64,000 nt of DNA from Isoetes taiwanensis (lineage: Eukaryota; Streptophyta; Lycopodiopsida; Isoetales; Isoetaceae), in contig JAJEKV010000344.1 in the NCBI GenBank assembly GCA_021234155.1, positions 232,793 through 296,792 on the forward strand. Direction: 5' to 3'. Each line of letters starts with the position of its first letter. The stretch's first letter is position 1. The notes under the pieces are model-generated. The model worked only from the letters and a program-made list of their open reading frames with translations. It ran no database searches and was not told where the DNA came from. A program made the position numbers and the translations under genes. Shown piece after piece: positions 1 to 64,000 of the stretch.

Positions 1-115
1 ACCATTAAATCAACTAGTGATTATTGGAGAATGGTGGTGTGCCAAAAGGATGAGAGTGAAGAGTGGCATAAGCACGTGTGTTTGATGCGGACTTGTACAA
101 AGTGTGGGTTAAAAA
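1..115 (+). pseudogene. Transposase-like exon fragment (T0)
   Basis: One frame reads CQKDESEEW then HKHVCLMRTCTKCGLKK up to a GTAAGTATGG splice donor at 116. This is the zinc-type knot (W-H-x3-C-x4-C-x2-C-G) also found in T2 (ECIAGECKECG) and, degraded, in T3. The rest of the gene would lie upstream of the window. The matching exon in copy 2 (to 6839) has two small indels that break this frame, so the version here is the better reading. The product is probably part of a mobile-element transposase; only this exon is visible. Confidence 0.55.
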
Positions 116-2048
116 GTAAGTATGGTTTCCTTTTGCTTGTACATTACTTTTAAGTAGTATCTAATCTAAACTGTTTTCTGTCTCGATAGTCTTGGTCATC
201 TTTTCCTCAACAGAGTTATCTTGTCCAGTTGTATGTGAGTGTCCACGCTTGATAGGAATGCTCGGCTTCACTCAAACACGGGGAAAAGATTGAGTGTTCA
301 TGCCCGCAGATTTATGTTCTCTGAAATTTCAAAGTCGCTACCTTGAAATAACTAAGTCACAGAACTAAATCACATTGTGCCTTGCTTTTATTTGAAGCAC
401 TAAGGTTTGCGTGGTATTCTACGAGTTGTCGAGTCTAATCCGGTGATAGAATTCCAAAATTATCCTATTAGAGTGATGTGCAAAATCTTGGATTCGCAGG
501 GACATTGACCAATTCTTGACCCGGGTCGGTGTGATCATTTTCAACAAGCTCGATGCAAGACTTCAGTCGGCCTGAATCCACATATTCTCAGCCCTTTGAG
601 TTCATGCCAAGATTAAAATCATTTGCAAAACCATTAGGTTGTGGCTGTAAGGAGTCTTAGAGTCTAGATTTTTTTTTCTTGAATTGGGAAAATTCGTAAG
701 AATCGATACATCCGCCATTATTGTTTTTGTATTGCAGGTTCAAAGTTGATTATCTATAGGATGATCAAGCGGTAATAGATGGAATTTTTTTTCCCTCCAC
801 TCTCTACTATTTTGTTCGAAATCCCAAATCCTAGAAAATGATCGACATCCGGTTTGTCATTTCTACAATGACTTTACCAAAATAGAATTTAGTGCCTTCA
901 CAAAAATTGTTGTTGCAAATGATGCCTCCACTATTCCCAAATGTGTGACATGTAAAAACATGGTTGTGCAAAATAGCATTTTTTTTTTCCCCTCAAAAGG
1001 AATTTTCTTACCTTTTTGATATTCGAAAATATAAATAGGCAAGTTATTTGCTTATAAACTTGGCCCTTCTTGAGGCTAGAACCGGTTTGATCTTGGCTAA
1101 ATCTATGAGATTTCATTTCGGCTAAAGAATACTGACATGAAGTCAAAAATCAAGAATTTGGGTGAAGGGGCTTGCGGAGTTGCTTAAAACTCATCCACCT
1201 AGGACCCCAAGCTTTTGAAGTTGTAATCAAATGCTAGTTCGGTGAAATCTAGGGTCGATAAAGTGGAAGAAAGATCAAAAGCAACTGAAGAACCAAACAC
1301 GGACATAGATCATTACCCATTCAAAACATTCCCTTAAAGGGGCGGAGGGGGCCGCATGTGTCTACACATCCGGCATATTGGCACGCAAACCCAACACCCT
1401 TTCTTTCTATATCTAGCATAATAATGAGGGTTTTTTTTAAATTTTGTACACTTTTTCCAATGGTTTTACTATGATTTAGAGGTCGGTATTGGTGGAGTGT
1501 ACTAATCACATCTAGAGTCGACTAAATTTTCATCTTTTAATTCCACTTTTCTATGGTTTGATCTATGACATCCTCTTCCATGCCATTCCAGCGGTTAAGA
1601 TCAACCCCGTTACTTTTTAATCTAAGGGCTTGTAATTTTTATTGTTATTTTTCCTCACATCTCGGAGATTACATGCACATGTCGAGCCCCTAGTTTGCCC
1701 TAGTTTTTGCTTTGGTGATTGCGGTGCTTGGCGTAGGTGGAAGCTCGGTTTTAACTCCATAATTGTAACCGGTCATAGCGGGATCCCTTTTTGTGATATT
1801 TTGTTTCGGGTCTTCTATCTGTGGCTGCGTTGATGGCTGCATGAACAATTCAATCCCTAAGGGAAGTCCACAAAAATCAAGTCCGAGTAAGCGGTTCTTA
1901 CCTCGAGCCGCTAGTTTTTTCCTTCTATTACAATCGAGTAGACTCATGAGTTTCCTTTTGGTCGGGTGCACCAATTGATACGTCAATTTAGCCCTCGAAG
2001 TTCTTCCTTGAGTTAAGCATTTTGATTTGGGGGCAAGGGGTTTCAAGC
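1..2048 (+). repeat. 2.05-kb direct duplication, copy 1
   Basis: Aligns end to end with 6722-8776 in the same orientation. It starts inside a transposase-like exon and runs through its intron and further noncoding sequence, so it is a segmental duplication and not a long terminal repeat. The copies differ by many small changes, strongly biased to CAG/CTG in copy 2 against CGG/CG in copy 1. Similarity stops near the G-rich stretch at about 2035. The left end may lie outside the window. Confidence 0.9.
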
Positions 2049-2099
2049 GGAAGGCCCTGCAGAGATAAAAGATCCATTAAAGTTAGAGCACAAGGGCCG

Positions 2100-2857
2100 C
2101 ACGCCGTTTGGATGATTATGCAACTCTAGGTATCACTCACGAAAAAAGGTGCTCCAATACCCCGAAAAATACCCCCCAAAAATGCCTGTAAAATCCCCTT
2201 TTTCTGTCGAACAACAGGGGATAAAATCAATTTTCGGAACCGTGGTATTTGGCCACAATCCCCCTTTTCCACATTTGTAAGATAATGGCCCGTTATTATT
2301 TGGTGTCACAATCCCTCTTAAGTAAATGTAAATTCATACCCTGCTTTTAGATAATACCACGATATAGCATGCCCCGTTATCATTTGTAAGATAATATCCT
2401 ATTTCAGATAATACCCTGTTATCATTTAAAGATAATATCATTTCAAAAACAAGTTGATAAGTAACAAATTGATCACAGACGATAAGTAATAAACGGATAA
2501 GATTTCTCATTATTTTAGAAACAACAATAACAAATTGATCAAATGTCAAGAAACAAATGATACACAAAATTAGCTTGACAAAATTTGTTTCTTGGCGACT
2601 AAGTAAGAGATTTTGATCAACAAATACTCTACCACTAAGTCCAACTATATTTCTTTGCGGGGCAATGGCAAGAAGATCCAAACAATGTATTCTTCTACTA
2701 GCGAGGGCGTATTCACTTCTTAGATTGTACACTCTATCCACCATTTGAATAGCAACTTCTTACAAGAATGTCATTCTTGATATCATAGTAACACTTGGTA
2801 TTCACAAAATTCTGCATATACATCACAAGACTATCACATTTTCTTTTCTTTTTTTTT
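2100..2857. other. AT-rich stretch without recognised gene
   Basis: Contains repeated short phrases: AATACCCC motifs at 2155-2200 and several GATAATA/TTATCATTT phrases at 2345-2440. A 136-codon minus-strand frame at 2334-2744 has no recognisable domain and lies in this low-complexity sequence. I see no gene I would defend. Confidence 0.5.
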
Positions 2858-3758
2858 GGGAAATTTCTAAAACTACCCTTATATCTTAACATAATTATTA
2901 AATTACCCCTATATTTATAGAAATTATCAAACTACCCTTTTCTTTTTAGCAACGACTGTTCCCTTTTGCGTCAGAAGAACACTGCCGGCAAAGGATGATC
3001 TTGAATCCAGAAGTAAGCATGATCTGCATTAGGATGATCTGAATCCGGAGCAGGGGATGGAGTCGTGGTTGCCCAGGCCGGCCAGAGTTCTTTCTGTATC
3101 TTCACCGGAATGCAAGCTACGCCTTATTTTTCATCAATCCACCTTCTCAAATCCGCCTTACCTTGCCATAATTCCTCCAAATTCCGGCATTAGATCATTA
3201 AAAATCACCCAAAATGGAACAGATTAACCAAAATCCGTGTTAAATGGTTCAAAATTGCCCACAAATCATCAAATGTTGTAGTGCGGATTCGTGTAAAAGC
3301 AAGCACAACACCGGATTTGAACTCACTCATTGGGCTTTGCAGAATCGTTGCAGAATTCTGTAGAAATTGAGGTTGGTTGTTCTGTTTTGGATAATTCCAG
3401 CGTTGGAATTTGGAGGTGAAGAAAATTGTTGAGTGATCATCGATAAGGTCTGGTTTCCTGGGCCTCGAATGTTTTATGAGGCCAAAGAATGAGCAAAAAT
3501 CTGCCCCATGTTCTCCGATCAAGCCATTGAATGTTCTCCGATCAAGCCATTGATCAAAAGGCTTGACGACCAAATTGCTCTGCTCAAACATAAGCTGCAC
3601 CTCATCCATTAAGGATTGCTTAGCATTCAACAGGAAAAGGACCAAAACTGCCCCATCTCAGGGACGTACACAATACAAGGGCATATCAACAAATTCAGAA
3701 AATACAAGGGCATTATAACAATTTCGAACAAAATCAGGAGCATTTTTAAAATTTTCCC
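2858..3758. mobile_element. Mutator-like element (possible Pack-MULE), about 0.9 kb
   Basis: Left end starts GGGAAATTTCTAAAACTACC and the reverse complement of the right end starts GGGAAAATTTTAAAAATGC; the inverted termini stay similar for about 50 bp. This is the usual look of plant Mutator-like termini. Each end is flanked by a run of at least nine T, compatible with a 9-bp target duplication but not informative. The interior is richer in GC than the flanks and holds a 146-codon minus-strand frame with no transposase. It therefore looks non-autonomous, possibly carrying captured sequence. Confidence 0.5.
3205..3645 (-). CDS. Unrecognised 146-aa ORF inside the Mutator-like element
   Basis: Open for 146 codons, with a non-repetitive composition rich in F, Q, L and R. 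It includes a 22-bp tandem duplication near 3525-3555 that keeps the frame open. I recognise no domain, signal peptide or membrane segment. Its position between the inverted termini suggests captured host sequence (Pack-MULE cargo) or a chance frame. Nothing shows that it is translated. Confidence 0.25.
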   Translation of the reverse strand: MVLFLLNAKQSLMDEVQLMFEQSNLVVKPFDQWLDRRTFNGLIGEHGADFCSFFGLIKHSRPRKPDLIDDHSTIFFTSKFQRWNYPKQNNQPQFLQNSATILQSPMSEFKSGVVLAFTRIRTTTFDDLWAILNHLTRILVNLFHFG

Positions 3759-3768
3759 TTTTTTTTTT

Positions 3769-5390
3769 CACTTTAAAATACAGACTTACGTTGCCTACAA
3801 TGCTTCCCTACAAAGTTCTCTATGACTTTCAGGACCAATAATAGTGATTAGCAGATGGAAGAAAAAATATATGACTTTGCATACTCTGAGGATAGGCTAG
3901 AACCTTTGTTACAAACCAGATGCTAGATGGTGTTGCTTCTACTTTTGCCAAGCAATTCTGCAATTTCATGGTTTTGTGCTCAACTTCAACTAGCCTTCTG
4001 TTCTGCAAATCCATCGTACAAGGATTAGCATGATTTCGTGATCATAACAATATAAGAACATGCCAAGCCAGCATGCCTTTTTTATTATATAAATTAGAAT
4101 CCAACCTGACAAAGTTCAAGAACTACATTAATCTTTATGGACTCTGTAGAAGGCACAAGATTAGCTCACCTTTAGCTTGATCTAATACTGCAACTTGATA
4201 TACTGGACCTCTGGAGACAAAATCTTCCAGAGTTGTCATTGGTTATCCAAATTAATGTGTCGCCTACTCCATTTCCTAATTTCTTGTTTAGTAGTAGAAA
4301 AGTAAAAAAATAGGTCTTATATGGTCTCTCGAATCTTGATAAGAATTTTCTTCAAGGCAAGATCTAAGCGAGAAAGGATATAAATCATCTTTGAATGGTA
4401 AATTGCGAGAACAGACTGAGGTAATGTTTAACCTATAGATTTAAAGATTCAAAAAGACTTCGAATAGAGTTCTATCAAGGCTTACCCGCCCGACGCCACA
4501 CCAGCCTCAAAAGAATAGCCCGGATAGATATTCTCTAATATCTTGCTCATGCGGAGACTACGACCGAAAACGTACGCATGCATCGTTCCTAATCGCATAA
4601 CATATCATCCATGGCCATCTTGTCAAGCTCGTTGTCGAGGAAATGGTAGAGGGATTTTCCTCCAAAATTGGTCGTAGAATATTTGTCGTGATATAATGTT
4701 GTATAAATTTTGATTTATAAAGCTTGGTGCCCAACCTATAGGGAAAATGAAAATAAAACTAAACTGTCAAACTTGGAGCATCATGATGGCCTATTGTCGA
4801 TGATAGCCCATTGCTATTGGGTGTCACCATTACCTCCCTTCTTACATCTTTAGGAGATTTCAACCTGAATTATTTGGGTTCCATCAGTAGGAACAACATG
4901 GGTTCTTTCTTTGGATGAGACCTCTTTGAAGGCATAGTTTATCGGTTGTTTAGTCCAAAAAATTCATTCTTATTCCACATCGTGAAGGTACAATTCGGGC
5001 TTATGAGCTAATCGACCACCTACATATGACCATTTAATATGTTGAAAGTAGATAGATTTTGGAAATGCAAACCCGACTTGAGTAAATATTTAGCCAGCAT
5101 ACAACCATAAATTCACTTTTAATTGAAAATACCCTTTTCCTTGAAACTACCCTCTTGCTAGAAAATACCCTGGTATTTATTGCAATCCTCTAGTTTTTTG
5201 GTAATTTCCCTTTCATTCAATCCCCTTTTATTTGAAAATACTCCAATCCATTTGCAAATTCTCTTCTGAACCAGTCCCCCTTTCATGAAAATTAGCAAAT
5301 GGGTGTAAATATGGTAATGCTACCCAAAAAGCATTGTCCGGACAAGTGCTGTAAGTGCTTTAGGTGCTTTACCCTCGAAAGTGCTTTTTT
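3769..5390. other. Noncoding stretch without recognised feature
   Basis: AT-rich, with only short frames. Phrases like GAAAATACCC recur at 5130-5290 and resemble those at 2155-2200, so both may be worn parts of one repeat. I found no RNA gene or clear element ends. Confidence 0.45.
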
Positions 5391-5632
5391 CGCTCAACGA
5401 CATCGTTTGATGATTACTCCAGAAATAGAACGGATCATCCCGTGGAGGTAGGGATCGATGACATGGATGATCCCGTGCGAATTGGGAGATGAATTTTCAT
5501 GTTTGGCGGGATTTCTAGATGGCCGGATTCTTGGAGGGAAATTCTTGGTTGTCATTCTTTCGAAGATTTCCTGTAACGAGATTTTCCTGGCTGTCTTCAA
5601 TTCCAATCCAATTCAATCTTTGATCTGTTCTC

Positions 5633-6839
5633 ATGGCTGATAATTCACTTGCAATTCTCAATCCGAATGCCAATCCCAATTCTAATTCCGAGAGCATTGC
5701 TGATCAGGAAAGGAGAATTTATCTGGATTTTGAAGCCAAGAGGAAGAGAGAATCCAGAAAGAGATTGAAACTAAAGGAAAAAGAAAACATTGCACCAAAT
5801 GAGAAGAAGAGAAAACATTTTCTCAGTGATAGAAGGTTGCAAGAGCTGTCAAAAGAGCTAACTGACTCTTTTAATCACATTGTGAGGAATGTTTCAGAGG
5901 ATTTAGACAAAGGGAGAATTCTTCAAAGACTTTTGAAGAAAAATACACATTTACCATTGCAAGGAGAATTACCAGATCCCAAGAACCTGGCTGTAATGCA
6001 TACCATGATTTCCAATGTCCGAGAGACAATGCAGGCCCAAAAAATGCAAAGAAAAACTGATATTTTGCAAGCAAGAAAGAGCACTCTACAAATGGCGGGC
6101 TGTTGGGCCCGGGGATCAATCAATCTGCAATTTCAAGGGTTCTATCTATTCCACGAAAAACTGTTGCCATGGCATTTAGAAGGCAATTTTTGCAGAATCA
6201 AGCCGGCCCCGGTCAATGTTTGGAAGGAAGAGAAGAAAAGATGCCTTCACCGGTGAAGAAATAGCCACGGTGTGAAGTATTGGGATGAAAATACCAGAGT
6301 ATCACCTTATAAGAAGCATGTGAGGAAGCATTTGAATGATAAAGGTGAGAAAATTGATCATCCTATTCATCCGCTAGAGATGACACGGTATATAGTTTCG
6401 ACCATACATTTTGAATGCTTTCTTTCTTTTTTTTTGTTTAGAAAGTAACTAAATTTTTCATTGTGCGGGGTTCAACTATATCTTGGTTTCAAGAAGGAAC
6501 ATCCGGATATGAAGATGTCCCAAAGAAGCTTTTCAGAAACCGAAGCCAAGCTACATTAGAAAATTAAAAGAAAGGGGAGACATTCTGTTGCCAATACCAT
6601 TTGCATTTAGAATTTGTAAAATGGGGCCATCAATAATATGAGGACAGATCCTCATAGTGTTCACAAGGAATGTAAATGTAAGTGCAAAGTTTGTGGCAGT
6701 CGACTGTATGGCCAAGGAGAACACCATTAAATCAACTAGTGATTATTGGAGAATGGTGGTGTGCAAAAGGATGAGAGTGAAGAGTGGCATAAGCACGCGT
6801 GTGTTTGATGCAGACTTGTACAAAGTGTGGGTTAAAGAA
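5633..6839 (+). pseudogene. Transposase-like gene, N-terminal part (T1)
   Basis: An ATG at 5633 opens a 207-codon frame. Its N terminus is Asn/Ser-rich and is followed by a strongly basic stretch (about residues 27-62, rich in K, R and E) and a helical region. Past a frameshift near 6250, another frame gives YWDENTRVSPYKKHVRKHL and HPIHPLEMTR, then a likely intron (about 6390-6475). The next exon gives FKKEHPDMKMS, FQKPKPSYIRKLKE, CCQYHLHLEF, a CKCKCKVCGS cluster and the WHK zinc knot, ending at a GTAAGTATGG donor at 6840. These blocks match T2 and T3 in order. The catalytic SDG and HGKG half is absent downstream. It may be silenced or dead, but several breaks could be sequence errors. Confidence 0.6.
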
Positions 6840-8776
6840 GTAAGTATGGTTTCCTTTTGCTTGTACATTACTTTTAAGTAGTATCTAATCTAAACTGTTT
6901 TCTGTCCCGATAGTCTTGGTCATCTTTTCCTCAACAGAGTTATCTTGTCCGGGTTGTATGTGAGTGTCCCCGGGCTTGATAGGAATGCTCGCCTTCACTC
7001 AAACACAGGAAAAGATTGAGTGTTCATGCACCAGATTTATGTTCTCTCAAATTTCAAAGTCTCGCTACCTTGAAATAACTAAGTCTCAGAACTAAATCAC
7101 ATTGTGCCTTGCTTTTTATTTGAAGCACTAAGGTTTGCTTGTGTATTCTACAGAGTTGTCGAGTCTAATCCAGGTGATAGAATTCCAAAAATTATCCTAT
7201 TAGAGTGATGTGCAAAATCTTGGATTACGCGGGGACATTGACCAATTCTTGACCCGGTCGGTGTGATCATTTTCAACAAGCTCGATGCAAGACTTGAGTC
7301 GATTTGAATCCACATATTCTCAGCCCCTTTGAGTTCATGCCAAGATTAAAATCATTTGCAAAACCATTAGGTTGTGGCTGTAAGGAGTCTTAGAGTCTAG
7401 ACTGTTTTTTCTTGAATTGGGAAAGTTACTGTAACTGATACATCTGCCATTATTGTTTTTGTATTGCAGGTTGCAGTGATTATCTATAGGATGATCCAAG
7501 CGGTAATAGATGGAATTTTTTTTCCCTCCACTCTACTGCTGTTCGAAATCCCAAATCCTAGAAATGATCTGACATCTGGTTTGTCATTTCTACAATGACT
7601 TTACCAAAATAGAATTTAGTGCCTTCACAAAAACTGTTGTTGCAAATGATGCCTCCACTATTCCCAAATGTGTGACATGTAAAAACATGGTTGTGCAAAA
7701 TAGCATTTTTTTCCCCTCAAAAGGAATTTTCTTACCTTTTGATATTCAGAAATATAAATAGACAGTTATTTGCTTATAAACTTGGCCCTTCTTGAGGCTA
7801 GAACCGGTTTGATCTTGGCTAAATCTATGAGATTTCATTTCTGGCTAAAGAATACTGACATGAAGTCAAAAATCAAGAATTTGGGTGAAGGGGCTTGCTC
7901 TGGAGTTGCTTAAAACTCATCCACCTAGGACCCCAAGCTTTTCGAAGTTGTAATCAAATGCTAGTTCTCGGTGAAATCTAGGGTCGACAGTGGAAGAAAG
8001 ATCAAAAGCAGCTGAAGAACCAAACACAGACATAGATACGTACCCATTCAAAACATTCCCGCAAGGGGCAGAGGGGACGCCGCATGTGTCTACACATCTG
8101 GCATATTGGTACGCAACCCAACACCCTTTCTTTCTATATCTAGCATAATAACAGGGGTTTTTTTAAATTTTGTACACTTTTTTCCAATGGTTTTACTATG
8201 ATTTAGAGGTCGATTAGGTGGAGTGTACTAATGCGTACATCTAGAGTCGCACTAAATTTTCATCTTTTAATTCCACTTTTCTATGGTTTGATCTATGACA
8301 TCCTCTTCCATGCCATTCCAAGCGGTTAAGATCAACCCCTGTTACTTTTTAATCTAAGGGCTTGTAATTTTTTATTGTTATTTTTCCTCACATCTCGAGG
8401 AGATTACATGCACATGTCGAGCCCTAGTTTGCCCTAGTTTTTGCTTTGGTGATTTGCGGTCTGGCGTGGGTGGAAGCTCTGGTTTTTAACTCCATAATTG
8501 CCTTGGTCATAACGGGATCCCTTTTTGTGATATTTTTGTTTAGGTCTTACGTCTGCTGTGTTGATGGCCTGCGGAGCAATTCAGTCCTAAGGGGAAGTCC
8601 ACAAAAATCAGAGTGCGAGTAGCGGTTCTTACCTCGAGCCGCTAGTTTTTTCCTTCTATTACAATCGAGTAGACTCATGAGAGTTTCCTTTGTGGTCGGC
8701 CGCACCAATTGATACGGCAATTTAGCCCTCCTACGAAGTTCTTCCTTGAGTTCGCATTTTGATTTGGGGCAAGGGG
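6722..8776 (+). repeat. 2.05-kb direct duplication, copy 2
   Basis: Second copy of 1-2048, starting inside the T1 exon. Many sites read CAG or CTG here where copy 1 reads CGG or CG, and here the text CTCG often replaces copy 1 CG. It ends at repeated GGGGCAA units (8764-8786). Both copies hold a minus-strand frame with the phrase LMSLLDCNRRKKLAARGKNR (about 1690-2046 and 8547-8786); its conservation may reflect only the recent duplication. Confidence 0.9.
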
Positions 8777-8914
8777 CAAGGGGCAAGTGGTGGGAACTAC
8801 CGAATTTGTAGTGGGAGAGGGAGTTATTTTTTCAAAAATACACATGATTACTTATTCAAAATTTTGTCCTTTCGGTCTTATTGGGGCTTATTCAGCAAGC
8901 ACGCATACGATCAT

Positions 8915-9045
8915 TTTCCCTCAAAACTCTCGATCACGCTCCCTTAATCCGGCAAGACCATTTCCGATTACGAATTTTCATTTTCCCTCAAAAACTTCGA
9001 TCCACGCTCCTTAATCCGCCAAGACCATTTCTGATTTACGGCAAG
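8915..9045 (+). repeat. Two tandem units of about 70 bp
   Basis: The phrase CATTTTCCCTCAAAA followed by CGATC-CACGCTCC-TTAATCC-GC-AAGACCATTT occurs twice with small differences. This is an imperfect tandem duplication upstream of the ORF at 9315. Confidence 0.7.
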
Positions 9046-9314
9046 AAGATCGATCCGCGAAATGGTTACGATCATACCGGACTTGAATGCCACGCGGGAT
9101 ACACCTACAAAGAAAATGTAGGCAAGAAAAGCATTACGCCACACAAGAAGAAATCGAGTCTGTTTGGGGACCGAAAGTATTAGGAAAATCCACTTACGAG
9201 GTGGGTTGCATTCTAGATCCGGGATGCCCATGATTCTCTGTTGTTTAGAATATTGTTTTGTTTCATCATGCAAAAAGTTGAAGAATCGAGCAAGGAGAGG
9301 TATAATGAATATAT

Positions 9315-9662
9315 GTGCCTTTACAAAAAAATCACAAAGTGAGGAAGTGTGCACGGGGAGGCATGGCCTCCAGACTATGGTCTGTTGCGTATTACCTTCA
9401 CACAAAAGGAAAAGAAATAAACCGGTTGAGTTTCACGGCAATAGTTAAGAGAAAAGGGTGCGAAGACTCTCTCATCCCAACGAAGAGGAAGCATGCAAGC
9501 ATTTCAAATAGTGTGGAAGCGAGCAACCCGCCCGCAGATGATGCTTCCTCTCTTGAAATGACTAGGCCACAATTCAAGCCTCCTGTATGTAAGAAGAATC
9601 TCTGGGAAAATCACGAAAAAAATAGGTACTTTTCAACCCTCTTCTTCGGAACCACTATATGA
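9315..9662 (+). CDS. Unrecognised 115-aa ORF
   Basis: A non-repetitive frame; an internal ATG starts MASRLWSVAYYLHTKGKEIN. It is rich in K, R and S, with no domain I know. Sequence just upstream (9040-9230) also reads like coding sequence in other frames, for example NGYDHTGLECHAGYTYKENV, so this may be an exon of a broken larger gene. It lies directly before the TGTGGTG array and may belong to the same compound element. Function unknown. Confidence 0.3.
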   Translation: MPLQKNHKVRKCARGGMASRLWSVAYYLHTKGKEINRLSFTAIVKRKGCEDSLIPTKRKHASISNSVEASNPPADDASSLEMTRPQFKPPVCKKNLWENHEKNRYFSTLFFGTTI

Positions 9663-9849
9663 TGCAATTTAATATTGGGCAATTTATTTTCCAATAAAGG
9701 TCTAGCAAGCTTGAACAATCGGGTACACCACTTACTTCTTCATTTGGGTGTGTTGTGAGTTATGTGTAGGAAATTTGTCTTTGCTAGTTTTGAGTTGTGG
9801 TGGATAATTTCAGTTCCACGTAGTATGTAGCTCCAAATGTGTTGGGGGG

Positions 9850-10440
9850 ACAGTCATATGGTGCCAATTATATGTTAATAATGTAGTTCAGTAGCATATG
9901 TAGTGTCACATATAGTACCAAACATGGTACCTTTGAATAGTGAATTGGCTTCCATATGTTTCTATACTTAGTGTCATATGTGATGTTAGATATGGTGATA
10001 CTTGTGAATGGTGGATTGTGCGCCATATGTGGTGCCAATCGCTGGCTTTGCGCTAAATATTGCACCACGCTATCCGCCACATATGGGGTGGTGGATGCCT
10101 TGGGATGTGGTGCCTTCTTTTGCATTGTGGTGCCACATGTGGTGTCTAATGTGGCACCACTATGGATCCACATTTTGCACCACATGTGGTGTCTTTGACG
10201 CCATTTGTGGTGCCGGTAATGGATTGCCATATGTGGTGCCTTGGGTGCATTGTGGTGCCATAGGTGGTGTGTCATGTGGCACCAGTTTGGTGCCACATGC
10301 CACACCACATGTGGTGAATATGACGCCACCGGTGTTACATGCCACACCACATGTGGTGAATATGCGCCATTTGTGGTGCAAAGTTTGTCATGATGGAATT
10401 TGTGGTGTGTAAAGTGGTGCCTGTTGTGTCATGTGGTACT
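9850..10440. repeat. Degenerate TGTGGTG/CACCACA array
   Basis: Dozens of ATGTGGTGCCA-like words in a row with variable spacing. Several form the perfect palindrome CACCACATGTGGTG, for example at 10178-10191 and twice near 10300-10365. Frames across it (9868-10350 minus, 10008-10412 plus) are products of the repeat. The same words recur at 11880-12500, 13685-13745, 15845-15935 and, as CACCACA, 18055-18545. Confidence 0.85.
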
Positions 10441-10451
10441 AACCTTGGATT

Positions 10452-10777
10452 ACTTTCCAGTTGAATTCAACAGGACACTGGGAGAATGGATCAACTCTAC
10501 AAGATCAGAAGTGATTCAGTGTAAGGCAAGATCAGAAGTGATTCAGTGTAAGTCTGCTCAGCCTCTTGAGGTACTTCATAACAAAATTCCTGAAGTGCTT
10601 AGTATAATTGTATTCTCATTGACAAATTTGCGTTCTCTTTGCAGGATTTGCAATCATTGTTGCATTGAGAATTGCTGTCATGAATTTTCTACAGCATGGG
10701 TACAAGCCTTAGGTGTGAGTAGGGAGGATCAAAAGCAACTTCAAGCTACTGAGGCACTTACAGGTGAGCACTTATAG
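10452..10777 (+). CDS. Unrecognised coding-like segment with internal duplication
   Basis: Follows an acceptor-like TACTTTCCAG at 10451. The frame reads EFNRTLGEWINSTRSEVIQC and contains an in-frame 27-bp tandem duplication (RSEVIQCKA/S twice, 10501-10554). It ends with SREDQKQLQATEALT before a GGTGAGC donor-like site near 10763. A second acceptor-like site (CTCTTTGCAG) lies inside at about 10644, so true exon limits are unclear. It may be the upstream part of the spliced gene at 11163-11684. No family recognised. Confidence 0.3.
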
Positions 10778-10849
10778 GTAGCTTAGTTTACATGCTAAGG
10801 GCCTGATGTAAGGGACAGATGCCAATTAGGATTAGTGGACTTCCTAATC

Positions 10850-11160
10850 TTTCACCCTGGCTTAGTCTCTTTCGTTTGTCCTGTTTGATGTGTCTAATTT
10901 GCCCCCTAGGATGAGGTCGCTCACTCATTTTAGGTGGCTTAATTAGATACATCAATCAGGAAACTCAAAAGAGAGTAAGCCCGGCTTAATCTCCTTAGTT
11001 TTTGTTTTGCGGTATCTAATTTGCCCCTAGGATGACATCGCTCACTCGGGTGGCAAATTAGATACATCAACGTAAAACTTCGAAAAAGGGAGTAAGCCCG
11101 ACATAAAACAAGATCCTGGCTGGCTTAGTCTCTTTTGCTTCTCCTGTTTTGTGTATCTAA
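10850..11160. repeat. Tandem units with a 14-bp hairpin
   Basis: Two units of about 125 bp share GGCTTA-TCTC, TCTAATTTGCCCC-TAGGATGA, TCGCTCACTC and ATTAGATACATCAA. In the second unit GTATCTAATTTGCC (about 11011) and GGCAAATTAGATAC (about 11050) form a perfect 14-bp inverted repeat. The array occupies the probable intron before the exon at 11163. Confidence 0.7.
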
Positions 11161-11162
11161 AG

Positions 11163-11684
11163 TGCCAAGTCAAGTCAAGCTCCAGTAGGTGCTCCAACTG
11201 GACAACAATCTGCCAGATCAGCAGATGCATTAAGTCATGCTCCACACCAATCTGCCAAATCAGCAGATGCATCAGGTTATGATCTGAACAAATCGTTTGG
11301 TGAATGTAAGTCACAAGGTAACTTCCAACCTTTTGTGCCTGTCTTCTTTTTAATTTGACCCATATAGTTACCGAATCTGTTAAATTTTTGCAGCTGGAAG
11401 TGTCTCAGAGAAAAAGCAAGAGCGAGAATTCAAAAAAAAGACACCTCCAAGACATTCTGAAGCATATATGTGTCTTGCTATATGTGTCTTTGTAAAGCAT
11501 GTTGTGGCTGCAGTAATGCGAGACTTGGACATACTATCCCAATGCAAGGTGAGTTCGTAAATTTGAAGGTATTACTCATCCAATGTGAGGCCTGATATGT
11601 TTGTTGCAGGGTGTACCAATTTCTAGTTGTTGTTGGACCGCAGCGAGAATGATGATTGATGTTGTAAAGCACGATTCTTTGTAG
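11163..11684 (+). CDS. Spliced gene end, three exons, product unknown
   Basis: Exons 11163-11317, 11394-11548 and 11610-11684. Both introns are GT-AG (76 and 61 nt), and the frame stays open across both junctions (phase 1, then phase 0) to a stop at 11684. Exon 1 encodes a Ser/Ala/Gln-rich linker (AKSSQAPVGAPTGQQSARSA). Exon 2 is basic, then hydrophobic (CLAICVFVKHVVAAVMRDLD). Exon 3 ends SCCWTAARMMIDVVKHDSL. Agreement of splice sites and phase argues for real coding descent. I recognise no domain. Neighbouring TGTGGTG arrays suggest it is carried by, or belongs to, a mobile element. Confidence 0.5.
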
Positions 11685-11879
11685 TAATGAAGTTGAGGTT
11701 GGTGGATCAATAGATCTTTACTTGTAATCACATGTTTGTATTATTGTAACCAAAGAGGTTATTCTTGTAACCTATTCTTTCATTGACACTCTAATGTACA
11801 TTGTTGTATACTATTGTATACAATAGACTTTTTCGGCTGACGAGCAACACTCGGTGGAGTTCAAATCTCGGAAGAAATT

Positions 11880-12640
11880 GATGTATTCAAAGATTCATGA
11901 CAATGTGGTGTTACATGTCGTGATAGATGTGGTGATGCAAATGGTGCATGTGGTGAATCATGTGGTGCGTTTGGTGAACCATGTGGTGAATCATGTGGTG
12001 AATCATAGGTGGCATCTTTGGAGCTTACGTGGCATGTTGGAGCCTAGGTGGCATGTTTGAGCCACCTTGGCATATTTGAGCCTAGGTGGCATATTTGAGC
12101 CACCTTGGCATGCTTGAGCCTTTACATGACCTTTGTTACATGTTTGACTTTCATTGACCAACATGTTTGGTGATGCAAATGGTGCATGTGGTGAATCATG
12201 TGATTCATTTGGTGAATCATGTGGTGAATCATAGGTGGCATGTTGGAGCTTCGTGGCATGTTGGAGCCTAGGTGGCATGTTTGAGCCACCTTGGCATGTT
12301 GGAGCCTAGGTGGCATATTTGAGCCACCTTGGCATGCTTTTGAGCCTTTACATGACCTTTGTTACATGTTTGACTTCCATTGACCAACATGTTTGGTGAT
12401 GCAAATGGTGCATGTGGTGGATCATGTGGTGCATTTGGTGAATCATGTGGTGAATCATGCGGTGAATCATAGGTGGCATGTTGGGGCTTACGTGGCATGT
12501 TGGAGCCTAGGTGGCATGTTTGAGCCACCTTGGCATGTTGGAGCCTAGGTGGCATGCTTTTTCGGTCTATGTGGCATGCTTGACCCTTTCTGCGTGGCAT
12601 GTTGGAGCCTAGGTGGCATGCATGCAAACGTCCCTTTCCT
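11880..12640. repeat. Three tandem 225-240-bp higher-order repeats
   Basis: Units start near 11931, 12169 and 12395. Each has a GTGGTGAATCATG-rich half and a half made of GGTGGCATGTTGGAGCCTAG / GAGCCACCTTGGCATG words, followed by TTTACATGACCTTTGTTACATG. It is a short-period array nested in a longer-period one. The minus-strand frames of 91, 64 and 119 codons here only translate the repeat. Confidence 0.9.
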
Positions 12641-12649
12641 CTTACGCCT

Positions 12650-13210
12650 CATTCCCAAAATCGTATGGATGCCTACAATTTGCATCCCTTTTATTCCCAA
12701 AAATTACGCCTTTGCGGCTTCATTAAAAGTCCCCATCGTCTATTCGCCATCTCCTTCACTCCTTCCCCATTCCGTCCATCTCCTTCACTTCCGCCATGGC
12801 CAAGTTCAAGACTACACTCGGCGGGGAACACTATCCCGGCCATTGTGCCTGCTCCTTCGCAGCCAGCACGGTCAGAATCCGTGGCTTCCTGCGGAGGATC
12901 CGTGTCTTCCTCCACCAGAGGAGGCCGCCCGATTACAGTGGTGGCCAAGTTCACTCCACCGGAGGTCGGGGCTCATCATGGATCATCAAGTTAGCCGGCC
13001 GTTGCGGGTGCTCGGTGGGTGCATGCAGGTTATGATGGCGAGGCGACTCCTCGAAATGAAGATGTAATACTGCGAGGGCGACCTCCATATAGAGCTCAAG
13101 ATGGCCCCGCGATTAGTTTAGATTACCGTATTGTAATCCTTGGTTTCAATTTTTTTTTGGCAATAGTCCTTGTGACTATTCTTTGTAAAGGCTTTTCATT
13201 AATGATGTAA
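12650..13210 (+). CDS. GC-rich gene-start-like region, product unknown
   Basis: Composition turns GC-rich directly after the repeat array. An ATG at 12796 in a good plant context (CGCCATGG) opens 79 codons (MAKFKTTLGGEHYPG...). The overlapping frames 12599-12994 (S/P/R-rich) and 13019-13210 (RGRPPYRAQDGPAISLDYRI then a hydrophobic segment) also look coding-like. The most likely reading is one gene start broken by indels. Terminator-like T-rich sequence follows at 13145-13260. Strand is plus by start context and composition. No family recognised. Confidence 0.3.
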
Positions 13211-13533
13211 CTTGTTTTGCAATAGTTCTTGTTTTGCAATAGAACTTGTTTTGCTTTTAATTGTTCTCGAGTTTCCAACGTTCTTTTCGGTTAGCTGAAC
13301 TTTTGTCATTAATTATAAAATGCAAACAAGGAATTTGAAGGTGCGTAATCTATGATCTGCACACTAACAAAATATGGTAACCCATTTCGGCAAATAGGAA
13401 AATATGAGATGGGTGGTTCGGGTTCAAAAGAAATAGAGTTCAAAAGAAAAGAAAAAGAAAAACACGTAATTCCCTGAAGCAAAAGTTAGTGGCCTTGCAA
13501 GAATCTTTGCACAAAGCAAGAGCTCAATGAATT

Positions 13534-13728
13534 TTGGCCTCATATCAATTCGGGGACCTAATTTGGGATCCATATATTGTTGTCACCAAAATCGGTCAAG
13601 ATACTATCGGGGAATCCACGAGAGCCATTCCATTTTTCGGACAGGGTCAAAATGGTCAATGCCCCCGTGATGATGGCTTAAATCGTGGTGAAAGCGTGGT
13701 GAAAAAATGTGGTGAAAAACTGTGGTGA
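13534..13728 (+). CDS. Short ORF ending in a GTGGTGAAA array
   Basis: Sixty-four codons, starting in DNA that reads LVALQESLHKARAQ just upstream and then ASYQFGDLIWDPYIVVTKIG. The last 20 or so codons come from the repeat GTGGTGAAA (13685-13745). It is probably the decayed end of a larger frame. Nothing recognisable. Confidence 0.2.
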   Translation: MASYQFGDLIWDPYIVVTKIGQDTIGESTRAIPFFGQGQNGQCPRDDGLNRGESVVKKCGEKLW

Positions 13729-13869
13729 AGCTGTGGTGATGCAAACGTTGTTTTTATATTTCAAAGGGAGAAAAATACATATGGAAATCTACCACACCGG
13801 TTAGAATAGTTCATACTTCTTATGAAATGAAGTATGCGAAAAATCGGGGAAAAACTATAACCCCGAGCT

Positions 13870-14560
13870 TCTAGTATTATCAAAATGCATTAGAGATATA
13901 ATAATAGGCTGTTTTGAAGAGGTTAATGATGACATACATTTCTTGGGCCTCAATCGGATCTGCATTGTGAGATCGTAACTCTTCTTCTTCCAAGTATGTC
14001 CAAGATTTCATCAAGTTTTTCTGCTGAATAGTTGGTGAAATCCAAAGAACACTAAAACATGAGCTTCTGCGTTTACGCTTCCCACTTATGATACTGATTC
14101 ACAAAGTATTGTCTCGGTTGTTGTGTCTCCATGCGGTGGCCTGTTGAGCACTTTTTTAATGGTGAAGCATGGATCATTTCTGCTTTAGTTCGATGAACAT
14201 ATCCTCTTCCTCAAGCATGGGAGAGCTGCGAACTCATCCACCGAGAATCATACGCCACCCCAGAACCACCTAAATTTTGCACCAGCTCTGTTCGTCTCGG
14301 CCGCATCGGTAAAAACAACATCATTAGTAATAAGAAAGGCAACCGCCTATCACTACCTTGGCTTCTAATTCTTTAAGCCCATCGGGAATTAACCTATGTT
14401 TTAAGCCTAGAATACCTCGAATTCATGGGTCCTCCGCTCCTCTAATATCCGCCTCGTTTCTGGTTTATTTGCTCAAAGATAGGTCTTACCGGATCATTTT
14501 GCATTTGAAGCTGGCGAAATTGTTTGTGCCCGTGTTCTCCTTACGTTTTTCTTCCGCCAT
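13870..14560 (-). pseudogene. Broken minus-strand gene, N-terminal part, unknown product
   Basis: An ATG at 14560 gives a Lys/Glu-rich start (MAEEKRKENTGTNNFASFKC) that ends at a GTAAGA donor near 14489. Downstream on the same strand, other frames give coding-like segments: RGILGLKHRLIPDGLKELEA (about 14350) and NYSAEKLDEILDILGRRR (about 14000). Stops and frame changes interrupt them. It lies between two other minus-strand broken genes (15690-14876 and T2) and could be part of the same mobile element. It has no recognised domain. Confidence 0.35.
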
Positions 14561-14875
14561 AGTTTGGATCCGGGATAAACCAATATGCATGCAAAACTAG
14601 ATTTAGGGTTTCCCTCCAATCTTTCTGCCGCGACCCGACTTTTGAATGATTGAACTTGCATTTGATGTGACAGATTTCGAGTGGTGGGTTTCATCATGTG
14701 TTTTCTCTGTCCCATTCCGTTTCATCCTTAATGTAATTTTTACGTGGTGTCACTTTCACCCCTGTCAATTAAACAATAAAAGATTGAAGAGTGAAGATTT
14801 ATATTAAACATATAAAATGATTACATAAGGTTACATTTCAGATTATATACACTTGTTTTCATTCACGTGGGTCTA

Positions 14876-15690
14876 TCAAAAGAGATCCGGGTCCGGCTCC
14901 TCCTCGTCATCTTCTATGATCACCGGGGATTGGCCGGGGAATTCGACTTCCCGGTCTATTTGCTCCCATTCGGAGGGAAAGCAAAAAAACCATAATGGTG
15001 GAGTGTTACCAAGCAGAATAGCGACTTCTCCATGTCCATCCTGCAAAGGCCTTGTGATGATAGTACATATCCCCGAAGTGAAGGAATTGGTCCTCTCAGT
15101 AAACAACCTATCATAGCAAAAGAGGAACATTTTAAGCGTAAAGGCTTGGTAGCCATTAAGCGAGAAAAAGGTCTCAACCTTTGCGGATCCTGGTCAATAG
15201 TATGAGGAGCGGGCCAAAGATCTTTGGTGTGTAAAATTTCGATGGAGAGGCAGTAAGTTGAGAGGTCAGGGGCGTGGTGGCTGTACAATTCAACCTCCCC
15301 GTGAGAGTTTTCAGCATTTCGTGGTCATATTCTCATCCGTGAATAGAGTAATTTACGTATCGAGCATGTCCATCCATTCTCGCATGGCTGAAAATCGGGA
15401 CAGCACGCCTAGGTATTATGGGCTCTTCTTCTCTGGTCACATTGTCCCATTCCGGCACTCCATCGTTTTGCAGCATCCAAGAGGTGAAGTTGGCCATGTC
15501 TGCTGTAGTAGCTTCTTTAAAAGTTTGTCGCTCTTAAATGTACTTCCCACCAGTAAACCGTAAACCGAACTGCTTCCCAAGGACCTCTTTCTTTGAACCG
15601 TATGCGCTCCTCGAGCTAACGTAATAAAGCGTAAACTTCGGTCGGGAGCAAGAAGAATGGCATCTCGGGCCTTTTGGGTTGCCCGAGGTC
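14876..15690 (-). pseudogene. Broken minus-strand gene with acidic C terminus
   Basis: Reading along the minus strand across frame changes gives PEMPFFLLPTEVYALL, RFKERGPWEAVRFTVYWWEV, ANFTSWMLQNDGVPEWDNVT, IFSHARMDGHARYVNYSIHG, ELYSHHAPDLSTYCLSIEIL and a final intact 84-codon frame. That frame ends in the acidic tail IIEDDEEEPDPDLF at the stop at 14876. Composition is strongly protein-like, with many W, Y and F. I do not recognise the family. Same strand and closeness to T2 make it a candidate second gene of the T2 element. Breaks may be base-calling errors or decay. Confidence 0.45.
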
Positions 15691-15844
15691 ATTAATTTTC
15701 GCCATCCCATAATGATTTTCGGGTACGGCTGTCAGCCAAAGGATGATGAGAGGAATTGATGGGACCGAGAGAATTTAAGGAAAAGGAAAGTATTTCAGTA
15801 GAAAAACTTGAAGAAGGATCTATCGTATTAGGGAGAAGAGACGT

Positions 15845-15935
15845 AAAGTGAAACACGTGGTGAAACATGTAGTGAAACACATGTGTCACCACATGTGGTG
15901 AAACACATGTGGTGAAACATGTGGTGAACCTGGGG
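15845..15935. repeat. GTGGTGAAACA / CACATGTGGTG short array
   Basis: About seven units of GTGGTGAAACA(TGT/CAT). The core ACACATGTG-TCACCACATGTGGTG is palindromic. It separates the acidic-tail gene from T2 and uses the same word as the larger arrays. Confidence 0.8.
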
Positions 15936-16164
15936 CATGTTACATCAGGGACATCAAAATACAATTACATATTACATCAGAAGCAAACATATTACATTGA
16001 AACAAGGGACATCAAAATACAATTGAGCATGGAATTGAGTTTTTATATTATTCCCAAACAAGGCAAGACACAACAACATATTCAAAATTTCGAATCATTT
16101 CTAACTTTCGTAAGAATGTGTTCAGCTATTCTTCATCGACATGCTATCTTCATCGAGATAAAAC

Positions 16165-19130
16165 CTAGGGCAAGTTTTCTAGAATCTTTTCCTCATCGGC
16201 TTTGGTCAGCCTCACGTAAACAGATTCGAGCACCTTTCTTGATCTCGGCTTTGCATGGGAACTCGAATAGCACAAATTTGAGTAGAGAATACAAGTGATT
16301 TTGGCTGCGTTTGTCAACAACTCATACATCACCTTTGACCGAGGCTTCTTTCTATAGTAAATGCCCTCCACAACGGTTTCACCTCTCATAAACAAGTTTC
16401 CGTTCTGCTTGAAGTCATTTTCAACTTCAAATTTTGGCTTGGTGCATAGCAACATCCAAAATCTGTAATCCTCCTTTCCCTTTAGGTGCGAAAGAAGCGC
16501 AAATCTTCTTCTTCTCTAAGTGCTTCGCAAGTACATTTGCCAAGGTTGAGTATAGTGGCACGGTAGACTTGCGGGTCTCTTCCACATCCGCATGAACATT
16601 GGAGGATGGTTCAACGACTACAAGGTCCCATTCATCTACATACAATTAGTTCTCACACATGTCCCATTTTCCATCCAAACAATTGCTTTGCCAAAACATG
16701 ATAGCTTTTACGGTATGTAGGCGTGTTGGATTTCATCTTGAATCCATGGATTTGAATGAATTTGCCTTTGGTTTCGGAATTGTCTCTCGCACCCCAAGCC
16801 TTTTTCCTGTTGATATCCTCGGGTTTTATTTCCCGAAGTATCTCAGAACTTTTCTTCCATTTTCAGTCCTTTCGGATGTACCACATTGAAATTGTTTCTC
16901 TCGCAATTTTCACCACATCATGGGCATTATCTAGTTTAATGTCGGGATGTTTAATTTTGTAGACCTCATTATCCATCTTTTCAATTCTGCGCCTTCCCAT
17001 CATGTTCACCTTTTCCATGGTTTGATCCAAAGAAGTTCCACATCATGTTGACCTCCGTATCCAACCGTACCTTCCAACAAAATAAAATGATCCGGCTGCT
17101 TTGAATTGTGATGCAAGACCATCCGAAAATACATAGTCTTTGTTTGGGGACATTGCCCTTTTCGCTTTAAGTACTCAAAATGTTTCATAAAACAATGTTG
17201 AACAAAAAGTGTGTCATGTTCCCTATCATCCCACACATAGTAGTGTGTTTCCTTCTCAATGGTGTCTGTTCGTGGATCAACACGGTAGGTTATTTGAACA
17301 AATATAGTTATCGGTTGTTGACCCGGCATGGGTGAACTTCATTACGCTCCTTAAAAGTATAATTCTCTCGAAGTCAACCACGGATAGGTAAGCATCTCGG
17401 GCAAGTTATCAAGGAGTTCTTTGTACCGGCCCGCCTCGCCACTTATATCACGAAGTTGTGTAAAGGAAAATTTGGAAGCTTCTCCAACATTTTGTTCACC
17501 AATGGAAGACTTGCGTTTCATTGTGTTGGTGAGCGAGCTTAGACTTCTTGCTGCCATCTCACGAATCTGCTTTTTTTCATAGTCTAGGTATTCCCACTTC
17601 ACCATGCCACTATCACTAGATTGTTCATGTGGGCAGATATAGGGAACTTCTTAATCCCACACTCTTTACACTCACCCGCAATGCATTCCCTCTTATGGTA
17701 AGGTTGGAAGCTAGTTTTCTCACATAAAATTCACGCCCTGAGACTTCTTGTGCTACTTATTTTGTATTCAGGGCATGCATTCACCATATATCATCGACCG
17801 GGAAGTCAAAGCCGACAGAATACCGCACTTTTTGGGTGCTTAGTTCTCATACTATTGAAGCCATCTATTAGCATCTGCATTCTAACATGGTATATACAAG
17901 CAAAGAACTATTGAAGTCCTTTAATTTTACAACAAACCATGGTTTCGACTTTTCAAACATCCTCTTGTTTGATCATAACACTAGGATGTTCGGTCTTGAA
18001 TTTCCCCGAACAATTGCAACTGCAAGGAAGATAACAAGGTGATCAGCATATTTATTGCACACTACATTTTCCACCACACTAGGCACCACATAGCATATAT
18101 TACGCAGACATTCATCTTACACCTCCTTATTCCACACTAGGCACCACAACGCATATATTACATAATTTATTGTACACCATATTTTTCACCACACTAGGCA
18201 CCACATAGCATATATTACAGACATTCATCTTACACCTCGTTATTCACCACACTAGGCACCACATAGAATATATTACAACATTCATTTTACACCATATTTT
18301 TTTCACCACACTAGGCACCACACTAGGCACCACACCGGCACCACACTAGGCACCACACTAGGCACCACACCATGTTATTCACCACACTAGGGACCACATA
18401 GCATATATTACATAATTTATTTTACACCATTTTATTCACCACACTAGGCACCACATAGCATATATTACAGCATGTATTTTACACCATGTTATTCACCAAA
18501 TTAGGCACCACAAAGCATTTATTTCACACCACGTGCATCACCACAAGAACCACATATCACAAGCAATCACTAACCACATACCACATACCACATTAACAAT
18601 AAAAAAATGTGGTGAAGATGAAGAAATGAAATAATAACGTGATTCTTCCAGATAGTGAGTGGCATGATCCTCTCTTACATTTCGTTCCAATCTCTTCCTG
18701 AACTTAACATCCTTTGCATTTGGAGAGACCCTCATTTGTTTTTAGGTCCAAAATTGTGCACAAGTTCTATGACGATTTGGGAATTGCATCCGCTTCTTCT
18801 AACTCTTTTGTACAAAACCCATTTCCCCTTTGCAATCTATCTCTTCCCTCTTCAATTTTGCTTTGGTAAGATTCCTAGGATGAACACCCCTGAGTTTACC
18901 AAAACCCCGAAAGCACCGGCTGGGATTAGCACTTTTCGGTATTAATGCTTCCTCTTACGGCCATAGCAAGGCAACTACTCTTGGTCGCTAAAGCGCTCAT
19001 TGCTGTTAGACTTCTTCACAAGTTGAATGGAAGCCCCGAGGTTGCTGACCACAATGTCTTGGCTTGCAAATCTTCCAGCTCTTCACCAAGTATTTGTCCA
19101 TTGTGTCATCCTGCCGGATAATCTAGTAAA
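16165..19130 (-). pseudogene. Transposase-like gene, near full length but broken (T2)
   Basis: Read on the minus strand through several frame changes, the blocks are in order: RGVHPRNLTKAKLKREEID (about 18850), RVSPNAKDVKFRKRLERN (18735-18600), an intron filled with CACCACA repeats ending at a TTCCTTGCAG acceptor (18021), FEKSKPWFVVKLKDFNS, the zinc knot ECIAGECKECGIKKF, a 84-codon frame to KELLDNLPEMLTYP, ETHYYVWDD, HDTLFVQHCFMKHFEYLKRK, FSDGLASQFKAAGSFYFV, MMWNFFGSNHGKGEHDG, YVDEWDLVVVEPSSNV, VEGIYYRKKPRS and ADEEKILENLP at the stop near 16165. Candidate acidic catalytic residues are the Asp of SDG (17121-17123) and of HDG (16999-17001). I infer an RNase-H-like transposase. The upstream limit is uncertain. 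Confidence 0.65.
18055..18545. repeat. CACCACACTAGGCACCACA minisatellite in the T2 intron
   Basis: Eight or more units of about 55-60 bp: CACCACACTAGGCACCACA then TAGCATATATTACA and a TTCATCTTACACC-like tail. Inside it a short-period stretch (18305-18370) repeats only CTAGGCACCACA. It sits between the TRVSPN block and the FEKSKPW block of T2, so it occupies an intron of that gene. Confidence 0.85.
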
Positions 19131-19449
19131 ACCTCTTAAGTCGATTTAATTAAAGTGGGACTCATTCCATTCCATTTTTTTTTTTCGGAACCCTGTTAAT
19201 TTACACAAAAGAAGCACCTCGAACAAAACCGACCATAATTGGAATTTTTGTCTATTAGTGTGTATCCAAGCTTTTCTTCCAGTTTTCTTGGATAGCGGTC
19301 GAGAACAAGAACAATGCAGCATAAACATGCATTAGACCTATCAAGTTCTAATTGAAAAAGATTCTTAGTTGAACATTTTGGCTCTATTTTCTTAGGTGGG
19401 TAGGCGATAGATCACAAATTCCAACAAAAATTATGCAAATCATCTACTT

Positions 19450-19745
19450 AATCACCCAAAAATACTAGTCTTGAGATACCTTATATTTATAAATGGGCTC
19501 ATTACAATATATATTACAATGGGTGAAGAGACCATAGTGGTCATTATGGGCACAATCATTACACCCTCTTCACACATGAACCACCTAGTGCAAAGGGGGC
19601 GTGAAGCTCTCTCTCCTAGTCCGCGGAACAACTTACAGGGACGATAGAAATTTGTATGAGGAGTTCCTTTATGGGCCACGTGCTTGAATGTCCAAGCCCG
19701 ATGTCACCACCCTCTTTCGGCACCTTTCTTTAATGAACTGATCTT
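19450..19745 (-). other. LTR-like promoter segment (tentative)
   Basis: On the minus strand this has a TATAAATATAAGG box near 19485-19495, preceded by a GC-rich block and ATATATTGTAATG words, like a plant Ty1/copia LTR promoter. I could not define TG..CA ends, a second LTR or a target duplication. It could equally be an unrelated promoter or chance sequence. Confidence 0.2.
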
Positions 19746-19904
19746 TTCATTGCTCCCAAGCATGTACTATTTGGTCGAGATAAAATTTTTGCAAGAAACA
19801 AAATCAAATTAGTCAAGTGATGCTACATGCAAAAAAAAATAAAATAAAACACAGTTCTTAGGCCCATTTTTGGAAAATACAGGCATGAAAAAGGCATTTC
19901 AGGA

Positions 19905-20300
19905 GGGAAAACGCAGTTTTAGGGGTTGAAGGCCTTTCTCGACTCGCGAAGTCGAGAAAAGGCAGCTCAAAGCTTAAAAATGCAAGTTATAGGGGTCGAA
20001 AGCCTTTCTCGACTCGCGAGTCGAAAGGCGCTCAAAGCGAAAAATACAAGTTTTAGGGTTGAGGGGAACTTCGATGAGTCGAACGCAGTTTTATGGGTGA
20101 AGGCCTTTCGACTTCGCTGAGTCGAGAAAGGCAACTCAAAGCCGGCGCCCATAAACCCCGCGTTTTTGAGTCGCCTTTCGACTTCAGCGAAGTCGAGAAA
20201 GGCCTTCCCGACCCATAAAAGTTTCGGCTTTGAGTCGCCTTTCTCGACTTCATGAGTCGAGAAAGGCCTTCCCGACCCATAAACTTTTTTTCGAGCTTTG
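19905..20300. repeat. Palindromic satellite around CTTTCTCGAC-GTCGAGAAAG
   Basis: Six or seven units of about 60-70 bp. Each has a near-perfect palindrome of the type CCTTTCTCGACTTC-GAAGTCGAGAAAGG. The flanking phrase is CTCAAAGC...AAGTTTTAGGGGTCGAAGG in the left half. The right half carries its reverse complement (CCTTCCCGACCCATAAA...GCTTTGAGTCG). The array is therefore itself a large inverted repeat with its centre near 20150. Confidence 0.85.
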
Positions 20301-20379
20301 GAGTCGCCTCGGAGTAAAAAAAAGGGCAATTTCAAAGCTCAGAGTCCAAGAAGGTCGAAAATGAATCCTTCAAATATCC

Positions 20380-20880
20380 TATGTATTTTCTATGAAAAAA
20401 TACCCTTCCTATAAATTTCCTACGTATTTTCCATAAAAAATAGACCCTCCCCATGTATTATTTAATGGACACATATCCAATGGACCCTCCCCCTTTCTAA
20501 TGGACCATACCATATAGCTATATGAAGAGGGGACCATTGGGCTCATATTTAGCTATGTAAAGAGTAATGCCTAATGCACATGTAAATAGCAACATATGCA
20601 CCTATAATGCACATTATAACCTACGAGAGCCTATTAGACCTATGCATTAAATCTATTAATAAGCATTAGACATATATATTAATATGTACTTGTTTCCATT
20701 TTGTGTCTTGAACCTTCAAAATGGGTTAAACAAGGTGTAAATTATATCATGATCACACGCAAAATTAAATTTTTACCTTAGAATAAGAATATATGCCTAG
20801 AAAACGTGCACCATAGCAACATAATGTTTAACGTGTAAACATAGTAGCACACACATGAAAAGAGGAAATTGGGGATTACG
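20380..20880. other. AT-rich stretch without recognised gene
   Basis: Contains GGACC-TCCCC phrases and TATGTATTTTC words repeated two or three times (20390-20520) and strings of ATGCAC/ATTAGACC words. No ORF or element end is visible. Confidence 0.4.
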
Positions 20881-20883
20881 TCT

Positions 20884-21030
20884 TATTTTACCCTTTTTTT
20901 CTAATACCACCTTTTTTTCCCGCCCATGCTTGAATTTTAAAATCATTTATATTACACTCAATGTATTATTTTACCCCTTTTTTTCTAATACCCCGCCTTT
21001 TTTTCCCGCCCATGGTTGAATTTTAAACTT
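20884..21030. repeat. Two tandem units of about 75 bp
   Basis: TATTTTACCC-TTTTTTTCTAATACC then CCTTTTTTTCCCGCCCATG-TTGAATTTTAAA occurs at 20884-20942 and 20962-21027. This is a simple tandem duplication. Confidence 0.75.
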
Positions 21031-21620
21031 TGGTACATACCTTTGAGACAGAAGTTCCTTTTGTACCATTTGAAAGAACCTCCCAACGCCATAGCTCCCC
21101 AGCGCCATAGCGGTTTGCCGCCATAGCAGAATTTCGGATCAAATGGGCGTACAAAGGCAATCGGGAATGCACGGGATACGCTTTCGATTTCAAGCGGATT
21201 CTTGAGCATTGTGGCTACGGCTTCTTTTAACTAATTTACGGCTTTCTTTGCGGCGCCAAGGCGACCTTATACCTCTTTTGATGGTTTTGATGCTTTCGAA
21301 GCTCCGGCGAGCGGCGGTTTTCTTGAGCTTCTAGGTTTTGAAGTCACGGAGGGCACCACGAGAACTCCGGTAGAGTATTTGGCGGTATTCGGCAGTATTT
21401 CAAATCAAGCGATGGCCCCGGCGAGCTTCCAGCTCGGACCCTACGGCTCACATTTTTCTTTTTGAAAGGCACAAATCTTTTACATTATGCCTAGCTTTAC
21501 AAGCCTTGGCGTGTCAGATTAATGAATTGAAAGCTTTACTACTCCTTCCTTGAGACCAATCTTGGCTCCTAATTTGATGTTTAATCCTTCAAGCTGCGAG
21601 AGATTTTGACAAGCTCGGAG
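21031..21620. other. Gene-like GC composition, no recognised product
   Basis: Composition rises, and minus-strand frames such as 21209-20985 (MLKNPLEIESVSRAFPIAFV start) look coding-like but end quickly and match nothing I know. The phrase GC-GCCATAGC recurs three times at 21085-21125. It may be the 3' part of a chimeric transcript starting in the CP12 fragment. Confidence 0.25.
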
Positions 21621-21916
21621 TTACCTTTGAGTTTCGCCTTTGAAATCTTTCCACTCTGAGGAAGCATCTCCATTTGCCGCGGCTATGGCCATAACTTCCA
21701 AGCTTCGCCCATGGCTTTCAGGAGCCTCAATCAACGCCCTAACCCTGACCTTGGTTTCAAACTGACCTTGATTTCTAATCTTCAATCTAACCTTGGTTTT
21801 CGCTATCCGGATCAACACGCACTTAAGATTTGAAGCGGAACTTGCGTTTGTGGATTGAAGCTTTGCTTCCGACAACCAGCGTTTTGTGGATTTGAAGCGA
21901 ACTTCGCGTTTGTGGA
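21621..21916 (-). other. Chimeric tail joined to the CP12 fragment
   Basis: After the CP12 match the same frame continues 35 codons (STNAKFASNPQNAGCRKQSF...) to a stop at 21812. An overlapping frame runs to 21621 (VRALIEAPESHGRSLEVMAI, ending KDFKGETQR). Short direct repeats of GCGTTTGTGGATTGAAG type mark 21845-21920, right at the junction, which fits rearrangement there. No domain recognised. Confidence 0.35.
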
Positions 21917-22189
21917 TTCGCCAGATGCAGCATCTTCGGCACAAGTCTCCTGTGCAGCCTTTATGCTTTCCTCCACTTTGTCATCCAAAGGATTATTTAT
22001 CGCTTGTGGAGCTGCCCTTCTTGATATCCTATTCCATCTTACATTTGTGGCCACGAGAGAATGGCATGTTTTGATGGGCAGATGCTTGAAAGCAACAGCA
22101 TTCTTGGCCGAAGCTTCGGAATTGAAAATAGGCGCATACCTGTAGGGAAGGGGCTCAAGCGCTACAGACATCGACATCGGCATAGCCAT
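21917..22189 (-). pseudogene. CP12: CP12 chloroplast regulator, 5' fragment
   Basis: An ATG at 22189 in a GCC-ATGG context opens 91 codons. Residues 1-60 look like a chloroplast transit peptide, rich in S, A, R and N and low in acid. Residues 69-91 read DDKVEESIKAAQETCAEDAASGE, matching the CP12 pattern VxxSIxxAxETCxxDxxSGEC. CP12 is the small intrinsically disordered chloroplast protein that joins GAPDH and phosphoribulokinase in the dark. Homology stops exactly at SGE: the second Cys of the N-terminal pair, the central WDEVEELSAA-type core and the C-terminal Cys pair are absent, replaced by unrelated codons. This is a truncated, possibly transposon-captured fragment. Fragment identity is fairly secure; function is unlikely. 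Confidence 0.75.
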
Positions 22190-22364
22190 GGCCGCCCCTC
22201 TCCGATCTTCAGATAAAATAATTGTCGGGGTGTTGCGATGGGTGATCACGGGTCCTTCTATCCTACAAATGAGTTTGGTTGTGACCATCTATGCCCCTTT
22301 AGGTACCTTGCACACATTTAATCTCACACTTAATGGGCTGGTTCACGGAGGATTAGAGGTTATT

Positions 22365-22452
22365 CCAATTCTCGACTCACTAATTCGAAGAAGAGGAGAA
22401 TGGTTGGATTTATGTTTTCCAATTCTCGACTCACTAGTCGAGAAGAGGAGAA
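22365..22452. repeat. Two 43-bp direct repeats with CTCGACTCACTAGTCGAG
   Basis: TTCCAATTCTCGACTCACTA then TCGA-GAAGAGGAGAATGG occurs twice. The second copy contains the palindrome CTCGACTCACTAGTCGAG. It echoes the CTCGAC..GTCGAG core of the satellite at 19905-20300. Confidence 0.75.
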
Positions 22453-22567
22453 TGGTTTATATTTTTTTATTAGTTATTTATTTAATTAAATTAATTAAAT
22501 TAATTATTAATTATATTTTGATAATATGTATTTTCAATCTCAATGGATACGTTCCTTTTATTATTTT

Positions 22568-22745
22568 GGCTTTCCCCTCCCCTTCCCCACTCTCCCTTTC
22601 CCCTTTGCCCCTTCTTCTCCCTTGCCCTTGCCCCCTTGCCCCTTCTTCTCCCTTGCCCCCTTCCCTTGCCCTCTTCTCCCTTGCCCCCTCTTCTCCCCCT
22701 TTCTCCTCCCGTCTTCCCCTTCCCCCCCTTTCCATCTCACCTCCT
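22568..22745. repeat. Polypyrimidine tract, about 180 bp
   Basis: Almost only C and T on the plus strand, in CCCTTGCCCC / CTTCTTCTCCC words. It is a short counterpart of the 1.5-kb tract at 61638-63182. The frames crossing it in all directions are low-complexity artefacts. Confidence 0.9.
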
Positions 22746-22899
22746 CCAACTTTCTCAACTTGCAATTTGGAAATTTGAAGAAAATATTATGAACCGGTCC
22801 TTGTTATATGATGTGAAATTTTGATGTCAATATGAGTCCCATTTTCAGTCCAGGAGTCCCAAAATTCAAGATTTGTCCCACTTTAATTAAATCGACTTT

Positions 22900-24320
22900 C
22901 TTTCTTTATTTGTTAGACAAGCCTTTAGTGGTGCTATGAAATGAAGATAACAATTTTAATACCATCGGCCTAGTAGAGGCGTTACGGTGGATCCTCCCTC
23001 TCTTGATGCAATTTTGCTAATTCTTCTTTTAGCTTCCTTTGTCTTTTCCTTTGGCGTCTTTTTATGATCCCGTTCTTGTTCGGAGTTCTCTTTCTCTTAC
23101 ACATGCTCCGGTTTGAGATTTTAGGCGATTTGCTTCCAAATTAAATGATTGAAGGTATGAGTACGGATTGATCCACAACCCGGATTAAGCGCCATAGCGG
23201 TGCTTCGAGAAAGGCGAATTGGGTGGGTCGTGGGTTTAGAAATCGGTTCGGTGGAGATTGGAATGGGACGGGGGCGAGGGAAATTGGAATGGGGCGGGTG
23301 GCGAGGAATTGGGTTGTTGCAGTTCAAGAAATGATTGAATCCGGCAAAGCATACATGCACTAGGCGCCAAACAAACATTTAAAAATCGCACCACAAATTT
23401 GATATCTCCCACCACATTTTTAGGGGGGACAGGGGGGACACCCAGGGTGTTCCACTACAACATGCTTTCACCCATTACAATTTCATTTGGACTTCCATCA
23501 ACATCACAAACCTTGTTTTCGGTTCCATCTACGTGCTGGTTTCCAATGGCTGCGTTTTTGTTGAGGTCAGGGCGGCATTCTAGAAGTCTTGCGTAAATCA
23601 TGCGTTATGCGATCATGAAGTAAGCATTTGTTTGCGTTGATTTTTTTATTTTTACCATGCATACGCTCTTCTTACCCAAGTTTCTGACCCAAGCTTCTCA
23701 GTATCCTTTCTAGTTTCTCAATCAATCTCATGATGCAGGAAGCAAAAAAGAAAACGGAGGAGTAAGAAAGTTTACACGCTCCTTTAGAAATCCAATTCAC
23801 CACAAGGTTGTAAAATAAGGAATACCTTTGCTGGTCAACTTTCTCATTTTTAAAATCTTGTGTGCTAGTTAAATAGTTGGAGTTTTAAGATTTTATGTGC
23901 TAGTTTGTTAGTTGGGACCGGAAATCAAGAGTATATAGAAGAGAGGAACTCCACATGAATCCTCTTCTTAAAAATAGAAATCTAGCCTAGCAATAACCAA
24001 AGTGGTGAAAGTGATGTCATGTCCTTTATCCAGATGTTATGTTCTTTATAAAGAATGTTAGATATTCCTTCCTCACCATGACTCCATATTGTGCATGACT
24101 CCATACGAAGAACTCCAAGTCCATACCAACATTTTTGTAGCATAGAATGTGGATTATAGAATTTATTTTTCATTGCAAATATCTTGCCACGTGACTAGAT
24201 AAGAACATTATTTATAGCGTGGAATGTGGAATTATGGCAAGTTGTTGATCCATGCAATCATCTTGGTATTTCGAACAAAATAATAGCACTTCATTAAAAT
24301 TGTTACATGCATTTATGGAT
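22900..24320. other. No recognised gene
   Basis: Mixed composition. A G-rich run of GGGACGGGGGCGAGGG type lies at 23250-23300. The short frames at 23121-23378 and 23399-23596 carry no domain. I see no element ends. Confidence 0.4.
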
Positions 24321-24329
24321 TTTTTAGTG

Positions 24330-24829
24330 CCCTTCTATCCATCATTAGAGTATTAGGTAATCTCTATATCTACACCCTACACCATCCTTAAGGCCCCGAA
24401 GGGGCCAAAAATTTTTTTAGTTAACACAAACCATTAATATTATTAACACAAACCATTGCATTTGACACATTTAAATTAAAATCCCCCTTAAACCCCCTTT
24501 GGTTTGGGTGCATATTCACACGGGGGGTTACGTAGGGCAGCGAGAGCCCCAAAAAACTTACAATACATGTACAAAATTAACACCATTAAGTACATTTTCT
24601 CAAACCTTATAGTATTTTGCAAACCTTAATATACAGTATATAAAAACTTGTATATGCATACCCCACAAACGAGGATTGCTATATACGGTCTAGATCTTAG
24701 AATAAAGTGCAAATATGCCCATCCGACAGCTCTCGTTGTCCGGAGTAACCTCCCGTGTGAATATGCACCCAAACCAAAGGGAGTTTAAGGGGGATTTTAA
24801 TTTAAATGTGTCAAATGCAATGGTCTGTG
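24330..24829. mobile_element. Foldback element, copy A
   Basis: Includes the hairpin GGCCCCGAAGGGGCC (24392-24406). About 80 bp at 24453-24530 (GCATTTGACACATTTAAATT ... AAACCAAA phrase) is repeated in inverted orientation at 24745-24829, leaving a 214-bp interior. About 400 bp (24335-24740) is homologous in reverse orientation to 49700-50090, which lacks the second arm. It is a non-autonomous dispersed repeat; superfamily unknown. Confidence 0.7.
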
Positions 24830-24869
24830 CTAAAGTGCATTTTGAATTCCTGCACTTTAAGTTCAAATG

Positions 24870-26010
24870 TTATAAAAGGCATTCTTTTTCTTTTTCTTTT
24901 TTTTTTGAAGGACGTCAGACTTTATTAATAAGACTCCATCATAATACATAATACAAGGCAGAGACAGGAATTATTTTATAGAAAAGTTACTTTAACCAGG
25001 TCAAACTTCCACGTCCATAGAATCATTAAGAGCAACTTGGTCTGCTCTCTGGTGTCTCAATGCCACTGAATCAGGGACATCCACTATAACAATCGTGAAA
25101 TCTTCGGAGCTATAGAGTGAACTAACGCAGATTGAGGAGCCGAGCTATTTTTGCAACATGCAAGCTTCTTCAAGCGTGGAGTAGACTATCCTTCTCCCAA
25201 TAATTCTTGCTTGTGCGCAATGTCCAAGGCGAGAGTGTTGATCCTCATTAAAAAGGCCTCACCCGATATAGATCGAGACGAAGATGCACTTTCGGACGAA
25301 AGGCGATGGTGCGAAATAGCTAGAGAAGAAGGCACACGAGCCGGTAATATCGGGTGATTAACTAGTGCGAGGCGGATGAGGGAAGAAGATGATACAACCA
25401 CGACATTCGAAAGTGAAGTGGTGCTATGTGAGGGGGATAGGAGCAATTGGGGAGGTAGAGATAAAAGTACGCCTATAAGTACCGAAAGCCTCAACATTGG
25501 AAAACATCTTGGCAAGCTCAGGCCCATTAAGTAGACGTAGTTTGTACTTGAAAAAAAGTGGGCCACTTTTGACCACTACTGACTGCGGAATAGAAGCACA
25601 AGTAGGAAGAGAGACACAAATTCAAGGACCATTAACAATAGAACGAGCAAGATGCATACCCAATCCATTGGCAATAGCAATTATAAAATCAGACATTTGC
25701 AGTTCTAGTGGAAAATCCTCTAAGGCAAGCCAACAAGGCATGTGCAATGCACCAGACTTACTTGGCAAGAATCCAGGAGAATACACCTAATATAGAAGAT
25801 AATGTCCCCAAAGAGGATCAACACCACGCTCCACAAGCCTGTCAACTACAAGTGAAGAGTCAAACATGACCAGGAAGAAATTATTATCTTTATCCAAAAC
25901 TTTTAGAGACGCATAGTGGGGAAGACCCAGTCTCTGAAGGTGATGTTTTAGCCAAAATCCAACTCTCCTGAGATCCAAAAACTGTCCAGTGAATTATAAA
26001 AGGCATTCTT
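24870..26010 (-). mobile_element. 5'-truncated L1-type retroposon with 17-bp target duplication
   Basis: The 17-bp repeat TTATAAAAGGCATTCTT flanks the insert perfectly (24870-24886 and 25994-26010). A poly(T)-rich run starts the insert on the plus strand (24887-24911), so the element lies on the minus strand with a poly(A) tail. The minus-strand frame from 25978 reads LRRVGFWLKHHLQRLGLPHY and DKDNNFFLVMFDSSLVVDRL, and after one stop PCWLALEDFPLELQMSDFII and ANGLGMHLARSIVNGP. This resembles the ORF1 (DUF4283-like) domain of plant L1 elements. No endonuclease or reverse transcriptase follows, so it is internally deleted, non-autonomous, or a processed copy. Confidence 0.75.
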
Positions 26011-26399
26011 GTATAACACACAAGCATTTCATAGTTTGTACAAATACAATATTAAGGCATTTATACCGTAGAAATACTCTACTTGGAGCTTGATCTAAAT
26101 CTGATACCTTTGATAGCCTTAACAGCATGTCGCACTCGATGTTTATTTGTTTGTTGGGGACAGTTTTTGCTACATTCTGTCTTTTTAATTTTAATTACAC
26201 AAGTTCATTGGTGAAATTCATTCATCATTCTAAAAATCTTTATATTATAATGTTTTACCGTAAGTAGTGAACCGAGCCCTAAATCGGACGGCCTAGATTC
26301 GTTTGGGCCACGTGGCATCATTTTTGCCCTTTTTTTCCAGCTTACCCTTTTTTCCAACTTATCTATCTACGGTAAAACTTACTAGCGCCGGATCTTCGT

Positions 26400-27499
26400 G
26401 AGCATGGCAGCCATGTTGCACAAATCTTCTTCAGCAATTAGAGTTTTTTCTTTACGGCAGGAGATGCTTGGTTAACTGGGAGCTTTTATTCAAAGGACGG
26501 AGCCTGCCATTGCACCCGAACATCTCATGCAAAAACCCTAGAACCCAAACGGATGCGTTGTCTGTTCCGGAGAGAGATCCTATCTTAGCGATGGGCTATG
26601 GCGGGTAGGGTAGGGCAGTTGAGGGTGGTTTAAACGACAGAGGGAATGATAAGTCCAGATGTGGATGCATCCTGTAGAGATGAAGATCCAAGGAGATGGT
26701 CGGCTATGGCTTCCCTTCCATGTGCCAGATATCCAACATGGCAAGACCCTACTCATGAAAATTGGAAAAGCTGAAGAGCAGTACCCAGTATCATATATTG
26801 CTTTCAAAACCTATGCAGTTCAGGTAAAATCTTACATTTATGAAGCCTTTCTGCCGTGCTTTCTGTCTGATGCTTCTATTGTTATGCTTAAGTAGCACAG
26901 TTGGTGCTGCACCCGTTTATGGAAACTAGACCATTAGACAAAAATAGTTAAAGCTCCTGGTTCTAAGGGAATGGCACTCACCTACCGTGTATGCGTTTAC
27001 ATTTCCTTCATTTTGAAAGAGTACAAGCTGCCCTGGTTCAACAGCAGAGCACTTATCTGTTGGAAATAATTCTAATGTACAGTAATTTGAAAAACTCAGT
27101 TTTCAACAATGTACATGTGTTTCTGCAGCTATTTGAATAGTTGACCATTCGTGTAACTTTATTTGATTCGATGCTGCAAATAATTTTGCTGCTCAAAGAT
27201 CTTTTATCCCTAACACAGCTTTCGATTGTCATGGCTTGAGATAAGGAAACAGAATTTGATGCTGGAATGCTTACCAGAATTTGATGTTTGACGGCATTAG
27301 ACAACAAAAAAGAAAAAAATAAGTTCGTTGCTATTATTTGCGGTATTTGCTAATGTGCGGCTTCTACAGGCAGCACAAATATGGGGACTGCAGGAAGCAC
27401 AAACATCTGTGGAGTTCCAATTATCAATGGTTTTGGATCAAGAAACGGGATCATGCTAGAAAGCTTGCTGGATTTGATGTTCGAAGGCACCGTAATCCG
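26400..27499 (+). pseudogene. Exon-intron gene fragment, possible organelle-targeted protein
   Basis: ATG at 26404 begins MAAMLHKSSSAIRVFSLRQE, a Ser/Arg-rich start like a mitochondrial presequence, then a stop. A second frame at 26659-26823 (MKIQGDGRLWLPFHVPDIQ..., ending FKTYAVQ) stops at a clean donor CAG-GTAAAAT. After a 546-nt intron a CTTCTACAG acceptor starts 27370-27499, which ends at a CCG-GTATGT donor. That exon reads in one frame AAQIWGLQEAQTSVEFQ and in another WFWIKKRDHARKLAGFDVRR, so the true frame is unclear. Splice sites argue for host gene origin; position argues for Helitron capture. Product unknown. Confidence 0.4.
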
Positions 27500-27629
27500 G
27501 TATGTTACCTGTCTTAGCCGTTGCTTTATATGATCCTATCTGCATTTGTTTGTTTGTATTGACTGCAATGTGTTTTGATGAATTAGGCACAAAGGGCATT
27601 TGATATGTGTTTATCTTTCATGATTTGCA

Positions 27630-27932
27630 AAGAGCTTACTTGAAAAAATGCATAACCGAAATATAGTGACATTGAACGCCATGATTGCAGCCTATGTTCA
27701 CTGTGGTAAGTTTGAAGATGCATGCAACTTGGAAATGCCACAGGATGATACTATCTCATGGAATACAATAACATATGTGCGGCATGGACATGAAAACAAG
27801 GTCTTTGAAAAGTGCAGGAGGAGTATATCCTTCCAAATGATGATGTATTCTCGGTTGACATGCATGGTGACTATTAAAAAGGAATCCAGTTCTGAGCTAG
27901 AGTCTAATTGTGGTTTATTGAAACAACTTTGA
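27630..27932 (+). pseudogene. Pentatricopeptide (PPR) repeat fragment
   Basis: From about 27630 the frame reads LLEKMHNRNIVTLNAMIAAY, VHCGKFEDACNL, EMPQDDTISWNTI and YVRHGHENKVFEK. These are PPR repeats of the type found in plant organelle RNA-processing and editing proteins: NxVTxNAMIxAY, GKxEDA, MPxxDxISWNTI. Two residues are missing at CNL-EMP and again after ISWNTI, and only about one and a half repeats remain. The full protein would have many repeats. It lies inside the Helitron-like unit, so it is probably a captured fragment. Confidence 0.7.
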
Positions 27933-29134
27933 TTGGTAGATAGGTAGAGTGTGGATTTGCATGGGGAGATTTTCTTTAATATTTCAAGCCTTTTTAATGC
28001 CCACTAACTTTGATGGCTGTGTAACTTTAGGGTAGCATTCCTGCTGACTTTGATGACTGCATAGCTTTAGTGTAGCTTTTTTAGGACGGTAGTTCTGGAT
28101 GCTTTTTTAATTGTCTTGCAGCAAATTTGAAAATTTGAACAGCATGGGATTTTGGCCTGCATCAGAACTCAAGTTGAGAATACAGCATGTCAAAAATTCC
28201 CCAGGCTAGGTACTGTTATTCCAAACATTGATGTCGAGTTTCATGTCAGATGTTATAGTGTTATTGTGCTTATCTTGATTCTAACATTTTCATGTTTATC
28301 TTGGTTCTTGCATTTTTTTTAGCATGTGAAAGAATATGACAGTAAGTACTTGCTGAACTTTTGTGCATCTTTGCAGTAAGATAAAGAAATTAGAGGAGTC
28401 TGAGATCCCTATTCCACCTTTATTTCAAACAGCTATGCTTTGAGATACGTGGCACATGTATTTCTAAAAAGAGCTCAGCTCTCAGTTGTGCCATGGATGT
28501 GGCATGGTACTTCTCTTACTCGAATATTGACTGAATATGAATAGTAAGCAATTTAGATAACATCTTATACCCTTCATGAAAATGAAATTAAGAAATTTAC
28601 CTCGCTACATTAGTGATTTGATCTTATAAGTTGCAGTGGAATATACACATAGTATTATTATATCTACTTTCTGTATAAATGGTTTTTTTCTCTCAAGGTT
28701 TGTCCTACTACTTATGTAAACCATTCTTATACGCAAATTGCTATGTTGGCCATGATGTCCTTATGCATTAACTGCAAATTTTCACTTTGGCCATTCTGGA
28801 TTGTTGGAAGAAGCCAAAGGTTATCCTTAGCATACCACTACAACCTAATATAATAATGATATGAACAATAATGCTTTATGGATGTAAATTGATAACATCC
28901 TTTTATGTTACATGGCAATACAAAGCTAATGTTTTTGGAATTCCAAAGACCTGCATGGTGAACATGCACTAGAATATAATAGAATGCCACTAGGATATCC
29001 ACAATAATGCTTCACATGTAAAACTTGTGGCATTTCCTTATACAAAATCAATACATTCTTTGAACACAACCAACCATTAAAACAAAACCAATCGTATTGT
29101 CATAGGCTCTTTGCTAAACAATATAGAAGGAAAC

Positions 29135-29330
29135 TTTAAAAGTCTTGGATGGAATAATGGCACAACATCCACTAACACCAACACAAAGGAAAAGAGGGAG
29201 GAGTTGCACTTTGCTAGACAATAGAAATAAACTTTAAAATCTTGGATGGAATAATGGCACAACATCCACTAACACCAACTAACACCAACACAAAGGGAAA
29301 GAGGGAGGAGTTGCAGTAGCTGGAGCAACA
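29135..29330. repeat. Two tandem units of about 100 bp near the Helitron-like 3' end
   Basis: TCTTGGATGGAATAATGGCA, CAACATCCACTAACACCAAC and GAGGGAGGAGTTGCA occur twice (about 29138-29213 and 29236-29315). The second copy has an extra CACCAACTAA insert. Confidence 0.8.
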
Positions 29331-29607
29331 CCTTATACGTTTCCAACTTTTACCCAGCAACGCTGGGCACCGTTACTAGTACTATATTGTTACTAAAAAT
29401 AGTTGAATGTCTAAGATAAATGTGATAGTCGATTCTTTTCCATTTGTTTTTTTTTTAAATGTCTCTTATATATTACTAATTGGAATATATTTTTAGCAGG
29501 CTTGCCTAACCCTCCCTACAACAATTTCTGCAATTCTACCTTGTCCATGTTGCAGTCCACCTCAGAATCTTTTAATTTACACCGTTAGATCTTTGATTTT
29601 TGCATCT

Positions 29608-29772
29608 ATGGCTCAAAAAATTAGAAAATCTCAGCAAATTTCTATCCTTCATGACTTCGGCAACCGGCTTGGAAAAATACTGGAGAGAAAAACTTCGGGC
29701 TTGAAATTTTCTTCGGCTTCCGACGAACAAAGAGCAAGAAAAGCTCTGTTGAGAGAAAAGAGTCGGCACTAG
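29608..29772 (+). CDS. Small 54-aa basic ORF, unknown
   Basis: ATG at 29608 (context CATCTATGG) reads MAQKIRKSQQISILHDFGNR and ends ARKALLREKSRH. It is basic and probably helical. It starts about 230 bp past the Helitron-like end. No family is recognised, and a chance frame cannot be excluded. Confidence 0.2.
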   Translation: MAQKIRKSQQISILHDFGNRLGKILERKTSGLKFSSASDEQRARKALLREKSRH

Positions 29773-30190
29773 AGTATTCTGCCGAGTTGATTGGTGTAAA
29801 GACTTGAGTTTGAATTTGGGAAGCAAAAATTTTTGTGTTGGAGGAGGAGAAGCGGCGAGCGCTTGTTTTCTTTTAGTCTTTTGCATGATCAAAACTAGGC
29901 AGTGCAGGTACATGGAACTGCATTGGGTTATCTTAACGTAGTATTTTCTACAAGATACTATGAATCCATCCTCCCTTTATTTTCGTAAAGCCTAAACATA
30001 AATGTTATAAATTTTTACAGGTGCAAATCTTCTGCTGACTGTTTTTGAACCTACTGGAGGGATCTAGAATTCACATTCATGGAGGAACTGGGGAGAGGTA
30101 AGTTTGTCCTCCATTGTAAATGTGAAAGGAAGAAAACTATATTTTCGCATATATTTAAATGTAGAACAGAACAAACATGCTGCAGATATG

Positions 30191-30300
30191 TATGATTTAT
30201 CTGCGTTTCGAGATAAGCAGATAAATCCGCTTCTTGAGGCTAGTTGACGTGGCCCCTCGAGTATTTAAGTCCTGTTTCCTCCTCGTTTGTCTCTATCGGC
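30191..30300 (+). promoter_or_regulatory. Conserved promoter-like 5' end, copy 1
   Basis: A perfect 11-bp inverted repeat GATTTATCTGC (30194-30204) / GCAGATAAATC (30217-30227) is followed by TTGACGTGGC, a bZIP-type ACGT core, and a TATA-like TATTTAAG at 30262-30269. The same order and spacing occur at 35360-35470. Conservation of exactly these parts suggests the internal promoter of a retroelement or a shared transcription start. Confidence 0.6.
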
Positions 30301-33129
30301 CGTTTTGAGCCTCTCCTCCTTTGGTCGCTTGTTCCCCCCTAGTTCCTTTGGTCGATTTAAGGCTTTGTTGGATCTCTTTCCATCTCCGCTCTATCTTTTG
30401 CGACCTTGCTTCGATCACGACTTTGCATATGGCGGCGATCTCCGTGATTTGTGTGACTTCGCTCACATTTATTGTGGTTTGATCTTAGATTTAGTATTGT
30501 ATATGCTTTATTTTCCGTGCTCGATTTAAGTAGAGTTCTATTTTGTCTTTGTCTAAATTGATTAGGTTTTTTTGTTTTGTTCTTATGTTGTGCTTTTATT
30601 CAATGGATTTTGCATTTGCTTTTATGGCTACGTTCATGTCTATCGGCTAGGTTTGGAACGCCGTGAGCAAATCTCTATCCAGATGCCCTTTTGCATTTCA
30701 TTGGCTACAATCTAGAGTTCCCCGAGGTGAGTCCGCGCATCCCCTTATCAAGGGCGTATTTGAAGCGGTGCCGGTATGAATCTCGTGGAGGTAATCCACT
30801 TTTCTCACGTCCCCCATTTTAGTACATACTCGGTTTTGCGAAGAACCCAAGAAACATAATTTCACCTGGTCCATATTTTTGCTAATGTCCGAATTTGGTT
30901 GACCACATCTTCACTAGATACACATAAGTGCTAGTAGTGAGATTCAAATATAGGTTTTGTTTTGGTCTCAGATCTACTATTTGGTGCCTTTCTCAAACAG
31001 ATTTAAATCTGTTGGTAACCCCTAGTTTGTGTTTAAAATCTTTGCAACTTGCAAGGGCAGAGTTTAAAAGCAGTTTTGGTAAATATACCTCGTGCAAAGA
31101 TTCTACTACTATGATTAACTTAATTTTGTGTCCATTTAGTAGTCCTCCCGGCCTTTTCTTTTGTTATTTGTTAGTTGTCTTTGTTGTTTTTACTAATTGG
31201 TCATTCCAACTTGAATAGGCTTATGGTTTGTTGCCTTGCCAAAGCGTGTTTTCAAGTTAAAATTTAAGCTGTTATGGAAGCTTGTGGTCCGAGCTTCAGC
31301 TTTCTCTACGCCTGTGGCGGTGTTTAAACATTGTAGGACTTTTGTCTGTTCAAAGTAGTTCTCTCTCTCCGGTTTGGTTGTCCATTCCGAGCCTATTAGC
31401 ATATTTCAAGAGTCTCAGGCCGTCGCGGTTCCTTATGTCTTTCTAGTTGTCACAATCCTGTCTTAAGTTATGGCTTACTTTAGCATCAGTCTTTGGGATT
31501 GGGATGCATTGGTGATGCTTAGGCGGGATCTTCTAGCTCATGACAGTTGGCTCTTACTTTCACAATCTTGGATGCATTGGTGCTGCTTACATGGATCATA
31601 GAGGCTACAAGCTTGAGGGCAAGCATTGGCTTGCCGAGCTTGGAGATAGACCCATTTATGAAAAACCGGTTCACAACGTGTGAAGGATTCTTTCCAGCTA
31701 TGGTATGCCGTTAGCATGGTCCATTTTCTGCTCCTGTCTATTCCTAAGGTATGCAAAAGTTTTGCCTTCCCTTGCTCAAAGGATTATGTTGTCTTACCTA
31801 TTTGGTCTCGAGGTGATGATGCAAGATTTGCACTTATTTGCCTTGCCATTGGGTTTTAATTCTTTCGTTGTAAGGGTTAAAAGACACATCATTTGCGTAA
31901 CCTTGCTTTGTACCGGTTGGACTCTTATTTTAGAAATTAGGACAATCATTTTCTAAGCCTTAAATGTCTTTTTACGCTAGCCTCTATTTTGCCGATGCTG
32001 CAGACTTTTATTTAGGTAGTTCTTGGGGGTTCGTGATCTGCAAAGATATCTAAATTCAAAGATGAACATCCTTAGCCTGGCGATTTATTTGCTATCCACT
32101 AGGAAGTGACTCAATGGGGTCCTTTGGGCCCTATGTTTTCTAGTCGGCTTTCATCTCTAAGTGTATGTGTTGTCTCCGAAAGTTACTATTTTGATTCATG
32201 TCGACGCGTACTATTTCAAAGCTTTTATTCTCTTTTACCGTCCGGAGGGATGTTTTGCTTTTATAATTGATCTCTTCTATTGTTTGAAAGGAGCCCTCGG
32301 GGGCATTCTCCTGGTTGGTACTTTGGCTTTTGCAGATGGTGGATTGTTATCTCTAACACTGTGCTCGATGGGGAGGATTGGTGCTTCTCTACTCTCTTTT
32401 AAGCTCTACGTAGCTATAAACCTTGTTTCTCTTGCAGTGTCAGACGTCTTGCATTTCACAAGCCAATGAACAGTTTTGTTGGCTGTTACAATAGTACATT
32501 TTATAGGGGCGGTACCTCTAATTTAGTGGCAAAGTCAAATTCAAGTGACTTGCACCTATCTGGAGTGCTCAATGGCTGTAGAACACTGATTGTAGTTGTA
32601 GGTAAGTTGTTACCAACGTAGCGCTTGCTGGTTCATGTACAGGTAGACCATGTTTCAGTCCAATTTGGAGTTCTAATTAGTTTATTTGTAGCACAATCCA
32701 AGCTTCTGGTTGCCATCGTCGTTATACTCAGATTCATTTTAGTTTCTTGTCAAATCAGTGGCCAATTGCAGCTGCTTTTCATGTTTGTTATAGTTGGGCT
32801 TTCGGGTGTAGTTTGGGTTTGCAAGGAAGAGTTGTGTTGGTGTTTTTAGTGCGACTGTGTATGGTAAACATTTTGATTTGGATTGCTTGCCCTTTAGCCC
32901 CTGCCTTTTCTAACCTGTTGTTGGTTTACCATTTTACTAGCACGATTATCATTTGCAACAGGACAATTGTTTTCTCGATGAGCACCTTCTTTTTCGGCCA
33001 TCTATGTACATTACGTTTCTGCCATCGGTGGCTTGTTGGAGTCTATGCTTATATTGGCCTTCGTTGGGTGTATTGCTTGTAGGTGCCAATCTTCCATCGG
33101 TGTTGGCGCAAGCATGGTTACTTTCCTAA

Positions 33130-33480
33130 GGGCATTTATTTTTTACTATGTTGGCATCTCTTAGCTCTCCTAGTGCTCGTCTTACGTATTTTCATAGGCA
33201 TCCCGTCTCTGCTGGCTCTAGGTTTACTAAGTCACTTTTATTAATGTTGGCATCTCTTATTTTATAGCTCTCCTAGTGCTCGTCCTGTGATTTCAGATGC
33301 ATCCACGTCTCTGCCGCTCTAGGTTTACTAAGTCACTCGCGTATGTTGACATATCTTATTATTTTATAGCTCTTAGTTGTGCCCATATTTTGATTTTATA
33401 TGCATCCATAGCATAGCTGTGCCACTCTAGGCTTTTTATTCACTCACATATTGGGTTTTATGTTATGGACACATTTTAAT
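33130..33480. repeat. Three tandem units of about 110 bp
   Basis: TTGGCATCTCTTA, TAGCTCTCCTAGTGCTCGTC, GCATCC-GTCTCTG and CTCTAGGTTTACTAAGTCAC recur three times with growing divergence. Confidence 0.8.
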
Positions 33481-33619
33481 CCATTCTAAGTCAACCACAT
33501 CTCGAGTTTCATGTTCTTATAGGGATACCTTTTAATCTATCTAGACCTTCTAGACTCTAATATTTTTCAAATTTTGCGTCTTGGCCATTTGGTTGATCTT
33601 AATCTTGAGATGGTCATTA

Positions 33620-33805
33620 AATGGCATTTGTGGTGGGTGTTTTTTCGAGTGGGTGTTTTATTTGTCTCCTACTTATGGGTATGCCCCCCTTGGAGGTTGA
33701 GCAGGTTCCTTTCTTTTCGAAAGAGGTGGGTGTTTCTTAGGGTGGGTGTTTTGTTTTGTCTCTTATGCTTATGGTTATGCCCTCTTGGAAGTTGAGCGGG
33801 TTTTC
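33620..33805. repeat. Two tandem units of about 90 bp
   Basis: GTGGGTGTTTT..GTGGGTGTTTT, TCTC-TATGCTTATGG-TATGCCC and CTTGGA-GTTGAGC-GGTT-CCTTT occur twice. Confidence 0.75.
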
Positions 33806-35359
33806 CTTTTATTCTGGCATAGTTTGTTTCCTAGTTTTTGTTGAGTTCTTAACTTGGTAGTGCACTTCCTATTAGTCTTTTCAATGGAGTTCCTTTTAGT
33901 TCCATGGAGTTGATTGTTATATGCTTGGTATGTGAGGCTTCTTCAGTCGGTATTAGTTTGTTGTGCATTGGGGATTGCAGTTGTAGTGCATTTTTGGAGG
34001 GTCTCTCCCATGAGTTGGAGCTTCGTCTACTGGCCACCAAATTTGGTTGTGTTCCGAAGTTTGCTAATGGTTTTTATGGTGTAGGTTCCTTTGCCCCTTG
34101 TGTCAATGTTGCGGCGGTTCATGCAAAATCGTTCCGTCTAGTTGCCTTTTCAACCCTTCCTCCTACCTTTCTAGGCATCGCATGCCTTCATCCTTCTGTT
34201 GTGGTGTGTACACTTCATTTCATTTTAGGGTGCATACTAGCCGTGCCATTTCATTAGAATTGAGTGTTTCATTCTCTCGTTCCATAGCCTCTTCTCCCAT
34301 TCATTTTACGAGCCTTTGCGTGCTTCATATTGTTCATATTTAGATAGGGGGTTTCAGGATATGTGCTTGTTTAAGCTTTTGATTTCAACATTCTATCTCG
34401 ATCTGCCTTCTCAAACTGCTTCTTAGTGGATGCATTAGTTCAACTTTGTAGATTTGGTCTGCACCCTGCTTTGATTATGCTTTGAGTTTCACTGAACAAG
34501 GACAACAGAAGGCCTCTTTGTCAAACGAGTTAGGTTCATGTCAGTGCCATGCTTTCACCATGACTTCTTGCAATATTTAGCCATTTTATATGATTGCAGG
34601 GACACTTTGATTATCAAGAGGATACTCATGGAGCTTTGAGCCTTGTTGAGTTCTCTCTTTAGCGTTCCTTGGGGGAGGGGATTGTCGAACTTCGGTGTCT
34701 TTTGTTAAAGGTGTGAAGCCTCTACGCTTATTGCCATGCATTCCTTTATGTCTTACACCGCCTTATGCACTTGTAACCTTGTCAACACTATGTTGCTTGG
34801 TGCCTCGTACTTATAGTTCTCCTCGGTTGGGCTTTGATCAGTTTCTTGTCTGTTGTCCCTCTTGTTTGAGATCATTCCCCTCATGGTTAGCTTTGCCTTG
34901 TGCCCTTGTAGACTTTCTTGTGTCACTTTGTGCCCGCATTTGGACTTGACGTATATTTGGAGGTCTTGGTTATCTTGGATAGTCAAATGTTTGTTCGAGT
35001 CTTTTGCAAATGTCTTTGTTGGCTCTCCAACTTGCATCGCTCATGTTCCTAGACAATCTAGTCGTTGGTTAAGCTTTGGGCATGGCTTTTTTCTCATTGT
35101 AGGGTATTTTATCCTGAGTGCCATGAACTGTATAGTTTTAAGTTGTGGCATTGAATCCTTTCTTCTTTTGTTGTATATGCTCAAGTGTTGGTATTGAGTA
35201 GCTTTTGGCCTTCATAACAACCCTTTTGTCATTACCTTGTTAGAGCTGGTTATTGAACTCTGTGAGATGAGGCCATTAAGTTCTTTCTTTTCTGCGCCTT
35301 TTTTTGCCAGGGTTGTTTGGTGTTGTCGGTTTCTGTTGAGTGCAACTAGGCTCTAGAAG

Positions 35360-35470
35360 TATGATTTATCTGCGTTTCGAGATAAGCAGATAAATCCGCT
35401 TCTTGAGGCTAGTTGACGTGGCCCCTCGAGTATTTAAGTCTGTTTCCTCCTCGTTTTTCTCTATCAGCCG
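35360..35470 (+). promoter_or_regulatory. Conserved promoter-like 5' end, copy 2
   Basis: Same parts as at 30191: inverted repeat 35363-35373 / 35386-35396, ACGT core in TTGACGTGGC, TATTTAAG at 35431-35438. Identity is high for about 110 bp and fades after the CTCTCCTCCTT stretch. Confidence 0.6.
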
Positions 35471-36214
35471 TTTTCGAGCCTCTCCTCCTTCGGGCTTGTT
35501 CCCCACCCCTCCCACCCTCTTGTACCTTTGAGTGCCTTATGGTTCTTAGGTGTCTCTTTGTTTGGTTACTAGTTACGTGTTGTCATTTCTTTGTTTTTCT
35601 GAATAGCACCGTCGTATTGTTCTTTGGTCTTGAGTTCTTTTGCAAGGGTTGGTGGTCCTCGTGCCAAGTGTTGATGTTCGTTGATGATTCTCTTTTCATG
35701 GTTGGTGGTCTTTTCTGGCATGCCTTTGTATTCAAGTTTTTCTTTCATTCAGGGGTGTAGTGTTTCCCCTTTTGATCTAAGCATATACGTTTAGTATTTT
35801 TATTGTTGTTGATCTTGAGCGCTTTTACAATGACTGGCGGTCTTTTTGCCAAGTATACGTATTGTTATTGTAGCGGCTTTCTTTTCTGGAGTGAGGCCCT
35901 TTTTCCATGGCAAGCGTGTCTTAAATTTTATAGAGTTTGATTGGTCCACCTAAGAAAATAAGACTTGGCAGCTTTTCCATGGATATCTTTGTGACATGTC
36001 TCAATTGCATTCCGTACCATTTTGATGTCGCATTTTCTTCCGGGGGAAACCCCCCGCCACAATTTGCGACTGCAAAATGCAGCCAATGACATTCTTCTGT
36101 TGCCGCAGAAGAAGGAAGACTTAAAAAAAAGATTTTTTTGTGGAGCACAGAAGCGCCAAGAAGTGCAGCCAGAGTGCCAAGAAGGGGAGCCTGGTATTCT
36201 CCAGGCTTCGCCAA

Positions 36215-36560
36215 TCGAACTTGGAACGAAATTCCGGTTCAGGGACCGATTTTTGCAGCTTGGAACTTGGAACGAAATTCCAGCTTGGAACCGATTTTTG
36301 CAGTTCAGGAACGAAATTCCAAAGATCAGATCTATCCGACAGTTCTGGAAATTGCGATTCCGTGTATCAAGTCGGTTGTTCTGCATAGATTCGCCGCATC
36401 GTACGAATCTGCGTAATTGAACTTCGGGCTAGAATTGAACTTCGGGCTACACAAAAGATCTCTGCGTAAGTCGGGGCTACATGAAGATCTGCGAATTGAA
36501 TCGGGCTACACGAAGATCTCTGCAGAACTCGGGCTACATGAAGATCTCTGCAGAATTGAA
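36215..36560. repeat. Two short tandem arrays
   Basis: First array (36215-36325): GGAACGAAATTCC plus CCGATTTTTGCAG in three rounds. The core GGAACGAAATTCC is almost palindromic. Second array (36420-36555): CGGGCTACA-GAAGATCTCTGC-GAATTGAA in four or five rounds. Frames crossing these are repeat products. Confidence 0.8.
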
Positions 36561-37016
36561 CAGTTCTAAAATTGCAGTTCTGATGGGAAGATTAATAGCT
36601 CTGAAAATTCTATGAAAATTCTGGAACTTCTGGCTTTTTCTTCAATCCCGAATGCCATTCTTCCAATTTTCCTCAGATTCACATCCAGATCTGTCTGATT
36701 TGTCCACAGAGATTTTCGTGTTCTTGGTGTTCTTCTCCACAGAGATCTTGGTGTTTTTTCTGTTCCTTCGTTTTTGATGCAGTGCAGTGGAAAAGCAGAA
36801 AATATAAGAGGTGTCTTATATATTAAGGACATGTCGCATAAATATTAGTGGGAAAGGCTTTTATCTGAGACATGACGTGGAGATTACGTGGAGTCTTATA
36901 TGCTGTCTTATTGCATTGTGACAGACATATTTTGTTCCTGCCGTGGAAAAAGGGCCTGATTATTCATTTTTGGCATGCCTTTCTCTCGTTGAGGAAGGAA
37001 GGAAGGAAGGAAGGTT

Positions 37017-37705
37017 CTTTTATCGTCCCACGGAGACCAATCGGTCTATGGGACCCAATAAAAAATGCAAAGAAGTAATTATTGCCCGGATTAAAAACCC
37101 CGCCCGAGGGTTTTGAGGGAAAAACGTGGCAAACAATCGGCCTTGCCGACAAAGCTAATCTAACATATAAAATGCAGAAACACCCAAATATATACAGTCA
37201 TGCACCGCACCCGTAGTGCCTAATCAGCGGGCAGCCAGGCCGGGGAAAAGGTGACCTCGCAGGTCCAGTACCTCCTCAATGTACGGCCCGAGTGGCACGT
37301 GCGGCGGTGTTCATCGGCAAATGCAAGGGCAAGTCGGCCGTACTAAGGGGGCGTATCGCCCGGATCCGGCCGAACTTGGCCAGGCCTCTGGAAAGTGTGA
37401 GACTCATCCTCAATGGCACCCGTTTGGCAAAGCAGCAGATCCCGCCCTGGCGGGGCTCCCCAATCCACCCGCGTCTGGCCCGATGCGAAGATGGTGGGCA
37501 CTCGCGAATGGAGGCAATGAGTCCAAGCGCTTTTGAGGGGGCAAATTGGGAACGTAGAGGCGTGGGCCCCGCTAACACCGGGGTTGATGTGCTCCTTGTA
37601 ATGGGCCATTTTGACCTGCTCTAGAGCGCCGGGGTCCCAGAGCTTGCCAAGGAAACAAGCGTCTAGGTACTCCCCGCTATCCCGCCACGATCGGCACATG
37701 CGCCC
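37017..37705 (-). pseudogene. LINE 3' fragment 1 (end of ORF2 and 3' UTR)
   Basis: Minus-strand frames give LIASIRECPPSSHR and CQTGAIEDESHTFQRPG, the zinc-knuckle-like tail found after the reverse transcriptase of many LINEs; compare GAIEDECHALQ in LINE fragment 2. Next comes the hairpin-rich 3' UTR: CCTCAAAACCC..GGGGTTTTTAATCC near 37090. The terminal hairpin CCCATAGACC-GATT-GGTCTCCGTGGG lies at 37033-37052, and a (CCTT)n tail at about 36990-37016. It is 5'-truncated, broken by several frame changes, and nested in element 2. Confidence 0.65.
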
Positions 37706-38351
37706 ACCTGCACGTGTTGTAGTAATGTTGTGGTGGTCCTTGTGCCAAAGAGATGGTGGCCTTTATGCTTATTATTGTTTTGGTCTAGAGTCCTCCTACG
37801 ATGGTTGGTCGTGCCAGGTATAGGTATTGGTGTTGTAGTGGCCCTCTTTTCCTGAGCCCTCATGCTATGAGTGTTGCTCCTTGTGGCATAGGTTTGGTGG
37901 CACTCATGCCTGGAATAGGGCCCTCGTGCCCAGTGGATGTTGGATTGGTGGTTTGGATTGGTGGTTTTTGCAGGTTATAGATCGAGGTGTGTTAGCTTGG
38001 ATGCACTTGTTCCTCACTCTGATTTCTTTGGGAGTGGCCTCTTGTGCAAGGTTGGGGTCGTCGTTGCGAATGATGAAGATGAAGCCTTACAAATCTTCAT
38101 TATAACTTTGTTATCAATTATTAGACAAATTTGTCTAATGGTAGCCGATTATTCTTGTACACCTGAAAAGGTTATTGTGTACACCTAAAAAGGCCGGTGG
38201 GCATGAGGGTTTTTGTTGGAAGTGTTTTAAGAATATGTTGTATCTTTTTATTTGGAAATAAAGAGGAGGGCTCCTATGGCTCATTCATTCATTCATTCAG
38301 CAGGGTTGTTTGGTGTTGTCGGTTTCTGTTGAGTGCAACTAGGCTCTAGAA

Positions 38352-41300
38352 TGCTATTTACTTTTCATAACATCATTGCAGACAGCTATTGCAACGAAGA
38401 CCACACTTATGCAGCCTACAAGCTACAATTTAACCTTGCAGTTTAATAGCATGTGTTCATATTATTGAGAATGTAATAGTTGCATCCAACTGCTCCGCAT
38501 AAATGGACCGATTTATCCTGGACAAGATTCTCCCATCTTCTGAACACATCATATTTGATAAATGGATTCCTTAAATAGTTGCCAACAGTATTAGTTTGTA
38601 CTCTACATATTAAACTTTTGTAATTTCCATAAACATGGAGTTGAAAAGCTATATAAGTGCAAATGGTGTTATTGTAGCAGTTGGCATGTTGGATGAAGAC
38701 TTTGGGCACATCTTTTAAGAATGGTAATTGAAGTAAATGAATCGACACAAAGATGTTTATAGTGGTGCAGTGCTATGCATGTGAAAGCATGTTGCATTTA
38801 CTGTACATACTACAAGATATAACTTGGTGGTGGATCTTTAAAGAAAGAAACATGCAAGAATATGATAAATTATAATTTGTTTAATTCTTTGGACCCAAGT
38901 AATTTGTCCTTTAGAGCAACAACTAGCACACTTAGAAATAGCTTTTGATCTCATTTCCAATTTTTCTAGCTAGGGAAACCTTTTTTATTGGATCTCATTA
39001 AATGTTTTCATAGTCGGAAGCTGGTCAAATGCTTAAATTAGTCATGCTCCCATTTTTCTTCTCGGAACATTCTTCTTTTACTTCTGTGCTGAGGGACAAC
39101 ATTGTCAAAATCCAAACGCGGGCAATCAAATATGGCAACAACAGATTAAGGATTTGGTGATTTGAATATTCCAGCTTGTGCTGACATTGAGGATGAGTTG
39201 CGAAATGTGGTGAATCATATTGCCAACAAGATGTCCTTCGATGGTTCGTCTCATTTTGCAAAGGTCAACGGGGTCCCTTGAGTGAGCAAGGCTTGGGATA
39301 GAAAGCAGCATTTCACATATGTCTTTGGAAGTTGTCAAGGGACAAAAGGAGAGGTCAGAAAATCCCAGGGAAATGGAAAAAATGATGTTCCTATCACATT
39401 AATTACAGTCACACGAGTTACTAATACCTTCGGGAAGAGTTCAGACGACTAGACTAAAAGCAGAAGAAGGTAGAGCTAATATACCAGACTCTGTGGATAA
39501 TTACTTGAGTGCGAGAATATTGGAACAGCCTGTGCAGACCAGTCTATATAACATAGTTAATTTGAGCTAAAAGAGAGAGCTTTTTTATGACCTAAATATA
39601 ACTTCATATATCTGCTGCTTAATGTTTTAAGAGCCCTATGAGATGGCAAAACATCCGGGTGAATAAATTATATCTACACTTTTTGGCTCCAAGCTACTAT
39701 TTTTTTAAAGAATTCAATGAATATCCACTATGCTAGTACAATAACTACACTACTATTTGATTGATTCCTCATGTTTGAGAGTGCATAGGGCAAAAATACT
39801 AACATGGACGTGTTGTTCCAACATCTAGTGTTATTAAAATCACTTTGCCTAAAGCAATGGTTAACTTTAAACAAAGGGAACTTTTCTTATGCAAAATTCA
39901 GCATGCAAAGGCTTTGAGACCTTTAGAAAGTAGAATGACCCGTGCATAATTCTAGTGCCCCTTCTGTAAATATACAGTAGTGTAAGCTTAAACTGTGTAT
40001 TAAAAACATTGTGAAATTTTTTTCCTTTTCCAAATACCATGTTTTCTCTACATCAGGCTACGGTGCACAAACTCAAGTACAAGATGGGGTAGGGGTATGT
40101 AAAAATTAAGATAGCCCGTAAGTACATCTACGGAAGGGGGCAAGGAAACTGGCTTTTCCTATTTACGTATATAGGTTCCACCTCGAAAAAGTCGTATACA
40201 GGGGTTTTCTGATGACCCCTCACGGAAATGAGGTATCCCCATATGCCTAGGTGAGACCCCCGGGGCCAAATCATCGATCCAAGATACTAAACTGCTTCTA
40301 ATTTGAGAGGATCAGGTTAGTTAGAAGCAGATCATTATTTTGGCGCTATGTATCCATCATTAGAGTCCAAAAATAGAACCGTAGACATTTAGCATGCCGC
40401 CATTGGCATCCCTACAAGTGTGCCTTAAAGTATGATGCGCCAACGGATTTTGGATGGGCTCCAACTTCTTCAGACAGAGCACCATCGCCTCTTCCGACAT
40501 CGCCATAGCCAAAACCCTAAACATGTTCGTCTTTCCTATTAATCATTGACGAGCTGACGTGGACCGCACCACAATGGCATTTTGCACCAGTGTCAGGAAG
40601 GTTACCTTATCAAACATTGAAAAAATTCAAGTCATGACTGCTTCCATAGCAAGGGCCTTCAAGTTTCCTTCAAGCAAGCGTTACAACCTTTTCTTGGAAA
40701 TAAACATAGAGAAATGAGAATAGGTAGTTAAAACAAGAGGCCTTTCTATGTTACTTGATGATTCTGTTTAATTTCGGTTCTTTGGTTTTTGATTACTCAA
40801 GCTAGTACGGTTTGTACAACCCATTATCAACAAATACATTAGTTCATGTATAAGCCCTTAAGTGGGGTAAGGGACTGGCGAGCCTGTTAGGGCCAACCAG
40901 TTGTCTAAGTCCCAGTAAAGGCCTATCATAATATATATCATAATAATTTGATGCCCCCATGAAATAGATTGTTACATATTCAAATGCATCTGAGCCGGGC
41001 ATGAACCACATCCCCTGATCGTTGGATCAAAAGGGAAGGAGAAATCCTAGCCCTTGATTTTTTTAGGAGATCTCAGCCGTAAAGGTGAGGATAAATCCTG
41101 CCTTTAACTTTTTATATTAAGTTGCAATTTTCTTTTTAAAGGAGGTGAAATAGCACTCTCATTATTAAAAAGGTACTGAGGTGGCAAGGTATTTATGGGT
41201 GGACTTTCTAGGAAGTTTCCTTTTTTTAATCGCCTTCAAAAGCATATAACTTGCACTAGAGAGGTCAGAAGAAGGTGGGACTCACGGTTTAGATTCCTCT

Positions 41301-42386
41301 CGTCGAGAGCTTTCCAAAAGTGGTGCTTTGGCACCGTTCCATCGTAGTTGGAGCCAAAGTTCTACGGGTGGCGGCTGCTGGGTTCAGGCATTTAGTGCAA
41401 GACAACAGGGGTTTAACCCCTGCAAAAATCCAGCACCATGTGATCGCTACAAAATTTTAAGCACCATGAAATTTTGCCCTAACTTAATTTAACAGGATAG
41501 ATAGAACCGAGGTTCAAAAGATTGAGCCCGATTGAGATCACATCAGGTAGAAGTTAAAGGAAAAAGCCCCGAGATAGGTTGGGCATGAATCTGGACAAAA
41601 GGCAAAGCAACTGGAGAACCGATCCGAGCAGGCAAAAATTGGAACAGACATATATGGGAACATGGAAGAAAAAACAGTCTGTCTTGGTCGTGGAACAACT
41701 CTAGATGGACTCCAGATCTCTATGTTTTCTTGTAAAAAGAACTGAGGTTTTTGTGCACAGGATAGATAGAACCAGTAGACATAGACAATATTTATTGCTT
41801 GTTTTCTGCTTTTTTCTTATTCTTCAGTGCTTGAATCTGGCTGAATCAGAGTTTATTTTGGTATGAATCTGGCAGCAACAGCAAGAACAGGCTAGAATTT
41901 CAAGGTTCTTAAAATTTGTTGGAGAATTTCAATGACCATGAAATTTCGTATGAAATTTTGAGCTGACTTGGCGGGCGGTGTAGGGGAATGGAGGTGCTTC
42001 TGGCTAACGCCAGTTTCAAGAGCCCACCTGCAAAAACCGCCCCACCTGCAAAACCTGGAGTGGTGTCCCAACCTCCATGACTCTATTCCCCTAGAGAATG
42101 AGGAAACCCCTATTCCATTCGGTGTCCCTTCTTCTTCGTCTCTAGATGTTCATTGCTTCCCCAAGCGTGCATATTTCCCAACTTCCTATTTAGCGTAACT
42201 TACTATGTAAGCTATGTATGTTTTTTAAATGTGTGCTTGACTATTTAACTTGTGAAGTAAACAACTAGAAATCAGAAGATACCATAATACGAAGTTGAAT
42301 TTAAATATTGTTCGCAAATTCTATGTAGGTTATCATGAGACCTTTTTGCATTTATATTATTGCAACTTATATAGTCTTTGAAATGA
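38352..42386. other. Long stretch without recognised gene
   Basis: Only short frames. One coding-like scrap at about 39165-39275 (plus) reads IPACADIEDELRNVVNHIAN then KMSFDGSSHFAKVNGV, with no known family. A frame at 41968-42198 (MAGGVGEWRC start) has no domain. Palindromic words such as GGGGTTTAACCCC (about 41408) occur. No element ends or RNA genes found. Confidence 0.4.
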
Positions 42387-43799
42387 AAAAAATAATAGAA
42401 TAGAATAGAATAGAATAGGTTTTTAGCGCCCACGGAGACCAATTGGCCTATGGGACCCAAACAAAAAAGAGCAGCAAGCATATTATGCGACAGATTAAAA
42501 AACCCCGCCCCAGAAGGGTTTCGAGGAAAAACCTTAGCGATAATAAGCTTTCTTTGGCACACTGCATAATTGCATATGCAGTTCAATACCGTCGAGGGAC
42601 ACAAACAGTCCGTGCATCCATAACCTCCGGAGGTATGACCCCAACAAACCCACCGACGCCAGAGCCAATAACCGATGCAACGGGTGGCGGGCACTAATAA
42701 TCGAACATATCGCTCTCGGGATATGGGCAAATCTTCGGGTGTCTGGAGGGCATGACATTCATCCTCAATCGCGCCACAGGTGGCAACACCGGCAGAGCCT
42801 TTGCTCCGTGCTTCCGCAGCCCAACGTCTCCCCTGTTTCAATGCGGAGGCGATGTGCCCCCGTCGCGAATGGAAGCTATAAGCCTGCGTTTCTTCATGGG
42901 TATTTTGGGTGTACAAATCTTGGTGTGGGCCTCTTGTGAGCCTAGGATTGACTTGTTGGCGATAGTGTGCGACTTAACATGTGTCGTCGAGCCTCTACAT
43001 CCCACAACTGCGAAGGAAAGTAGCATCAAGGTATAGTTTAAGTGCCTGGCGATCTTTCTTTGTCGACTGGACACATCTGTTTTACTGCACACCCCCGGCG
43101 TGAGAACCCGAGGCACTTTTGTCTTTCCGCAAAGAGGATTTCAGCGTTGGGGACCCATTGCCGTGGCCAAAGCAAGGCGGGCAAGCGTGTATCGACCATA
43201 GCGACCACCTTTTGGAAGTAAAGCGATATAGGCGTTGCCCCACGGCTTGGATTGAAGGGTAGAAATCCACATCTCACGGAGTAGGATCTGTGTACGGGCG
43301 TGGACTTCACCCCGGGGCCCGTGCCAGAAGGCCTTCTGCACACTGCTTTCGAGGTCATTCCGGTGTTGAGGGATATCCTTTGGACCCCAAACTTCTGCCC
43401 CATACAAAAGGGCCCGCTCAACCAAGGCGGGGAAACAAATGTGGATTGGTGACCCGGGCATACAACTTCTTTGTGGTCATGGCTGTTGTTACGCATGGCA
43501 TATAGTGCTTTCCAACCCAGCGGTGACCCGCCCATAGAAGCCGCGATCCCAATGGGTGGTAGTTGAGAACTCAATCCCCCAAGTACTTGTAGGTGGAGCC
43601 ACCTCTACCTCCCCTTCGGGTAAGTGAATGTGGGAAGCCTTGGCGACGGGGATGATGCAACTAGCGGCACCCTAGTTTTGGCCAAGTTAACTTGCATGCC
43701 AGTGAATTGGCAAAAGTGTCAAGAGCATCCAGTGACGTTGCATGTCCTCCGGAGTATAGGCCATGAGGTTGACATCACAAGATATATGAGTTGCCGGAT
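42387..43799 (-). pseudogene. LINE 3' fragment 2 (reverse transcriptase end to 3' tail)
   Basis: Read on the minus strand across frame changes: YTPEDMQRH, FCQFTGMQVNLAKT (reverse transcriptase palm/thumb region), VAPTYKYLG, then the intact frame 43461-43141 with ALVERALLYGAEVWGP. Next are RLIASIRDGGTSPPH and CGAIEDECHALQTPEDLPIS, a Cys/His tail as in plant and animal LINEs. The 3' UTR keeps the two hairpins of LINE fragment 1 and ends in (TATTC)n (42390-42418 on plus as AGAAT). GAATAGAATAGAATAG also borders the 5' end (43799-43816), either a target duplication or insertion into a microsatellite. The catalytic YxDD part is not present. Confidence 0.75.
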
Positions 43800-43843
43800 T
43801 GAATAGAATAGAATAGATTTTTTATGGTCTATTCGGTGCTAAG

Positions 43844-44460
43844 TTAGTGCATCATTTGTTGAAAGTAGAAAGGGCCGTCTTGTAAAAAGTTGGAGGTTGG
43901 GTCAGCTGTAGAGAACGTCACCTTACCAAGACCACCTTTAGGAATTTGGCAGTCAGGGTTATGGGAAGCAATGGCATGAGCCTCACATCCGTCTGCCTGA
44001 GTTTGGGGGCCAAGATGGAACTGGAAGTATCCATTCTCGTCTGTAAAAGCCTTGCTAAAGGGGCTTCTGGGGCATGATAAGCTCACTTCAGCACCTGCAC
44101 AAGACAACACAAACTCTTAAGCTTAACCACGTTGGAACAGACAACTGGAAACAATCTTCTGAAACAACGAATTCACATCAAAACAACATAATCCATTGAG
44201 GTAACTTGGAATATAGCTGACAAATACATGCAAAAAATGAAATGGTGAAGTACCTTTTAGATTGTAGCCTTTGGCATGGCATGGCTTGCAGTATACAAAG
44301 CCCTGGATGTAAATCTGCAGACTTGGATCTGGAACGGTAGTTTTGGAAATGATCGGAAAGGCTTGTGCTTGAGGAGAAGGGTGAGGAGGGGTTAATCCCC
44401 TTGAAACTGTTATGGGGATAAGCAAAGCAGCCCGGGGGCGAGCACATTTATCTCGGCCAT
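43844..44460 (-). CDS. Pollen Ole e 1-like extracellular protein, two exons
   Basis: Exon 2 (44094-43844) follows a TCTTGTGCAG acceptor; exon 1 ends at 44254 with a GTACTT donor. The 159-nt phase-1 intron joins GYNLK-G-AEVSLSC in frame. The protein has the Ole e 1 pattern: IYIQGFVYCKPCHAKGYNLK, then GAEVSLSCP, FTDENGYFQF (the TDExGxF motif), a third Cys in DGCEAHAI and a fourth in NPDCQIP. The family are small secreted Cys-rich proteins of pollen and growing tissues, partly fused to extensin-like proteins. The ATG at 44460 (MAEINVLAPGLL) would start a short signal peptide but is one frame away from exon 1, near CGCCCCCGGGCTGC, so one indel (real or sequencing) breaks it. A LINE fragment ends 45 bp downstream. 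Confidence 0.7.
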
Positions 44461-44486
44461 AACACGCGTAAGGGGATTGACCCCTT
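44388..44486. repeat. Inverted repeat around the Ole e 1-like start
   Basis: GGGGTTAATCCCCTT (about 44388-44403) and AAGGGGATTGACCCC (about 44471-44485) form a 15-bp inverted repeat with one mismatch, around the signal-peptide codons. Meaning unknown. Confidence 0.6.
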
Positions 44487-44881
44487 TAACCCAAGACAGC
44501 GACCTCACCCAAAACTCGCACCCACCGCTCGATTATCACTTCCATAGCTCGATTATCACTCCGCAGCTTTCGGTTTATCATAGGGTCGACCAATTCGAAT
44601 TGATGCCATTTTATCATAGGTTCGCATCCGAGGTTGAATTTAGCTTTGTTTATCACGAGGTTTATTTGAATTCGAGGTGAGGCTGCTTGTTCCCCTCGCT
44701 GGTTAATCGCCGTTAGTAATCGCTGTTATGCCCTATCGCGGGGCTGCAATCAACGGTGGGCAACGGTTAGATCCAAAAGCCTGCCGGTTAAGAAGAGCAT
44801 AAGCCCTAATACGATAATGCTTGCGCTTGCGATTTTTCAGGTTTGTTGTTGGTGGATTTTTGTTCCGGTTTCAACTATTTG

Positions 44882-45010
44882 TCAGTTAGATTCGTGGCAC
44901 GCCTTTCGGTAATCCTGCCACGATCCCTTGTGGTCCACATTCATCTCCAGCCGCCAAAGTGTTTCTAGGTTTTGATGGTCGATAAAATTCCCCGCCAACC
45001 ACCTATCTAT
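44882..45010 (-). pseudogene. Coding-like scrap, product unknown
   Basis: The minus-strand frame reads NPLLAHIDRWLAGNFIDHQN and LETLWRLEMNVDHKGSWQDY before a stop at 44882. It looks protein-like and differs in composition from the hairpin element just upstream, which supplies the first third of the longer frame (to 45133). It may belong with the fragment at 45668-45946. No family recognised. Confidence 0.3.
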
Positions 45011-45066
45011 ATGAGCAAGTAGTGGGTTTTGAAACCAAGTAACAACATATGAGAGGGATAACACCA

Positions 45067-45135
45067 GGGTGTTATGCCCTATTATAACAAACGAGGGCCG
45101 GAGGCCCGAGTTTGTTATAGTGGGGCATAACACCC
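45067..45135. repeat. Perfect-type hairpin with 25-bp arms
   Basis: GGGTGTTATGCCC-TATTATAACAAAC is followed, after a GGGCC-GGA-GGCCC centre, by its reverse complement with two mismatches. The flanking GATAACACC-AGGGTGTTAT adds a further small palindrome. Confidence 0.85.
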
Positions 45136-45155
45136 GAGTTCGAGGGTGTTATCCG

Positions 45156-45361
45156 CCTTAACAACCTGGGCCCGAGAGTTTTATAGGGTTTTGTAGTGGC
45201 TTTATGGTGGTTTTCATAACAAACTAGGTGTTTATAGCTATTTGGCATAACAAACTAGGTGTTTATGCACTTTTTAATGTGTTACTTGTGGATAACACTC
45301 TTGCAACCAACGGCTGAGATTTGATCTCAGCCTTAAAACTTGAGGGCCAGGTTGTTAAGGA
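45156..45361. mobile_element. MITE-like unit with CCTTAACAACCTGG termini
   Basis: The 14-bp sequence CCTTAACAACCTGG (45156-45169) returns inverted as CCAGGTTGTTAAGG (45348-45361). The 206-bp interior carries two copies of CATAACAAACTAGGTGTTTA. No clear target duplication seen, so class is unknown. Confidence 0.5.
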
Positions 45362-45590
45362 GTAGGCATTTCTATACCGAGTCGTATGTCTCATACCCAA
45401 GGTCACGGGTTCAACGCCTCGTTGTGAAAGTGGCCATGCAATGTAAAGTTGGTGGGGGAAGGACCCACCCGGCAATGTAAAAGTGGTGGGCGGGACCCAT
45501 CTGGGTGTGTTGTAAAGTGTCACATGTCCGATAGGACGCTGCCTTGTGGCGTGACGTTAAAATCTCCTCTTCTCTTCTTCTTTTTGAAAG
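45345..45590 (+). mobile_element. Possible tRNA-derived SINE
   Basis: GGTTCAACGCC at 45408-45418 fits a Pol III B box. A weak A-box-like GGAGTAGGC lies about 45 bp upstream, and a CTTTTTG run at about 45580 could end transcription. GGACCCA-C-GG and AATGTAAA-GT-GGTGGG repeat inside. The A box is poor and no target duplication was found, so this remains a guess. Confidence 0.3.
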
Positions 45591-45667
45591 CTAGGGGAGG
45601 AGCGCTATATTTGGTGCATTTAAGCTAGAATTTTTATACAAACCTTGACATGCATCGTAACTATGGG

Positions 45668-45946
45668 CTATTGTATGGGCTTTCTAATCATGTCCTCTTC
45701 CAGCCTATCTGGTAGGCTTAGCTCCAGCAATTCTTGTTTGAATGAAGGGGGTTTTTGCACCCAATTGTTGACAACATAATGTTCCATCATTGACGTACTT
45801 GTGTTCCTTGAATGGAGGTTAAGATACTTGTTGGTCCCATGTTCTATTAATAACGCACTAGCCCTGTCATTAATAGTGCCCCATATTTTTAGCCTATATC
45901 CTTTTGCCATCAGCCCTTTATAATCTCTTAAAATGTCCCCCATCAA
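45668..45946 (-). pseudogene. Coding-like 92-aa ORF, product unknown
   Basis: The minus-strand frame reads DILRDYKGLMAKGYRLKIWG, INDRASALLIEHGTNKYLNL and SFKQELLELSLPDRLEEDMI to a stop at 45668. Balanced composition and good codon variety suggest real coding descent. The frame has no clear start context (GATGGGGGACA). No domain recognised. It lies upstream of, and on the same strand as, the scrap at 44882. Confidence 0.35.
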
Positions 45947-45959
45947 CCCTTTGCTGCCG

Positions 45960-47236
45960 CCAACTGAAGTAATACATCTTTAGCCCGTTCACCTAAATAT
46001 TTCATCTAGTTTGTGAATTTTTATTGTGTTGCTTTGGATCTTTGGATCTTTGTTATTTATCCAGGAGTTTGTGTAAAAGCTTATTACAACAACGAAATGT
46101 TATCAGAGTAATGTGTCATCCCAATTTGTATCAAACTCCTGATCCTAACTTGTCATTCCAATTTGGATCGAACTCCACGATCCTAACGCACATCATAGAA
46201 AAGCTGCAATTAGTAGGTAGTTGTACAAACCTATTAGAACTTTTCTGATATTGAAATTGAGTCCGAAGTCTGCACACAACATTGCCTGCACTTAGTAGCT
46301 TTTCACAAATGCAACAACCACAATACCGATTCGTTATGTGCAACATCCCTATAAACTACTAAAATCTTAATAAAACATAGCACAATATGTTTATAAGATG
46401 TTCAACTTTGTAAACATCACATCGAGATCCATGGTCAGCCTTTGTCATCGTTATCTTAAGACGCTATATAATTTATTATTTTTACAACAAAGACATAAAG
46501 CACATTGTATGCAATTTGTGTATATAAAGGGTAAAATCAAGTACTCAGTTTATGCATAACACGAAGAGGCACAAAATGAAGGGGCAACCTTCACATCAAT
46601 TAAACTAAAAATCATTGCATAAAATAAGGAGCTTTAAACTGATGAGTTATTCAGTGGTCAAAAGTATCACTTTTGCATGACCTCTTACATTATCAAATGA
46701 ACAACATATTGCCTAGAACATATGGAAACTTTTCTGGATTTGATGGACTTGCCTACAAAAGAAAAGCACTTCCATTCTTAATATGAAAGCATAAGATAAA
46801 AGATTATACCTTCGAAAATTCCTTTTTTTATGTTCCCTTTTTAATCATACGTTCAACATTAGTGTCTAAAAGGAATTGCTTGCTTATGACCAATTACATC
46901 TTCTAATGATCTCTTGGCCTTTGCAAGTTCAAGCTTCCTTATGGCCTAAGTTGTTTCACGAGTGCTCTGAAAGAAGATAAACACTGATACGAATTATGCT
47001 AACTGTATACAACCAATAATAAGAAGATAAGACATGGTATTAATTGAACTGTTTCAAGCTAGTCTTAAGAACATAGGCTTCATACCTTAAAAACACGCAA
47101 ATTTGCTCCTCTAGCCTCTCAAGCCGACACTTAAGAAGAAATTATTAGAAATCTACAGCAAAGTTAAGTTTTTATGTGATAGAAGATCGAGGACTTACCA
47201 ATTAGAGCCTATGCAATAGGCACATTCAGCTCTTTC
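45960..47236. other. No recognised gene
   Basis: AT-rich. Two copies of a GATCCTAAC-ACA / CCTGATCCTAACTTGTCATT phrase lie near 46125-46190. No ORF above 75 codons and no element ends seen. Confidence 0.4.
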
Positions 47237-47560
47237 TCAAGTTTTATGACAGTAAAAATGAAAACATTTACCACATGGAAGGCCACCAAAGCAAGATTTC
47301 AAAAGACCAATAAATCTGATGACATCTAGCTGCAGACCATGTTCTTGCAATTGAATAAATACCTCTACTGCCTCTTTCAGGTTTCTATTGTGGGCATATC
47401 CAAACATTAGTGTGTTCCAGGCTTCATCCATGTTACCAAATTTAAAATACGTATCAACAAGGATATTCCCCATAAAATCTTCTAACATCATCCGAACTTC
47501 TACAATATATGCATGCATCCATTTTCCTAATTCCAATACTTCCTGAACATCGAGACCAAT
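47237..47560 (-). pseudogene. Pentatricopeptide (PPR) repeat fragment
   Basis: The minus-strand frame reads LELGKWMHAYIVEVRM, GNILVDTYFKFGNMDEAWN, TLMFGYAHNRNLKEAVEVF, LQEHGLQLDVIRFIGLLKSC and GKCFHFYC. This is the E/DYW-class PPR pattern: GKxxHAYIVE, NxLVDxYxKxGxxxxA, WNTLMxGYAxNxxxKEAVEVFxQ, FIGLLKSC. About 14 residues are missing between DEA and WNTL, which is typical of decay by small deletion. Functional relatives edit or process organelle RNA. Start and remaining repeats are absent. Confidence 0.75.
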
Positions 47561-47734
47561 GTTATTGTCGAGTGAGAGGAGAAGATTAGAAACAAATATA
47601 AACTCAGTTGAAAGCTTGAAAGGGTTAGAAGTAATCTCGAAAATGGATTGCCATTTGTGAAGTACCCATATTCAAAAGGGAAATTCTCCAAATCCAGTGT
47701 TTAAGAAAGATTTATTGCTCTTGCCTCTGGTGAA

Positions 47735-47815
47735 TTCACTTGCACTCCACTGTACACTCTTTTAAATGGAGCTTCTCCATTGTGCACTCTTATAAGTGGA
47801 GCTTCTCCCGTGCGC
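47735..47815. repeat. Two 32-bp tandem units
   Basis: TGTACACTCTTTTAAATGGA-GCTTCTCC and TGTGCACTCTTATAAGTGGA-GCTTCTCC lie side by side. A third partial start (GTGCGC) follows. Confidence 0.75.
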
Positions 47816-48125
47816 AAACATAGAAAAATTTGCGGCAAACGTGGGAATGTTTGGACGTCAAAAATGGCCCTATCTTGTATTGAGGTAAGTGCCACAAATA
47901 GAGCGTGTGTCAATGTTGGAGACTCTCCCCTATCGCTTACGAGCTAATGTATCCCAGTAATTACTATGTTTCTAAAAAATATCAACTTTGAAAATGAAAA
48001 AGGCTCTAATAAAAGAGCCCATTATATTATATCTACGCTATCCATTAATCTACCAAATCTAAGACTATCAAGTCCATTTGCCTACTATTATTACACCTGA
48101 ACTATCCATTGCAGAAAAACTACCC

Positions 48126-49600
48126 ATTCTGGGAAGAGACTCGCAAGAGACACAAAACCGGCCGATAGATAGGCTTGTCATTCATCACAGCAGCAGTATA
48201 CAATGTTTTGAAGAATAGAGAGGGGTAGCCGACCATAGGAACAATAACGGACTACCCCGTAAAAAGAAATGTGCACAGGCAATATAAAAGGGTAATGGCG
48301 ACAACTTCTCATCGGGATAAAAAACCCCTTTTCGGGTTTTGAGGAAAACCCTAATGAGAAATGGTCGCCAACAACCTTGAATGTGTTGCTGGAGAACCGA
48401 GAGATGGGTTGATGGTGAACACAAATAAAGCAGGACCCCGGATGGCGGGCGGAATCCTTGAATGTGTTGCTGGAGAACCGGAAGGAGATGGGTTGATGGC
48501 AAACACAAATATAAAGCGAGACCCCGGAAGGCGGCGGAATCCAGCAGAATGGGGCTGAAGAACCGGAAAGGAGATGGGTTGATGGCGAACACAAATATAG
48601 CAGGACTCTAGAAGATGGCGGAATCCTGCAAGCAACACAAAGAACCCCTAAAGGACACCCGTGAATGGTTAGCGAAAAGCAAACATGCATGGCAATGATG
48701 AAGCAAGCCACACAACAATCTCCCAAGATATGAGCGATGAAAACAGATGAAAAAAAACACAACAGAAAAGAAATAGCATCACCCATAGGGTGGAAAAGCA
48801 TCACCCAACGGGTGGAGAACCATTATGTGAAAATATGCATCACCCTTGAGGTGGAAATAAACAGCATCACCCGCAGGTGGAGAATAATGCGGCATGATGC
48901 CGATGAAAAAGAAAACATGATTATAGCAAAACACCCAAGATGGACAACAACAAAGAGTGCAAAAAACATAAATGAAAAAGAGACGCATGCCCCCACGCAG
49001 CAGGGCGGGAAGGGAGGGAAGCAACAAGAATGGAAGAGGTGCTGCTGTGAGAAGACGCCGATAACCGGTCCCAAAAGGAAAGTGGCCTTATATAGTAGCT
49101 CGTTTCTTCCCAGAATGGCGATCCGAGGGCTCGGATCGATGCTATTCTGGGAAGGGACTCGCAAGAGACACAAAACCGGCCGACTACCAGAGAACTTCCT
49201 CAACTATAAGCCCAGTCGCTGCGAAACCTCCAAGTGTTGAGTCGGGTCACGAAGCACGTAGCGAGAGTGAGAAGAAGAGGAGTGCCGCGAAGCAAAAAAA
49301 AGCAGGACTTCGGAAGACGCCGTAAAACCTGGAAGCAACACAAAGAACCCTAAAAAACACCCGTGAATGGTTAGAGAAAAGAAAAAGAACATAGCAGAAA
49401 AAGAGAGAGCATCACCCAATAGGGTGGAGAAAAGCATCACCCAACGGGTGGAGAACAATCACATAACAAGAAATATGCGGCACCCTCGAGGTGGAAATAA
49501 ACAGCATCACCCGCAGGTGGAGATAGCATCACCCAAGCCCAAACGAGAATGTTTGCAAGATAAATCTACATAACAAAAGTCCATGTAGCGTCGAACGATA
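48126..49600 (-). mobile_element. Minisatellite-rich element with 40-bp direct repeats
   Basis: A 40-bp sequence (ATTCTGGGAAG-GACTCGCAA...) recurs at 48126-48165 and 49144-49183 with one mismatch. Between lie three tandem units of about 85-95 bp (48374-48630; GGAGATGGGTTGATGG, AACACAAATA). Two arrays of mini-hairpins of type CATCACCC-nnn-GGGTGG lie at 48776-48890 and 49409-49533. A GGGATAAAAAACCCC-TTTTC-GGGTTTTGAGG motif at 48316-48345 matches the 3' UTR motif of both LINE fragments, which suggests a related minus-strand retroelement. The 208-codon minus frame translates the repeats. Confidence 0.5.
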
Positions 49601-49679
49601 TATACTTCATATTCAAATAAAACTAAATATAAAATGCAAAAGCCATCAAATGCGACATGAAAATGCAAAACGCCGGGTC

Positions 49680-50095
49680 CAAGATATCATATGATCAACA
49701 TAGACACACGGGCAACGAGAGCTGTTGGATAGGCATATTCACGACTTATTCTTTGATTTGGACCGTAGATAGCGATCCTCGTTTGTGGGGTATGCTCGTA
49801 CAAGTTTTTTTATACTGTATAATGAGAGTTGCGAAATACTATAAGGTTTGAGGCAACGTACTCAATTGTGTTGATTTCATGCATGTATTATACTGTTTTA
49901 GGGGTATAAAAGGGGCTCTCGCTGCCCCGGAGTCATCCCCTATGTGAATATGCACCAAAACTAAAGGGGGTTTTAGGGGGAATTTAATTTAAAGTGTTGG
50001 ATGTAATGGTTTGTGTTAACTAACAAATTTTTTGGCCCCTTCGGGGCCTTGGGGATGGGTTAGAGATGGATGAAGAAAGTTGATGTATCCAATCA
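49680..50095 (-). mobile_element. Foldback-family repeat, copy B
   Basis: Reverse-orientation homologue of 24335-24740. Shared landmarks are AACGAGAGCTGT, CCTCGTTTGTGGGGTATGC, ACTATAAGGTTTG, GAATATGCACC-AAAC, and the hairpin GGCCCCTTCGGGGCC at 50034-50048. It lacks the second inverted arm seen in copy A. Confidence 0.7.
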
Positions 50096-50099
50096 AAGA

Positions 50100-51125
50100 T
50101 AATGACAACACATCAATAAGGTCTTCGCCATATGCGGTGGTGGTTCTTACTGATGGTGGGGACTAATTGAACTTGATCTTCATTTATAGGGTTCTCTGAT
50201 ATAGTAATAATGTTTGGATCAACATCGTGTTGACTTCAGATGTCAGAGGAATGTCATGTGGAATTGATGGATTGGAGATTCTATAGTCTGCATTAACATA
50301 AAGGAAAGAAATTGGTTAGATTGATATTAATTTAGAAAATAGAACTTTAATAGCGAAATAAAATTGAATCAAATAAAAGCTTTTGACATTGATACTCTAC
50401 AATAATGTTTTATTCACAAACCATTGCATGAACATCAACGTTACTCTGCAGTAACAATTGGTGAGGTTCATAAAAATCGATGACTTTTCTCATGGGTTTG
50501 CGACTTTGGTTTAACGGGGTGAAGAGAGAATGACCAATTTGGTGATATAGAGTAGGTTTCCTATAATGGTGGATTGGCGAGATCAAGGGTAGAGGTTTTA
50601 AGCAAGCTTGCTCTTGGCGTTCCGTGTTGTTACTCACAATGAAACCATTGTTTATCAATCCATATGATTTTGGATAGCTTAAAGGTAATGCATGATTCAC
50701 CTGCTGGTTCGATTTCAAACCTACAACATAAATGCATTCTTGTAGCCACCGTTTGACTGATCTGCATGATTCGGAAGGGCTGGAATAATTGCCTATTGTG
50801 TGTGCACAAGATCCGTTTGTTGATTGAAGCTAAAAATTGGGCTGCTATGAACAATCCGGGCAGGGGAATATCCAAGAGTTGGAAGCAAGCAGAGGGCCTA
50901 AACTCTAGACTCTTTTTGAATCTGCAGCAAATCCTAGAACAGATAAAGGGAAGGAAACAAAGGCGGGTTTTGCAACACTACATTATAGAACCAGGAAACC
51001 AATACCTTGTAGAAAAAACCAATATGCTAACTGAAGAAACATTAAAAACCAAATACCTTTGTAAGTGTGAGCAAAAAATCCACCTCATGGTAGCAAAAAT
51101 CCACTCGACAACAAGAATCAAGAGG
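50100..51125. other. No recognised gene
   Basis: The start of a 262-codon plus frame (from 50766) lies here, but its second half is a microsatellite and its first half shows no domain. Nothing else supported. Confidence 0.4.
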
Positions 51126-51129
51126 GCAA

Positions 51130-51296
51130 AGTACACATGCACATGTACACATGCACACACATGCGCACAGGCACATGCACTTGCACTTGCACATGCACAG
51201 TACACATGCACATGCATACACATGCATATACATGCACATGCATCTGCACACACATGCACACACATGCACATGTATGTGCATGCACGCATATACATG
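51130..51296. repeat. (CACATG)n-type microsatellite
   Basis: About 165 bp of ACATGC/ACACATGC words in strict purine-pyrimidine alternation, a sequence class able to adopt Z-DNA. It creates the Cys/His/Thr-rich stretches of several overlapping frames. Confidence 0.9.
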
Positions 51297-52246
51297 TTGC
51301 AAAGGTTCATGCTAAACATATATGAGAGAAAGACAACAACCCCAGGATTATTCCAACCAACGAAAAATCAACGGCCCCATAAAGGGTGCACTCTAGAAAT
51401 ACTATTTAGTACACCTAAACTAATACAACATAGCGAAATCATAGAAAAACCATGTGAAAAAACATATAAAAATCTAAAAGTAACCCCCTGTTATTGTGCT
51501 AGATATTGCACCCATAAGTTAAAAAAGCAAATGCTCGCGCATCATCCTAAATAATTGCAAACCAATTGAAATGATCCACATCAGAACAACCTCCTAGGAA
51601 AACACGTTTATAAGTAACTGAGGACCATGCAAAAATGCCTGAAAAGTCAGGAATAAATGCCCCCAATCATCCGAAACTCCAAGCCCCAAAATTCCCAGTA
51701 ATCCTAATAATATAGAAAACTCAATAGAATTTATATGCATAGAAAGCCACGTAGCAAGTACGCAAAATAGATAGCATAATGAGCCATACCCAGGTTCAAT
51801 TCCCACAACTGTTAATCCAAGAGCAAGCATAGGTGCAAAAGAAGTAAAAGGTCTTAACATAAAATCCATGACAGTTAATCAATGTAAACATGAATTGGAA
51901 TGTCAATGGAAAAATTGAGCAGTCTAATGTTAAACTCGAGTGGAGAGAGAGAGGTGGAAGGAAGACAAGACCCACGCATGGAAAAAACAAAATGGCTAGA
52001 AATGTCATTCTGATATGGACCACGTGCCCCTGAGGAAAAATCCACTCATAAAATGCCAAGATTAAAAAAGCCAACATAAATCAAAGGACTAAGTCAAAGC
52101 ACCCGCATGAAAACCGAGTAATCACAAATTCCTAAATGCACCCAAATGTTCAACTCCAAACATAAGTATAAGAAATTGAGCCATAAATGACAAAGTGACG
52201 GAAAACACGTCGTAAAATACTTAACTGGATTGAAAACATATTTCAA

Positions 52247-52291
52247 GAGGGAGGGAGGGAGGAAGGGAGAGAGGAAGAGAGAGAGAGAGGT
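52247..52291. repeat. GGGA / GA purine microsatellite
   Basis: GAGGGAGGGAGGGAGGAAGG passes into GAGAGAGAGAG. Pure purine on the plus strand. Confidence 0.85.
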
Positions 52292-52525
52292 TGATGTTGA
52301 GGCAAAAGCGAAAAGAAGAACCTATGACGTCATGATAGATGGGTCGCGTCCAACGAAGCAGGGAGAAGAGTAATATACTGCTAAGCAAAAAACCCCCAAC
52401 ATATAGAATACGTGGAACACAAGCCATGCAGCAATATCCAAAATAACTAAGATGGCATACACAAGTTAGGTAACAATATCGTAAACAACTGGGGTGACAT
52501 ACTGATATGGAGCAAGCATGGGGAT

Positions 52526-52702
52526 GTGACGACCATACTGGATATTCGTATCATACGAACACTATACTCCTATGTACAAAAGATGGTCGTCACACGGATG
52601 TAAGCTGTCTTGTGCAACTACCCTTTTGCATCCGTGTGACGACCATCTTTTGTACATAGGAGTATAGTGTTCGTATGATACGAATATCCGTATGGTCGTC
52701 AC
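52526..52702. mobile_element. Near-perfect hairpin MITE, 177 bp
   Basis: Starts GTGACGACCATAC and ends GTATGGTCGTCAC. Arms of about 75 bp pair almost without mismatch around a loop of about 26 nt (TAAGCTGTCTTG...). Within each arm GTGACGACCATCTTTTGTAC is a second inner copy of the terminal motif. The transcript of either strand would form a long stem, a good source of small RNAs. Target duplication not evident. Confidence 0.85.
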
Positions 52703-52974
52703 AGGGGAGGGTCCACCTAAATGATGGAAAATATAATGTAAATGTGACTCGTAATGATGTTCCAAGTGTATATGTAAGGGGGGCATAGGATAACCTATAT
52801 AACCATTAGAAAATATCAAAGGCTATTAAAAGGCCATGATAATTAATACAAGGGGCATAAGATAAATAGGAACCTATCGAAAATATTCTTGTTATCATTG
52901 TAAAGGTTTGGAGCTCACAAAAAAGGAAAAGCCTTTATGTCAGAAGCAGAAAGGGTTATGTTCATAGTTGGGCC

Positions 52975-53060
52975 GACCCACCGACCTAGCTGACCTGCCG
53001 ACCTAGGTGGGACAAGGCCGACCTAGGTGGGAATTTTTTGCCGACCTACCGACCTATTAC
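52975..53060. repeat. GCCGACCTAGGTGG short tandem array
   Basis: Seven or so copies of (GC)CGACCTA, some extended to the palindrome CCACCTAGGTGG-like CCGACCTAGGTGGG. Confidence 0.75.
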
Positions 53061-54639
53061 GCTTTTTAGTTTTACAGAGATAATTTGCAAACAACATGCA
53101 ACACATCTTCAGAAACCATAAATTCTAAATAAATAGCAAGATAGAAAGAAGACTAAACAACTTAGGAACAGCCAAATTATAATACAAGAAATAAGAACTA
53201 GGGTTAAAACATGCAATAGCGTCTCAATTAGTTTGTCCCCCGTCCCCCCCAAAATAGTTGAAAAAGTAGGTCGTCCCAACTAACTTCTTTGCCATGAGAA
53301 CATTTTGAAAAAAATTCTGCAAGAACCTCGGGCCAAAGATTCTATCCCCGCCGGTGGTATCGTGAGTAGGTCCGAAGCTTGTACCGTGAGGATGATCCCA
53401 TGAATCAAGACTTCTTGATGCGCCATGCCAAAATCGTGAACCTAATAAGTAAGTGAAAAACTTCTCAAATTTTTTTACAAAATTTCTTGCAAAGCAATGA
53501 AATGGAAGCTCTTTGTTAACTAATTGGAGCAATGTAAGATTTTCGCCGCTTTCTTATTGCTTAGTTGGATAAACTAGATAAACTTAGAGCATCTTTTTTT
53601 TTTCAGATTGAGACCACCTTGTTGAAGCCATCCCACAAGGCCAAAGATATCAGTAAGCATCAATCCTTTCTCTTCATCTTCATAGTTAAACATGGGAGAT
53701 GAGGATGCAAGCAAGTCAAAGGGGAGAAAGAAGAGAACAGCAGAGCAAGAGACCTTAAAAAAGAGAAGACAGAGGAAGCGTAGAAATGAGGAAAAACATG
53801 CTATTATGCAAGAATGTTCCAATGCTTGGGTCGAGCAACACTAAAAAAAAGCATAGAGCCTTGGCTAATATTGTCTAAATCATTTATGAAGAATTGAATT
53901 GGACACCTAAACGAAGAAAGAAATTTTGAGTGACTTCATAAAGGAAAAAAGAAATCAAAGAATTTCTTAGTGTTAATTCAAGAATATGGGAGTTAAGAAT
54001 CATTTGATTGGCAATATTAGAAAAAGCATTTAATCAATAAAAGCTTCTACAAGCATAGATTCCATGGCTGCAAAGAAAAATGTACTTGCAATGGCTATTG
54101 GCAAGGATTGCACAGGTCAAATTGTTAGTAAAGAAGTTTGGGAAAAGTTTTGGGAGTCCATCCGAGAAATATTAAAATGGCAAGGAATAGACGTGAACAA
54201 ATAGATATTGATAAAGGTGGATGGGTCTTTTACAAAAGCATCCGTAAGGTTTGATTCAATTGGAGATGATGTTATTGGTGATTCGTGAGTTTTGGGATGC
54301 AAATACAAGGGTCTGCTAATGCGAAGGGCGTAGGAGATATAAAAGATTGGCAAAGAATATTAAATAAGAACATGCCACTCACTATTTGGAGGGACACTGG
54401 GTAATTCCCCTTCTCATTCTTTGAAGGAACTAAAATTATGGTTGGTAAGGTATTGTTAGTTGTGAATTGAGTTAGTGCTAGACAATGGTTACTGATCCGG
54501 GGTTAGTTAAAGTTACAGGAAACAATAAAGTTAGTTCTAGTCTGCGATTAGGTGTTATAGCGAGGGTCAGATTAGTTAAAGTTGCGGTCATGGCTAGTAG
54601 TCGAGGTTACAGCTTATAGTTCTGATTAGTTAAAGTTGT

Positions 54640-54760
54640 AGGTTACTGATCAGTTAGTTCAAGTTCCAGTTACAAAGGGGGTTCCAGTTGCATTCTGGGG
54701 TTCCAGTTGCAGGTTCAAGTTGCAGGTTGGGGTTCCAGTGTTGTGATTCTGCGATTTTTG
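54640..54760. repeat. GGTTCCAGTTGCA short tandem repeats
   Basis: Five or six variants of GGGGTTCCAGTTGCAGGTT-like words, continuing more loosely up and downstream (54430-54860). They lie in the T3 interval between its N-terminal and central blocks, probably an intron or insertion. Confidence 0.7.
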
Positions 54761-54936
54761 ATTCTGATTTTGATTTGTTACAAGGGTGGTCCGATCACAG
54801 TTATAGTTAGAGGTGGAAGTTGTAGGTGATAGATGTAGAGACAATAACAGTTATAAGTAGATGCTAATAGTTTTAGTTGCTGTATCAATTCAGTCTTAGT
54901 CTTCAAACTTGAGCATCTTTGTCCACTAAGTTATAG

Positions 54937-55754
54937 CTTTAATTCAGGGGTATTAAAGAGTGGCTAAAATTCGCCAAATGGCTATTTTTTAGACTTTTAG
55001 TCAAATTTTGTGGCTAAAGTTAATAAAGATCATTTTTTGAAGAACTAAATAATTTAGCCATTCCAAAAGGGAAAAAAATTTGGACACTTAGAGTTTAGCC
55101 AGGTTTGGCTACATCATGGCATACTAAATTGCCTTCTTTGAAGCTGATTATACGCACCCTAATCAATTCAAATAGCCATGTTGAATCCATTCAGGGAACT
55201 CTTTAATTTAAGAAGTAAGTCATTTAGCTATATCAATCATGCTTTGATGGATATTGAATTTGAATCTATAAGTCGTTTAGGTTAAAAGATTGTTTTAAAG
55301 AATGTTCATGTGAGTGAGCATTTTAAGCTCTAAGTAATAGTGTTTTATTCTTGCAAACAAGTTAGCCATTTAGATGCATTTGACCCCGACATAAATACGT
55401 GTGTTCCCTCAAATGGTATTATTTGCTCCTTATGAATTGTACTTTGAATCTTTGTTATTGTTTTGTAATGGAAGCATATTGAATCGCTTGTCATTCATGT
55501 GATAAGGAGTGCCTTTAATTTGAAGTTAAATAGTTACACTTTTAGCCACCAACCAAGAAAAAATTAAGCCAATATAAGAATTTCAGATCATATAAATTTT
55601 ACATTTTAGCCAAGTGGGAAGATAACTAAAGGGTTTTATTTTATCAAATTTCGCCTAATAAAAATTTTATGAACTTTTATTTTCAAAGGTTTAGCCAACC
55701 TTAATTTGAATAGAAAAACATTTAGGACCCTTAAAATTTACCCCGGCTTTAATT
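54937..55754. mobile_element. Non-autonomous hAT element with 8-bp target duplication
   Basis: CTTTAATT occurs at 54937-54944 and 55747-55754, flanking 802 bp that begins CAGGGGTATTAAAG and whose other end, reverse-complemented, begins CCGGGGTAAATTTTAAG. An 8-bp duplication with CA/CC-GGGGTA termini fits the hAT superfamily. The interior is AT-rich with many TAGCCA/TGGCTA words and has no transposase. It sits inside T3 and so is younger than it. Confidence 0.65.
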
Positions 55755-57864
55755 AGGTTTTTCATTTGTGAGGTCTTGTTGTATCCAACATATGGTTATG
55801 TAAGCTCACTACTCTTATTGTTGTTGTAGTCTGTTTCTTAAGTTCAAAGAGCAATATCCAGAGGTGCGATCCGCCAAAGAGCTTTTGAGAAATTAAAGCC
55901 ATGGTATGTCATGAAGTTGAAGCAATTCAACTCTTGTTGTTGCATACATCATGTGAGGCTACAAATGCTTTTGGATGGTTTTAATAAATTGCTGAGGAAC
56001 CAGCATGTGAATGAACTGCAATTGTGCATGTGAAGTATGTGGAGCAAGAGAAGAAGAAGTTTGTTTCGGCCAAGACAAAAAGTATAAGACAACTTCTGAG
56101 TTGTGGCAGTCTATTCTTTGCCCAAGAGAGGAAAATCAAGAATTTCAAAAAAGATTGCATATCAAAGGCTTTGTAGCACTTGTGGTATCTCTCAGGTTGT
56201 TTTATATGCCCACTAGAGTTATCAAATGAAGGATCTATTAGTTGGGGAGTTGGGATTATGAGGAAGGTGGTACAAGGATAAGAAAGGAAACCCAAAGAAG
56301 GTTCTAAAGCTTTTATGGAGAGAGAACCACTTAACTTTAATTCATATAAATTGTTGAGAGGTTGGATAAATTTCCTTTGCATAGTTTGAGGGCACAAGTG
56401 GCGAGGCAAAGCAAGTTCAAGGAGTTGTTGGAAAATCTTCCTCAGGTATTCTTGTATCGTGAAGAGTGGACTTTTTGCCGAATTTTTCTATCCAGGCAGA
56501 GAACCAAGTGCAATCTCGATATTGGACTAGTATACGATTACCATCTTGGTGCATATTCGTACTTTGGACCCTATGTCGTGGATGTAGTCAAAAGACACTC
56601 ATTATTATATCTGATGATACAAAGCACGATACACTGTTTTTGTTCAGCATGCATTTATGATGCATTATGAGTTTATGAAACAACAAGGTATAGATCCGTG
56701 ATAAGACCGGGTCTTTCGGGATGGAGCAAACATCCGCGGTTCAAAGCGGCAAGACCCTTCTACTTTGTTTGGAAGGTATGCGATTTGCCACACAAAATTG
56801 AGATGATGTGGAATTTTTTTGGCTCAAACCATGGGAAGGGAGAGCATGATGGCAAAGCCGAGTAATTAAACGGTGGCTTAGGGGAATTGATGAAGAGAGT
56901 ACAGTCCATAAAAATTGAAAATGCAAAACATATAGTTAAAGCAGCTGAGGGATGGTTTTTCGTCTAGTGCTCCATCTTCTAGTTTGAAAAAAAACCATGA
57001 GAAGATGGTTTGGGAAGTGGTGGGGTGAAATGAACAACCTTTGGGCATTAGACACGTGGAGGACACAAGGAACATTCATTACGGGTTCATGCATTCAATT
57101 TAGAATGCCCCACGCGAATTGCATGTAAGACGTTTGTCTTGCTTTTGTGCAAATTGCTTTGATGCGTAATGGGAAAAATGCATGAACAAAGAATATGTAG
57201 ACGATTGGGAACTTGTGATTATTCAACCAAGCAATGTTCTACGTGATGAATATGGAGGAACATTAAATCTCAAAGAACAAGATTCTTGAAGCCATCTACT
57301 GTTCTAAAAGATAGCATAGGAGTAGGCGACAATTTTGCTGTTGCTGCTCCAAAATATAATGAAGAGGGAGCACTATTTTGGTTGGTGTGTTGTACAAAGA
57401 CAGCGTATGTTGTTAAGGAAGACTTTGAGGTAAATGGGCAAATATTTTATGCAGGAGAGGAGCTTCTTGAAGGTATTTATTATAAAAAGGCACCAAGATC
57501 ACGTTCAAAAGCTTATATCTATTGTTCGGGACGAGCCAAAAGCCATAGTCTACACAAGTCAAGTTTGTGCAATTAAATTGGTCATGCCACAGGCAAAACA
57601 TCGATTGAAGGGAAACCAGGTTGTATACACACTTAGTGAAGCTGATAGTGAGAAGATTTTAGACAATCTCCCCGATGTTCTATCTGATGATGAAGACTAG
57701 GTATCTGACTCTATCAGATTTGTCTTTTTTTTGGCTATGTACCATATTTCTGATTTATCAGATTTATCAATTAATGCGGTTATCAATAAAGTCTTTGTCA
57801 ATTGCATGTTATTTTGGAAGAGTAAACTGGAATTTTAAATGCATGGTTCTGTTTAGGAGTTTAG

Positions 57865-58035
57865 GCTTGGAGAATGTAAACCTGTGTAAACCTGTATAAA
57901 CCTGTTATGTCAGATTATCAGAAGTTGTACTAGACTTGCCAAGATCATCTGATTTGCTTGGAGACTGTAAACATCTATAAACCTGTTATGTCAGATTATC
58001 AGAGGTTGTACTAGACTTGCCAGGACTTGTAGCAG
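57865..58035. repeat. Tandem duplication of about 95 bp just past T3
   Basis: TAAACCTGTTATGTCAGATT and ATCAGA-GTTGTACTAGACTT-GCCA-GA occur twice (57895-57945 and 57975-58027). TAAACCTGTGTAAACCTGTA adds a shorter repeat in front. Confidence 0.85.
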
Positions 58036-58104
58036 AATTAGAGTTAGATCAGGAAATCAGTATACTTAGGAATTAAATATTCATCACAAAAACATTCGAC
58101 ATAA

Positions 58105-58350
58105 TCTGTCACAAATTTAACATTAATTAACATATTACCCTAAATAACTAGACCTCAAAAAAAAAAACTTCACATGGATCGCTACATGGACATCCCATGG
58201 ATCGCTTTTATGGACCGCTACGTGTTTGATGACTTGGCTCATTGAATGCCGACATGGACCGGCCACTTGACCGCCACATGGATTCAACAAGTTAACTCAA
58301 CAAGTTGTAAGTTAACTTAATTGTTAACCTATAAACTTTAAATATAATCT
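58105..58350 (+). repeat. CCACATGGA-rich repeat, copy A
   Basis: Shares with 63335-63800, in the same orientation, an A-run, ACATGGATCGC, GACATGGACCGGCCACTTG, CCGCCACATGGA, and the AACAAGTTAACT / AAGTTGTAAGTTAACTTA end. CCACATGG-type palindromes recur several times within it. Confidence 0.8.
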
Positions 58351-58457
58351 AGTGGCGGTGCTACCGCTGTGGCATATATTGCAAGCTCAGAAATGTTTTG
58401 GCCAAAATTAGAAAAGCGTGTAGCATGATAATCCAACTTCTTTAAGTTTTGTAACCA

Positions 58458-58476
58458 AGCCCAGCATTGCTGGGCT
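58458..58476. other. AGCCCAGCATTGCTGGGCT hairpin
   Basis: A perfect palindrome-type hairpin, almost the same as the hairpins at 29353-29367 and 61501-61517, but without CTAG at the expected distance on either strand. Degraded relatives (TTGCATTGCTAGGCA about 58572; CATCATTGCTAGGCT about 61597) lie nearby. It may be an internal or decayed Helitron-type end. Confidence 0.55.
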
Positions 58477-58974
58477 ACATTTGGACCCTATTAATGACCA
58501 ACAAACACAGTGGAAACGTAGCGAGGACCTTTAAAGGATTTTCAATATTAGAGGGTTAAATTAAGGTGCCTTGCATTGCTAGGCATAAGCTAAAAACCTA
58601 TAAATGATAAGCCAATGATATTATTAAGGTTCAATTAGCTATCTGCTTCTATGCCTCAATTTAAGCTTTGATTCAATTGCTATAAGAATCCGATTATACT
58701 ATTGAAGTGTTCTTTGAAAAATCTTCTTATCTAGTCAGCAATAGTCCTCAAATGTATCCTCAAATGTATTATAGACAATAACAACATTCTCCTTTGCTGA
58801 AGTCCCAACTGTACTATTATAGTCATGTTAATAGTCTAGTTTATTTGAGTTATGGCAACATACAATCAACTTATGTTGCATAGGAGCAGTTATTTTTTTA
58901 TTTTCTTTAGATTCAACAAAAGAGTATTGTTTAAGCAAATTCGCCATTATCTATCGAGTATAAGATAGACTTCT

Positions 58975-59398
58975 ATTGTCTAAGGGCAAAACGCGTTCAA
59001 ATATATGCTTCAAATCCTAAAGGTAGATGTTAAAGTACTTGAGCAAAATGCCTTCAAATGTATGCTTCAATTCCTAAAGGCAAATGCTTTAATTCCTAAA
59101 GGTAAATGTTCAAAGTGATTCCTAAAGGTAAATGTTCAAAGTTATTCACTGATAAGATTGTTAACATGTGTGATAGAACTTTGCTAACTTGTTTGTATTT
59201 TATTGCTAATGTTAAGATGTGTGATAGAACTATTGCTAACTTCTTTGTATTTTATTGCTGATGAATCAACAGTATTGTTAATATTTATATACATTTTTGG
59301 TCCTTCTCAACTTGTTGTATTCCTATGCTTAGCTTGTTGACAAAAAAGCCGAGGTATATTGCTTAGCTTGTTGACAAAAAAACCGAGGTATATTGAGT
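58975..59398. repeat. Three successive short tandem repeats
   Basis: 58975-59150: ATTCCTAAAGGTAAATG-type units, five copies. 59165-59265: two units of about 58 bp with TGTGATAGAACT, TTGCTAACTT and TTTGTATTTTATTGCT. 59333-59398: two 34-bp units TAGCTTGTTGACAAAAAA-CCGAGGTATATTG. Confidence 0.85.
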
Positions 59399-59883
59399 AG
59401 CTTTGATCGTAGATAACTTATGGTCTTACAATGGGGCATCAAAAATTCCCACCTTGAACAATACAAATAACCACAACGGAATTCAGTGCATTAACAATAG
59501 TCTTTTGTTTTATAATAAGCATATATTCGCAAATTTAAAACCAGTTTTGCATACAATTATGCCTTTCAAGATCATGTCAACAAAAAAATGTTTTTTGTCA
59601 TCCCATTCCAATGCATATGGAAGAAATTCCTTCTTAGCAAACTCCTGAAGAATGAAAAACCTGCATGACATGTTTCCAACTATCTATAGCATTTAAGTTT
59701 CATGAAAAGAATGCGAAGCATTTAAGTTTTATGAAAAAAATTGCAAGCTTTTAACTGCCGAGAATGCAGCATAAAATTGTTGGTTGGAGTCTTTTGAGGG
59801 CAAATCTCTGGTATCACCATCTGCCATATCAATTTCTGGGCACCAAAACTGCCCTTAAATACTGTTTTGTTTCAAGCTCCTTC

Positions 59884-60460
59884 AAAAGCATCTTCTACAT
59901 TATTCATAGATTTTACACTGCCTTCCTAAAAGTAGCTATCCAAAAGCATCTTCTACATTATGCATAGATTTTACACTGGCTTCTTAATAGTAGAGTTTCC
60001 TTCAATGGAATGGCTTTGTCCAATGCTTCTATATAGGAGATTTTCGGCCAGTTGCATGCATAAAGCATATCCATAACACAAAGGTGTGCACGCCCTGATT
60101 AAAGCAAGGGAATGTTGCAACAAGAAAGCATATTCGTTCGCCCCACTCTGTATGGATTGAAAGAAGCAAAGGTTTGTTCTTCGAAGCTTAGTGGCTGCAA
60201 ATTTTAATGGACAAAATCTCCATGCATCTTCTACATTATGCATAGATTTTACACTGGCTTCCTAAAAATAGCTACTCAAAAGCATCTCCTACATACATAG
60301 GCTTCTTAAAAGTAGAGTTTTCTTCAATGGGATGCTTTGAAGGCTTTGTCTTATGCTTCTACATAGGTGATTTTCAACTGGTTGCATGCATAAAGCATAT
60401 CCATAAAACAAAGTGTGCACGCCCTGATTAAAGCAAGGGAATGTTGCAACAGTTGGTTAA
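59884..60460. repeat. Imperfect tandem duplication of about 300 bp
   Basis: AAAAGCATCTTCTACATTAT, GCATAGATTTTACACTGGCT, TAGAGTTT-CTTCAATGG, TTGCATGCATAAAGCATATC and ACGCCCTGATTAAAGCAAGG each occur twice or three times in the same order. The minus-strand frame at 59971-60243 is not conserved and is treated as chance. Confidence 0.8.
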
Positions 60461-61080
60461 TATTAAAGTAGGACATATTCTAAGCCTCCAGAAATGCATA
60501 TGTTGGAATGTCTGCTCCAGTAGCTGAAGCAATTACACTGTTTTATTTATGATAATGAACCAGCTACAGTCACCACGCTAAATTTTCTATACTAAGGCAT
60601 TACAAAAAATTAACACAGAGCCCACCACTGTTCCAATAAAAAACATTGACTGTTCAACGCCACTTTTCAAAGTCTAATGCATGCATTTGAAGCCATCAAA
60701 TACCGTGTCCTTGCGAGAGGTGAACGTTCAAGGAAGGCTCCTAGAAAAGCATGATTGACCTCAGAGAAGCAAAAGTGATCAATATTGATCTCGGCCTCCA
60801 TGGCAAAGTTGCAAGATTGGGTATGCTTTAGAACCACGAAATCAGGTAATCAATAATGATCTCGGGGTCTTTATGGCGGGGTTGCAAGCTTAGGTAAGCC
60901 TCGTAAATACAAAATCTAGATAATCATAAATCGGAAACAACCTGCTCTATTTTAAATCCATCCTATGCATCCACCCCGAGCTCTTCATAAACCGCATCAA
61001 ATGGGTGCCATCAATGTAACCTAACACGATTTGTAAGTTGGTGGAATCAGCCAAATTTGTTTTGCCACCTTAAAAAACGA

Positions 61081-61345
61081 TTATGTAACTGATTCATGCA
61101 ACTTACTTACGGCTGCAGCTTCATAGCGAAGATCTACCCATTTGATATGGCAAAACCTGGAAAATAGAGGATCATCTTTCCGCATATCCTGCTCTCTGAC
61201 CTCTCGTAATAGCTCATATGCTTTAAAAGCCCGTTTTCTTAGCTTTGCTGGATCTCTAAACACAATATCCAGCTTCCACGCCAAAAAATCCTCAGTGTCA
61301 AATCCGGTAAATAATGTTCTACAGACTGTTGGATGCAATAGCAAA
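61081..61345 (-). pseudogene. First-exon-like gene fragment, product unknown
   Basis: The minus-strand frame reads LFTGFDTEDFLAWKLDIVFR, DPAKLRKRAFKAYELLREVR and DDPLFSRFCHIKWVDLRYEA, followed by a GTAAGT donor-like site near 61105. Charged, helical and well-composed coding sequence. Just upstream (61370-61390) are two copies of TTAGGGTTTC, the telo-box type element common in promoters of plant housekeeping genes, and a block shared with the start of the 26.2-kb Helitron-like unit. No clear ATG is in frame near the start. Family not recognised. Confidence 0.45.
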
Positions 61346-61374
61346 CAGCTTGTGCCTTGTCTTAGCGAAACCCT

Positions 61375-61500
61375 AAGAAACCCTAAGTCACAAAAGAAAA
61401 GGGCAAGATGATGCCACGTGGCCTGATTGAATCTAAGCCGCCAAATCTAGGGCTGGGTCCAACACTTACACTATAACATTATTATAATACTAGTAATGGT
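61375..61500 (-). repeat. Block shared with 26244-26345
   Basis: On the minus strand ATTATAATAATGTTATAGTG, GTAAGT, CCAGCCCTAGATTTGGCGGC and GGCCACGTGGCATCAT-TTGCCCTTTT match the plus-strand 26244-26345 in order. Each copy lies at the start of a gene-fragment-bearing stretch. It contains a perfect G-box-type palindrome (GCCACGTGGC). Confidence 0.7.
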
Positions 61501-61517
61501 GCCCAGCGTTGCTGGGC
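61490..61517 (-). mobile_element. Helitron-like 3' terminus
   Basis: On the minus strand the hairpin GCCCAGCAACGCTGGGC (61517-61501) is followed by 7 nt and CTAG (61493-61490), then T. It is the same structure and nearly the same sequence as 29353-29380. The element body would extend to higher coordinates, over the polypyrimidine tract; its 5' end was not found. Confidence 0.5.
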
Positions 61518-61637
61518 AAATGTTGGGAACATTTGTGGATGGAAACCTATTCAGCTCAGACTCATTTTTATACATCTAATATAATAGAAACCAAGTCCAT
61601 CATTGCTAGGCTATAAGAGGTTTTTTGGCATTTGATA

Positions 61638-63182
61638 ACCTTCCCTTTGCCTCTATCCTCCGCATATCCCTTTTTCCCGCTTTTCTTACACACTTTTCCC
61701 TTTTTTATTTTCTCCCCTGCACATTTACTTTTCTTTTCTCCTTTTTTTTTTTACCCTCTTTCCCTCCTCCTCTTTTTTCTTCCTTTTCTCCCTTTCCTCT
61801 CATTTTTCCCTTTCCTTTCCCTTTTCCTTTTGACTACTTTTTTCCCTTTTCACCCTTTCTCCACCCTTCCCATTTTTCTCATGATCTTTTTCCCTTTTCC
61901 TTTTCCCATTCCTTTTGCTTTTCTTTTCCCCTTCCCTTTCTCATGCCCTTTTGCATTCCCTTCTTTCCCCACCTTTTTTATGTTTTCTTTTCCTTTCCCT
62001 CACCCTCTTCTTTTTATCCATGTCTTTTTTCCAATTTTCTTCTTCTTTTTTCTCATGCCTTTTTTCCTTTCCTTCCCCCTTTCCGCCCCTTTTTCCTTTT
62101 CCCTTCCTTCTTTTTTTTCATCATTTCCCCACCCTTTTCCATTTTTCCCTGTGGCTCCTTTTCCCTTTCCTTCCCTTTTTCCTTTTTTTCCCATGTATTT
62201 TCCTTTCCCTTTTTTCCCTTTCCCTTTCCCTTTTCTTCCGCTTCTTTCCTTACCCCTCTTCCCCTTTTCCCTCGCCTTTATTCCCCTTCTTTTTTCTTTT
62301 TCTTTTCCCTTTCCCCATGCTCTTTTTCCTTTTTATTTTACCTTTTCCTCAATTCTTTTCCTCTTCCAATTTTTTTCCAGGTTCTTTTCCCTTCCCTCTT
62401 TCCATTTTCCCTCCTTATTCCTCGTGTTCTTTTTTCTTTCCCTTTCCCTTTTCGGGCCCCATTTTTTTCCTTTTCCTTCTTTTTTTTTCATCCTTTTTTC
62501 TTTTTTTCCATGCCCTTTTCCGCTTTCCTTTCCAACCTTTTTTTTTTCCTTTTCCTTTCCATTTTCCTACACACCTTTTTCCTTTTTCCTTTTCCATTTT
62601 TTCACTTTTTTCATACGCCCTTTTTTTCCCTCCTTTTCCCACCCTCTTCCCCTTTTCCTTTTCCTTTCCTATTCCATGTTTTTCTCGTTTCTTTTTTGCT
62701 TTTCCCCTTTCCCCTTTTTCCATCTTTTTTCCCTTTTTTTTTCCTTTTCTCTACCCTTTTCCTCTTCTCGTGCCACTTTCTCCTTCCTCTCTCATTTCCC
62801 CCCTTTCCTCATGCCTCTTTTCCTTTTCGCCTCCTTTTTCCCCTTTCTATTTTCCATGCCCTTTTTTTTTCCTCTCTCCATTATTCTTATCTTCCTTTTT
62901 TCCTTCCACAATTCTTTTCATCTTCACATTTTTTTCCGTTGTCCTTTTTTTCTTCCTTTTTCCTCCCTTCCTTCCCTTTTCTTTTCCCTTATTCTTTCCT
63001 CACCCTTTCCCCTTTTCCTTTTTTTCATAGTGTCTTTTTTCCCTTCCTTTTTCTCCTTTCTTTTCTTTCCCTTTTTTCGTGCTCTTTCCCTTCCTTTTTC
63101 CTTCCTCCTCCGCTTTCCCTTTACCCGCGGCCTTTTTGCCTCTCACTTTGCTCCTTCTTTCTCTGCCATTTTCCCTTCCTTA
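61638..63182. repeat. 1.5-kb polypurine:polypyrimidine tract
   Basis: The plus strand is almost only T and C (TTTTCCCTTTTCC words), broken at irregular intervals by CATGCC or CATG. It opens very long frames in several phases (534, 536 and 371 codons of F/P/S/L), which are composition artefacts. Mirror-symmetric stretches suit intramolecular triplex (H-DNA). The regular CATG interruptions suggest growth from a shorter tandem unit. Confidence 0.95.
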
Positions 63183-63334
63183 AGAGATCGCAGCATGGCC
63201 AATCATGGTGGTGGGAAGTTGTGCGATAAACTCGCCTTCTAAAATGCAATCGACGACATCTCAACTATCTAAAATTAGGGTTTGATGCAAGATATACGCT
63301 TAAAACTTTATAATATAAGATGATTAACTTATAA

Positions 63335-63800
63335 ATTAAATATATTAACCTTAATAACCAGCGACAAAAAAACTTTTACTTGTCCACATATACTTCCAAA
63401 TGCACATGGACTCCACATGGATCGCCATATGGACCGCCATGGGCTATCGAGATGCCATGCCACATGGATCATATGGACCGCCACTTCTACCAGGATGACT
63501 AGGATGGGTGATGATGACTAGGATGGCATAACACGTTTGATGACTTGCCTATTGAATGCTGACATGGATCATTACTGACTACCACATGGATTATTTGATA
63601 TGGACCGGCCACTTGGATCGGGCATGATGACAATATGTGATGATGACTAGGATGGCATAACACGGTTTGATTGCCACGTGATGATGACTTTTGGCACTTG
63701 ACTGCCTACTTGACTGCCACATGGACTAACAAGTTAACTTTATCAAGTTGTAAGTTAACTTATTTGTTAACTTTATAAACTTACAATATAACATACAACA
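63335..63800 (+). repeat. CCACATGGA-rich repeat, copy B
   Basis: Longer homologue of 58105-58350, with extra internal GATGATGACTAGGATGG units (63497-63690, two or three copies) and the same AACAAGTTAACTTTATCAAG / TAAGTTAACTTA end. It also contains many CCACATGGA words. Confidence 0.8.
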
Positions 63801-63870
63801 TTAACATTAACTTGTACTAAAGATTAATATATTAACTTAACATTAACATATTAACCCAAACATCTAGCCC

Positions 63871-63893
63871 AAAAAAAAAAAAAAAAAAAAAAA
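63871..63893 (+). repeat. Poly(A) run, 23 nt
   Basis: An uninterrupted A run after CATCTAGCCC. A shorter A run (about 58160) follows ACTAGACCTC in the related repeat copy A, so it is probably part of that repeat rather than a cDNA tail. Confidence 0.8.
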
Positions 63894-64000
63894 CAACATT
63901 GTCCACATGGCATCACGCGGTATGATGACATGGCATGATGATGTGGCACATGCATTTTGATAGATACACAAATTTTCTTCAAACAAATAATATGGCATAT

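Follow-up and report, generated by a model that had tools for sequence, protein, structure and literature searches.

The DNA considered here, a stretch of 64,000 nucleotides from the genome of Isoetes taiwanensis (hereafter, the window), carries broken copies of a transposase-like gene, here called T0 to T3, and the question raised by this locus is what kind of element these copies come from. They are read here as decayed remnants of large cut-and-paste DNA transposons with inverted repeats beginning GGGT, most likely belonging to a plant lineage of Sola, a known but little-studied group, and a mechanism involving two genes is proposed for them. Genes of this kind are easily annotated as host genes. 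For the transposase, no match was found in Pfam, NCBIfam or the PDB, although related loci are numerous in the 1.66-Gb genome, where two initial scans returned 3,350 and 10,892 rough candidates.

Copies in the window

Three related transposon families have left remnants in the window: E is represented by T0/T1, A by T2 and D by T3. With families B and C, read elsewhere in the genome and outside the window, five families (A–E) are known. The features of the window are as follows:

1–2040, + strand: T0, family E copy truncated at the left window edge; transposase remnant at 1–115
5301–8776, + strand: T1, family E copy; perfect 24-bp 5' terminal repeat at 5301–5324, 3' end missing
8787–23473, − strand: T2, element of family A; terminal repeat of the 5' end at 23452–23473, that of the 3' end lost at about 8787
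9159–9458, + strand: N-terminal block of the T2 gene 2, preserved as a remnant on the strand opposite to the transposase (tblastn E 1.2e-15)
16165–19130, − strand: transposase remnant of T2, frameshifted (tblastn E 6e-48)
19138–22898, no strand assigned: 3,761-bp element inserted in T2, separate from T2 proper; inverted repeats of 23 bp, perfect, and a 4-bp duplication, AAGA
53201–64000, + strand: T3, element of family D that leaves the window at its right edge; terminal repeat of the 5' end at 53201–53222
55869–57682, + strand: transposase remnant of T3, from FEKLKPW to SEKILDNLP, frameshifted (tblastn E 2e-111)

The 5' element ends in the window lie at 5301(+), 23473(−) and 53201(+), and the conserved blocks from which the preliminary description had started sit inside these longer elements, at the places where it had reported them: GVHPRN at 18888–18871(−) and 54153–54170(+), HGKGEHDG at 17019–16996(−) and 56830–56853(+), SDGLASQFK at 17126–17100(−), and the C-x4-C-x2-CG block at 79–108, 6802–6831 and 17685–17656(−). 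Four copies had been counted, three of them as independent. Their relatedness was borne out by tblastn with L027, a family D relative from elsewhere in the genome whose frame of 674 aa is open, which gave the transposase values listed above for T3 and T2 and E 1e-5 for T0, T1 alone being weak (E 0.12; best of 20 shuffled proteins, 0.35); the count has to be revised, since T0 and T1 belong to the same family (92.7% identity over 2,093 aligned bases, covering 1–2040 of T0) and the four copies thus represent three families.

Each assignment is also supported at the DNA level. T0 is 93.7% identical to the complete family E element E33 over window positions 1–740, and T1 matches 39 further places in the genome at 92–96%; T2 shares with the complete family A element A11 a 7.1-kb block at 91% identity, plus further blocks, and its 5' terminal repeat matches the 22-bp family A end perfectly. 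T3, interrupted at about 58338–63410, is 91.7% identical to the copy L031 over 53200–54948 and 93.2% over 55746–58129, with further matching pieces at 58117–58338 and 63410–64000, and its 5' end shows one mismatch. The remnant of gene 2 in T2 was detected with the family A N-terminal block as read from A11.

Complete elements, ends and target sites

Four complete elements were read (A11, B15, C16 and E33), 7.6–11.4 kb long and bounded by inverted repeats beginning GGGT, which measure 26 bp in family A and at least 24 bp in E33, carry one mismatch in C16 and are imperfect in B15. Ends devoid of inverted repeats had been considered, as the first 10-kb stretches showed no inverted 3' end; longer stretches of three elements did show it. 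For family D, a search for the 3' end found none. Of the 14 elements with both ends read, 13 are flanked by an exact 4-bp target-site duplication, namely the four complete elements and nine of ten further family A elements selected for matching 22-bp ends; the remaining one agrees at three of four bases. Empty sites are present as well: the joined flanks of E33 are crossed by 38 of 41 matches, the best at 98%, and ten matches at 97–99% span the whole joined flanks of A11.

The family A end has 400 forward and 383 reverse matches in the genome, as against 0 and 0 for the reversed control. Among the first 100 of these 783 places listed, 28 facing pairs of ends were found, 12 of them spaced 9–12 kb and none less than 2 kb apart, the spacing expected of short derivatives. 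That the family is mobile is shown by its inverted repeats and 4-bp duplications, by the empty sites and by its high copy number; further genomic copies were looked for and are present. Fairly recent movement is suggested by open frames of considerable length, by the agreement of the ends and by duplications that are still intact.

The transposase gene

Gene 1 lies between the inverted repeats of the element and is apparently multi-exon, as judged from inferred splicing; its product combines a D-D-D core with Cys/His blocks and a C-terminal part that is conserved. The gene is strongly constrained between families A–D, with pN of 0.11–0.23 vs pS of 0.80–0.99. Two conserved Asp, in SDG and HDG, had been pointed out before; both are invariant in five chosen copies, but the first Asp of the set, in VVDFAEN, had been missed, so that three are invariant in these copies (VVDFAEN, SDG and HGKGEHDG), located at D39, D124 and D165 of the alignment. 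Single copies deviate from the motif (SNG in L012; a shift at SDG in L015). The position within the repeats, the constraint and the three Asp agree with the earlier designation of the protein as transposase-like.

A rough secondary-structure estimate, obtained with a home-made Chou-Fasman average and therefore weak, arranges strands and helices around the three Asp in a way compatible with an RNase-H-like core; such a fold is proposed for the gene 1 product, in which the three Asp may form the catalytic site, and their alignment makes the candidate residues directly testable. No Pfam or NCBIfam model matched the gene 1 product, and a search for a known host enzyme matched none. No relative was found in the PDB, where a mannanase scored best both for one sequence (E 0.021) and for the profile (0.19); the best PHROGs value was E 0.15, and none of the 14 papers returned by a literature search with motif strings concerns transposons by title.

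The second gene

Gene 2 is carried on the strand opposite to the transposase, and its parts follow the order N-terminal block, RING-like finger, NIF/FCP1-like phosphatase domain and Ulp1 protease domain. Every family yielded two or more of these parts; in some copies, certain parts were searched for and not found. The Ulp1 domain (PF02902) was matched by three joined exon pieces of B15 (E 1.6e-14, 54.7 bits vs a cut-off of 20.7) and the NIF domain (PF03031) by two joined pieces of C18 (E 1.9e-14, 54.1 bits vs a cut-off of 21.8), the B15 piece alone giving no Pfam match for NIF; the finger is named RING-like only, because the best RING model reached 24 bits vs a cut-off of 31.

Pairing of the two genes was examined by comparing 50 transposase places, chosen from the two initial scans, with 44 chosen of 115 Ulp1 matches; since these places were chosen partly for shared contigs, the comparison gives orientation and spacing, and no rate, and in this chosen set 30 of the 50 transposase places have none of the chosen Ulp1 matches within 20 kb. 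The order of gene 2 is kept wherever its parts are found, which suggests that the gene serves the element and is no stray capture. Its product probably targets host proteins of chromatin or transcription via SUMO, ubiquitin or phosphate marks.

Proposed mechanism

The gene 1 transposase would bind the terminal repeats, its RNase-H-like active site would cut at the element ends, and the ends would then be joined to target DNA whose strands are cut four bases apart, accounting for the 4-bp duplication; the gene 2 product would act on the host proteins named above by way of their SUMO, ubiquitin or phosphate marks. If gene 2 works in this way, transposition in a seedless plant would be tied to the control that SUMO and phosphate exert on chromatin or transcription. 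A more far-reaching version may be put forward tentatively, as a conjecture that is rather less than probable: a plant lineage at most distantly related to Sola would have had the RING-NIF-Ulp1 gene aboard since before families A–E split, as a transposon-encoded editor of SUMO, ubiquitin and phosphate marks in the host, which would aid the element in escaping silencing or in controlling its own transcription.

Relatives and classification

Outside this genome, one relative was found, a single broken copy. Its contig, 5.4 kb long and placed in a bin called uncultured Trichormus, was the sole hit among prokaryotes and the only contig of that bin to match; it presumably comes from the fern Azolla and was binned with a symbiont. 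The earlier remark that such proteins are present in many eukaryotes could be traced no further than this copy. Viral origin or spread was also considered and set aside: scans of viral_contigs with two peptide patterns and one WNFF-x3-HGKG pattern, which detect pattern-fitting sequences only, returned no relative.

The probable Sola label is based on described features, the 4-bp duplication and the D-D-D pattern. Sola elements, in the excerpted description, have a DDD transposase, 4-bp duplications, inverted repeats of 11–1124 bp and sizes mostly of 2–9 kb, some exceeding 15 kb, and are known from a moss (PMC10741241); excerpts of other reports place them in ferns (PMC6786969, PMC6890710). The 4-bp duplications, repeat lengths and element sizes found here fall within that description, and the three invariant Asp may correspond to its DDD transposase. 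The RING-NIF-Ulp1 gene is absent from the consulted portions of the Sola descriptions. Sola2-Fanzor chimeras of Dictyostelium and Polysphondylium, as excerpted, similarly combine 4-bp duplications, short inverted repeats and a transposase with a captured second gene, but that gene is Fanzor1 (TnpB-like) and their duplications are AT-rich (PMC3627910).

A separate DNA transposon superfamily, sharing with Sola the 4-bp duplication and the D-D-D transposase, appears unlikely, though it has to be taken seriously. The transposase is without a Pfam, NCBIfam or PDB relative, Sola was compared by description only, and the elements lack the AWWT duplication preference reported for Dictyostelium Sola2 (PMC3627910, in excerpt), AAAT alone fitting among the 13 exact duplications. 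Yet all testable general features of Sola fit, and the sole outside relative lies on the presumed Azolla contig, SOLA elements being substantially more numerous in Azolla than in Salvinia according to the portion consulted of PMC6786969.

A Sola lineage is also preferred over a divergent member of another Ulp1-carrying plant superfamily, e.g. CACTA or Mutator, which is very improbable. CACTA elements have CACTA ends and a 3-bp duplication; the ends here begin GGGT, 4 bp are duplicated, and no Pfam transposase model matched. Ulp1-like regions are indeed carried by CACTA and Mutator elements of grapevine, and those of Mutator can have the same orientation as the transposase or, as here, the opposite one (PMC2528002, in excerpt), but transposase, ends and duplication length differ, a NIF/RING part is absent from the descriptions as consulted, and Mutator duplicates 7–12 bp (PMC10741241, in excerpt). 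The TA duplication of Tc1/mariner is likewise not found, the 4-bp duplications being of varied sequence. That the copies represent host genes, multiplied into a family that includes pseudogenes, and no transposon, deserves hardly any credence: the multi-exon gene and the lack of a Pfam transposase model would suit it, against which stand the inverted repeats, the 4-bp duplications and the empty sites, the last of which refute it for families A and E.

The elements read here belong to several families of Sola-like transposons, distinguished by a second gene; their transposase fold, their catalysis and the function of gene 2 are predictions; the observation of the preliminary description, and its main interpretation of a mobile transposase family, hold.

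Copies in the window and their families

The sequence blocks attributed to a transposase-like protein are present at the positions first described, and the copies that carry them, with two nested features, are as follows.

1–2040, plus strand: T0, decayed copy, family E
5301–8776, plus strand: T1, decayed copy, family E, its 3' end lost
23473 to about 8787, minus strand: T2, family A, its 3' repeat lost where it abuts T1
19138–22898: insert within T2 (3,761 bp), a different element flanked by the 4-bp duplication AAGA and bearing 23-bp inverted repeats without mismatch, AAGTCGATTTAATTAAAGTGGGA
9159–9458, plus strand: N-terminal block of gene 2 of T2 (E = 1.2e-15)
53201–64000, plus strand: T3, family D, interrupted, leaving the window at the right

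The four pieces claimed at first are real, the number of families being smaller: T0 and T1 are 92.7% identical over 2,093 aligned bases and thus represent one family, so that the window holds three (E, A and D), two more, B and C, having been read outside it. The protein of L027, an open family D relative elsewhere in the genome, matches T3 (E = 2e-111), T2 (6e-48) and T0 (1e-5), and T1 only at 0.12 (the best of 20 shuffled proteins reached 0.35); despite this weak score T1 is secured as DNA, by matches of 92–96% at 39 other places in the genome. At about 8776–8787, where T1 on the plus strand meets T2 on the minus strand, the 3' ends of both are gone, a pattern that a deletion joining two elements in convergent orientation would leave.

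The insertion interrupting T3 contains a long pyrimidine-rich stretch with three open frames (61610–63242). In the family A element minisatellite arrays lie at 18050–18523 and 11903–12624, one of the two within an apparent intron of the transposase gene, and similar arrays align in other family A copies. Family A also carries, between its two genes and on the transposase strand, an extra open frame (14876–15324 in the window; L011:7562–8224, 221 aa, in the element A11) with no significant Pfam match. Pentatricopeptide-repeat fragments occur at 27624–27932 and 47237–47671, the second, not the first, passing the Pfam cut-off; such a fragment accords with a plant genome.

Ends, duplications and copy number

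Copies were sought across the genome of 1,658,258,908 bases in 1,110 contigs; comparison among them gave sharp 5' ends, and longer stretches gave the 3' ends of three elements, the family D 3' end not being found in the family D copies compared. Four complete elements outside the window are bounded by exact duplications.

A11: 10,662 bp, AGAG
B15: 11,361 bp, ATAA; terminal repeats with several mismatches
C16: 10,041 bp, GCAT; terminal repeats with one mismatch
E33: 7,601 bp, ATTG; terminal repeats agreeing over at least 24 bp

Both ends were read in ten further family A elements, namely all end pairs 10–11 kb apart among the first 100 places listed; their terminal repeats agree over 26 bp in every case (the first 22 bp by selection), and the 4-bp duplication is exact in nine, three of four bases agreeing in the tenth. 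When the flanks of A11 are joined, ten matches at 97–99% are found, each over 265 of 265 bases; the joined flanks of E33 have matches of up to 98%, 38 of 41 of which cross the junction, and read through a zf-RVT domain (E = 5.8e-14), which places E33 inside one copy of a reverse-transcriptase gene.

The 22-bp family A end has 400 forward and 383 reverse matches with at most one mismatch (reversed control, 0 and 0). At least 150 matches were obtained with the HGKG block (150 scored of 3,350 rough candidates), and a 322-aa query gave at least 129 at 46–100% identity (124 scored of 10,892), the longest of their open frames being 674 aa; the catalytic stretch of T3 recurs at 21 other places at 82–93%, with further matches at 76–80%. 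Inverted repeats, 4-bp duplications, empty-site matches and many copies genome-wide bear out the proposal of a mobile family.

The transposase

Five chosen copies of gene 1, one from each family, were aligned, and the invariant columns include D39 (VVDFAEN), D124 (SDG), and E163 and D165 (HGKGEHDG), with D39 and D124 spaced by 85 residues; the SDG and HDG aspartates, first noted as conserved about 40 residues apart, are 41 apart. Single copies depart from this pattern (SNG in L012; L015 shifted at SDG). A crude secondary-structure average predicts strands ahead of D39, over QITILVHITY and HYYI, and ahead of D124, and helix partly over the HDTLFVQH–MMHYEFMK stretch and from D165 onward, an order that would suit an RNase-H-like core. 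Searches of the PDB with the transposase found no relative, and no Pfam or NCBIfam model matches a 614-aa part of the L027 frame. Between families A to D (six pairs, 143–144 codons), 11–23% of nonsynonymous sites differ, against 80–99% of synonymous ones.

The second gene

Gene 2 runs on the opposite strand, inward from the 3' end of the element, with its parts in the following order among the elements read.

N-terminal block: A11, B15, C16, D31; not found in E33
RING-like finger: B15, C18, D31, E33, with scores under Pfam cut-offs; not found in A10, A11, A12
NIF/FCP1-like phosphatase domain: PF03031, E = 1.9e-14 (joined pieces of C18); matches in A10, B13, B15, C16, E33, and over 29 aa in D31; not found in A11, A12
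Ulp1 protease domain: PF02902, E = 1.6e-14 (B15, exon pieces joined); matched by tblastn in A10, A12, B13, C16, C18; not found in A11, D31, E33

The His-Trp pair of Ulp1 is intact in C18 and His-Arg in C16. In a sample of 50 chosen transposase places and 44 chosen of 115 Ulp1 matches, 20 of the places have an Ulp1 match within 20 kb, which in 19 cases lies downstream of the transposase on the opposite strand (15 of these at 2.6–4.2 kb). With pN/pS between families of 0.25–0.62, gene 2 is, as judged from these substitutions, under constraint, weaker than that on gene 1.

Relation to Sola and other elements

A review characterises Sola elements as DNA transposons that encode a DDD transposase, make 4-bp duplications and carry inverted repeats of 11–1124 bp; most are 2–9 kb long, the size range extending beyond 15 kb, and they are present in a moss and uncommon in flowering plants (PMC10741241). 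Those general features in this description that are open to testing fit the Isoetes families. Sola2 of Dictyostelium is reported to have AWWT duplications (PMC3627910), and this pattern does not fit: one of 13 exact duplications follows it. Judged on described features, the Isoetes families are probably members of Sola. Ulp1 regions have been described in grapevine CACTA and Mutator elements (PMC2528002); the portions of openly licensed PubMed Central text covered do not describe the arrangement of gene 2 (Sola with Ulp1; Ulp1 with FCP1, NIF or RING in DNA transposons; Sola in lycophytes).

The one relative outside the quillwort genome is a broken transposase copy on L030, a contig from a public bin of prokaryote DNA labelled uncultured Trichormus, which suggests plant DNA within that bin; we infer that the contig comes from Azolla. 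In Azolla, SOLA elements are reported to be substantially more numerous than in Salvinia (PMC6786969), and relative and abundance together make a circumstantial link to Sola.
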